A DNA stretch of 64,000 nucleotides, from the NCBI GenBank assembly GCA_025617375.2, contig JAMYGW020000012.1, positions 496,001 through 560,000 on the forward strand, given 5' to 3'. The notes under the pieces were generated by a model. The model ran no database searches. It saw nothing but the letters and a program-made list of their open reading frames with translations, and was not told the origin of the DNA. This document shows positions 1-64,000 of this stretch, in pieces. This DNA is from Acarospora socialis. Its lineage: Eukaryota > Ascomycota > Lecanoromycetes > Acarosporales > Acarosporaceae. Within the stretch, counting starts at the first letter, position 1. Each line of letters starts with the position of its first letter. Both the position numbers and the translations under genes were made by a program.

Positions 1-2526
1 TATCAGATTGAAGATGAACAACAGAAACTCATAGCATTTCAATTTAGAAAACTGTCAGAACTCAAGAAAAGATATGAGATTCATAACAAGAAACTTCTTG
101 CAATAGTGAAAGCACTGCAAGAATGAAGATCTTATTTTGTAAAAACAGAAAAGTCAATTCAGATCTATACAGATCATAAGAATTTAAGAAACTTTGCAAC
201 AACTAAGCAGCTGAACTGCAGACAGATTCACTGAGCTGAATTATTAGCAGACTTTGAATTTCAGATTCATTACAAGAAGAATAATGAAAATGATAAAGTA
301 AATGTCTTGAGCAGACAATCTGATCATGAGAAAGTGAAATGAATTCACACTGAAATTCTAAGCAAAGATGATAAGAAAATTCTCACAAAAGAATTATCAA
401 CAATATACAAGATGAAGAATGCTTTCTTGTCAGATAAAGAACTCATTAAAATGTGTCATCACAGTAAAATTAAAGAACATCTGAGAGTCAAACACACAGA
501 AGATCTTGTGCAAAGAAGACACAACATTGACAATTTTAGAAATCAAATCATCAGAATAATTGCTATGTGCAACTTATGCTGAAGAAACAAGATTAGTTAA
601 GATAAGCAGTATAATGAGATAACACAACTGAATGCATCAGATGTATCATGAAAATCAGTTATTATGAACTTCATTATAAAGCTATCATCATCAAAGAATC
701 TGACATGAGAAGTGAGATTTGACAGCATACTAATTATAGTGAATAGATTAACTAAGTACATCATGTTCATTTCATTCAAAGAGATCATAACAGCATCAGT
801 ATTGATTTACATCATATTGCAAAAATTAATTAACAATCACAGACTATCAAAAGAGTTTATCATCAACAGAGACAAACTGTTCACAAGCAAGTTTTGAAAG
901 ACATTCACAGCAGAACTTGAGATAAAGCATAAGATGTTGACAGCATATCATTTACAGATAAACAGACAAAGCAAATGAATGAATCAAACAGTGAAAACAT
1001 ACTTGAAACACTATGTCAACAAAAATCAGAACAACTGAATACAACTGTTATTTATGACACAGTTCATGTACAACAACACAAGAAACAAAATCATGAAAAA
1101 AACATCTTTCTATGTGAATTATGATTACAACTCAGAGATATGATGAGATTCATGAGAACACAAATCACAAAGTCAACAAGCAATACTAGATATCAATGAA
1201 CTAAAGAAACTGCACTGAGACTTAACAGTACAAATTAAACAACAAACAGAATGAACAACAACAGCAGAATCATTTGAAGAGAGAGAAAAGATATACTTAA
1301 GAATGAACAACATATGCATTAAGAAAAAAAGCAAGAAGTTAGACAACAAGAGCATCAGATCATTCAAAATTAAATGAAATATCAAGAAACTAAGTTATGA
1401 GCTTGACTTACTCAAGAAAATGAGAATACACTCTGTATTTCACACATTCATGCTTCAACATTGCAATCAGTTCATATCACTTCAGATCATCAAAATATCT
1501 GTTGAACTCAATGAAGAATATAAGATCAAGAACATTTTAGAGAGAAGAATGATTAGAGAAAAAGCTCACTATTTTGTTAAATGAAAAGAATACAATATCT
1601 CAGAAAATACATGAGAATTCAAGAGAAACCTCAAGAACTGCATGAGAACACTTCAACATTTTAAGAAGAAAATAAAGAATTAGACTGTCAAAAGTCAGTC
1701 AGCATTGCATTAAACAGCTGAGAAAGAGTTTCAGACTGAGAATTTTTTTCATCATCATCATTATTGTCATTCATCTCTTTCAGCAAACAGAGAATCTTCT
1801 GTTTTGTGTGATCATGAATTTGATGCAAAGTTTTTTATAATTGAAAAAGTTTGACAAACAGACAGATCTGCTCTTTCTCTGTTTTTAGAATTTTGAACTT
1901 TAGTTGATTACAAACACAATTCAGTGATTTTTATGTCAGATCAACACAGAAACAACCACAACAAGTACACTCAACACACTTAATGTGTATATCAGAATTC
2001 ATTGCAATACAGAAGAAACTATGAGTGTGATAGTGCACACAAAAAATAGTGAAAGAGTGTCTGTAGAAGAGAATCTCTTTGATGACTCAAAGATGATTGT
2101 CAAACTCATAACTGATGAACAGTTTTTGAGACATAACTGATGATGAAACAACTTTACACTCTTGCTTATATAGACTCAGAGAACTAGCATCTAGAAGAAG
2201 AAAATGATGTTATAATCATACTGTAATTGATATGAGAACTGCATGCAGACTGTGCAGTTCTGAAATTAAACAATGAGCTAGATGTTGAGTTGATGCTCAG
2301 ACTGTTGTGTGCAACACTGAGAGTATTAAGTCAACTCTTTGAAAATCAAGTCTGTTCTATATAGTAGAATTGTTTTTCTTATGAAAATGATTGTGTTCAA
2401 ATTCTCATCTAGCAATAGAGTTACTATCTACTGATTTACCCAATCATACTATACAAATCATTATATCAACAAGCACAAACCTCTAACCCTAGCATATCTG
2501 AGACATCTCAAATTTAGAATATAACA
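1..2526 (+). mobile_element. Ty3/Gypsy chromovirus fossil A, 3' part
   Basis: This is the 3' portion of a Ty3/Gypsy LTR retrotransposon that enters from the left edge. In order it shows RNase H-like sequence (about 1-250), integrase (about 400-1,150), a chromodomain-like stretch (about 1,500-1,680, with residues like NEEYKIKNILERR), a non-pol tail, and the 3' LTR at 2,208-2,526. A chromodomain after integrase marks the chromovirus branch. It is heavily mutated and broken in many places, so an old copy. Its LTR interrupts the Copia fossil that lies to the right. Confidence 0.9.
2208..2526 (+). repeat. 3' LTR of Gypsy fossil A (319 bp)
   Basis: It begins TGTTATAATCATA and ends ATAACA, and shares the internal block around CTATATAGTAGA with all other Gypsy LTRs in the window. 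The 5' LTR is outside the window, so no target duplication can be checked. Confidence 0.8.
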
Positions 2527-5500
2527 AGATAATCATGTTAGAAAGCTCATATTCATAAAAAAGCTTCATATACATGATTTGATTGATAAAGTTATAAAGA
2601 AATATAATTGTTATGTTTATTTGCTCAGTTTCTAGATCAAAATGAGTTATTAAGATGAAGAGAGCTTTGTAGATTTGTAACTTGATGATAGATGCAAAAA
2701 TTTGATCATAGTTGATGTTGAATTGCTGTTTATAGTTCTTGATTACTCAGTGAATTTTATAATGACTAACTTGATCATGAGCATCACACTTAATTTTATA
2801 CATTCAGCATTCTTAAAGAACATACTGATCTGATGACACAGAAATTATTTTTTATATGTTGTTTTTCTTTAAAGAATGTATTTCATTCTTTATTACTTGC
2901 TTTCACTTCTCATATAGTGACAACTCAACAGCTTGTTTGTAGATAGAAGATTCAATAATATTGCTTGAAGAAATTGCAACATATATATACAAAAAGTATG
3001 CATCAAAGTCATCAAAGAAGTCAGAAAATTAAAAATTCTGAGATGAAGAGAACAAAGATAAGAACTTAAAGTGAAGAAAAAAATAATTAACTGTAATATT
3101 AAACAACATTAGTGAGAAAGATAGATAAACTTCAACAACTGAATACTGTATGAATGATATTAAGTTTCAATTTTTCATGTTAAATATGCTAAATCAAGAT
3201 ATATTCAATGAACAAGAGTCATTCAGATCAATATCTCAAAGATTTTAAAAACACTGTAACAGTAAAAATCACAACAGTGATATAGTTAATCTGAAAACTT
3301 TTTCTGAAGAGAAAGAAGATCACAACAATAAAGATGTGAATGAAGATAAAAAATTGAAAGAAAAATCAACAATATTAAATTTTTCTTTCTTGCTGTAGAT
3401 CTCTATGTTAATTATGTTTTCATAAATGTTAATATCTTTTTTCATAAAACAGTTATAAGTGATGAGAACACATTCTGATTTCAGATTTCAAATATAATAA
3501 ATAGAGTTACTGTTTATGTTTAAATAGTAATATTTAAGATTGTGATCATCAAATTTAACTTTTTGTGACATCATTTCTTAAAAATATATATTCAAGCAGT
3601 AATACTGAAAATGCAAAGACTTAAGAGATCAAAAACATTATCTGTTCATACTTTATAAAATATCATATTGAGTACACAAGTAGAAGATCAATTCTTTAAA
3701 TAAACAGCAGTTTGAATAACTTTCAATCAGAAATAAAACTTCAGATCAAAGTCTTTGAATATAATTTTAGTGAGTTCACAAATAATGCAATTCAGTCACT
3801 TTAAAACATTATTTTCTTCAGATGAATAAGATATAGTAAATTTTCATGTAATGTCATTAATGACAAGTCAGTTCTTCAGAACAAGATATTTGCACTTAAG
3901 ATTAATGTAAAAATGTTTTAAAGAATAATTAGAATAGTCTGTCTTCATTAAAGTAATGAAGTTCTTGATATGCTTGATCATTTTAATCTTGAATTTCATA
4001 AGAAATATTCAGATAAATTTGATAAAGTTGTTGATGAAGATAACAAATCACTTTAAATTGTCATAAGTGATGAGTATAATAGATCTAACAACATTCAAAT
4101 GAACAAGATCTAATGATTAAGTTACTTACTCAATGAAAGCATTGTAAAAACAACACATCTATTTAATCTTAATGCATAACTTACAGATATCTTAACATCT
4201 AGAAAGATTTTTAAGATCAATATCATCAATGATTTTAATCAGTTACTTGATATTGACATAATTTAAGTGACTCAATCAACAATGTCATGTTTTAAAAGAT
4301 ATCTTGAACTCTTTATTAATCACAAAAACATAAAACTGAAATATATTGTTAAGTTGTAATCAGAATAGACTTTTAACTTCAGATGCATATTCAATGATTT
4401 TGTTATTATGATGTAAGATGCAATTCTTTATGTTGAATATAATATTTTTAACTCATATACAAATATCAGAAATAAGATTTGCAGAGATAGTAAGAAAGTG
4501 TATAACATTATTGAGAATAATTTCTTGTATGTCTTCATCAGAACAAACTAGATATAAAGAAACTTTATTTTTTTCTATGATTTTAGCTGCTTCATTAGCT
4601 GTAAGAAGAAATCTATCAATAAATTTATAATTGATAAAAAACTTACATGTTGAGCACAAATAATCAGAGATCACTGTATTGACTACTTATATGCTTACAG
4701 TGCAAGACTTGATGACAAAAGTATGAAAATGAAGCTCAACAACATCATAAGCTTCAAAATAAAGCTCAAAAACATGAACTTTAGAATAAAACTTGATGAT
4801 ATAAGTATCAAAATGAAGTTTGTTGATATGAGTTTTAGAATGTAGCTTAATGATGTGAGTTATAAAGTTAAAAGTTGTGATGTCATTGTCATTAAACTTG
4901 AATAAAGTGAATAACTTAATCACTTTGTCTTTGCTCTTGCTCTTTTGTTTAGCAAACTTAGCTGTATTAAATTTCTTCTTCTTATAAAAATATTTAAAAA
5001 AACAATTATGCTTCTTATAATCAGTCTTTTTGCAGTGAATATAAAGAAGTAATAACATTAATTTGAAGTTCAATGTAAAAATCAAATTCAAATTCTTGTT
5101 TCAAAAGATCATGATCACTGAGATCTTGTTATTTTTCATTTTAATCTTATCAATAAGTTTGATGACAAGAGCATCAAAAATAAAAGTAACAACTCAAATA
5201 AATTGACATTTAATCATAATAAAAATACTGAAAGTAGAGCTCAGATTGTTAAGAAGAATTATGAGTATAATTCAGTTTGAAAAGATAGAATTTATCTTTT
5301 TCAAATATTGTGACAAAATCTTAAGCTAATCAACATAGTTCTTAATGAACTTAAAAGTGTCATAATGATAACTGAGAAGCATAGTGAATGTGAGATATTT
5401 AACATTAAATTCTTAAATCTTATACAACTTCTTCAGTTTTAATCACATCTGACAGACAGACAGATCTTAAATGAAGCTTTTAAAATTATTTTGACAAGAA

Positions 5501-5983
5501 AAAACTATAATAATGCATATTCTGTCATTTTTTCTACTTCAGATGATGTATTTTGACAAGAACTTTGAGTTCAGGTTGTTGACTGCTTCAGATGCAACAA
5601 TGAGTTCAAAGAAAGTGCTGAAAACAACAGTTCATAGATTTTTATTCATAAAAACAAATTTAATATTGATAATTCATGAGACATAGTTATCAGTGTCAGC
5701 AAGATGAGAAAAGTTGAAAGTGTTATTTAAGAAAATCATAATTATTTAAGTTGTTTCTGCAGAATGAACATCAAAATGTATAAATTATTGAAAAGATGAA
5801 AAAGAAAAACATTATTCAAGAATATTGAGACAACAACTCAAGAAAGTACACAGATAGACTATTGAGAAAGAATTGTTTGAGAAAGCACTCAGATAAACTA
5901 TTGAAATAAGAAAAGATGCTGTCAAAAATGACAACAGTGAGATTAATTGAAGACAAAAAAATGTTCTAAATAAGATAGAAAGT

Positions 5984-5996
5984 TAAGTTCATAATC
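5984..5996 (-). other. Copia-type primer binding site (copia-2)
   Basis: Directly abutting the LTR, read on the minus strand, is GATTATGAACTTA. It corresponds to the GGTTATGRGCCCA site of copia-type elements, which prime with a half-molecule of initiator Met tRNA, after transition mutations. Confidence 0.6.
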
Positions 5997-6180
5997 TGTT
6001 GAAATTGAAACATTTTTATTGTTTAATATTAGATGTTTTAATTATCTAGAAGACTAGAATACACAAAGTGAATAACTTATGATGTGTGATGACTAAACAA
6101 TTACATGATTAATGTGCTAGAACTGAAAATCTAACTCAGCATACAGTTAAGTGAGCTGTAACATGAGTCATATTTTAACA
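5997..6180 (-). repeat. 5' LTR of copia-2 (184 bp)
   Basis: On the plus strand it starts TGTTGAAAT and ends ATTTTAACA, near-perfect terminal inverted repeats typical of Copia LTRs. The copia primer site lies immediately inside. It differs in length and sequence from the 100-bp LTRs of copia-1. Confidence 0.65.
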
Positions 6181-6360
6181 AAATCTTTATCATTTGTGAA
6201 AGTTCTGAATCAATTGATACATAAATGCTGTTGTTATTGCAATATTTAGTGATTTTTACATATAATTTGCAGCAAAATCAACAAAAACTCATGTTGTGTT
6301 GCTGTTCTATTGTAAAAACACACTTTTATGATAATTACTCATGCAATTGCTCAAAGATAT
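6181..6360. other. AT-rich spacer between the two Copia LTRs
   Basis: About 180 bp of mutated sequence with no recognised coding. Its last five bases (6,356-6,360, GATAT) match the five bases after 44,037 and are read as a target-site duplication of copia-1. Confidence 0.5.
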
Positions 6361-6460
6361 TGTTGAAAATTGTTGATATTGTTGTTATTAAACTAAACAC
6401 TGTGTGCATTTTCTATGTAATACACTAAGACAGACAAGCAACTAAACTCAATTTTCAACA
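6361..6460 (-). repeat. Copia-1 LTR, left copy (3' LTR)
   Basis: It begins TGTTGAAAAT and ends ATTTTCAACA, giving perfect 10-bp terminal inverted repeats. It is exactly 100 bp like the right copy and more heavily transition-mutated than it. Confidence 0.8.
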
Positions 6461-6529
6461 TATTTTCTGAGTTTAAACATCATTGCTATCACTGTCAGAA
6501 AGATAAAAACAAACTATTAATATATTATT

Positions 6530-6660
6530 CATCAGTATCATTCACTGCATCATTTATCAGTATTGTTCATCAGTATTATTCACTAAAGTATTCTTCAGTA
6601 TTGTTCATCACATCATTTATCAGCATCATTCATCAACATTGTTTACTGTGTTGTTTATCA
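6530..6660. repeat. Degenerate short tandem repeat (CATCAGTATTGTT-like)
   Basis: About ten diverged units of 12-15 bp with the core TTCATCAGTATTG follow one another. The unit is consistent with a mutated minisatellite. Confidence 0.6.
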
Positions 6661-6710
6661 ATTAAAAATTTAAAGTTATAGAATCTCTATCTTTCTTCTT
6701 GCTGTTTTTA

Positions 6711-6845
6711 TTTCATTTTGTAACACTTTGTTGAGTCAAGAACAACAAGATTTATTTTATTTTGTAACTGTAATTGAGTCAAGAACAACAAGATTTGTTC
6801 TGTTTTATAACTGTAAATATGTTAAGAGCAGTAAGACAACAAGAT
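6711..6845. repeat. 43-bp tandem repeat, about three units
   Basis: The segment TGAGTCAAGAACAACAAGAT starts at 6,732 and again at 6,775, followed by a more diverged third unit. Flanking TTTTGTAACTGTAA-like sequence repeats in register. Confidence 0.7.
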
Positions 6846-7113
6846 AAAAGAATGTTAAAAATATATGTTACAGTTTTAACAGAGCTTATGTAAACTTTTA
6901 TAGAGAAAATATTAATGAAATATGTGTCTGAATAGATCTTAACTTTGTGATTTTACTATGTAGAGACTTTCATATTTAATTGCAAGACTGTTGTATCTTT
7001 GTATCTAGAATAATGACAGTAAGATAAATAAAATTAAAGTGATCATTAAATTAAGTTAAATCAGAAATCTTTGACTTGATCTGATCTGCAGATTAAGTCA
7101 AACTTAAAATTCT

Positions 7114-7140
7114 GACTCAACTTGATCTGCAAGTTGAGTC
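7114..7140. repeat. Perfect palindrome, 11-bp arms
   Basis: GACTCAACTTG, a 5-base loop, then CAAGTTGAGTC. It has survived in otherwise heavily mutated DNA and lies within a block that recurs near 43.7 kb. Confidence 0.8.
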
Positions 7141-7363
7141 AGAGTTAAGTCAGATTTTTCTTAATAATTTTACACTAGTTCTATATACATTAGAAGATTG
7201 ATTACTAAGATTCTATGTCATTTAGTCATAGTTGTGCATAGAATCATAATTGTTTGAGTGATGCATTAAAAAGATGTATTAAAAAGATGTGTTAAAAAAA
7301 AGTCTTAAACAAAAAGTACACATAATCTTCATTATATAGCTACAGACAATCTACTGATAGCAT

Positions 7364-7368
7364 TATTG
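7364..7368 (+). repeat. Target-site duplication TATTG (left of Gypsy I)
   Basis: This five-base flank does not match the other side of Gypsy I (CAATA, 13,540-13,544). It matches the reverse complement of the bases left of Gypsy IV (30,094-30,098). It is part of the evidence for the inversion. Confidence 0.65.
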
Positions 7369-7686
7369 TATTATGATTATATTTCAAGAAAAGTAACATG
7401 TCAAGAAGTATACTGAGTGAGATGTAATCAGAAGCATGAGACAATGAAATGTCAGATGTTTTCTTGTAAACATGTGTCTAAAGTACATTAGAACACTGAA
7501 ACATTGAGTGTGTCAGTGTGTCTGAATTCTATATAGTAGAATTGATTTTCTTATGAAATCAATTGTGTTCAACTTAAATAACAATCTAAGAGTTAAAGAT
7601 CAGAATCATTTCAGATCAGTCACTATATTAACAAGCACAAATTCTTAGCTTTACATATCTGAGAAAGCTCAGATTAAAATGTTACA
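7369..7686 (+). repeat. 5' LTR of Gypsy I (318 bp)
   Basis: It ends TGTTACA. It is the same length and type as 13,222-13,539 and as both LTRs of the inverted copy at 30-36 kb. Confidence 0.85.
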
Positions 7687-10600
7687 CTTTGAACACTCTT
7701 ATGATATAGTGAGTATGATGTCTGACACACAGAAAAATATCTTAATCTTGTTCTTAAATCAGACTTAAGTGAACTCATCTTTAACATTTACTTCAGATAG
7801 AACAGCAGCACAATCAGTAATGATGTCAGTTCAAGTTATACAATTATCTCTGAGTGCATCTAAGATACAGATACTGAATGTTTTTGATGAAGAATGAGAA
7901 AAGCTGCAAGTCTTTGTGACTAAACTCAATCTGTACATTGAATTCAATCAACTGAAGTTTCAAATTGATCAAGAAAAGATGTTGTTTGCAATAACTTATC
8001 TCATGAATGCAGTCTTCAATTGAGTTGATCTCAAACTGCATGAGTTTCTGAAAAAAGAGTATAAAGAATGCAATGTGAACATGAAGTTTATGTTTAATGA
8101 TTATGAACAGTTTAAAGAAGAGTTAAGAAAAGTCTTTGAAGTAATTAATGAGAAAAGAACAGCAAAAAAACAAGTTCATATCTTGCAACAGAGTGAATCA
8201 GTGACAGTATATGTCATCAAGTTTCAGTAGTTAGTAGTACTTATTAAATAAAATGATAAAGCACTCATCTATCAGTATTATTGTGAGTTAAGAAAGTTCA
8301 TTAAAGACAAGATAGTCTGAGCAGAATAATCAGACAATCTTCAGAAAATGATTGATCTGAGTATTAGTATTGACAGTTGTCAATGAGAATGATAGATGAA
8401 ACAAAAAAAATATTGAATGTCATCTATAATAAAAGATCAAGAAGAAAGCTTCTGACTGTGAATAAAGCAGTATATTTTATTAATAAGATATAGAGAAATG
8501 ATTTCTATAAATCTCAACATAATTAAGAAGTACTGTCAGAAGTCATAAAAGACTAAATAAATAAAGTTTGAATGTCAATCAGAGCAGTTCACTAAGTCTT
8601 AGATAACATTATGAAACAAAATGTAAATGTATTACAACTGTAAAAAATCTGAACATCTTGCTTGAGAGTGCAACAGATCTTGAATAAAAAAAAAGAATAT
8701 TGCAGCAACAGTTAAGAAGAATACATGTATAATGCATGATGTTCTCAACTAAACAGTCTGCTACAATGACATATGTAGAGTACATATAAGTGCAAAAAAT
8801 AGAGTCAAATAATATTCTCAGAAATTGTATAAAGACATAAGAGATAAATATGACACAATGAGTTGATCAATCTACAAGAAAGAATTAACTACTCTTACAA
8901 GAAAATATATCAAGAAGAATGTTCTTGATGTCAAGATTAAAGAGACTGATACTTAAGAAACTCAAATAGAAAAAAACTACAGCAATAACATCTGACAGAC
9001 ACTGAATTTGAATGTAAATCAGAAAAAAAATCAACAAATAAAAAGTCAATATGAGACTGAAGAAAGCATATCAGCATTTAAAAAATCAACATAAGATGTT
9101 GAAGAAAGATAAGCTTCAGTTTAAAAAGCAAGAGCTTGAGCAAGAAGTACAAGCTTGAGAACAAAAAGCACAATGCAAAGATACAAAAAAGTAAAAAACA
9201 TATGATCAGCTAGAGAAGCTGATGATAGCTGTTAAAGACAAATGTCTCAACAATGACAATGCAGTATTGCTGAAATCTCTTGTTTGAAAGACAAAGAGTC
9301 ACAAGATTAAAATACATTTATATGAGAAGTATATCACACAGAATAAAGACAGATGAATCTTCAGCAGAGAATATATATTACTTAAATTTCTGCAAAGAGT
9401 AAAAGTCTTTGAGAGTCAGTTGTAGATGAAGTATGATCAGTATAAATTCTAATTACACTCAGAAAAATACATTGAGCAGTACAGTCTAAAGTATGTGAAT
9501 CTTATGATCAAAAGAAAATCAAAATGATTTTAAGAGCTTTGAAGATGAGCTGAAAAATCAAGTAAATCAAAAAATAAAAGATTTTCTTGACAAGACTAGA
9601 GATCAAGAAGCTAGTGATGTCTCAAAGAAACAACAGTGATCATTAAATATAAATCATAATTAAGATCAACAAACATCAGATCAATGCATTGATGAATTTT
9701 GAAGTGAATGATAACATTATAAACTGTAAAGTGATTAATATGTTGAAACTGATGACACAGTGAGTGCACTGTTCATTCAACATATGAATGACAAATGAAA
9801 TCATAAAAAGAATTGAAGAGAAAATCTGTGTGAAAGTCTCAATTCTTGAAAATTCACAAGAGATAATCTTTAATATTATGAAATCAATCAGATATGATGC
9901 AATGCTAAGAATGTCTTGACTACATGAGAGAAATTCAAAGATTGATTGAGTTACAAAAAAAATATACACAATCAAAGATGCATACAAGATTTCTGAACAA
10001 TCAGAGATGAGCTTATCAGAATATAAGTCATGAAATCATAAAATACTGCTATTGAAGAGAAAATAATCTAAGTAAATATCATTATACTCAATGAGCAAGA
10101 ATAAGCTCAAGAAAGTCAGAACTTATCTTGACAAGAATCTCAAAAAAGAATTTATAAAATCATTAAAGTCATCAGCAGAATACTCAATTCTGTTTGTATC
10201 AAAGAAGAATGACAAGAAATGACTATGTGTCAATTATAAACAACTCAACAAAATAACTCATTGAAACAGTTATTTTCTATCATTGATAGAAGAGTTACAA
10301 GATCAGTTAGATAAGACTAAGTAATTCACAAGCTTAAATCTTAAAAAGATCTACTATCAAGTCAGAATAAAGAAAGATAAAAAGTGAAAGACAGCATTCT
10401 GAATGTGATATGAGCATTATAAGTACATTGTCATGTTATTTGAGCTAAAAAATGCTCTCACTATCTTTCAGAAATTAATCAATAACATATTAAAAGAATA
10501 TCTTGATGATTTTGTGATCACATATCTCAATAATATTCTGATATATTTAGAAGATCTTAAAAAGCACTGCAAGTATGTGCAGAAAATATTAGTCAGACTT

Positions 10601-13221
10601 AATGAGAAAGTTCTGTACATGAAAAAGTCAAAAAGCAGATTTAAGATCAAGAAAGTTAAGTTTTTAAATTATGTAATTCAATCTGAACAAATCAAAAAGA
10701 ATTTAAAAAAAACAGAAGCAGTCAGAAACTGATTAACATCAAAATGAATCAAGAAAGTACAGGTCTTTCTAGAATTAATGAATTATTATTGAAAATTTGT
10801 ATCAAATTATGCAAGAATTGCAAAATCACTAACACATTTGACACACAAAAGTAAAAAATAACATTGAAATAAGAAGCAAAAGAATGTGTTTTACATATTA
10901 AAGAGAAGTTTTAGTGAAATGACACATCTGAGAATACTCAATTCAGTATGTAAGAAGACATTGAAAATCAATGCTTCAGATTTCACAGTAAACACATATT
11001 TATATCAGATTGAGAAAGAACAGCAGAAACTCATAACATATCAATTTAGAAAACTATCAGAACTCAAGAAAAGATATGAGATTCATGACAAAGAATTATT
11101 TGCAATAGTGAAGACACTGCAAGATTGAAGATCTTATCTTGCAAAAACAAACAAGTCAATTCAGATTTATACAGATCACAAGAATTTGAGAAACTTTGTA
11201 ATGACAAAGTAACTCAATTAATGACAGATTCATTGAGCAAAACAGTTGACAGACTATGAATTTCAAATATATTACAAGAAAAATAATGAGAATAATGAAA
11301 CAGATGTCTTGAGCAGACAATTTGATCATGAAAATGTACAAATGATATATGTCAGAATTTTAAGTGAAGATGACAAAGAGATTCTTACAAAGAATTTAAC
11401 AACAATGCATAAGATAAAACAAGCTTTCTTAACAGATGTAAAACTCATCAAAATGTATTATTACAACAGAATTAAAGAACATTTAGAGATCAAATGCACT
11501 GAGAACTTAGTGTGAAGAAGATACAACATTAATGATTTTAGAAATTGAGTTATTAAGATGATTGCTGTGTGTGACTCATGTCAAAGAAATAAGATTAATT
11601 AAGATAGACAATATGATGAAATAACACAACTAAATGCATTGAATGCATCATGAAAGTCAGTTACTATGAACTTCATTATAAAACTATCATCATTGAAGAA
11701 TTCAGCATGAAAGATGAAATTCAATAATATATTGATTATAGTGAACAGATTAATCAAGTACACAATGTTCATTTCATTCAAGAAAACTGCAACAGCATCA
11801 GTATTAATATACATTATACTGCAAGAATTGATTAGCAATCATGAACTATTAAAAGAATTTATTATCAACAGAAACAAACTGTTTACAAACAAGTTTTGAA
11901 AAACACTTACAGCAGAACTCAGAATAAAGCATAAGATATTAACAGTATATCATTTACAGATAAATGAACAAAGTGAGTGAATGAATTAAACAGTGAAAAC
12001 ATACTTGAAACACTATGTCAACAAAAATCAGAATAACTAAGTACAACTATTGTTAACAGTACAGTTTGCATACAACAGTGTGAAGAATGAAATCACAAGA
12101 AAAACATCTTTCTATATGAACTATGACTATAATCTGAAGATATAACAAGATTTTAAAAAACATGAATTACAGAGTCAAAAAGTAATTTTGAGTATTGCTT
12201 AGATGAAGAAACTGCATCAAGATTTAATGAAATGAATTGAACAACAGATGAAACAAGTAACAAAGACAAAATCATTTAAAGAAGAAGAGAAGATATATTT
12301 AAGAACAAATAACATAAAAACAAAGAAAAAAAGCAAGAAGTTGAAAAGCAAGAGCATTGAATCATTCAGAATTATATGAAATATTAAGAGATTGAGCTAT
12401 GAGTTAAACTTATTCAAGAAAATGAGAATACACTCAGTATTTCATGCATTCATGCTACAGCACTGCAATCAGTTCATATTACTTTAAGTCACTGAAATAT
12501 CTGTCAAACTCAATGAAGAATATAAAGTTAAGAACATTTTGAGAAGAAGAATGATTAGTGAAAAAGCTCACTATCTCATGAAATAAAAAGATCATGATAT
12601 CTCAAAAAATATCTGAAAATCTAAGAACAATCTCAAGAACTGCATGAGAACACTTCAATATTTTAAGAAAAAAGATCAATATCAGTTCAGAAGAAAAGAA
12701 ATATTGTATTGATTAATTGTAATAATGATTGAGAATTTTCATTCTCTGTCTCATCATTATCATCAGTAAGCTCTTAAGTGAGATACTTCACTTTGATGTC
12801 TATTAAAACTTTTAATTATTTTAACATTTTTCACAAACAAGCAATTTTAACTAGAAGCACAGAAAGTTGTTTATGAAGAATTTGAAAAAGTTCACTCTCA
12901 ATTCTAGAATGAATAGACTCAAGAAAGTTAAGAGAAAGATTGATGCAGAAATGATCTCAGTGTATACATTCAGCACATTTTGCTGACTTTAAGAAGTCAA
13001 ATAACAATAAAGAATTAAATGACATTATTATGCAGAAGAAATCAATGTTCAGACAATAATTACAAAAAATGAGTGTGAAATCTTCTTTACAGAATATGAT
13101 ATCAGTAAGATGAAGACAATTTTTAAATTTTGAATGCATCATCAGTGAATGATGAACAATGCAGATATATACTTTTGCTTAAATAAACTTTAAAAACTAG
13201 CATCTAGAAAGAAAAGAATGA

Positions 13222-13539
13222 TGTTATGATTATATTTTAAGAAAAATAACATATCAAAAAATATATTGAATAAGACATAATCAGAGACACAGAACAATGA
13301 AATGTTAAATATTTTCTTGTAAATATGTATTTAAAACACATCAGAATGCTGAAACATCAGATGTGTCAGTATGTCTGAATTCTATATAGTAGAATTAATT
13401 CTCTTATGAAATTAATTATATTTAACTTAAATAACAATTTAAGAGTTAAAGATCAGAATCATTTCAGATCAGTCACTATATCAATAAGTACAAACTCTTA
13501 GCTTTACATATCTGAGAAAGCTCAGATTAAAATGTTACA
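13222..13539 (+). repeat. 3' LTR of Gypsy I (318 bp)
   Basis: It begins TGTTATGATTATA and ends TGTTACA. It is followed directly by CAATA and then by mid-gag sequence of another Gypsy element. Confidence 0.85.
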
Positions 13540-16500
13540 CAATAATGATTAAAATAAAGATAAAGAAATCAAGCATAGTGCATGATGCTCTGAGTTAAAC
13601 AGTCTGTTATAATAATCTATGTTATGCATATATGAGCAGTAAAGATAAAGTCAGATAATACTTACAAAAGCTGAATTGAAGAAAGAGAAGCAGCTATGAT
13701 GAGACAAGTTAATCAGCAATTTACAAGAAAGAATTAACTGTGCTTATTAAGAAAAGAGTTCTTGATGCTGAGAAAGAAGACAATGCTCTTGAAGATGACA
13801 TTGAAGAAATGAATGATCATAAATTTCAGATTAACAAATCATGAATATTTTCTGATAGTTATATACTTACAGAAAAAAGTTTGAATGATGTTGAGATAGA
13901 ACTCTCAAAGAAATATTAAATGAAGATTGAAGAAAATTTAAATGCTCAAAGAAAAGTGACACAAATCTGCAAGACAATGTGAAAGAAAAAGTGAAAGAGT
14001 CAAGATCAGAAAGTGAAGACATGCAAGAAATTTAATAATTTGATGAGAAATATACAGACAGTTACATGAGAACTGATGTCAGAATTTCTTGTATAAAGAA
14101 CAAAGAGTTACAAGATGAAGATACATTTATCTGAAGAGTATATCATGCAAAATGAAGACAGATGAATCTTCAGTGAAGAGTATATATCATTTGAATTTCT
14201 GTAAAGAGTAAAAGTCTTTGAGAGTCAGTTGCAGATGAAGTACAATCAGTATGAACTTTAACTACATCTGAAAAGATATATTGAGCAGTACAGTCTAGAG
14301 TATGTGAATCTTATGATTGAAAAAAAATCAAGATGATTTCAAGAACTTTGAAGACAAGCTGAGAACTTAAGAGAGTTAAAAAATGAAGAGCTTTCTTGAT
14401 GAGATTAAAGAACAAGAAGCTAGTGATATCTCAAAGAAAGAACAATGATTATCAAATATAAATCAAAATTGAAATCAACAATCATCAAATCAATACATTG
14501 ATGAATTCTGAAGCAGATAGCAACATTTTGAATTGAAAAATAATTGACATGTTGAAATTAGAAATATAATGAATGAATCACTCATTCAACATATAAATAA
14601 TCAATGAAGTCATCAAAAGAGTTGAAGAGAAAATCTGTATGAAAGTCTCAATTCTTAAAAACTCACAAGAGATAATATTCAACATTATAGAATCAATTAA
14701 ATATGATGCTATACTAGAAATGTTCTGATTACACAGAAAGAACTTTAAAATTGATTGAGTTACAAAAGAAATATGTGCAGTTAAGAATACATATGAAATT
14801 TCTGAACAATTGAAGATGAGCTTATCAGAACATAAGTTATGAAATCATGAAATACTGCTATTGAATGAAAAGCAATCTAAGTGAATGTCACTATACTCAA
14901 TGAGTGAAAATCAGCTCAAGAAAGTTAGAATTTATCTTGATAAAAATCTAAAAAAAAAATTCATAAAATCATCAAAATCATCAGTGAAGTATCTGATCTT
15001 GTTTGTACTCAAAAAGCATGACAAAAAATGATTATGTGTTGATTACAGACAACTCAACAAGATAACTCATTGAAACAATTATTCTCTATCATTAATAGAA
15101 GAGTTGCAAGACTAACTAAACAAGACTAAGTGATTCATCAGCTTAGATCTCAAGAAGATTTATTATTAAATAAGAATGAAGAAAGACAAAAAATAAAAAA
15201 TGATGTTCTGAACACAATATGAACACTATGAATATATTGTTATGTCATTTGAACTAAAAAATGTTTCTGTTATCTTTCAATAATTAATTAACAATACATT
15301 AAGAGAGTATCTCAATGATTTTGTAATCATGTATCTTAATGATATTCTGATATATTTAGAAGATCTTAAGAAATATTGCAAACATGTATGCAAGATATTA
15401 GTAAGACTCAATGAAAGAGCTCTGTACATGAAAAAGTCAAAATGCAGATTTGAAATCAAGAAAATCAGATTTCTAAACTACATGATTCAATCTGAACAAA
15501 TCAAGAAAGATTTAAAAAAGATGAAGACAGTCAAAAATTGATTAACATCAAAACAGATTAAAAAAGTACAAGCTTTTTTAGAATTAACAAACTATTATCA
15601 AAAGTTCATATCAAATTATGCAAAAATTACAGAATCACTGATGCATCTGACACACAAAAGCAAAAAATAACATTGAAACAAGAAGCAAGAAAATGCATTT
15701 CACATATTAAAGAAAAGTTTTAGTGAAACAGCACATCTGAAAATACTCAATTCAGCATATGAGAAGATACTGAAAACTGACACTTTGAATTTTACAATAA
15801 ACACATATTTATGTCAGATCAAGAATGAGCAACAAAAACTCATAGTATATTGATTTAGAAAACTATCAGAACTCAAGAAAAGATATGAGATTTATGACAA
15901 GAAACTTCTTACAATAGTGAAAGCACTGCAAAACTGAAGATCTTATCTTGCAGAAATAAGCAAGTTAATTTAGATCTATATGAATCATAAGAATTTGAGA
16001 AACTTCACAACAACAAAGCAACTCAATCAACAACAGATTCATTGAACAGAACAGTTAACAGACTATGAATTTCAGATACATTACAAGAAAAATAATGAGA
16101 ATAATGAAGTAAATGCTCTGAGCAGATGATCTGATTATGAGAGAGTAAAGTGAGTTTATGTTGAAATTCTCAGTGAAGACAACAACAAAATTCTCACAAA
16201 AGACTTAGCAGCAACATACAAGATAAAGCAAGCTTTTTTGACAGATAAAAAACTCATTGAGATGTGTCACTACAGTAGAAATTAAAGAATATCTAAAAGT
16301 CAAATATATGAAAGATCTTGTACAGAGAAGATGCAACATTAACAATCTTAGAAATTGAGTCATCAAGATGATCACTGTGTGCAATTCATGCTGAAGAAAT
16401 AAAATCAATTACAATAGACAATATGATGAAGTAACACAACTAGATGCATCAAATGCATCATGAAATTCAATTATCATGAACTTCATTATGAAGCTATTAT

Positions 16501-18356
16501 TATCAAAGAATTCAGCATGAAAAGTGAAATTCAACAATATATTGACTTTAGTGAACAGATTAATCAAGTACATTATGTTCATTTCATTTAAAGAAATCAC
16601 AACAACATTAGTATTAACATATATCATACTGTGAGAATTGATTAACAATTATAAGCTATCAAAGAAATTTATCACTGACAGAGACAAACTGTTTACAAAT
16701 AAATTTTAAAAAATGCTCACAGCAGAACTCAGAATAAAGCACAAAATGTTAATAACATATTATTCACAAACAGATGAGCAGAGCAAATAAATAAATCAAA
16801 TAGTAAAAACATACTTAAAACACTATGTCAATCAGAATCAGAATGACTGAGTATGACTGTTATTAATGACATAGTTTGTGTATAATAACACAAAAAATGA
16901 AATCATAAGAGAGACATCTTTCTATGTAAATTATAACTATAACTCAAAGATATGACAGAATTCACAGAGACACAGATCATAAAGTCAAAAAGTGATTTTA
17001 AATATTGTTTAGATGAAAAAACTACATCAAGATTTAACAAAACAAATTAAACAGCAGACAGAACAAACAACAAAGACAAGATTATTTAAAATAAAAGAAA
17101 AAATATACTTGAGAATGAACAACATAAAAACTAAAAAAAGAAGCAAGAAGTTAGAGAATAAGAGCATTGAATCATTTAAGATAATATGAAATGTTAAAAA
17201 ATAAAGTTATGAGTTAGATTTATTTAAGAAAATGAGAATACACTCAGTATTTCATGCATTCATGCTACAGCACTGCAATCAGTTCATATTACTTCAAATC
17301 ACTGAAACATCTGTTAAACTCAATGAAGAATATGAAATTGAGAACATTTTAGAAAAGAGAATGATTAGTGAGAAAGCTCACTATCTCATAAAATGAAAAG
17401 ATTATGATATCTTGAAAAATATCTGAAAATTTAAGAAAAATCTCAAGAACTGCACAAGAACACTTCAATATTTTGAGAAAAAAAGATGATGTTAACTTGG
17501 AAGAATGATGATATTAAGTCAACAAGTTATGATGTTGTTTGAGAATCTCTATTCTCAATTTCATCATTATTACTATTAAGTTCAACAGCAAGACAGTCAG
17601 TCTTCTGTGTGACATAACAATTCATTTAATTTAAAGTTTTTTGAAAATGCATCATCTTGACAGCAAGAACATCAAGAATCACATTTACATCATTTATTTT
17701 TTTTCAGAGAGAAAGACAAGTTCTGTTGAGAGACTTTCATGAAACTGCAATATATAAATGACTATGATGAGTACACTTATCACATTTTGATCTTTCATCA
17801 ATCATAACAAAGCAATCAAGACTGCAGACAGTACAGAATTCACAAGAAAATGTGATGAGACTATCACTGAGTTGAATTTTCTTTGCAATTCTTAGACAAT
17901 TGAAATTTTTAAAAAACATCATTACTGACAACAGATTTGTTATATACTCTTACTTAAATAAATTCTAGAGAACTAACACCTGAAGAAGAAAAATGATGTT
18001 ATGATCATATTCTGTAAGAAAAAAACTCATGAGTTTATACTCAGAAGTTCACTCAAAGCATATATGAAGAAAACTGTTAAACAGCAGTCACATAATAATG
18101 TAACAGCTTAATGACAAGCAGACAAGCTGAAAGCTCAATCTCTTGACATCAAGACATCAAGACATCAAGAATGCTCAATGCAGAGATATTGAGCTCACTC
18201 TATATAGTAGAGTTGTTTTTCTTATAAAAACAATTATGTTTAACTTAAATAACAATCTAAGAGTTAAAGACCAGAATCATTTCAGATCAGTTGTTATATT
18301 AATAAGCACAAATTTTTAGCTTTTATACAGAAGAAATCTTCTGTGAGAATGTTACA
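13540..18356 (+). mobile_element. Ty3/Gypsy fossil Z, 3' part (mid-gag to 3' LTR)
   Basis: It starts abruptly inside gag, just after the zinc-knuckle region, and continues through reverse transcriptase (about 15,000-15,540), RNase H, integrase, chromodomain (about 17,320-17,480), the antisense accessory frame (about 17,500-17,960) and a 360-bp 3' LTR (17,997-18,356). Its missing 5' LTR and first part of gag sit on the minus strand at 36,268-37,648, which carries the same private LTR variant and ends at the same gag position. It is broken and old. Confidence 0.85.
17997..18356 (+). repeat. 3' LTR of Gypsy Z (360 bp)
   Basis: It begins TGTTATGATCATA and ends TGTTACA. A stretch near its 3' end (CAGAAGAAATCTTCTG) is shared only with the minus-strand LTR at 37,289-37,648, tying the two halves together. 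I could not find a matching five-base flank. Confidence 0.8.
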
Positions 18357-18974
18357 CAAAGTCAAAATCATAAACATTATTAATCTTGCTGATTGTGTCT
18401 GAGTTAACTGTGTACTCATATAAGTGAAAGTCATGATGCTTGATAAGCATAATGTGTTGAATTGTCTTAATATTGAGTTAATTTCATCAATAATGACACA
18501 CATTGCAGATCATATTGAAAAGACACTTAATACTCACTTTTGCAATAGATATAGTGAGTACATCTTTGACAAATTGAGTCATAATAAACTTAATCTTTTC
18601 TTATAATTTTCACTCATTTAGAATGTTAAGATCTTTCACAAGTGCAGTTTGCAGTCATGTTGTGACTTTGAATGCAGTAATTTTTGATATTTTCTCACTG
18701 AACTGCTGTTGTAGTCAAATGACAGCTTCAAGATTAAGATGTACAGTCTTGACTGCTGAAATATTTAAATGTACAGCTGATTAAATTTCAAGCTGTTGAT
18801 AATATCTTTTGTAATATGATCTGAATTTGCACTCATAGTATTTTTAATGTTTCAGTTTTCATACTGAACTCTTAATGTTGAAGTGCTGTTAGTAGCTAAG
18901 TGTTAAATTAAAGTATTAAAAAGAAGTTACACATCTGATAAATACTGAGTTTAATGTTTGAATTCAAAACACTG
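18357..18974. other. AT-rich non-element stretch left of Gypsy III
   Basis: 618 bp lacking CpG and with no coding I recognise. Because Gypsy III has a clean target duplication, this stretch was once continuous with 25,156 onward, where a hAT transposase fossil lies on the minus strand. It may hold the far end of that element, but I see no diagnostic motif. Confidence 0.4.
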
Positions 18975-18979
18975 TCAAG
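18975..18979. repeat. Target-site duplication TCAAG, left copy
   Basis: It matches 25,151-25,155 exactly and brackets Gypsy III. Confidence 0.85.
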
Positions 18980-19341
18980 TGTTACAACTATATCTGAAGA
19001 AGAAGAAACTCACAGATCTGTGATCAAGAGTTTACCTGAAGTGCATACAAGAAGAACTGCTAAACAGCAGTCACATAACAAGCACAACAGCTCAATGATG
19101 AGCAGACAAGCTGAGAACTCAATCTCTCAACATTGAGATATCAAGACATCAAGAATACTCAACACAGAAACATCAAGCACATTCTATATAGTAGAGTTGT
19201 TTCTCTTATGAAAACAATCATGTTCAACTTAAGTAATCATCTAAGAGTTAAAGACCAGAATCATTTCAGATCAGTTATTATATCAATAAGCACAAATTCT
19301 TAGCTCTACACACTCAAGAAAGCTCAGGTTAAGATGTTACA
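18980..19341 (+). repeat. 5' LTR of Gypsy III (362 bp)
   Basis: It begins TGTTACAACTATA and ends TGTTACA. It belongs to the same subfamily as the Z LTR but without its private stretch. Confidence 0.87.
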
Positions 19342-22300
19342 CTTTGAACACTTTTACAATATAACAAGTATGATGTCTGACACACAGAAGAATGTCTCAA
19401 CTTTGTTCTTGAAACAAGCTCAGACAAACTCATCTTTACTATTTACTTCAGATAGAATGATGACACAATTAGTGATGTCAGTCTCAATAATACAACTATC
19501 TGTGAACACATCTAAGATACAGGTATCAAATGTCTTTGATGAAGAAAGAGAAAAACTGTGAGTCTTTGTGACAAAGCTCAACCTATATATTGAATTCAAT
19601 CAATCAAAGTTTCAAATCAATCAGAAGAAGACATTGTTTGCAATAATCTATCTTGTAAATGCAGTCTTTGATTGAATTAATCTCAAGCTGCATGAGTTTC
19701 TGAAAAAGAAGTACAAAGAATGCAATGCAGACACAGAGTCAATGTTCAATGACTATGCACAGTTTAAGAAAGAATTAAAGAAGACTTTTAAAATAATTGA
19801 CAAAGAAAGAGCAGCAGAGAAACAAGTTCACATCTTGCAACAGAATGAATCAGCAGCAGTATATGTCACAGAGTTTCAGTGATTAGCAGCACTTATCAGA
19901 TAAAACAACAAAGCACTCATCTATCAGTACTATTGTGAGTTGAAAAAGTTCATCAAAGACAAGATAGCTCAAGCAGAACAATCAGACAATCTTTAGAGAA
20001 TGATTAATTTGAGTATTAATATTGACAGTTGTCAGTAAGAACAACAGATGAAACAGAAAGAATATTGAATGCTATCTATGATAAAAGATCAAGAAGAAAG
20101 CTTCTGACTGTAAATCAAGCAATATGTTTTATCAATAAGACATAGAAAAACAAACTCTATGAATCTCAATGCAATCAAGAAGTGTTATCAGAAGTCATGA
20201 AAGACTAAATAAGTGAAGTATGAATGTCAGCAAGAGTGGTTCACTAAGTCTCAGACAACATCACAAAACAAAATATAAATGTATTACAACTGCAGAAAAC
20301 CTGAACATCTTGTTTGAGAATGCAATAGATCTTGAATGAAAAGAAAAAACATTGCAGTGACAGTCAAGAAGAATACACACATAGTGCACAACACTCTCAG
20401 CTGAACAGTCTGTTACAACAACATGTGCAGAGTATACATGAGTGTGAAAGACAAAGTCAAATGATACTCACAGAAGTTTAGAAGAAAAGACAAAGACAAA
20501 TGCAATAGATCAGTTTACAAAAGAAAATTAGCTATTCTTATCAAGAAAAGAGTTCTTGATGTCAAGAAAGAAAATAATATTCTCAAAGATGACATCAAAG
20601 AAACTGATAATCATGAATTTCAGATTGATGAATTCTGAATATTTTCTGATAGTGATACACTTATGAGAGAAAGTTCAAACAATGTTGAGACAGAGTTCTC
20701 AAGAGAGTATTAAGCAAAAGTTAAAAGAAACTTAAGTATTCAGAAAGAAATGACATCAGATTACAATATGACACAAAAGAAAAAGCAAAAGACTTGAAAT
20801 CAGAAAGCAGAAGTATGCAAAGAATTTGATGATTTAATGAGAAATATATAAACAGTTACAAAAGAATCAATGTCAGAATCTCTTGTGTGAAAGACTAAGA
20901 AAACAAGATTGAGATACACTTATCTAAAGAATATACTATGCAGAATGAAGACAGATGAATCTTCAGTGAAGAATATATATTATCTGAATTTCTGCAAAGA
21001 GTAAGAGTCTTTGAGAGTCAGTTGCAGATGAAGTACAATCAGTATGAACTCTGACTACACTCAGAAAGACACATTGAGCAGTACAGTCTAAAGTATGTGA
21101 ATCTTATGATCAGAAGAAAACTCAAATGATTTTAAGAGCTTTGAAGATGAGTTAAGTGATTAAGTGAGTCAAAAAATGAAAAGTTTTCTCAACAAGACTA
21201 GAGAATAAGAAGCTAGTGACATCTCAAAGACAAGACAATGATCATTGAATATGAATCAAGATTACAATCAATGAACATCACATCAGCACATTGATGAATT
21301 TTGAAGCAGACAGTAACATTATGAATTAAAAGACAGTCAATATGTTAGAATTGAAGACATGATGAGTGTGCTGTTCATTCAACATACAAATGACAAATGA
21401 AGTCATTGAAAGAATCAATGAGAAAATCTGTGTGAAAGTCTTGATTCTTGAAAACTCACAAGAGATAATGTTCAATGTTATGAAATTAATCAAATACAAT
21501 GCAGTGCTAAAGATGCTCTAATTGTGTGAAAGAAATCTGAAGATTGACTGAGTTACAAAAGAGATGTGTGCAATCAAGAACACATACAAGATTCTCAAAC
21601 AATCAAAAATGAGCTTATCAGAGCATAAGTCATGAAATCACAAAATATCACTATTGAATGAAAAACAACCTAAGTGAATGTCATTATACTCAATGAGTGA
21701 GAATCAACTCAAGAAAGTTAAAACTTACCTTGACAAGAATCTTAAGAAAGAATTCATAAAATCATTAAAGTCATCAGCAGAATATTCAATTCTGTTTGTA
21801 TCAAAGAAAAATGACAAGAAATGACTATGTGTTGATTATAGACAACTCAATGAAATAACTCATCAAGATAGTTATCTTCTATCATTGATAGAAGAGTTGC
21901 AAGATCAGTTAAGCAAGACTAAGTGATTCACAAGCTTAGATCTTAAGAACACCTACTATCAAGTTAGAATGAAAGAAGATAAAAAATGAAAGATGACATT
22001 CTGAACAAGATACAAACACTATGAGTACATCATCATGTTATTTGAATTGAAAAATGCATCAGTCACCTTTTAGAGATTGATCAACAATATGTTGAAAGAA
22101 TATCTTGATGATTTTGTGATCACATATCTTAATGACATTCTGATATACTCAGAGAATCTTGAGAAGTACTGCAGACATGTGTGCAAGATACTAGCAAAGC
22201 TTAATGAGAGAGTCTTATATGTGAAAAAGTTAAAGAGTCAGTTTAAAATCAAGAAAGTTGAGTTTCTAGATTATGTAATTTGATCTGAACAAATCAAGAA

Positions 22301-24787
22301 GAATTCAAAGAAGATAAAAGCAGTCAGAGACTGATCAATGTCAAAATGAATTAAGAAAGTACAGATCTTTCTAGAGTTGACAAACTATTATTGAAAGTTT
22401 GTATCAAACTATGCAAGAATTGCAAAATCACTGACACATTTAACACACAAAAGTGAAAAATAACATTGAAATCAGAAACAGAAGAATGCATTTCACATAT
22501 TAAAGAAAAGTTTTAGCAAAACAGCACATCTGAGAATACTCAATTCAGCATGTGAGAAGATACTGAAAACTGATGCTTCAGATTTTACAGTAAAAACATA
22601 TTTATATCAGATTGAGAATGAGCAGCAGAAACTCATAGCATATCAATTTAGAAAGTTATCAGAACTCAAGAAAAGATATGAGATTTATGACAAGAAACTT
22701 CTTGTGATAGTGAAAGCACTACAAGATTGAAGATCTTATCTTGCAGAAACAAGCAAGTCAATTCAGATCTATACAGATCACAAGAACTTGAGAAACTTTG
22801 CAATAACAAAGCAACTCAATCAACAACAGATTTGTTGAGCAAAGCAGTTGACAGATTATGAATTTCAGATTCATTACAAGAAGAGTAATGAGAATAATGA
22901 AGTGAATATCTTGAGTAAATGACTCAATCATGAAGATGTACAGACAATACACATCAAAATTCTAAACAAAGACAATGAAGAAGTTCTTATGAAGAACTTA
23001 ACAGTATGTACAAGATAAAGCAAGCTTTCTTGACAGACAAAAAACTCATTAAAATGTGTCACTACAGCAGAACTGATGAATATCTGAAAATTAAATGCAC
23101 TGAGAATCTAGTGTGAAGAAGACACAATATTGACAATTTTAGAAATTGAGTCATCAAAATGATCACTATGTGCAATTCATGCTGAAGAAACAAGATCAAC
23201 TAAGATAAACAATATGACAAAGTAACACAACTGAACACATCAAATGCACTATAAAAGTCAGTTATCATGAACTTCATTACAAAACTATCATCATTTAAGA
23301 ACTCAGCATGAAAAGTAAGATTCAACAGTATATTGATTATAGTGAACAGAATGATCAAGTACACAATGTTCATTTCATTCAAAGAAATCATGATAGCATC
23401 AGTATTGACATACATCATACTGCAAGAATTGATTAGCAATCATAAACTATCAAAAGAATTCATCACTGACAGAGATAAGCTGTTTATGAGCAAGTTTTGA
23501 AAAATGCTCACAGCAGAACTCAGAATAAAACACAAAATGTTGATGACATATTACTCACAGACAGATAAACAAAGCAAATGAATGAATCAGACAGTGAAAA
23601 TGTACTTGAGACACTATGTCAACAAAAGTCAAGATGACTGAGTATGACTGTTGTCAACAGCACAGTTTGCATACAACAATGCAAAAAACAAAATCACAAG
23701 AGAAACATCTTTCTATATGAACTATGACTATGATCTGAAGATATGGTGAGATTTCAAAGAACATGAATCATGAAGTTAAAAAGTGATTTTGAATATCACT
23801 CAGATGAAGAAACTGCATCAAGATCTAACAAGATGAATTGAACAGCAGATGAAACAAATAACAGAGACAAAATTATTTAAAAAAGAAGAGAAGATATACT
23901 TAAGAACAAACAACATAAAGATTAAGAAAAGAAGCAAGAAGCTGAAGAACAAGAACATAGAATCATTTAAGATCATATGAAACATCAAAGAGTTAAGCTA
24001 TGAGCTAGACTTACTCAGAAAAATGAGAATACACTCAGTATTTCATGCATTCATGTTACAGTATTGCAATCAGTTCATATCACTTCAAATCATCAAAACA
24101 TCTGTCAAATTCAACAAAGAATATGAAGTCAAGAACATTTTAGAAAAAAGAATGATTAGAGAAAAAGCTCACTATCTTATAAAATGAAAAGATTACAATA
24201 TCTCAGAGAATATCTGAAAACTCAAAGAGAATCTCAAGAACTGCACAAGAACACTTTAATATTTTGAGAAAAAAAGTCAATATTAGCTCAGAAGAATGAC
24301 AACATCAAATTAACAAGTTGTAACATTGTTTGAGAATCTTCATTCTCAGTCTCATCATTATCACTATCAAGCTCAGCAGCAAGACAATCAGTCTTTTGCA
24401 TAGCACAATGATTCATTTGATTCAAAGTCTTTTGAAAACACATCATCTTAACAGCAAGAGCATCAAGAGCTGCATTCACATCACTTATTTTCTTTTGAAG
24501 AGAAAGACAAGTTCTGTTGAGAGACTTTCACAAAACTGCAACACACAGATGACTGCAACAAGTATACTTATTACATTTTGATTTTTCATCAATCATGACA
24601 AAGCAATTGAGACTGCAGACAGTACAGAATTCACAAGAAAATGTGGTAAGACTATCACTGAGTTAAATTTTCTTTGCAATTCTTAGATGATTGGAATTTT
24701 TAGAAAGCATCATTGCTGATGACAAAATTGTTATATACTCTCACTTAAATAAACTCTAGAGAACTAGCATCTGAAGAAGAAAAATGA

Positions 24788-25150
24788 TGTTATAATCATA
24801 TCTGAAGAAGAAAAAAACTCATGAGTCTGTGATTAAGAGTTCATCTGAAGTGCATACAAGAAGAACTGCTAGACAGTAGTTACATGACAAGCACAACAGC
24901 TCAATGATGAGCAGATGAGCTGAGAGCTCAACTTCTCAACATTGAAACATCAAGACATCAAGAGTGCTCAATGCAGAGATGTTGAGCACATTCTATATAG
25001 TAGAGTTGTTTCTTTTATGAAAACAATCATGTTCAACTTAAGTAATCATCTAAGAGTTAAAGATCAGAATCATTTCAGACCAGTCATTATATCAATAAGC
25101 ACAAACTCTTAGCTCTACATACTTGAGAAAGCTCAGGTTAGAATGTTACA
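24788..25150 (+). repeat. 3' LTR of Gypsy III (363 bp)
   Basis: It begins TGTTATAATCATA and ends TGTTACA, followed by the TCAAG duplication. Confidence 0.87.
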
Positions 25151-25155
25151 TCAAG
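25151..25155. repeat. Target-site duplication TCAAG, right copy
   Basis: It is identical to 18,975-18,979. Confidence 0.85.
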
Positions 25156-26850
25156 ATTGTATAATGTGTCTTGTTTATTAGTAGTTTTGCTGCAATACTG
25201 AGAAAGCTTGTTCTTGACATTTTTGATTGTGTTACTTAATTAAGATGTAAATAACAATTCATAGATATTTACTTTCACTCATTAATCTTTAAGATAATCA
25301 AACAAGTTATTGTAGACATATTATGCTTTATTAATGATTGACTCAGCAGTAAAATTAAATACATTAATCAAAGTCTTAAATGACTTCAGAAGCTTAACAA
25401 TATATTTAATTTGTTTTTATTTTTTATGAAAGATTTTCAACATACTTATTGATTTACTTTAAGCAGAAATTCATTCTTTAAGCTTATTTCTGTGTTCAAG
25501 TACTCACATTAACATATTATAAATTGAGTTTCAGCATGTCTTGACATCTTAAATTATCTCAACAACTTTGACAAAAATTACATTTTGCAATCACTTGAAC
25601 TGCTTAAGTCTCTGAGAAATGCAATTGATGATAATTGTAAATGTTTGAATCTGTGATAATTTTATTCAGTATATTAAATATTTTCATTAAAATAAAATGT
25701 ATTTTTTTCAGTGTGTTATCAAACAAGACAAAATTCATTGATATGATAGCAAAAGTTGTAGAGTCAAAAGTTTCAGTAATTTTCTTGTTGAATATCTCTG
25801 CTTTGAGTTTCTTAAGTAATTTGTTCATAGTTAATTGAATGATGTATGTTATACAATTCATTGTGTTTTTCTGATAGTTTCAATTCACACTTTATTGTTT
25901 CAGTAGTTTACTAAGATGTTTGCAAAGAATCTGATTGTTGTATGTATTGTTTGCTGTAACAGCAAAAAGTTTTGTTTTCAGCTTTCATGACTCAAAAACA
26001 TCAATTACATAGCTAATTAGATTTTCATCAGTATGCACTTCTTTTAGTTCTTTGAAGTCAAGAAGAACTTTATGATAATTTCAGTCTTCATTGATGAAAT
26101 AGTCAGTAATTTTCATAAAAGCAAGATTATTTAAACTAATTCAACAGTTCAAAACTATAAAAACTTTAATCTGAGATTCAAGTTCTTCAAGAACAAATAT
26201 GCACACTTTCTTATATTGTTTCTTCAAAAAATTAACAATCTTTGTGCAGTCAGAAATCTTTGTATCTGAATAAAGTATCTCAATAAATCTTTTAAAATAA
26301 AAATGTTCTACTGATCAGAAAGATCAGTTGAGTATAAAAATGATTGTAAGTAGTTACTGCTTGAATACTTTAACTGTAAATGATGACATCTTTGTAGAGA
26401 CTGTGACAGAGTTTTAGTGATATGAGTGTTAAAAATCAGTATTAGAAAAATGAAGTAATTGACTGATCTGTTTATCAAATGTTGAGATTAGATTATCTTG
26501 TTGTTTATCTTATAACTGTTGCACACTTTAACATGTTTTATAATTCAGATGTCTTTTCATTGAACTAATTTTGTCATTTATTATAGTGAGATATATCATC
26601 AAAATTTCACATCTTTTGCAGAGCATCTTGAGTTCTTCATTAATAATAAACATAATCAGTTCAAAGATAAATTATACTCTGAAAATTTGTACTGCATTAT
26701 TTCACAGAAGTAATTTCTTTCAATTGATTTCAGATAAATGTTTGACAGCTTAGTGTGTTGTTTTTCATCAGTTTTAAAATTCTTCACTGATGTCTGAATC
26801 ATAACATAAGAATTTTGCTTTTAAAGATTGAATTAAATATGTAAATGAAG
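25156..26850 (-). mobile_element. hAT-family DNA transposon fossil
   Basis: Read on the minus strand, the remnant shows a BED-finger-like stretch (CKRC followed by SSMKRHLNYKTC, about 26,510-26,640) and further in (about 26,110 down to 25,600) the hAT core: DYF-like, VLLDF, an HTDENL motif, an AVTANNTYNN motif matching the family TADNASNN, and NCITYIIQL matching the family CLAHVIQL. It contains scattered stops and cannot be functional. Its far end is interrupted by Gypsy III. Terminal inverted repeats and the 8-bp target duplication usual for hAT elements were not found. Confidence 0.7.
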
Positions 26851-29800
26851 TTGCTGTGTGAGAAGAACAAGTGATACTGTTGTGCATGAAACTTCAGCTT
26901 TTGCTAAGCTCACTAAGTTGTTAATTTAATTTAATCTCTTATTCATATGATATAGAGTTCTGTGAAGTCATAGTTTCTTAAAATGTAAATATAGATATTA
27001 CAGAATAATGATTCAATTAAATTATTATATAATTTGATCAGAGTAATAGCATTTTAACAATTATTTTTAATGCTACAAACACTAAATTAATCAAGCTGAT
27101 TACAGTATTACTGATCAATGAAATGTAACATTTTATTGAGTTGACTCTTCAAGTCAATTATTAGTTCTCTTTTGTATGATCATTAATATTAATTTCTTTT
27201 ATCTTCTCATTCTCATACTCTCTTCAACTAATTTTAATTTCAATCTTTTTGTTTGCTTCTTCATTCACATCATTGTTAATGACTTTATCTTTATTGAAAT
27301 TATCTTTCTAATATTCATCTTCATTGCTGAAACTTAAAATCAAAAAATACAATACTTCAATCTCTGAAGTATCTGTCAAAAAATCAGCAAGAAAATTGTT
27401 TACTGAGATTGTTCTGTCAGATTGCTCATCATTATTTAACTTTACATGAATTTGTGATTTTACAACAACACTTTTTTTCTTTTTGTCTGCTTGTTTCATG
27501 ACAGATGACAGAATATAACTATAAATATGTCAATTTTGTTGACACTGAAATTTGATACATTAGAAAAATGTATTAAAATGATATAATATGTGTTTGATTC
27601 TTACTCATGCTCTTTACACTCAATATATTTTGAGTTCTCAATCTGCAATTGAAATCTTCTTATTGTCTTCTTTAAGTTCTTATTCTCAACTGTCTTCAAG
27701 AACTTTTCTTTACACAAATTGATTATACACTCTTGATGCTTGATAATCACTGTAAAATTATTGATTTATATTTTTTTAAATTTACTCATAATGTCTTCAG
27801 ATTCAATCTGCAACAATATATTAACTTAAGTGAAATAAAAATCAGCATTAAAACAACTTCACTGAGTTCTTCAATTATTCATTTAACATAAACTTTCTTG
27901 AACAAAATCATACAATCTTCTTTTTTTTAAACTTTGATCTATCTCTGCAATCAATATGCTTCAATTTTGATCTGATTAATGAGAAATTTCTTTATAAGTA
28001 GATTAGAATATGAGCATTAAAACTAACTGTTAAAATTCAGAAAACATTTACTGAAAATATTAAGATTATAAAGTTCAACTTTCAATGCATTGACAGTGTT
28101 ATTTTTCACAATCTTTTGCTGAGTCTTTGTTGCTGATTTTCAGTCATTAAATGCATACAATTTCTTCAAAACAATATACTTTATATTTCAATCTGCTGCA
28201 TCTACTTGTTCAATTTGTCTTATTGTGAAATTGTTAAATAATGCTTATTGTTGCTCTTTGATCTGAGTTGTTGCAGAATTTGTACTATACTTAAATGATG
28301 TTTTACTTAAAGCAAAATTTAAATTCATCAATGAACAATTTCTTATTTCAGTAACACAGTGATTCTGCAGTCATTCTTCAATCAATGAGAAATTTTCAAC
28401 TTCAAAAAATAATAATGATGTGAAATCTTTCTTAACTTATCACTTCTTTTTTTTTGCTGAGAACTTGAAACTGATGCACTTTCATTTTGTCTGCTTAGAC
28501 TGATGAGTTTTTGATGATGAGTTATGAGAACTTTATATTTTATTTATTAATATAATAATTAAACTGATGTTAAATTATTGCATTAAAACACATCTTTACA
28601 TCAATTTCTTTCATATTGTGGTCATTCATATCACTTTTATAAGAAGATGACTCAGTCTAGCAACTATCAGTATATCAACATCAATTCAGCTTTAGAATGA
28701 TGTATTAAAATACATATTTGTATTGCTGTTCTTCTCAACATTATTGTTTTCATCACTGTTTTTCTCAATAGTATTCTTCTCAACATCATCTTTCTCATCA
28801 TCATCTTTCTCAGAATCATTCTCAACAACATTATTGATGATAACAATACTCTTTGAATTCAATCTCATTACAGTGTTTTTAAAAGATAACTCAAGCTGCA
28901 ACAACAATCAGTATATCATCATTTAAGTGTTAGAATAAAGTGTTAAAACATACAATTACATTGTTTTCTGAGTTATCTGCTTCATTAATAAAATCATTGT
29001 GTCTTGACTGATCAGACACAAAGATCTTAAAGTGCAGTTGTGTATTAAGTATCTTGATTCTTGTCAGCACTAAAATCATTGTTAAAATTAATCATTAAAT
29101 TACACACTGCTTGCATGTCTGAATCTATGATGTCATCATTGTTAATTTGAACTGATATGAATTGCAGAAGTAAAAAAATGATATGTAAAAGAAGTTGAGA
29201 GAGAAGAAATGAGTAATGAGATGAATAAATTGTTATTATTATTTAATATTCACTGATCACATCTCAGATGTAAACAGAACAGCATAACAAAGCAATTACA
29301 ATTATACAATTACAATCACAATCAAAACAGACAGCATCATACAATATTGTCATCAAGACTACATTTACAATTAGCTTTACAAGATTTTCATTGCACTCAT
29401 CATAGAGTAAGTGAGCAATCACTCTTTTTAATGCTCAGTTTTAATAATTATATAATTTTGCAAGATGACACAAACAAAAGTCACACTCAAATTTATCAAA
29501 ATATCAAAGAAATCTTCTATCATCTCAGTTCAGAAGAAGTCAAAGTATGTTTAATATATTAAAATACTTATTAAATACAACAACAATGTTAAAGCATACA
29601 ATCAACACAAAAAACAAATCAAAACAAAGAAAAAGAAATTTCAGAAGTCTAAATTGATCAAATTAACTTCTGTTGTGAAGTCAGAAGATATGTTATAGTT
29701 TATTTTTAATTTAATACTTAAATTTAACACTCAAGATCTAGAGCACATCATATAAGAGATAAAATACTATTAAAAGTTTACAACATCATTAATCTCAGCA

Positions 29801-30098
29801 CATTCTTTTCAAAAACTCATCAAGAAAATCAAACAGAACTATGAGCAGAACTATAAATGACAACAAAATACAATTAATGCATTGTAAAAGATTGCAGAGA
29901 TATATATTATTACATTTTTTAAGAGTATGCAATCAAGATATTGTACATCAAATCTCAACTAACATTAAGTTCAGATATCAATCTAATCTGTATTCATATT
30001 AATTGCATCATGATACAGATAAAGAATATGAAATTGATCAAGACATACATAATTAAGTGAAGTTTATATGTTAAGCAATATTCAGTTTTACAACAATA
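26851..30098. other. AT-rich degraded stretch, no gene recognised
   Basis: About 3.2 kb with no CpG seen and no reading frame that I can assign. The longest frames are lysine- and asparagine-rich and lack family motifs. It contains a degenerate minisatellite at about 28,730-28,835 and CAATTA-type repeats near 29,285-29,330. The final five bases (CAATA, 30,094-30,098) are the flank of Gypsy IV. It may include copia-1 or hAT sequence mutated beyond recognition. Confidence 0.5.
28730..28835. repeat. Degenerate minisatellite (TTCTCAACATCATCT-like)
   Basis: Seven or so units of about 15 bp. On the minus strand they would encode an acidic EKN/EKD repeat, but no gene context supports translation. 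Confidence 0.6.
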
Positions 30099-30416
30099 TG
30101 TAACATTTTAATCTAAGCTTTCTCAGATATGTAGAACTAAGAGTTTGTGCTTGTTGATATAGTAACTGATCTGAAATGATTCTGATCTTTAACTCTTAGA
30201 TTGTTATTTAAGTTGAACATGATTGATTTCATAAGAAAATTGATTTTACTATATAAAACTCAGACACACTGACATATCTGGTGTTTCAGCATTCTGATGT
30301 GCTTTAAATACATGTTTATAAAAAAATATCTGATGTTTCATTGTTCTGTGTTTCTGATTATGTCTTATTTGATGTACTTTTTGACACATTACTTTTCTTA
30401 AGATATAATCATAACA
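30099..30416 (-). repeat. 3' LTR of Gypsy IV (318 bp)
   Basis: On the plus strand it starts TGTAACA and ends ATAACA. It is the same subfamily as Gypsy I. Confidence 0.85.
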
Positions 30417-33400
30417 TCATTCTTTTCTTTTTAGATGCTAGTCTCTAAAATCTATTTAAGTGAGAATATATATCTGCATTGTTCATCATTCACTGACAAT
30501 GCATTCAAAATTCAAAAATTGTCTTTGTCTTATCAATATCATATTTCATAAAGAAGATCTCACACTCATTTTTTATAATCATTGTCTGAACATCAATCTC
30601 TTCTGTGTAGTGATGTCATTTGATTCTTTGTTGTTGTCTGACTTCTTTAAGTCAGCAAAGTATGCTGAATGTATATGTCAAGATTGTTTCTGCATCAACT
30701 TTTCTCTTAACTTTCTTGAGTTTGTTCATTCTAAAACTGAAAGTGAACTTTCTTAAACTTTTAATGAACAACTTTCTGTACTTTTAACTAAAATTACTTA
30801 TCTGTAAAAAATGTTAAAATAATCAGAAGCTTGAATAAACATCAAAGTGAAGTGTCTCACTCAAGAGTTTACTGATAATAATGATGAAACAGAGAATGAA
30901 AATTCTCAATCATTATTGCAACTAATCAATACAATATTTCTTTTCTTCTGAACTGATATTAATCTTTTTTCTCAAAACATCAAAGTGTTCTTACACAGTT
31001 CTTAAGATTGTTCTTAGATTCTTAGATATTTTTTGAGATATCATGATCTTTTCATTTCATGAAATAGTGAATTTTCTCATTAATCATTTTTCTTTTCAGA
31101 ATATTCTTAACTTTATATTCTTCATCAGATTTAACAGACATTTCAGTGACTTAAAGTGATATGAACTGATTGCAGTGCTGTAGCATGAATGCATGAAATA
31201 CTGAGTGTATTCTCATTTTCTTGAATAAGTCTAATTCATAACTTAACTTCTTGATATTTCATATAATTCTGAATGATTCAATGTTCTTGTTTTTCAGTTT
31301 CTTGCTTTTTTTTCTTATTTTTATGTTGTTCATTCTTAAATATATTTTCTTTTCTTCTTTGAATAATTTTGTCTTTGTTACTTGTTCTGTCTGTTGTTCA
31401 ATTCATTTTGTTAAATCTTGATGCAGTTTCTTCATCTGAACAATGCTCAAAATTACTTTTTGACTTTGTGATTCATGTTTCTTAGAATTTCATTATATCT
31501 TTGAATTATAGTCATAGTTCACATAAAAAGACATTTCTTTCATGATCTCATTCTTTGCACTGTTGTACACAAACTGTACTGTTAACAATAGTTGTACTCA
31601 GTTGTTTTGATTTTTGTTGATATAGTGTTTTAAGTATGTTTTCACTGTTTAATTCATTCACTCACTTTGTTCATTCATCTATGAGTGATATGCTGTTGAT
31701 ATCTTGTACTTTATTTTGAGTTTTGCTGTGAGTGTTTCTTAAAACTTGCTTGTAAACAGCTTGTCTCTGTCAATAATAAATTCTTTTAATAACTCATGAT
31801 TGCTAATCAATTCTTGCAGTACAGTGTATGTTAATATTGATGCTGTTGCAGTTTTTTTGAATGAAATAAATATTGTGTACTTGATCAATCTGTTCATTAT
31901 GATCAATATACTATTGAATTTCACTCTTCATGTTGAATTCTTCAATAATGATAGTTTTGTGATGAAGTTCATAGTAACTGACTTTCATGATGCATTTAGT
32001 GCATCTAGTTATGTTATTTCATCATATTGTTTATTTTAATTGATCTTATTTCTTCAACATGAATTGCACACAGCAATCATCTTAATGACTCAATTTCTAA
32101 AATTGCTAACATTGCATCTTCTTTGCACTAAGTTCTCAGTGCATTTGATCTCTAGATGTTTTTTAATTCTGTTGTAATGATATATCTTGATGAGTTCTGC
32201 ATCTATCAAGAAAACTTGCTTTATTTTATGCATTGCTGTTAAGTTCTTCATGAGAATTTCTTTGTTATCTTTGCTTAAAATTCTGACATATATCATTTGT
32301 ATATTTTCATGATCAGATCATCTGCTTAAGACATCTGTTTCATTATTTTCATTATTTTTCTTGTAATGTATCTGAAATTTATAGTCTGTCAACTGTTCTG
32401 CTCAATGAATCTGTTGTTGATTGAGTTGCTTTGTTGTTGTGAAGTTTTTCAAATTCTTGTGATCTGTATAAATCTGAATTAACTTGCTTATTTTTGCAAG
32501 ATAAGATCTTCAATCTTGCAGTGTCTTCACTATTGCAAGTAGTTTTTTGTCATGAATCTTATATCTTTTCTTAAGTTCTGATAGTTTTCTAAATTAATAT
32601 GCTATAAGTTTTTGCTGCTCTTTCTTAATCTAATATAAATATGTGTTTATTGTGAAATCTGAAGCATTGATTTTCAGTATCTTCTTACATACTGAGTTGA
32701 GTATTTTCAGATGTGTCATTTCACTAAAACTTTTCTTTAATACATGAAACACATTCTTCTGCTTCTTATTTCAATGCTATTTTTTGCTTTTGTGTGTCAA
32801 ATGCATTAGTGATTCTGCAATTCTTGTGTAATTTGATACAAATTTTTAATAATAATTTGTTAATTCTAGAAAGATCTGTACTTTCTTGATTCATTTTGAT
32901 GTTAATCAGTTTCTAACTGCTTCTGTTTTCTTTAAATTTTTCTTGATCTGTTTAGATTGAATTATGTAGTTTAAAAACTCAATTTTCTTGATCTTAAATC
33001 TGCTTTTTGACTTTTTCACATACAGAACTCTCTCATTGAGTCTGACTAATATCTTTCACACATGCTCACAATACTTCTCAAGATCTTCTGAATATATCAA
33101 AATATTATTGAGATATGTGATCACAAAATCATCAAGATATTCTCTTAATATGTTATTGATTAATTTCTGAAAGATAGTGAGAGCATTTTTTAGCTCAAAT
33201 GACATGACAATATACTCATAATGCTCATACTATGTTCAAAATGCTGTCTTTCACTTTTTATCTTTCTTTATTCTGACTTGATAGTAGATCTTTTTAAGAT
33301 TTAAGTTTGTGAATCACTTAGTCTTGTTTAACTGATCTTGCAACTCTTTTATCAACAGTAGAGAATAACTGTCTTGATAAATTATCTCATTGAGTTGTCT

Positions 33401-35949
33401 ATAATTAACACATAGTTGTTTTTTATCATTCTTCTTTGATATAAACAGAATTAGATATTTTACTGATGACTTTGATGATTTTATGAATTCTCTCTTGAAA
33501 TTTTTGTCAAGATAAGTTCTGACTTTTTTGAGCTGATTCTTGCTCATTGAATATAATAATATTCACTTAGATTGTTTTCTCTTCAATAGCAATATTTCAT
33601 GATTTCATAACTTATGTTCTGATAAGCTCATCTTTGATTGTTCAGAGATCTTGTATGTGTCTTTAGCTGCACATATTTCTTTTGTAATTTAATTAATCTT
33701 TGAATTTCTCTCACATAGTCAAGACATCTCTAGCATTGCATCATATTCAATTGATTTCATAATATCAAAGATTATCTCTTGTGAGTTTTCAAGAATTGAG
33801 ACTATCACACAGATTTTCTCTTCAATTCTTTTCATGATTTCATTTATCATTTGTATGTTGAATGAACAGTGCACTCACTGTGTCATCAGTTTCAACATAT
33901 TAACTACTTTGCAATTTATAATATTACTGTTCACTTCAGAATTCATTAATGCATTAATTTGATGTTCATTGATCTCAATTATAATTCATATCTGATGATC
34001 ACTGTTGTTTCTTTGAGACATCACTAACTTTTTGATCTTTAATCTTGTTGAGAAAGCTCTTTATTTTTTGACTCACTTAATCTTTCAGTTCATCTTCAAA
34101 GCTCTTGAAATCATTTTGATTTTTTTTTGATCATAAAATTCACATACTCTAGACTGTGCTGCTCAATATGTCTTTCTGAGTGTAGTTGAGATTCATACTG
34201 ATCATACTTCATCTGCAACTGACTCTCAAAGACTTTTACTCTTTGCAGAAATTCAGATAATATATATTTTTCATTAAAAATTCATTTATCTTCATTCTGC
34301 ATGACATATCTCTCAGATAAGCATATTTTAATTTTGTGACTCTTTGTCTTTTAAACAAGAAATTTTGACAATACTGTGTCATCACTGTTGAAATATTTAT
34401 CTTTAACAGCTATCATCAGCTTCTTTAGCTAATCATATGTTTTTTACTTTTTTGTGTTTTTGCATTGTGCTTTTCATTCTCAAGCTTGCACTTCTTACTC
34501 AAGCTCTTGCTTCTTAAACTGAAACTTATCTTTTTTCAATATCTTACATTGATTTTCCAGATGCTGATATGCTTTCTTCAGTCTTATATTAACTTTTTAT
34601 TTGTCAATTTTTTTCTGATTCACATTCAAATTCAATGTCTGTCAGATGTTATCACTGTAGTCTTTTTCTATCTGAGTTTCTCAAGTATCAGTTTCTTTGA
34701 TCTCAGCATCAAGAATGTTCTTCTTGATATATTTTCTTGTAAGAGTAATTAATTCTTTTTCATAAATTGATCAACTCATTGTGTCATATCTGTCTCTTGC
34801 ATCTTTGCACAATTTCTGAGAATATCATTCAGCTTTATCTTTTGCACTTATGTGTACTCTACACATGTTATTGTAGCAGACTGTTCAGCTGAGAGTGTTG
34901 TACACTATACATGTATTTTTCTTAACTGTTGCTGCAACATTTTTTCTTTTCATTTAAGATCTGTTGCACTCTTGAACAAGATGTCTGAGTTTTTTACAGT
35001 TGTAATACATTCACATTTTGTTTTGTGATGTTATCTGAGACTTAGTGAATCACTTCAATTGACATTCAAACTCTGCTCATCTAGTCTTTCATGACTTTTG
35101 ATGATGCTTCTTAATCATATTAAGATTTATAAAATCTATTTTTCTATATCTTATTGATGAAACATATCACTTCATTCACAATCAAAAGCTTTCTTCTTGA
35201 TCTTTTATCATAAATAATATTCAATATTTTTTTGTTTAATCTGTTGTTCTCATTGATGACTGTTCATATTAATACTTAAATTGATTATTCTCTAAAGATT
35301 GTCTGATTGTTCTGCTTGAGCTATTTTGTTTTTGATGAACTTTCTTAACTCACAATAGTACTGATAGATGAGTGCTTTGTTATTTCATCTGATAAGTGTT
35401 GTTAATCACTGAAACTTAATGATGTATATTGTTGCTGATTCACTCTGTTGCAAAATATGAACTTATTTCTCTGCTACTCTTTTCTCATCAATTACTTTGA
35501 AGACTTTTCTTAACTCTTCTTTAAACTGTTCATAGTCATTAAACATAGACTTTATATCTGTATTGCATTCTTCATACTCTTTTTTCAGAAACTTATGCAG
35601 TTTAAAGTTAACTTAATTGAAGACTGCATCTGTGAGATAAGTTATCACAAACAATGTCTTTTCTTGATCAGTTTAAAACTTTAATTGATTGAATTCAATG
35701 TACAGATTGAGCTTAATCACAAAGACTCACAACTTTTCTCATTCTTCATCAAAGACATTCAATATCTGTATCTTAGATGCACTCAGAAATAGTTATATAG
35801 CTTAAGCTGACATCATCACTGATTATGCTGTCATTTTATCTGAAGTAAATGATAAAGATGAGTTTACTTGAATCTGATTCAAAAATAAGATTGAGATGTT
35901 TTTTTGTGTGTCAGACATTGTACTCATTATATTGTAAAAATGTTCAAAG

Positions 35950-36267
35950 TGTAATATTCTAATCTAAGCTTTCTCAGATATGTAGAACTAAAAGTTTATG
36001 CTTATTAATATAGTGATTGATCTGAAACAGTTCTGATCTTTAACTTTTAGATTGTTACTTAAGTTGAACATGATTGATTACATAAAAAAATCAATTCTAC
36101 TATATAGAACTCAGACACACTGACACACTCAATGTCTCAGTGTTCTAATATACTTTAAACATATGTTTATAAGAAAATATCTGATGTTTTGTTGTTCTGT
36201 GCTTCTGATTATGTCTTATTTAGTGTATTTTTTGACATGTTACTTTTCTTAAAGTATGACTGTAACA
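35950..36267 (-). repeat. 5' LTR of Gypsy IV (318 bp)
   Basis: It ends TGTAACA on the plus strand at 36,267 and is followed by TATTA and then minus-strand gag of Gypsy Z. Confidence 0.85.
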
Positions 36268-37648
36268 TATTACTGCAATATTTTTTCTATTTATTCAAGA
36301 TCTGTTGCATTCTCAGACAAGGTGTTCAGATTTCTTACAATTATAATACATTCACACTTCACTTCACAGTGTCATTTAAGACTTATTGAATCATTCTGTC
36401 TGACATTCAGACTTTACTTATTTAGTTTTTTATGACTTTTGATGATGCTTCTTGATTATATTAAGATTTATAGAGTTTATCTTTCTATATTTTATTAATA
36501 AAACATATCACTTTGTTCATAGTCAGAAGCTTTCTTCTTGATCTTTTATCATAAATAACATTCAATATTCTTTCTGTTTCATCTGTTGTTCTTATTGATA
36601 ATTGTTAATGTTGATACTCAGATTAATTATTCTTTAAAGATTGTCTGATCATTCTGCTCAGATTATTTTGTCTTTAATGAACTTTCTCAACTCACAATAG
36701 TACTGATAGATAAGTGCTTCATTATTTTATCTGATAAGTGCTACTAACTGCTGAAACTTTATGATGTATACTGTTATCAATTCACTCTGTCATAAGATAT
36801 GAACTCATTTCTCTGCTGTTCTTTCTTCATCAATTACTTTAAAGACTTTCTTTAGCTTCTTTTTAAACTGTTCATAGTCATTAAACATTGACTTCATATT
36901 TGTGTTGCATTCTTCATACTCTTTTCTCAGAAACTCATGCAGCTTAAAGTCAACTCAATTGAAGACTGCATTCACAAGATAAGTTGTTGTAAACAGTGTC
37001 TTTTCTTGATCAGTTTGAAACTTCAGTTAATTAAATTCAATATACAGATCAAGCTTCATCACAAAGACTCACAACTTTTCTTATTCTTTATCAAAGCTAT
37101 TGAGTACCTAAATCTTTGATGCATTCACAGATAGTTATATTATCTGAGTTAGTATCACTGATTGTGCTGTTGTTCTATTTGATGTAGATAGTAATGATGA
37201 GTTTGCTTAAGTCTGTCTCAAGAACAAGATTAAGACATTCTTCTGTGTGTCAGACATCATACTTGTTATATTGTAAGAATGTTCAAAGTGTAACATTTTC
37301 ACAAGAGATTTCTTCTGTATAAGAACTAAAAGTTTGTGCTTATTGATATAATAGTTGATCTGAAATGATTTTGATCTTTAACTTTTAGATTGTTACTTAA
37401 GTTGAACATGATCATTTTCATAAAAAAAACAACTCTACTATATAGAATGAGCTCAATACTTCTGTGTTGAGCACTCTTGATGTTTTGATGTTTTAATGTT
37501 GAGAAATTGAGTTCTCAGCTTGTTTGCTCACTGTTGAGCTGTTATACTGTTATGTGACTGCTGTTTAGCAGTTTTCTCTGTACACACTTCAAGTAAACTT
37601 CTGAGTATAAATCTGTGAGTTTTTTTCTTACAGAGTATAATCATAACA
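36268..37648 (-). mobile_element. Ty3/Gypsy fossil Z, 5' part (5' LTR to mid-gag)
   Basis: A minus-strand 5' LTR (37,289-37,648, 360 bp) is followed by gag as far as the zinc-knuckle region, where it stops at the edge of Gypsy IV. The break falls at the gag position where the fragment at 13,540 begins, and both share a private LTR variant. It is read as the first part of one element that Gypsy IV's precursor interrupted and that an inversion then separated. Confidence 0.85.
37289..37648 (-). repeat. 5' LTR of Gypsy Z (360 bp)
   Basis: It is the same length as 17,997-18,356 and shares its private stretch. Only three bases separate its outer end from the next LTR. Confidence 0.82.
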
Positions 37649-37651
37649 TTA

Positions 37652-38036
37652 TGTTATAATCAAGTCAGAATGAGCTTAAAATAAACTGATGTGTATATGT
37701 GAAAAGTATATATACAGAGAATATCTAGACAGCAGTTATGTGACATCTTAATATGCTTAATGATGAACTTGATGAGCAAGCTCAACAGATTGCATGAACA
37801 AGTCATCTTGATAAGCTTAACAACAAGATTGACAAGCAGACTCAGTATATAGTTACAGTCATTTTTCTTATGAAAAGAATCATGTTCAACTCAATTAATT
37901 ATGTACTAGTTACAATAAAGTGTTTACTCAACATCACTGTATTAAAGAACTCTTATATCAACAAGATCAAATATCTTAATTCTAACATACTCAAGAAATC
38001 TCAAATCAGATGTCACACTCTGATTAAAATGTAATA
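37652..38036 (+). repeat. 5' LTR of Gypsy VI (385 bp)
   Basis: It begins TGTTATAATCAAG. It shares the AAACTGATGTGTA and TATACAGAGAATATCTAG blocks with 42,890-43,274. Confidence 0.85.
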
Positions 38037-41000
38037 CTTTGAATATTCTTACAATATAAAAATAATCACTTCTACAGCACAGAAGTCAGCTTTAACAAGT
38101 TAGATCAATTTTCAGAGTTTATCAATAATAATTGAAACATCAAAGATTTCATCACTTAATGCATTCATCAGCAAGAGAGAAAAGCTGTAAGCATTCTTGA
38201 TTAAGCTCAAGTTATATATTGAATTCAATCAGAACAAGTTCAAGTTCAAGATGAATAAGAATTTATTCACTGTGTTATACATGAAGAATGCAGTCTTCAA
38301 TTGAGTTGATTTCAAGCTGCACAAGTTTCTTGCAATGACAACAGCAGAACAACAGACAGACAGAGAATTTATATTTTTTGATTACAAAAGATTTAAGAAA
38401 GAGCTCAGAAAAGTTTTCAAAGTAGTTAATGAGAAGTAAGTGATAAAAAGATGACTGCAAGTGATTTATATGAAGAAATCAACAGTCAAGTATGCAGCAG
38501 AGTTTCAGAGAATTGCAGTCTTAATGAATTGAAATAATAATTTTCTCACATCACATTACTACTGAAGACTTCACAAGTCTATTAAAGATGAAATAGCTCA
38601 AATAAATTGACTTAAAACTCTACAGAAAATAATTGACATATTTATCAGTATAGATAGTTGACAATAAGAATGACAGATGAAATGTATAAAACAATAAGTG
38701 TCACTCAGAATAAAATGAGAAAAAAAGCTTGCTCAATCATGCTGAAGAAATAATTCAATGAATCTTAATATAATCAAGAAGTGTTGTCAAAAGTCATAAA
38801 AGACTAAATAAGTGAAGCTGAAATGTCAGAAAAAACAATTCTATGAGTCTTACACACTGTAAAACAAGATGTGAATGTATTATAACTGTCAAAAACTCAA
38901 ATATATAGCAATAAACTGCAAAAAGTCTCAAGCAGAGAGAAAGAAAGCAGCAGTGACAGTTAAAAAAAATACATGCATAGTGCATGATACTCTTAGCTGA
39001 ACAGTCTGTTACAATAATATGTGCTGAACACATATGAGTAGTAAAGATGAAGTCAAATAATACTCACAAAGACTCAGAAAAAAACAAAATGAATATGACA
39101 TGATAAATTGACTGATCAATGAAAAAGAACTAGTTATTCTTATAAAAGAATATATCAAGAAAGATGTTCTTGATGCTGAGAATGAAGATAGTACTTTTGA
39201 TGACAACATTGATGAAATTGATGATTGTGAATTTTAGATTGATAAATCATGAATATTTCTCAATAGTGATATGCTCACAAAAGAAAGTTTGAACAATGCT
39301 GAGATAGAGTTCTTGAAGAAATACTGAACTAAGATCAATAAGAATTTAGATGATTGAAGAAAAGTGACACAACACAGCAAAGTGATGCTGAAAGAAGAGC
39401 TTAAAAAGTTACAAGCTCAAGAACAAGAAATAAAGACATACTTTGAACTAGACAAGCTAATGAAAGAGATACAACTGATAATTAAAGAAAAATCAGACAA
39501 AACAGTATCAAGACAACTTGTATAACAGATAAAAAGTTATAAGATCAGAATACTCTTATTAACAGAATATAATCTAAAGAATAAAAACTAATGAATCTTC
39601 AGCAGAGAGTATATATTTTTTAAATTTCTGTAAAGAGTAAGAGTTTTTGAAAGTCAGTTACAGATGAAGTATGATCAGTATAAATCAAAACTACATCTCA
39701 AATGATACATTGAACAGTACAGAAAAGAGTACATGAACTTACTTTTGAAAAAGAAATCTGAATGATTCACAAGTTTATGAAGAAGAGTCAAGAACATAGT
39801 AATGACAAAAAACTATAAGTTCTCTTAACAAGACTAGAGAAAAAAAAGCTTTATATGTCTCATGAAGTAAGTGAAAGAGATAGACTTGTAATTTAAATAA
39901 ACATTGATCAAGAAAATCAATTGCTAAAAATCATTGATGCTTTAATAGACTCAGAAGCTATAAACAACTATATTTTGAAAAAACTAGTCTGAGAACTAGA
40001 ACTTAAAATCATATAAACATCATATTCAGTGAAGATATATATGACAAATGAAATTGTTGAACACATCAATAAAAAAGTGCATGTCACAACAGATGTCAGT
40101 GAGTAACAGTGAGAAATAACATTGAATGTACTTGAGATGAACAAGTACAACATGATACTTAAAATGTCATGTTTATGAAATTGAAACTCACAAATTGATT
40201 GAAGTACAGAAAAGATATGTATGATGAAGCATACATATGAAATCTCAAAAATATCAGAGATGTGCTTATCAGAATATAAGTCATGAGATTATGAGATATT
40301 GCTATTGAAAGAAGAACAATTTAAGTGAATGTTGATATACTCAATGAGTAAAGATCAACTCAAGATAGTTCAAAACTATCTTGACAAGAATCTGAAGAGA
40401 GAATTCATAAAATCATTCAAATTATCAGCAGAATACTCAGTTTTGTTTATATTAAAAAAGAATGACAGTAAGAGATTATATGTTGATTACTGACAGCTGA
40501 ATGACATAATCAGACAAGACAGTTACTCACTACTGTTGATAGAGAAACTACAAGATTAACTAAACAAGACTAAGTGATTCACAAACTTAAATCTTAAAGA
40601 TATCTATTACTGAGTCAGAATGAAGAAAGACAAGAAGTGAAAGATGACATTTTGAATGTAATATAGATATTATAAGTACACTATTATGTCATTTGAACTA
40701 AAAAATGCATTCATCATCTTTCAGAGATTAATTAATGATATATTACAAGAATATCTTGATGACTTTATGATCATCTATCTTAATGATATTCTGATATACT
40801 TAGAGAATTTTGAAAAGTACTGTAAGCATGTGCACAAGATACTAGAGAAGCTTAAAGAAAAAGTCTTATATATGAAAGAATCAAAGAGCAGATTCAAGAC
40901 TCAAAAAGTTACATTTTTAAACTATGTAATTCAATCTGAATATATTGAGAAAGACTCAGAAAAAACAGTGACAGTTAAACACTAATTAATGTTAACAAAG

Positions 41001-42889
41001 ATTAAGAAGATACAAATCTTCTTAGAACTAATGAACTATTATTGAAAGTTCATATCACACTATGCAAAAATTGCAGAATCTCTCACACAATTAACACAGA
41101 AGAATGAAAAATAACACTGAGATGAAGAGCAGAAGAAAGCATTTCACATATTAAAGAAAAGTCTTAGTGAAACAGCACATCTTGTGATATTTCAGTCAAC
41201 AAGTAAAAAGATATTGAAGATCAACACTTCAGATTTTGCAGTAGACACATGTCTATATTAGATTGAAGATGAACAACAAAAACTCATAGTATTTTGATCA
41301 AGAAAATTATCAGAATCTGAGAAAAGATATGAGATTCATAATAAAGAACTTCTTGCAATAGTGAAAGCTATCATCATCAAAGAATTCAGCATGAAAGATA
41401 AAATTCAACAGTATATTAATCATAATAGACAGATTAATCAAGTACACAATGTTCATTCTATTCAAAGAGACTATGACAGCATTAGTATTGATATATATTA
41501 TACTGCAAGAATTGATTAACAATCATGAACTATTAAAAGAATTTATCATTGACAGAGACAAGCTGTTCACAAGCAAGTTTTAAGAAATGCTCACAGCAGA
41601 ACTTGAAATTAAACATAAGATGTTGATGACATATTACTTACAGATGAATGAACAAAGTAAATGAATGAATTAAGCAGTGAAAACATACTTAAAACACTAT
41701 GTCAACAAGAATCAGAACAACTAAGTATGACTGTTGTTAACAGCACAATTTGCATACAACAATGCAAAGAATGAGATCATGAAAGAGACATCTTTCTATG
41801 TGAACTATGACTATAACTCAAAGATATAATAAGATTTCAAAAAACATGAATTACAGAGTCAAAAAGCAATTTTGAACATCACTCAGATGAAGAAACTGCA
41901 TCAACATCTAACAAAATTAATTAAACAGCAGACAGAACAAGCAATGAAGACAGAATTATTCAAGAAAGAAAATAAAGTATATTTAAGAATGAACAACATA
42001 AAAACTAAAGAAAAAAGCAAGAAATTAGAAAACAAGAACATTGAATCATTCAAGATTATATGAAACATTAAGAAATTAAGCTATGAGTTAGACTTACTTA
42101 AGAAAATGAGAATACACTCAGTATTTCATGCATTCATGCTACAGCACTGTAATCAGTTCATATCACTTCAAATCACTGAAACATTTGTTGAACTCAACAA
42201 AGAATATGAAGTTGAGAATATTCTAGAAAAAAGAATGATTAGTGAGAAAGCTTACTATCTCATAAAATGAAGAGAATATGATATCTTAGAAAATATCTGA
42301 AAACTTAAGAAAAATCTTAAGAACTGTGTGAGAACACTTCAACATTTTGAGAAAAAAAGTCAATATTAGTTCAGAAGAATGAAGACATCAAGTTAACAAG
42401 TTGTGACATTTGTTTGAGAATTCTCATTCTCAATCTCATCATTATCATTATCAAGTTTAACAGCAAGACAGTCAGTCTTCTGCAAAGCACAGCAGTTTGT
42501 TTGATTTAATGTTTTTAAAGATGTACAACTTTTGAGAAAAGTACAGCAAGCTCAGTGTGCTTGACTGTCAATTTGCTGTTTGCTTTACTTATTTTCTTTC
42601 AAAGCAAAAGACAAGTTCTATCAAGAGACTCTCACAATACATCAACACACAGATAATCACAACAAGTATACTTGTTGCATTTTGATCAAGATTTCATTAC
42701 AAAACAATTGATGTTGTAACTGACACAATAATCACAAGAAAATAAGATCAGCATGTCATCAATCTGAATTTTCTTTGCAATTCTTAGACAGTTGAAATTT
42801 TTAAAAAGCATCATCACTGACAACAGATGATGTAAATACTCTCACTTATATAGATTCTAGAGAACTAGTGTCTGAGAAGAAAAGAATGA

Positions 42890-43274
42890 TGTTACAGTTA
42901 AGTTAGAATGAACTTAGAACAAACTGATGTGTACACATGAAAAGCATATATACAGAGAATATCTAGGCAGCAGTCATGTGACATCTCAATATGCTCAATG
43001 ATAAGCTTGACAAGCAAGCTCAACAGATTGCATGAGTGAGTCATCTCAACAGACTTGACAATGAGGTTGACAAGTGAGCTCAGTATATAGTCACAGTCAT
43101 TTTTCTTATGAAAAGAATTGTGTTCAACTCAATTAGTTACATACTAGTTACAATAAAGTGTTTACTCAACATCACTGTATTGAAGAACTCTTATATCAAC
43201 AAGATCAAACATCTTAGTTCTAACATACTCAAGAAATCTCAGATCAAACATCACACTTCAGTTAGAATGTAACA
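42890..43274 (+). repeat. 3' LTR of Gypsy VI (385 bp)
   Basis: It begins TGTTACAGTTAAG and ends TGTAACA. It is the same length as the 5' copy. Confidence 0.85.
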
Positions 43275-43937
43275 CTCTACAGAAGATTGCTGAGATCTTT
43301 TTGATGATTTATCTTGAAAATGAGACTTAACTATTAAGTTCTCTTAATGATCAGTCTTTTGATTCAAATGATAGATATAAATTTTTGTGTTATGCATGTT
43401 AAGTGAGTTATTATTCAAACAAAGAATATGACTTTTGTGCAGAAATTTTATGATTATCTGACATCTTTTGAATTGATGCAAGATGTGAAACAATAAAATA
43501 GTCTAAGTTAGTAGTAGAGTTATCAATTTATCATGTTATCATGTTTGATTGTTAGAGATAATTGTTAGAAATGTGCTCTACATAGCATATAAAATATTAT
43601 ATACTGAACATGATGCTCTATGAGATTTCATAAGTCATATACAATGAATGTACACAAAGTATGTATCACATAATTGATTCAGATTGATCTGCAGATCAGA
43701 TTAAAGCAATTAGACTGATTTTGACTTAATTTGTGAGTCAAGATTTCTGATCTGATCTGCAAGTTGAGTCAGTCAGATTGAGTTGAGTCAGAGTTAGTCT
43801 AGTCTGATGATCACTCTAGATAGAACAGTAACTAGAATATCTTGTAGTCTTGAACAATAGAACTTATCATAGTTTACTAATGAAACAACAAACAAGCTGA
43901 TTTGAGTGTGAATTACACAGAATTTGGGCTCATAACC
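43275..43937 (-). other. Leader remnant of copia-1 next to its primer site
   Basis: 663 bp between Gypsy VI and the right copia-1 LTR. No reading frame is convincing. It contains GATCTGCAAGTTGAGTCAG-type repeats (43,684-43,800) related to 7,076-7,160, and the primer site at its right end. Confidence 0.5.
43925..43937 (-). other. Copia-type primer binding site (copia-1)
   Basis: The minus strand reads GGTTATGAGCCCA immediately after the LTR. From memory, Drosophila copia has GGTTATGGGCCCA in the same place and primes with a 5' fragment of initiator Met tRNA. Zero spacing and the near match fix the element's class and orientation. Confidence 0.75.
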
Positions 43938-44037
43938 TGTTGAAAATCATTGATGTTGTTGTTATTAAACTAAATGCTGTGTGTGTTTTCTATGTAATAC
44001 ACTAAGACAGGCAAGCAGCTAGGCTCAATTTTCAACA
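43938..44037 (-). repeat. Copia-1 LTR, right copy (5' LTR)
   Basis: 100 bp with the terminal inverted repeat TGTTGAAAAT/ATTTTCAACA. It keeps GG and GC-rich words that are altered in the left copy, so it is less mutated. Confidence 0.8.
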
Positions 44038-44042
44038 GATAT

Positions 44043-45223
44043 GTATGAAAATTGAAAGTCTAATAGATTTATATATAATTCATCATTCTGTATACTCAGA
44101 TTGTCTGTATAAGTTGTGATTATGAAGTAGTTGCAGTATTTGTGTGTTTTGAGAAATAAAAAAAGTGATTTTCACAACTGTTCTGAACAGACCAGAGTTT
44201 TTTTTGACACTGTAAGAGCAACATTCTGCAAATCAATAATCAGAACAATTGAAATGCATGAATATCTGAAAGTGAACCCATCAATATAAACACAGTTAAA
44301 CATTCATAGGTCAGTTCTTCTGAATACATAATAATCATAGGGTGAACTCAAACAATTGAGGTTTTGTAACACAGAATAGCAGTCATGCCACTGAGAGTGA
44401 TCCAAAGATTGAAGACAGAACTTGTTCACGAATAGATGTTTGATTCTGGACCTTCAACACTGAGATGCAGACGAAGAAGCACTCTCAGTCTTACTTTAGA
44501 TGGTTTACCCAGATAATGAGCAGTTCAAAGTGAGACAGGTAAGGACAACAAGGCCAGAACTTGGTGAACTACCTTCACGATGACTTTTCATAGAGAAACC
44601 ACAACAACAGCAACGATAATGCCTTCATAAGTGAATATTGTAATCCTGCCCGGCGCCGATCATGATGGACTTAAGACATCTACTAGAATATCTATGTGGC
44701 CCCTACTGTGCTATGTTTACATGGTATGATGACTTTGTGAATGGTGGCGACAAATGTTGGTTAAGGAGCTTGTCAGATTCTGTGGCAGACTCTACCTAGC
44801 GAGATCAGTACTAAGACATCTGCAATGCTTGGGGCTCTCAGTATATAAACCTGCTCGTATACGTTGACACATTCGATGCCTGATTTTGAAATATATGAGT
44901 GCTCTAAGAGTGGACCTCTTCACTCTCGTACTTGGCTACAGTGTGCCACGACGTCTGACCATTGGCCTCGGCTCTGCCACGACTTCTAACAGGGGCTCTC
45001 GGCCTTCGAGCTACACTTGATCCGTTCGTACTTTCAATTCCGATGTATCCTACTGGTAGCTCATCTACCTGCCACACCCTTGGGAACGCTTTCCTTGCTG
45101 GGCGGTGGGAAAGCCTCCTGCATTTCTCCCCCGCAATTGAAGCGCTATAGCAATGCGGTGATACCTGTTAAAGCCTTGTCTGAATGTCTCAAGGTGATTT
45201 TTGACCATCTGAACATTGTGATA
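44043..45223. other. Isochore boundary and non-coding transition
   Basis: The first about 380 bp stay AT-rich and CpG-free. The first CpG I can find is near 44,430, after which composition becomes normal. It includes a diverged copy of a dispersed repeat (44,804-44,960) and a TATATAAA at 44,842-44,849. I see no gene here. An upstream in-frame extension of the next gene (from 45,017) lacks an ATG. Confidence 0.6.
44804..44960 (+). repeat. Dispersed repeat, copy 1
   Basis: Three blocks match 57,209-57,387 in the same order and orientation: ATCAGTA..AAGACATCTGCA, TTGACACATTC, and a 30-bp block starting CTTGGCTACAGTGTGCCA. Spacing between blocks differs, so the copies are old. The family is unknown. 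Confidence 0.6.
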
Positions 45224-47359
45224 ATGTCTTTCAACGGCCTTGCGGAGAATATTCTGCTTCTCGAGAAGATCACTAAGGTGCCCGAGAATCCTCATGACAA
45301 TTTACTTCCTGCCCAGCTTCATCAATGTCAGCCTGCCCGAGTTCTGAGGCTAGAGCACGAGCAGAGCATCGTCAGTGCACTGTCATTTCTATCGTCTTAC
45401 ACGGATAATAGCAACAATGTTTCTGCTCTTTGTATTGAGGAGACCTCGGGCAGAAGCGGCCTTCTCATCAATGTTGCTTGCAACAGTGGAGGAGTAGAGG
45501 AGTTGAAGGTAGGTCTGGAAGCAATGGCAGCTGTTCTAATGAACGAAGCAACAGACGGTCGGTGACCTAAGACTGCTGTTCTTAGAAGTTTGACTGACTG
45601 TTTTTGGTGTGAAGCCCGGTGCGAGAACAACGCTGGAAAGCTGCTTAATGAGATTGTTGCATTCAACCGCTTTCGACTCCTATGTCGACTAAGATCTACT
45701 CACTCGTCAGAGAGAGCAAGAGCCAAACAGCCTATCGTCAATAGTCTAGCTGAGGCAATTGAAAAGCTTCGTCTCTTAAATTCTATCCCTGCCGAGGCAC
45801 TACAAGGCCTCGAGCTCATTATTCAAGACATGATGACACAATTCCGTGCGATAGAAAGGATGGACAAAACTCAAGCAAGATCGGAAAAAGCTGAAAAATT
45901 TTTCCTATCTATTCTCCGCAGCAGCGATCAATTGAACACGGATTACCAACTGGATGATATTCTCGGCACCATTCCTCAGTACGAGGTCTCCTTCCCAGAC
46001 AACAGAAAGACGAGCTTGGTGGAAGGGATTCGTAAGCTGAGCCGTTATATCACGCTAGGCCCGTATCTCCTCCGACTTGCGCGCCGACTCCCTGTTTTCC
46101 AGAACATTACTGTTCGCTGTATTACGATCAAACCTACGGTGCCAAGTGGATTGCATAACGGGGCTACGAGGTGGATGCCTCAAGGCTTACTTCACCAGTA
46201 TCTCCAACACCGGACGTCTGCCCGGAAGAAGACCATCAAACGGTTCGAGTCTCGTCTAGGAGCGAATCTAGCCGATATCCAAGCCGATCTACGGAAGAAG
46301 TCACTCTGCAGTAAAAGGATTCACGCGGAAATCCAGCTACTCTTTTACTACGAGCAGCAAACCCAAACTCTACTGAGACCCCGAGTGATATGCGCTAGCA
46401 AGAATGCGTGCTACCTCTGCAACGCCTTCCTGTCCCTTCATAATCAATTCTACACGCCGAAGACACACGGCAAGTTGTATCCTCAGTGGACTCTCCCAGA
46501 CCTTTCTGCCCTTTCCTTACCGAGGAAGCGGCTCAAGGAATTAGAGGATTTGTACAGACAGTTCCATATCTGCATTGAGCAAAGGATCCTTTCCTGTTTG
46601 CAAACAGTTAGCTTGGCTCAGAGCTATGACAACGAAAGCAGAATATTGAATATTCATTCCCTGACTGCTTCTGAGGTTTCAACTGTGGATGACCCTGCAG
46701 AGGAGCCACGCCCCAATGATGCCAGGAGCTTGTCCAGGAACTCAAGTTATAATAGCATCAGTTTCATGGACCCATTGCGCATTCAATCTGAAAATGAAGG
46801 TCCATTGAAAGGCTCTTCGATAGCTTCTATTTCCCATACCACAAAGACTATCTATGGAACGGCGTCACAGCACACTATTTGTTCCTCTTCAACAACTCAG
46901 AACCTGGCTGTCGATTCGATACCAAAGTCAGAAAATGTGGAACCATTGCCAGTACTACCTTATCCCGCCCTTGACACGCCGGCGACACCAAAGAATCTCG
47001 TTCCAGGTCATCCAGTGTGGTCCTTCATATCGACATTGTCCCCTTTGACCCGATTCCACACATCCCGCATCCACATAGAACTAAGCTATGACGACGCTTC
47101 CTCCATCGCGTCGGTCAACAGTCTAGAACAGCAGGATGCAAACATATCTTGCACGAAGAGAGGAGTCCATGTGCGCGCTGTGTGGCTTACACCCGATGAG
47201 GCAGAAATGCTAAGAGGGGTCTCTGGAGAAGTTGATCTAACAGCTGATTGGGCATGCAAGAAGCTTGACGGAGTCTTGTTCGACCCTAACGGTCTGATTC
47301 TGAGGAAGGGACGGGATGTGTTGAAGCTCAGTGCGGAGGGACCCATATCATTAGAGTGA
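45224..47359 (+). CDS. OTT_1508-like deaminase domain protein
   Basis: A fungal protein of the OTT_1508-like deaminase family, a branch of the cytidine-deaminase-like fold; substrate and role are not known to me. In the C-terminal half an HAE motif (about residue 346) and CYLC (cysteines about 375 and 378) within CASKNACYLCNAF supply the zinc ligands and catalytic Glu, followed by HGKLYPQW. The last third is low-complexity and Ser-rich. Model: ATG 45,224, exon 1 to 45,508, a 63-nt intron 45,509-45,571 (donor GTAGGT, acceptor AAG, CTAAT branch), exon 2 to 47,359; about 690 residues. The intron removes an in-frame TGA at 45,563-45,565. Reading frames on both sides are in phase, so a real nonsense mutation is the alternative, and the excised part looks partly coding-like (GLEAMAAVLM). 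The start is uncertain. Confidence 0.8.
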
Positions 47360-48221
47360 GAGGTGGGAGCATGCAATAGTGCCTCATCTATCTATGGACA
47401 TAGCAGCTTCACATTCGGGTCGTTCGCGCGAAAGACCTGTCGCTGGGCTTTAGTGCGACTTGTGCTTCTCAAGAATATTGCTGTTCAATCCTGGCTCAGC
47501 GCATATCTCTTCGTATCTCTTCAGTCTCATTGACATATAGCATGTTCACTAGCTCAATGCTAATACTCATGTCGTTATGTCATGCAATGGGGTCAGGTCT
47601 GTTGCCGATCAATTGGCGGTGATAGTGAAAGTTGATGCATATACAGTAAGAGACTGGGGCAAATCGAGTGCAGAATGACATGGTTCAGCAGAGAGTAGCC
47701 GTGTTCACGTAGATGGAGAATATCTGGCGTTCAGGCGTCGATGTCTACTGTGGTTTTACCGGATTATTCTCTTGCCAAGCCTATTGGGCTCGTCTTCTTT
47801 CCATTGTACGATCAAAGTTCGGAGCGCATGAATATCCAAAGGGAGACATCAATATAAAACAGCTGTCTTAAAAGACTTCTATAGTACACAGATTCAATGA
47901 TAACGTGGAACGTAAAGCATGTTGTAGTTTGTTCACCTTAGAATAGCACCCGTGCCGTCGGGATGACCTACGAAGAATGGTACTCTTCGGAAACACATCC
48001 ATTGTGTGTCCAGCTATGAAGTGATTACGGGGCTACTGGATATGAGTGAACTACGAGGTTGAGGACCGGCGAATTTGGCAGAGCATCACGTGCTTTCGTG
48101 TTTGTGTTCGCGAGCCCGCGTGCAGTTAGTCGTCTAAGAACGCCCTAACCAACACTCCACCTACGCCAACTGCAACACTCACTCCCACACTCGCTACCTC
48201 GATTGCACAATCCCCTCAATA
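47360..48221. other. Intergenic, no gene seen
   Basis: 862 bp of normal composition holding the 3' flank of the deaminase gene and the promoter of the CENP-X gene. A C-rich tract runs up to the CENP-X start (about 48,140-48,221). No RNA gene recognised. Confidence 0.5.
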
Positions 48222-48802
48222 ATGCCTCCATCACGCAACACCACCGCCAACCGCCAACCTCCAGCCTTCAAACCTCCCCGCCCAAAAATCAAACCCACCT
48301 CCGACCAATCCGCACCTCCTCCCTCCCGGCGCAAATCCGCCCCTTCGTCCCGACCCTCTGCCCTCTCACCACCACCAGCCATCGACTCCCAAGACGAAGA
48401 CGAGGACGAAGCCGAACCCTCCGACTCGCCCCGAAGACCCCTACCACCAGCGGAGGATGTACCACTAACTATCCCTCCCAAACTCCTGACCAAACTCCTC
48501 CATACGCATTTCAGCGACGACGGCATGCGGATCGGCAAGGAGGCCAACGCAGCGGTGGGCAAGTACTTCGAGACGTTTGTAAGAGAGGTGATTGCTCGCG
48601 CGGCGTTTGAAAGGGCGGAGGCGGTGGGGAGTGCCGGGGGAAGGGGGGATGGGTTTTTAGAGGTGAGTGGGGTGGTGTTTTGTTTATGGGGTAGGGAGTG
48701 GAGTGAAGTGGAGAGCAGATGTGGCTGATGTTGGGGTGGTTGTGGGATGGGCAGGTCGAGGATCTGGAGAAGTTGGCACCGCAGCTTTTGTTGGATTTTT
48801 GA
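48222..48802 (+). CDS. Centromere protein X / MHF2 histone-fold subunit
   Basis: Homologue of CENP-X (MHF2), which pairs with CENP-S (MHF1) as a histone-fold dimer. In other eukaryotes the dimer works at the inner kinetochore and with the FANCM/Mph1 helicase at stalled forks. Residues 1-80 are a disordered, proline- and Ser-rich tail with an acidic patch (DEDEDEAEPSD). The fold covers about 81-162: TIPPKLLTKLLHTHFSDD, then KEANAAVGKYFETFVREVI, and after the intron the hallmark ending EDLEKLAPQLLLDF. Exon 1 is 48,222-48,662, the intron 48,663-48,754 (donor GTGAGT, acceptor GCAG, phase 0), exon 2 48,755-48,802; 162 residues. Without the intron the conserved C-terminus is lost, which supports splicing. 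The long N-terminal tail exceeds the roughly 80-residue animal protein, and a later start cannot be excluded. Confidence 0.9.
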
Positions 48803-49876
48803 GTGGAGTTGGTGGTGTGGCGGGTAGATGGACTTGAAGGAGATTTGCCTGGTTCTACGTTTGTGATGCTTGGGACGGTTTTCGGGGGTTGGGTTCACTC
48901 ATTCGTGCCGCAAGGGTCAGGAAGGAGTGGATTAAGGAGCTGGGGGAAATATGGATGCATTTACGGACTGATGGTGTCAAACTGCTTGGGACTTCAATTT
49001 GACCCAAGAGCCGTACCTCCTGAGTAATAACATCAGCAAGCTCGTCTTTCCTCATGGTGACTTAGGGACATTCTTGACAGAAGCAGTGTCCGACACCAAC
49101 ACAGCCAGCTGTGCTACACGTGAAGGCAAGCGCCCGTCCATGAACCATCTAGCACCCTGTGCCGTGGTGGCCTCAGACAAGTTAGTCACTCAGTTTTGTC
49201 GGCGGCTTCCGTCACTGAGCTTTGGACTATCCCGACATCCTCACCGCATTGAGGCACAGACGTCTAATAGGCATAATGGAGATCGTCTCTCAGTGAAACC
49301 GTCGCGGCAACCTGAGTAACCCAAATGAAACCAATATTCCATTCCAGGGTTTTCAGAGTTTCTATGATGCATGACTACTATTTCGATCTCGAAGTCGAAA
49401 TTCAACATTCTACGCCGCACTTAGCCAATGTACCGACGCGCGCGCCCAACACCAACACCAATTATTTGAAACACCAACAAGTAACGAGCCTTTCCATTAT
49501 CGGCAATCCGATGTGCGCACCATTTGCTTGAGAGGGAAAATCGATATCTGGCTTGTTGGACGCACACGAGTCCAACGCAACATTTCAGTAAATCCTCGTT
49601 ACCGCAGCAGGCACAGCAGCGCACAGCACAGCATGCCTGTTCGTGCGATCATATTTATTTTTCGTCGATAGGGCTATTCTTATACTGTTGTACGTTGGTT
49701 GCGGCGAAGCATTTGGCTTTAGCAATCCTGATTGTATAAGATATCTTCCTTTCTCTTACCGTTTCACACGCAGGTCTTTCTCCTCCAGTTCTGTCGTGCA
49801 ACCTCATGCAGCAAGCATACTGCCCGTTCCAACTCAATCCAGAAAACTTATCTCCCTCATTCTACATCAGCTCATC
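48803..49876. other. Intergenic, no gene seen
   Basis: 1,074 bp. Short frames exist, but none starts with a supported ATG, shows a family motif or shows codon bias. It holds the promoter region of the membrane-protein gene, with a pyrimidine-rich stretch before its ATG. Confidence 0.5.
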
Positions 49877-51169
49877 ATGCTATACCTTCCCTCCTTCCGC
49901 CGTTCGGCCCATCAGGACGACACCCCTCCACCATCATTCTCATACCGCCTTTACACCCCCGAACCCATCCCTGCCCCAGCTCCTCTTAACCACCATACCC
50001 CTAACCTGAATATCAACACCTACTCCAACACTAACGCCACCAACGCTACACCTCGCAACAATGGAACGGCATTCATCCCCCCCTACTCCTCCCCACACCT
50101 TTCCTCCGCGACCTCCAAACCACCGCAATCAACACTCACTCGTCTCACCCAAAACGCGCACTACGCCCTCCTCACCCTCTCCATCCTCACCCTCGCCACC
50201 GCTATAACCACCATCGGTCTCGCCGCAGACACGCTGCATAGATACCACGCGGCGCAATCAGTCCCTCACCATCTACGACTCCTACCCCCAAACTTAGACA
50301 CGTCGCCGACGGTGGCGGTCTTGGGTAGCGCAACACTCGTGGCCGTCCTCAACATGACGTTCATCATCGCCTCCGTTCTCCAAACCGTACGTCATCCACT
50401 TCCTTCCCCTCTGCTCTCCATTGCATACCATCCTGCTCTCCCTTCTCCCTCCACCCTTTCCTACCATTCTCTTCCGCTCTCCTTCACCCACCTACCGCAC
50501 ACACCCCACCCCCTCATCCAATCCACCGACACCACAGAAACAGAGCAAACGCCCCGCACACCAACGAACGCCACATCCCCGCCGATCTGAAAACTCACCC
50601 AGCTGACCACGCCACAGACCCGCCAGCGACCGGACCAAGCGGCCGGCACCCCTCTTCTCGCCCTCCTGACCTCCCTCGCAACCCTCCCCTTCACCCTCTT
50701 CGCCACCACCTACTACCACCTCCACGCCTTCACCCTCCCTCCCTCCTCCCGCTCCTTCTCGTCGTCCTCCACCTCCTACGGCCCCGCCCTCTCCGCCCGC
50801 GGCGTCCCCCCCGCTCCCGTCCCGACCCCCACTCCGTCCGCCGTCACGGGAGGGGGAGCGTACGCGGGTATCTCGTCGGCTGGCGCGACGAGCACGGCGT
50901 CGGCGTCGGCGTCGGTGGTGGCGGGGCTGCAGGGCTGGGCGTGTCGGGTCGGCAGCGGAGGGATGGGTGTTGGCGGGAGGATCTGTGGGGAGGGGAGGGC
51001 GGTGGGTGGGTTGGTGGGGGTTTTGGTGGCGGTGAGTGTTTTGGGGGTTGTGGGGGGTGGGGTGGGGGTTTGGGTGGGGAGGAGACGGGGGACGAGGAGC
51101 GGGAGGGATAGAGTGAGGGAGAGGGAGATGGGGAAGGGGAGGGTGGAGGAGGAAGGGGGGTGGTTGTGA
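49877..51169 (+). CDS. Four-helix membrane protein, function unknown
   Basis: I do not recognise a family. Two exons: 49,877-50,386 and 50,603-51,169, joined in phase 0 across an intron with donor GTACGT (acceptor CCAG at 50,602; CACAG at 50,617 would also keep frame). About 358 residues: a Pro/Asn/Thr-rich tail (1-90), helices at about 95-117, 144-168, 186-210 and 304-328, a Ser/Ala-rich loop (220-280) with paired cysteines (WACR..ICGE), and a basic-acidic C-terminal tail. Four spaced helices with a cysteine-bearing outer loop suggest a MARVEL- or tetraspan-like topology, which is inference only. The coding strand switches from C-rich to extremely G-rich within exon 2 (near 50,840). Unspliced reading ends in low-complexity sequence, which supports the intron. 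Confidence 0.65.
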
Positions 51170-51452
51170 GTTCGGTTAGGGGGCATCGGTTTGGTTTCGT
51201 GTAGGGATTGGGAACTGTATTGTGGGTCACGGAGTCGGTGTGGGGATTGCGAGTGTGGGTATTCGTGATTCGGGTAGCAGCGATGCGGCACGGACGATTA
51301 CTATGGTTGAGCGTATGATATCGGAAATTGTCCAAGTCTAGAAAGAAGTACGGCGCTGGACGCCACATGTATAGCAGGGCTTGTGATGATCGTACAGGAG
51401 ATACAACGCGCTAGACAACGAGAATCGCTCCACAACCGACTCTTATAACTTT

Positions 51453-52484
51453 CTATGATAGGATAGCACCGACAACGGAGGCAAGACCGGCAATGCCTAC
51501 ACTCATCACGATCTGCCTGGTCCCCGCCAGAACGCTACCCGATGCAGCGTTCGTCGTGACCTGAGCGGCAGTCGCCGAGCTAGAAGCGGTGCTATTGCCA
51601 TTCACGCTCGGAGACACGGTGCTGCTGCTGTGCGGGACGATGGTGGTAGTCAAAGCCACGGTACTGGGACTCGCATTCTGGGACGGAGTGCTTGCCCCCC
51701 TCTCGCCCGGGGAGATGTTGGCGGGAGCCTGCTTCGCCAGAGCCTGGAAGGAAGCCAGGGTGCGGGATTTGTTGCCAGCGGGACTGTTGTAGAAACGGTC
51801 AGGGATCGGTTTGCTGTTCAATCGTGGGCCAAAGTTGGGAGGGGAAATGGGACGTACGCGTTAATGACGCCCACCATACCAGCCTGACAGTGCTTGCCCT
51901 GCGAGCAGTAGAACCAGATGGGCTTGGTGTCGTTGACCCTGACGCTGTATACTGGCACATCGGACGCTCCAGCAGCGACTGGCATGAACCCTGAGAACAT
52001 GCCGGTGACGTTGGGCATGATGTTGTTGATGGGCTGGCAGGGTTGGTCGAAGGTCGACTGCACGACGGAGTGGTTCTGTGTGGGTGGGACACGTATCAGC
52101 AGAGATCCGACTCCTCGTTCGTGTACAGAGATAGAGGGTTATGCAAACCTTGGGGTAGAATTGGAAATGGATCGTCGACCCCACGCTGGCTTTGATGTCG
52201 TTGGGCTCGAAGTTGAGGTTTCCTGCTTTGTTGGAGACCTTGACATGGACGGGTGCCAGACCGGTTGAAGGCAATGCCTGGCTGGCGGCGGCAGATAGCG
52301 TCGCTGAAGAAGTGGAGGGCGCGACTGCCGCTGCGACGACCGGATTAGATGTACCTGCTGCCGCTGCCGCCGAAGGCCCATCCGTTGAACCACTGCCGTA
52401 ATCGCTTCCGTAACCAGGTCCGTATTCGGCTACGGCACGGCCGGCAAGGAACAGCGAGGACAAGAGAGTGCTGAGGACGAACAT
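51453..52484 (-). CDS. GPI-anchored cupredoxin-domain cell-surface protein
   Basis: A secreted, Ser/Ala-rich blue-copper-like protein of the fungal GPI-cupredoxin type. Three exons: 52,484-52,149, 52,075-51,858 and 51,813-51,453, with 73- and 44-nt introns (donors GTTTGC and GTACGT); 304 residues. Signal peptide about 1-19 (MFVLSTLLSSLFLAGRAVA), Ala/Ser linker to about 75, cupredoxin domain about 78-190, Ser/Thr-rich stalk, and a hydrophobic C-terminus typical of a GPI signal. Copper ligands by spacing: His114 (NHSV), Cys169, His174 and Met179 (C-x4-H-x4-M), all present, so copper binding is plausible. Introns fall inside the domain and splicing restores the ligand set. Likely role: wall or extracellular redox function; the exact role of such proteins is not settled. 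Confidence 0.9.
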
Positions 52485-53396
52485 ATTGATGTAGGTTGAG
52501 GGTCAGTATTCTTTGAGTAATGAATGGAAATAATCAGTGATATTTGTGGTCAGACCAGCTGATGGTAAGGAGCGATGCTGAATACAAGCAGATGGAAGAA
52601 GAACTCTATGATATGCTGCAAAGAAATCTATCAGAACGAGAAGTCGGACAGACAAGAATGCTGTGGAGGGCCAGCATATATATACAACCAGCTTCCAAGG
52701 CCACGGGTCCTGAAAATAGAAGTGTATCAGCAGTCTCCGTAAGTGGTCCAAAACCGCGGTCAGTCGACGGCCATATTCAAAGCACACGTACGCCGATACT
52801 TAGCAAGAATAGACTGACGAAAGAGTATGAGTCAATGCACTTGCAGAAGATATGGTAAAGCAAAGGCGCCAGATAGCAGAGCTAGGATCCCAGACAGGAG
52901 AAGTCGCAAGCTATAGACCCCAAAGGACAGTCGGAAGACATGCTTCCGCAGCGGCGAGAGTAAGGGATTGTAATCTGTTCTTAAACTTCTTATTCAAGGT
53001 CAATGCCAGCAAGATTATGGTCGCCTTTTCCGGCCTCGAGGGACAGGCTACTTCTTCCATGTGGTGTGAGCTGTGCTGTAAGATTCTCTACGGAGGGTGT
53101 TCCAGAATATTCATGCGCATGATTGGCGGAGGTTGTTTCGCCACGCTTGATGTTTGAAGTCGCGCTCAAACAAAGCCAACCAGAGCTTGCCGCTAGCCGT
53201 ATCTATATTCACAACGTGAGTTTGGGAAGAAGAAAATGTATTGCTATTTAATGGACATCTGAGCTTTGCTTTCCAGACCAATCTCTGCCCCAAGACAAGA
53301 AGCAGTTACGCTGCGCCGAGCTGTCCATATCCTGAACCAGACAACGCCGACGCCCGCCCTACGCCTACGCCAACCTGGAAGCACCACCCCCAAGCG
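52485..53396. other. Intergenic / cupredoxin promoter
   Basis: 912 bp between the cupredoxin start and the Mis12 stop, both on the minus strand. It contains a TATA-like box (52,676-52,684). A 101-codon ATG frame at 52,852-53,157 (+) has no recognisable motif and is not called. No other structure seen. Confidence 0.5.
52676..52684 (-). promoter_or_regulatory. TATA-like box of the cupredoxin gene
   Basis: ATATATATA lies about 190 bp upstream of the cupredoxin ATG, in a suitable position if the 5' UTR is about 100-150 nt. No other core element is evident. Confidence 0.4.
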
Positions 53397-54571
53397 TTAC
53401 TCCTCCATCTTATCATCCGTCTCATTCGCATCCCGCCCCAACATCTGCACCACTCCTTCCATCGCAGCGACTTCCTCAGCTTGTATCCTCCTGCCCACCC
53501 CAGTCCAGTCTCCATCCCTCGCCCCACCCTGCTCGTCCAGTTCCAACCCTCTCGTTCGCTCCAGATGCCGTCGTGTTTGAGTCTCTATATACAGCTTCCG
53601 TTCCTCCCTTGCGCTGTCCCAATCGACCTTCGTTGCTGCTGCTGGCAAAGTATGTAATTTCGGACGGAGATTAGCGAGGAGGGTGCGCAATGCCGGCAGT
53701 TGTGACAGCGCGAAGTTGACGTTTGTCGTCAGCGGGGCGTGCGAGGATGAGCCGACGCCTAGAGCTTTCGCGGAAAAAGTGTCGGTCAGGAATGCGAATG
53801 TCGGTGGGTTTGTAGTCGTCTTGGGCGTGGTGGGTTCTTCGCTTTTGGTGTCGGAGCCAGTACGGCTTGATGATTCGGATGAGAGGAGAGATCGCAATTG
53901 AGCGATGGTGGCTTCGTTGCGTGCGGATTCCTGCCGAAGCGCCGTCTGAAGCTTCTGCGTCTCTTGTAGTCTTCGCCGTTGTAGATTGATGGACTCGGGC
54001 GTCGGGCTGTCGGGGGAGTTTTTGAACGATAGGTTCTATCTCATAGATGATCAAAACCGCCCTTCCATATTGCCATCAAGCCATCCGTCACGGTCGTAGA
54101 AGCATGCGTGAAGCTCTTCTTACCTCATAATGGCTCAGTCTGATCCATCCCCTCAACTCCTCTGGCACGCTCAGGATACTCCTTAACGCGAAAATCTCAA
54201 ACTTATCAAAATCCTTGTCCACCGTTGCCTCTAACAGCGTTTCGAGCTGATGCACGCCATTCTCGATCTCTTGCCTCGCTTCGGGATACTCGACGTTCCC
54301 GTCGCCATCCGCGTCTGGGATCGATAAAGCCGTGGAGGACTTGTCGGCCGCGAAGCCTAGAGTGGCAGGAGGCTGGGCGAGTAAGCCCGTCTCGACGGCG
54401 GTAACTGCGCGGTAGATGATGGTGTTGACGGAATTGATGATGTCGTCGATCAAAGACTAGCGTAATGGTCAAGCAAGTTCTATGCAACGCATAGGTTGAG
54501 GGGCATACGAGCGGGGTGTATTGAAAGTGCTCCGTCAGGAGCGACGTTGCTGCTTGTGTCGAATCTGTCAT
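53397..54571 (-). CDS. MTW1: Kinetochore protein Mis12/Mtw1
   Basis: Subunit of the MIND/Mis12 complex, which links centromeric chromatin to the outer kinetochore Ndc80 complex. Three exons: 54,571-54,509, 54,456-54,124 and 54,035-53,397; introns of 52 and 88 nt with donors GTATGC and GTAAGA; 344 residues. Family landmarks: LLTEHFQYTPL (residues 11-21) continuing after intron 1 as SLIDDIINSVN, then QLETLLEATVDKDFDKFEI and LSHYE near the end of exon 2, and a charged coiled-coil-like start of exon 3 (RRRLQETQKLQTALRQE). The C-terminal half is less conserved, as in the family. All key blocks are present and the gene looks intact. Its left neighbour on the same strand is the cupredoxin gene; there is no operon-like link. 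Confidence 0.93.
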
Positions 54572-54806
54572 TGTGAAGCTGTCAAGACATGATTATTTTA
54601 CGATTTGATTGCGACCGTTGTTTACAAATGCGACATCGCGCTTCGCGTTCGTGGGGTTAGCAAGCTAGACCATTCAGGGTTAGAACAGGTCTTCGAGCTC
54701 AAGCTCAAACATGGTTTTATTGCTATAAGATGACAATCCGAGTCTTATATTATCGAGATATAGACATATTGTTTCTACATTGCTGTCGTACTTGGCGATT
54801 GAGTTC

Positions 54807-56736
54807 TTATATCAAAAAGCGGAACCCTCTCTTCGAGGCCTCACCCGGCACGCCTTCACCAACGGCTACAGCACCTTCGACGGCTTCACCTCGGTCCAAC
54901 TTCTTGTTGAGTCGTACCAGGATAAATCTAAGGAGCGTAGCGCAGCAAATGGCGATAAAGGCAGTGACGCAATTGACGCTCATGGCGACGACTAGGTACT
55001 GTATCAGCCCTGGGTACAAGAACTTGACTGCATGGAAGAGACCTACCATATCGGGGACCGGCTTTTTGGTTGTACATGTACGATGCGTAGATGGAAGAAG
55101 TATTGGAGACGGCGTTGATGGCTGCCAGAGCCGCAGCACGTTTCGCAGGCGGACGTGGCAGGGTGTTGGAAATCCAACCAAGAGCGACGACGTAGCCAGT
55201 GTAGACGCCGGGGACCATGAGCATCATCGCCACATACCTCGGCGCGGTGCTTGTCGTTGCCGCCGCGAGAATGAAAGCGGCAACACACACGTACAGGGGA
55301 AGGGTGATGTGGAAATATCGTTCTCCGGTCCGATCGGCGTGCCACGCGTTACAGAATGTGGTGATAACGCACAAAACCTAGAGGCGGTCAGTGCGCTCTC
55401 CATTATAACCTTCCAGTTGGAGGTACATACGTAGGGCGGTGCCGTAAGCAGGAGAGAAATGATAGTGTTGAACCCTAACGTTTGCACAACGGTCGGGAAG
55501 AAGTTCGTTACCGAACCTGATGCGACGATACAGAAGAGCATGAGCATCTATCTCGGGTCAGCACCTATTCGTTTAGTTTGATACGAGCTACATACCAAAA
55601 TGTACATCTTGATGTCTGTGAATGCAAGTTTCAGGCCATGGAAGAAGGTCTGGTCTTGGCTGCCGGTCCAGTCGTCTTCGCCAATGTCTTCCTCGAGTCT
55701 CCAGACGGCAAGTTGACGCTCTTCTTCGGACAGCCAACTTGTGGTCCGAGGGAAATTCGGGAGGATGAAGTAGGCGGCGAACGCAATCACCACCGTAACG
55801 GCACCCTCAATGATAAACAACCATCGCCTACATGTGAATGATGAGTAAGGGCCCGACCGGCAGGCATAATATTACGTACCATGCTAGTAATCCTTTAGCT
55901 CCGTTCATACCAGAGGTGATGCCGGCTGCTATCAGGCCCGAAAATGCACCCGAGAGGAGGGAGCCGGAGTACAACATGGCAGTACGAAACCCGAGCTCTT
56001 TCCGCGTGTACCATGATGACAAGTAGAACAAGCACCCCGGCTAGATGGTGGTCAATGAGAGGCTTGAGGAGGGGTGCTCGGGGATCCATACGAAGTAAGC
56101 CGCTTCAACGAACCCAAGGAAGAAGCGAATAGCCACGAGTCCTCCATAGCTCTGACAAGCGGCGGTTGCGCCAGAGATAACTCCCCAGATAACCATAGCG
56201 GTGGGTAGATAAAGCGCAGGTTTACCGATTTTGTTGAGGAAGAGGTTGGAAGGGACTGTCGACCCGTTAGCCCTAGCAAGAGATTTTCCTAAGGTCACAT
56301 GTTGTACTCTGCATGAGGACATAGCCGACAAAGAGGATGCTGACGGAAGTCTAATGATATCCATCATCAGCCATTGCATGTATATCTATTCGAATCGAGC
56401 ACCTACCGAGTATTGCGTACTAGTCAACTTCAGCTCTTTCTGCAGACCTGCCAGTCGCGCCGCCGCAATGTTGTTGCGATCCAGATAGTTCATGATGTAC
56501 ATGATAACGATCATCGGCAACAACCTCAGGTCAATCTTCCGCACCAAGGCCGCCTCCCGAGAGAATCTCTCGTCGTCCGACATGATCTTGACCAAGGGAG
56601 GTGCCTCTAGCCTTCGGTTCGGCACGGCATGGTTGGCAACTGAGGTATCAGATGCATAGTGAGCGGCGAACTTGTCATCGGTGCTGTACTCATTCGCGCC
56701 GACGGCATGATCGTGTTGATGCCCTGCAAACGCCAT
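54807..56736 (-). CDS. MFS transporter, Dal5-type anion:cation symporter family
   Basis: A 12-helix major facilitator of the allantoate permease (ACS, Dal5-like) family, which carries organic anions such as allantoate, nicotinate, pantothenate or biotin; the substrate here is unknown. Eight exons: 56,736-56,407; 56,350-56,308; 56,255-56,092; 56,040-55,880; 55,827-55,596; 55,547-55,431; 55,377-55,047; 54,991-54,807. The introns are 48-56 nt, all GT-AG, and keep frame to give 520 residues, the usual length. Landmarks: IMYIMNYLDRNNIAAARLAG at the first helix, VGYVLMQ at an exon end, PSNLFLNKIGKPALYLP, FFLGFVEAAYF, WYTRKELGFR between helices, and a central cytoplasmic loop WLSEEERQLAVWRLEED. No conserved piece is missing, so it looks functional. 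Expression, plasma-membrane location and substrate are inference. Confidence 0.94.
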
Positions 56737-58007
56737 GTTATTGGAGAAGTACCGTAGATTGTTGTGCGAGTCTTGGGGTAGTCGAGGAAGCAGAGACGAG
56801 ACGAGGTATGCAACTTATGGGGAAGCTGGTAATGAGATAAGGGACCTAATGTCGTACCTCCAACCCCACATATGCGGGTTAAAGCAACCTCATAGGCTGC
56901 TGCTGATGCCGACAGGAAAGAAGTGTGAGATAGCTCTGACCGATCATCTTGTCTAGCATGGTTGTAGGGGAGCAACGAGATCGCTTCCGGTAAGGTGGGA
57001 GTAGCAAAGCCGAGGATCTAGCATCAATGCAGCTAAAGTAGGTCCTCGATACCGGTGGTTATGCCGGCGGGTCGGTCTTTCGCTATGATGCTTCTCCGCT
57101 TTTTGCTTTGTGGGGAACGTTGAAGTTACGCCACGCTTTGTGGACCGGATTACCACCTGGAGGTCGGGCCGAGGCCAATCTTCAGATTTCTCGGTACTGT
57201 AGCGTAAAATCAGTATCAAGACATCTGCAACTCTTCGAGATACTAACATCCTAGATTGACACATTCAAAGCCAAATACAGGGTGTATCCTGAGATTGTTC
57301 GAGTACATACAGAACTTTGTAATGGAACATTTGATGTGGTCTAGGTCCACGCTCAAACTTGGCTATAGTGTGCCAAGACAGCTGACCTCGGACTATGAAT
57401 ACCTTATCAGGAGATGCTGTTAATGATTTACCCGGACAATTGTCGCACCGGTTCAAGGTATGTTGCAGTCCGTAGCTCAGCTAACCATACCACTGCCATG
57501 TGGAATGGCGCCATGCTCTTGGACAAGTTCAACGGGTCAGCTAAGGTAGACGGCTTCGAAGCGTCTTTACTGTTTGTGGTGTGATAGAGGGTGGATTTGG
57601 AACCCTTGATACACCCATGGCTTTGGTCGAGATAGAGCAAGGACGGCACAATGAGACGTTGTAAACAAGTACCGCTACTGCTGCTGTGCTTGACTGCCTT
57701 CCAGAGTACCCTTGTATCATCAATTCGAACTCGTATGCACAACATCGTGAATAGGGCAAGCGAATGAAAAGCAGAAAGGCCAACACCGCCCGTATATATG
57801 AAGCTAACTTTTATATTGCCTGTTTCGTAAACGGCCTGCTGCCCCTGACATCCACAACCCCGTCCCTAAATAGACTTATGCAAAATAACATCCTGGTAGC
57901 AGCCGAGAGGGGATATTTCCGGAGTGTTCGTTAAGACATCTGCTGCTGCTGCTGGACGTTCATATCAGCTACGCACACTTTTTCTAGGTTGAGTAACTAC
58001 TAGACCT
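56737..58007. other. Intergenic with an old dispersed repeat
   Basis: 1,271 bp upstream of the transporter and downstream of the secreted-protein gene. It holds copy 2 of the dispersed repeat (57,209-57,387) and a TGC-type triplet run after AAGACATCT (57,933-57,957). Short frames near 57,430-57,790 show no family features. Confidence 0.5.
57209..57387 (+). repeat. Dispersed repeat, copy 2
   Basis: It shares three ordered blocks with 44,804-44,960. The last, CTTGGCTATAGTGTGCCA onward (57,358-57,387), matches about 26-27 of 30 bases. Neither copy has coding potential. Confidence 0.6.
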
Positions 58008-58457
58008 CTAAGCTGTAGGGAGCGGCGAGCATTTGCACATCCCCGTCCCTGGATCGATCAAGGCGGGACCGCTGTTCAGCGGGCAAACGATACCCAGGCA
58101 TCGGCATCTACAGGAGCGTGTGACGGGATCGTAATAGGAAGGCGCGCCATTCAGGCATTTGAAAGCTGTAAAACAAGGACAGCCACAGAATCCGGTGGTT
58201 GGATCACGGACGGCAGTCACATCGAGCGGGCAGAGTAGTAAGGGACAGACAATGGCGGTGGATGCGGTGTCAGGACTCGCGGCACGCTCGTTAAGTTCCG
58301 CGACTGGGTCGAGCTCTGCAGTGAGCAGGGTTTAGTCAGCATCAAAACATCATGAGCTTTTGGAGGAAGAAGACAACGCACGGCCTTCAGCTGCGAAAGA
58401 TGTGCTGAGATTGAGAGCCAGGGCAAAGATGATGGCACCAAGTTGAGCGATTTTCAT
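58008..58457 (-). CDS. Small secreted cysteine-rich repeat protein (candidate effector)
   Basis: No known family recognised. Two exons: 58,457-58,382 and 58,315-58,008, intron 66 nt (donor GTGCGT, branch GCTGAC, acceptor TGCAG); 127 residues. Signal peptide about 1-22 (MKIAQLGAIIFALALNLSTS and on), a short pro-like segment, then 12 cysteines. The mature part contains about 2.5 tandem repeats of roughly 24 residues with the pattern DPxTGxCxCxC..xxxC: RDPTTGFCGCPC, YDPVTRSCRCRC and IDPGTGMCKC. Small size, secretion and an even cysteine count fit an apoplastic effector or an adhesive/wall peptide; both are inference. Splicing is required to attach the signal peptide to the repeat domain. A TATA box lies about 157 bp upstream. 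Confidence 0.8.
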
Positions 58458-59915
58458 GATGGCGATGGAGGTATAGCTTGACAGCGGTGGTACTTGTGGT
58501 GAGAAAGCTTGACCAGCAATACAATAACGACTTTCTTATGAGATTGTTCTTCGATCGAGAAGGACCCACTCTCAGATGGGATTGTCTCAGCGGAAGGACG
58601 GAGAAGCAAGAGACTTTATAGCAGAAGAGGAGGGACGGAAGACGCTGGTCCAGGCCCTGTATGTAGAACCGACACGGGAAGAAACGATGCAGAACAGAAG
58701 GTAGCTGCTGTTGCTGGATTCACCACACACCCCGCCCCAGCGCCAAGCTCCCAGTATCCTCCTAGAAGCATAAAATGGGCTGACAGCTCGTATTCGGAAA
58801 GTCCCTTGACAGTTGCGGTCTGACAATAGTTTCCTTGCCGTCTCAGAGGTCCCCGCCAAAGGCGTGCTCGCAGCAAGGCTGGCGAAACACAATCCCGCTA
58901 CAGCTTCTTGCAGAAAAGGTTTGACGGAACAAGCGTTGCAAGCCACACATCTTTTCGTCCTGTCAGAATTGCATGTAACAAACGATAAAACGGCAAGTAG
59001 TGGAGATGCCAGCCCTGATGGCAGCATCTTCTCAAACCAGCATCTGTATACGCTTGCCCCGCAGCGTTGCGCCTTATAATCGTCCGGTGATTGGTTGCTG
59101 TCACCCGTACCTGATGTGATGCATGGAATCTGCACACTAGTCACACCCTCAGCCTACCTTCAGTGGACGTCTTAGTGGAGACGGGTTGATTGATATGCAT
59201 CCCGTTCTGACAGCCACGACCACATGCATATGCAGTATGATCTGGTAGAACGTCGGCTATTCATCTCTGGGATTGGACCGTTGGGTCACCTGCGGCGTAA
59301 TCCTCTGAGTGAATTCTCCTCATATACGATGACAATTCTAGAGATATGCCGTGCTCAATGATGTTGGAAAGGTCAGTCACTGCTTTCACAGACGAAAGGG
59401 GTTCGATGACCTCGGAAAGGTCCGTCCCGCCCCTGGATATCGAGTACCCTAAGCAAAAGCTTCTTCCACTAGAATTTGAGCAGGTTTTTCGGCGAACATT
59501 ACTGATCTGGGACTGCTGCCCACCTTAAGGCTTGCCTCTGTTGAACGTAATGACGACCAATGAGGATGCTGCATTAGTGGTTAAAACTACGTGGCTTCAA
59601 TCTTTGAAGTTAATATGCTACGCTAATCCATAACGAGATGGAATTCTGGCCCCGAGGGCTTCTCTCCAATCTAGCTCCCCGTTCGGTGTCTAAGGTAAGT
59701 ACAGTGGTAGCGCTAATTGATTAGGCTCATGCTCGATATTGGCAGGCACAGAGACTTGATATTGGTGCAGAGCTCGCAGCAGGAACTGTGAATTAGAATC
59801 GATTAAACGCAAAGCAACAGGGATAGATAGACTAAGATCAAAACAATACAGTAGGTAAATCGAATCCCTCGCACCACTCTTATGAACACAAACGATTTCG
59901 AGTAAAAGCAATGTC
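58458..59915. other. Intergenic, promoter of the secreted protein; no gene seen
   Basis: 1,458 bp of normal composition. Frames around 58,590-59,140 and 59,346-59,528 lack motifs, splice partners or consistent codon use and are not called. It contains the TATA box at 58,614-58,620. Confidence 0.5.
58614..58620 (-). promoter_or_regulatory. TATA box of the secreted-protein gene
   Basis: TATAAAG on the minus strand, about 157 bp before the ATG, followed by a pyrimidine-rich stretch (TCTCTTGCTTCTCCGTCC) typical of fungal transcription start regions. Confidence 0.5.
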
Positions 59916-61814
59916 TTAGAACTGTAATCCGCGCCTTGTGTCCATCCTGACGTGCGTACCATGAAAACCGAATCCAACGGCATGGTCTAACTCCGCTCGG
60001 CCAACCTCTGTCATGGTCCTGGCGTCCAGGCACAGCAAATAGCTGTGCCCGGCAGGTCCATCGAGAACTACACTCAGCAGTACTCCATCATCCTCGTCGT
60101 GTCCGGCAGGGTTAGGGACGAAGATGGCTTCACCCGGGCTATGTCCGTGCCGCTCCCATATCAAAGGTGTTTGGGAATTCATATCGTACTTCACGAGACC
60201 GTCCACAAAGGTACAAGCTGCGCGGTCTGTAACGCCGTACACGTAGCGGTGTCGTTTGGTGATGAAGTTCGGGTTCAACGTGGGAAGCTCTCCGGTATGG
60301 TACTTGGGCACTTTAACCATAGCCACTGCCTCTCTCTTTGTCTCACGATCTGGGGACTCTGGCAATGACGGGAGGCGGAAGCGTCTGATCGATCCCCGGG
60401 TGCTGTCACCTTTTGAGCCTGCATAGTTGAGGGCAGTCGGAGACGTCGATTTGAGATTCTCGTAGTAGAAGCGCTTGAGGACGCTCAGATCGTCATACGT
60501 GACAAGGTCGGCCATGACGTCCGTCTTGCTAGGATCTGTTGGTGATGGTGTCTCCCAAGCATTGATGGTATGAAAGCAGTAGAAAGGATCGCTCTCATAT
60601 TCCGCTATCACGCCTTTGCTGTTCTTTCGGTCGATTACATACCACATGGTAGGTTTGGCAGGGTCAAAGTCGGAAATGGCATCGATGATGTTACGCTCGG
60701 AGAGTAATTTCATACCACCCTTGGCGTAGTATGAGTTCCAAACGCAAAGGATGACGTAGTTCTCAGTAAGCAGTAACGAGTGGAGGTACGCACCCTGGGC
60801 GTTGGTGATGGTTGCTAGGATCTCTGTCTGGCCTGTCGAAGCCGAGACTTTGAAGACACGATAAACATGCTGGCGACCAATTTCGAGGTTATAGTTGAAG
60901 ATGTCGCCCGTGGCAGGATCAGATTTGGCATGAGTCGCCGACATATGCCCCTTGAGATCAGGATGAAGATCTGTCTGGTGTGCGAGGCCGACAGGCTCCA
61001 AAGTTTCAGGATTGAGCATCTGATATAGTGATGCGTCGGTCTTGTTGATCAGCGACGTAATACCTGAGGCTGGATCCTTTCCCTCAGGCTGCTCGTTCGC
61101 GTTGGGAGTGGCGAAACCAGGCATGTTCACGGATATTGTAACACCGACGTTCTGTCCATCTGGCCCATCCGCGGTATCACTAGGACTAGGCACAAAGAAC
61201 GCCATGATCTTCCTGAAAAGACTCTGGCAAGGATCCCGCTTTTGAGCGAAGCTAAATTTCTGCAATGAGCCAGTTTTACGAATGGACTCTAGGAGACCGT
61301 CGACCGTGGATCGAGAGTTGTAGAGCACCCTCGACACAGACTCTCCATTCTTGGGTGGTAGGATATGAAAACGGTGAACCTTAGTGAAGCCGTCGAACCA
61401 GTGAGACGCTGTCCAAAGTTTCCCTTCATCGGTTTGGACTGTATTACCCCCAGGTCCGGTACGGTACAAGGTACCGGCAGCGTATCCTGGGATACTGCCG
61501 GTCACCTTGAGATCTACCGGGCTTCGTTGTTCATGTAGAACCTCGAACTAAGTAGACCATTAGCTATTCGAAAGTTCCAGGAGTAAGACCTATGGGGCAA
61601 GTACTCCCAAATCATTGGGCCAGTCGTTGTAGGGCTTCAAGAGAGTCTCTTTCTGCATCGACGGGATACTCCCATTAGCCAAGGAGCTACCTGAGTTGGT
61701 TCCGGTATCTCTCGATGACTGGAAGATGGCGCTATGAGCCATTGTGGTGCTTGTAGCCCTGACTTTTGGGGAGTTGTAAGGTCTAAGAGTACGTGGAAGG
61801 CTGATGAGACTCAT
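59916..61814 (-). CDS. Carotenoid cleavage oxygenase (RPE65 family)
   Basis: A non-heme iron enzyme that cleaves double bonds of carotenoids, apocarotenoids or related stilbenoids. Two exons: 61,814-61,605 and 61,547-59,916 with a 57-nt intron (donor GTACTT, branch GCTAAT). It gives 613 residues from the first ATG or 589 from ATG 61,742 (MAHSAIF). The join yields the family start WPNDLG-FEVLHEQRSPVDLKV, then YRTGPGG and HWFDGF. The four iron-binding histidines are in place: THAKSDP (about 276), YLHSLL (about 326), CFHTINAWE (about 396) and GFGFHGTH (about 599). The extra 24 N-terminal residues are basic and lack acids, so they could act in targeting or be 5' UTR. No other carotenoid gene is nearby, so a stand-alone apocarotenoid or stilbene substrate is possible. 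Confidence 0.94.
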
Positions 61815-63017
61815 ATAAGACAAGAGAAACAGATAACAGCCAAGATTTCTGGTACTAAAACACTCAGAGTGAGGAAGTGATTTCTTGCGGGTCGACAGAT
61901 ACTCTTATGGCTTGCGTATGACCAGGCTTAAGCGATTGTAGGGAGGTAGAATGACTGCAAAGAAAGCATAGCAGCGCCACAAGACGAGCGAGGCGGGCTG
62001 TTGCACCCATGAGGCCATTCTTTTCCACGACAGACCACCGTGTACTCGCCGTGGATATTGTGCTGTACACATAATGTCGTAGGAGCAGCTCGCTCGCCAA
62101 ATGGCACGTTGGATTGGAAATTCAGGTTAAGGTGATCCTTCCAGGTCTTCACTATCTTACTGGCATCAATCCCAGCATTTTCTTCTCAACGCTTGCATCA
62201 TACTTCACCATGGCGGTCAAGCCAATCGGATATTTTGACACTAACGGGAAGTCTTTCATAGCTCCATCCTTACGGCTCCTAGCCCTTCATGGAGACGAAT
62301 ATCAGGATCTAGGATAACGGAGGATCCCACAGTTGCCTTAAGACGGTTGGCTAATGGTTATTCGACTCAGTAAAGTCTACGGAGTGAGAAGCCCATCGGG
62401 GAAAGGGTGAGTCCGCGAGAGTTTCGTGGTGACCCTCCGGCTTTGAACGTCACGCGTGAAAGCCGAGATGTAGCTCCACGCACCTCCAATCCGGTGAAGC
62501 GTATGTGTATGTGCACTGGCTTTGTAGGCTGCGTTTATGCAAGGATGTTGACATGTATACGAAAGGCCATCTGACGGTGCCAAAATACGCGATGCTACGA
62601 TGCCAGGCAACGTTCCTTGTTTCAATAATCGGCATGTTCATGAAGCATTTGATATCACGTTCCAAATGGAAGTTGGAGCTAGGGTTGATAGGGTGAAGTC
62701 GATCGGTTAGGGAGCCTTGTGATTGGCAGTCGGAAGCGAGACTACTGAGACGGAGCGGTCTGACATTGTCCCGGACCACTCCACCATGTCTTGAAGACGA
62801 CGACGCTGCGCCTTCATATCAAAATGGTAAATGATTTGTAAGAACAGAAGTTGCCATGTATGACACTCGTCAGCAGTCACACGTCTTGGCACAATTCTTG
62901 AACTTCATTTCTCTTCGCGAACTACTTGAAGCAATTGAGGCGTTCAACGCACTTACCCATGAGGCCTTCTGTGACTATTCCTTTGCTCCCCTGACTCGAC
63001 GTTTCTTTTTCCTTTTA
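61815..63017. other. Intergenic, no gene seen
   Basis: 1,203 bp. One ATG at 62,211 has a good context (ACCATGG) but opens only 35 codons with no splice continuation or motif. No RNA gene or repeat was identified. Confidence 0.5.
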
Positions 63018-64000
63018 TCATTGTTTGGATCCTTGTCGGCTTCTGCTCAAGTACCCACTATCGGTTGACTTGACCTCGCCTAGTTCACTATCATCGAAAA
63101 GCAAGGAGACGACATCGCTCCCCCTATGCTTTGCCTTTACTCGAAGGTAGTCTTTCCAGTCGTCCAGCTCATCTGCCGTCGGATGCAACAATGCTTTCTC
63201 CATGTACGGCTGACTGAATTCTCTTCTCAGTTCGAATGTGAATTGCCAGTTGTCTCTCCCATGGGAGGTCAACTTCACGCCATGACCTTGGACTAGGTAC
63301 CTGAGCAAGCATCAGCTTTAGGATTGTTTCCGGTCATTGTGCTTCTCTGATGTTACCTACAGGCCGTCATATCTGATGCCAGCTTTTGGCGCCCAGGTAG
63401 ATCTCAGCTTCCAAGTTCTCAATATCCGAACCGGGGCACGGCTAGTGAGGTTCTTCATCAGTTGAAACCTCCCTGGGTCTTTCGAAGATGCTTTATAAAA
63501 GATGACTCCTTCTCTTCCGCTTTCGATCTCCTCTTCATCTGTCATTACAACAGCATAAGCACCTTCTTCGTTGGCGGTAATACCATCGTTCGAGTCATCT
63601 AGCATGCCGTCCCGAAAAGCAGCGGCGGGTTTAATCCACCAACTGGCACTTCCTGTCAGCCCTTTCTCAGCTCAAGTCAAAGAGATGCTGCTTACGCGCC
63701 GACATCAAAACCGTTGTGGCCTGCAACATATGCTCTGCTAGGATCACAACCGCCCTGGACGCACCAAGAAGCCTTGCGCTCCTTCGGTTTAATGGGCAGC
63801 GGTTGGTTTTGGGGATGCCGTTTGTCCTGTACTGCCTCTGGTCCCACGGCGACTTTTGTTACACCCTCAAGCCGTCCGCCTGGACCCCAAAGGCTGGCTT
63901 CGACATATTTCAGGGGACCAAGAGACCCTTCCCAACGATTGATAACATCTTCTGCCATCTTGATCAAATCAGGTGGCCAACGCGTCCCAGGACCACAGAT
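63018..64000 (-). CDS. SRA-YDG domain protein, 3' part
   Basis: Gene truncated by the right window edge; only the C-terminal portion is visible. Exons: 64,000 (open)-63,696, 63,642-63,361 and 63,300-63,018; introns 53 nt (donor GTAAGC, acceptor CCAG) and 60 nt (donor GTAGGT, acceptor TCAG). Splicing gives FDVGA-WWIKPAAAFRDG, EEGAYAVVMTDEEE, a NLTSRAPVRILR strand, and GIRYDGL-YLVQGHGV, the YDG signature that names the domain. SRA domains of UHRF1/SUVH type bind methylated or hemimethylated cytosine. Here the central part is shorter than in those proteins, so binding is unproven. No SET or RING domain is visible downstream; upstream domains lie outside the window. AAG instead of CAG as the first acceptor would add one residue without changing frame. 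Confidence 0.82.

Follow-up and report, generated by a model that had tools for sequence, protein, structure and literature searches.

A probable inversion between two oppositely oriented Gypsy copies in a C-to-T-mutated repeat block of Acarospora socialis

Introduction

Two described systems come closest to the locus analysed here. In Drosophila buzzatii, the inversion 2z3 was generated by the transposon Galileo, as set out in PMC2775673, and the same source names inversions that arose through recombination between Ty elements in yeast. As far as that account goes, the Acarospora locus shares with 2z3 the opposite-orientation element copies at both breakpoints, the exchange of target-site duplications between them, and targets that are single-copy in the uninverted form—here observed in paralogous copies of two interrupted repeats, H and Z. 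There are also differences. Galileo is a P-superfamily DNA transposon, whereas the copies at our locus, Gypsy I and Gypsy IV, are LTR retrotransposons heavily mutated from C to T. For 2z3 the uninverted chromosome was sequenced, whereas here the uninverted order is that of further copies of H and Z; and the Galileo copies were reported to be chimeric, whereas in I and IV the informative LTR columns divide 13/10/2 (see below) and the transversions are not phasable. The yeast inversions, as named in that source, resemble the present case in that copies of a fungal LTR retrotransposon would have recombined to produce an inversion; unlike them, I and IV have since diverged to 87% identity. To our knowledge, no repeat-directed mutation operates in the yeast setting. 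In a limited search of the open literature we found no description of exchanged target-site duplications in a RIP-affected fungus.

Results

A repeat block depleted of CpG and CpC

The window—that is, the whole stretch of 64,000 nucleotides under analysis—corresponds to C12:496,001-560,000 in an assembly of 31.1 Mb and 38 contigs. Over positions 1-44,000 its G+C content is 25-31% (2-kb steps), rising to near 50% right of ~44,000, and none of the nine closed stop-to-stop frames of at least 200 codons in the window lies within the AT-rich part. The ORF at 59,916-61,547 is a carotenoid oxygenase whose best match under a species name is that of Pleopsidium flavum (73%), a member of a genus within Acarosporales; three unnamed matches stand at 87-88%. 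Judged by this one gene, the host is probably a lichen-forming fungus from that order or close to it. A 600-base gene piece compared with a plasmid collection gave no match.

Across the 44,000 bases of the block, CpG is absent (0 observed, 860 expected) and, on the plus strand, CpC occurs 21 times (824 expected) and GpG 17 times (897 expected). The observed-to-expected ratio is 1.52 for CpA and 0.635 for TpA, and TpA/ApT is 0.70. The CpG-free run measures 49,473 bases (C12:490,956-540,429, equal to window 1-44,429 plus 5.0 kb leftward). Of 58 other loci that we fetched, chosen by similarity to Z and hence not a random sample, 52 likewise lack CpG. At 22 of the 32 positions where element II (18,980-25,150, plus strand) retains CpC, TpC stands in I and IV.

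Classical, Neurospora-like RIP acts on duplicated DNA in the sexual cycle, preferentially changes CpA into TpA and raises TpA/ApT. Like the RIP-affected AT-rich blocks of filamentous ascomycetes, the present block displays almost only C:G to T:A changes (804 transitions vs 11 transversions between I and IV) and a sharp boundary with gene-rich DNA; unlike them, it has lost CpG and CpC but spared CpA, with neither the CpA to TpA preference nor the raised TpA/ApT. The signature is C-to-T mutation at CpG and CpC, not classical CpA-type RIP. According to a survey across the fungal kingdom, a preference for CpA is shared (PMC12543289), and other papers put on record a CpG bias in some fungi and, in S. 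nodorum, CpC/CpG depletion together with that of CpA (PMC2621366, PMC4014442). In the parts of the literature that our search covered we met no signature that combines CpG and CpC while sparing CpA, which does not in itself prove novelty.

Two Gypsy copies with crosswise target-site duplications

Gypsy I (7,369-13,539, plus strand; LTRs of 318 bp) and Gypsy IV (30,099-36,267, minus strand) bound the segment of interest on its left and right, respectively. Both carry paired LTRs with TG..CA ends, as does a further element, V (37,652-43,274, plus strand); one LTR end reads TA, as expected after a G-to-A change. The 5-bp duplications of I and IV pair crosswise between the two elements, and that of V is not clean. 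Comparison with Pfam returned RVT_1 (3.2e-8) and RT_RNaseH_2 (9.9e-13) for I and RVT_1 (1.5e-10) for V; two additional fragments, one each of I and IV, were without match. Judged by these features, I, IV and V are Ty3/gypsy LTR retrotransposons.

A reading of this DNA from its letters (hereafter, the sequence-only reading) had given the coordinates and five-base flanks of I and IV and had proposed that the flanks belong together crosswise, and we confirmed both points. TATTG at 7,364-7,368 is matched exactly by the reverse complement of CAATA at 30,094-30,098 (TATTG on the minus strand), and CAATA at 13,540-13,544 differs by one C/T change from TATTA at 36,268-36,272 (TAATA on the minus strand); the probability that these 5-mers agree by chance is about 2.6e-5. 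In what follows, E1 denotes the insertion of a Gypsy copy into H, to which the first pair would belong, and E2 that of a Gypsy copy into Z, marked by the second pair.

Unoccupied sites and arrangement of pieces in other H copies

The repeat underlying the block, H, sums to at least about 12 kb over its pieces, including 5.6 kb missing here, and four of four H fragments were without Pfam match. Since copies of H lacking these insertions exist in the same genome, the empty sites can be read there; the reference for the uninverted order is thus a set of paralogous repeats rather than the same locus of another isolate. For E1, we searched with 623 bases in which the left-hand outer H piece (7,073-7,368, plus strand) is followed directly by 29,767-30,093 in reverse-complemented form. 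Two of the 14 rows obtained were the window's own halves. Among the 12 non-window matches, ten crossed the junction without a break (C4 and C2 twice each, and C1, C3, C5, C9, C13 and C14 once each), and the other two stopped short of it. All eight crossing matches that we inspected base by base were continuous and contained the target once, for example as TACTG, CACTG or CATTG. This continuity argues that positions 7,368 and 30,093 were once adjacent and that the two TATTG are one duplication, whose right half (30,094-30,098) the inversion would have relocated.

The arrangement of the H pieces points the same way. The pieces at 18,357-18,979 and 25,156-30,093 (both plus strand, and flipped in our reading) are exactly consecutive in seven of nine non-window rows, with four unaligned bases between them in an eighth and no adjacent partner in the ninth; their junction is also the empty site of element II, which has kept an intact TCAAG/TCAAG duplication. 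For the right-hand outer piece (43,275-43,822, plus strand) there were 11 long non-window matches, two of them without an inner-piece partner. In all nine copies holding both on one contig, inner and right-hand outer pieces lie on opposite strands, spaced by 5.60-5.68 kb in seven copies and by 18.0 and 19.5 kb in two. In the window, unlike in these copies, every H piece lies on the plus strand, and flipping 13,540-30,098 restores the order seen elsewhere. Together with the piece order in other copies of Z, these comparisons support an inversion of at least 13,540-30,098 (16.6 kb) and at most 7,369-36,267 (28.9 kb), the same limits as had been proposed from the window itself. Such comparisons with further copies carry more weight than the five-base flanks.

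The two pieces of Z and the E2 site

Z is split into a 3′ piece within the inverted segment (13,540-18,356, plus strand; LTR at 17,997-18,356) and a 5′ piece outside it (36,268-37,648, minus strand; LTR at 37,289-37,648). Both Z flanks occur in one orientation in 49 of the 58 fetched relatives. When both pieces are aligned to these, their meeting ends share exactly 5 bp in 21 relatives (19 distinct places) and 17-18 bp in another 27, because the latter lack the 12 bp just past the site; a single relative (L044) is discordant, with hits far apart. In the 21 relatives the five overlap bases read CAGTA, CAATA or TGATA, suggesting that the E2 target was originally probably CGRTA, in which case CAATA and TAATA would represent two fates of one CpG. 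Moreover, the two LTRs of Z differ from each other by 60 transitions and 0 transversions, whereas 11 transversions separate them from the LTRs of II and 9-16 from ten other full-length LTRs (19 of the 29 loci examined yielded none).

The 5-bp overlap and the zero-transversion LTR pair mean that the two pieces are best read as a single insertion. This bears out the earlier claims that the pieces meet at the same position and share an LTR variant, and checking the Z alignment for an overlap or a large gap turned up an overlap that is precisely the 5-bp duplication. Neither breakpoint shows loss or gain, the E1 site being complete in 8/8 H copies inspected and the Z overlap in the 21 relatives amounting to the duplication.

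The outer flanks of Z are unequal: in Z's orientation they read CAAAG (18,357-18,361) and CATAA (37,649-37,653), and the 5′ end of Z and the start of V stand head to head, 3 bp (TTA) apart. A 2-bp deletion could reconcile the flanks, although this is a guess. The missing 5.6 kb of H (in the version of locus L091) found no match in the window, in C12:466,001-496,000 or in C12:560,001-565,000. Flank mismatch and missing H sequence beside V together call for at least one further change at the locus.

A probable exchange between formerly near-identical copies

I and IV are 87% identical; their 804 transitions and 11 transversions fall in 6,169 aligned sites (6,171 columns, 2 gaps), and their transversion rate is 0.18%, compared with 5.2% between I and II. 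The imbalance argues that I and IV were near-identical before C-to-T mutation, and near-identical 6.2-kb inverted repeats would have been a good substrate for homologous exchange. No transversion separates the paired LTRs of Z (360 sites), of II (362) or of V (385), and the four LTRs of I and IV have one private transversion; counted in this way, the insertions are young, however old the copies may look.

The comparison with paralogous copies shows that there were two distinct insertion sites, each marked by a 5-bp duplication, in which order their flanks originally stood, and that the inversion is derived relative to the other copies. For the full history, we consider the following account highly probable. 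H would have been present first, with V and Z inserted into it side by side. A Gypsy copy would have entered H at TATTG (E1) and a second, in opposite orientation, the gag part of Z at CAATA (E2). Homologous exchange between the two would then have inverted everything between them, leaving I and IV, and subsequent C-to-T saturation would have brought these down to 87% identity; II may have inserted before or after the inversion. The part of the sequence-only reading's event order that places a Gypsy copy within Z and then the inversion is upheld. That homologous recombination was the agent, acting on the copies while they were nearly identical and before C-to-T mutation, is what we infer, exchange between I and IV being the most economical mechanism.

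I and IV now share no identical run longer than 72 bp, and no identity (conversion) tract beyond chance was detected between them: the longest gap among 542 merged events is 73, against a random mean of 75 (P 0.51). This is consistent with an exchange that preceded mutation, without being proof of it. The sequence-only reading had looked to the I/IV alignment for a switch point, and none could be located. Had the exchange taken place in the middle of the elements, I-5′ and IV-3′ would have been one LTR pair at insertion, and IV-5′ and I-3′ the other. Of the 25 columns in which the four LTRs divide two and two, 13 pair 5′ with 5′, ten separate the two LTRs now in I from the two now in IV, and two are crosswise. 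Neighbouring columns are often linked products of one CpG, and by our own estimate the set reflects about 20 independent events. The scarcity of crosswise pairs may lean slightly towards a switch near an element end or no switch at all. Two other approaches were tried and rejected: the share of I-changed and IV-changed sites is about level along the element, and 11 transversions plus two gaps are not phasable, given that we found no closer third copy for the purpose. In LTR positions 108-140 of I and IV, nine columns within 33 bp have the 5′ LTRs agreeing against the 3′ LTRs; this run may reflect linked CpG products, chance or an old conversion.

Absence of a switch is what would be expected had two Gypsy cDNAs inserted simultaneously, each bridging the H site and the Z site, with the segment flipped meanwhile—a cross-integration that would yield the same flanks without exchange between resident copies. 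The closeness of I and IV (0.18% transversions) and the excess of columns pairing within the present elements over crosswise ones (10 vs 2) would fit such an event, but the column difference may be chance, given the linked CpG products and few independent events, and two simultaneous, mutually crossed integrations would be needed. We know of no crossed double integration for LTR elements. For cut-and-paste transposons, PMC2775673 considers a comparable rival, hybrid element insertion. On balance, we regard cross-integration as improbable.

We rate still lower the chance that the assembly joined the two inverted Gypsy copies the wrong way round. Such errors classically arise at inverted repeats of this length (6.2 kb), but at 87% identity and with no identical run above 72 bp, ordinary-length reads distinguish I from IV, and a wrong join would be needed at both elements. 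Finally, that there was no inversion, the Z pieces coming from different copies and the 5-mers matching by chance, is scarcely credible and already largely refuted: the unequal outer flanks of Z speak for it, but other H copies show another order, both pieces of Z break off at one base with 5 bp in common, no transversion separates the LTRs of these pieces where ten others differ by 9-16, and the 5-mers would agree by chance at about 2.6e-5.

Discussion

Homologous exchange between I and IV thus remains our preferred reading, and both insertion sites as well as the original order can be read from one assembly, an unusually complete reconstruction. The suggested order, exchange followed by C-to-T saturation, is relevant to the question of whether mutation aimed at repeats restrains ectopic recombination. 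The case also shows that old-looking copies (80-87% identical) can be young by transversions alone. More tentatively, and with the odds somewhat against it, the segment could flip for as long as the Gypsy copies were nearly identical, until repeat-directed C-to-T mutation locked its orientation. Were this true, genome defence would incidentally put an end to rearrangements driven by retrotransposons, and the orientation in which the segment was caught by mutation may differ from isolate to isolate.

Several minor observations concern the elements themselves. The Gypsy family of I and IV (E) is not confined to this locus, an idea we rejected when its first 160 bp matched many places at 74-91% (40 of 90 candidates scored). 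The E1 and E2 targets, TATTG and CAATA (7,364-7,368 and 13,540-13,544), are reverse complements of each other, through target preference or coincidence, and other copies suggest a CpG in both. V, at 5,623 bp, occupies the place of about 5.64 kb of H sequence in other copies, the similar lengths being perhaps a coincidence; its outer flanks are TTA, followed by Z, and CTCTA. Short repeats at 43,817-44,220, where the AT-rich block ends on the right, have dozens of partial genome-wide matches on both strands at up to 95% identity, a pattern as expected of miniature transposons.
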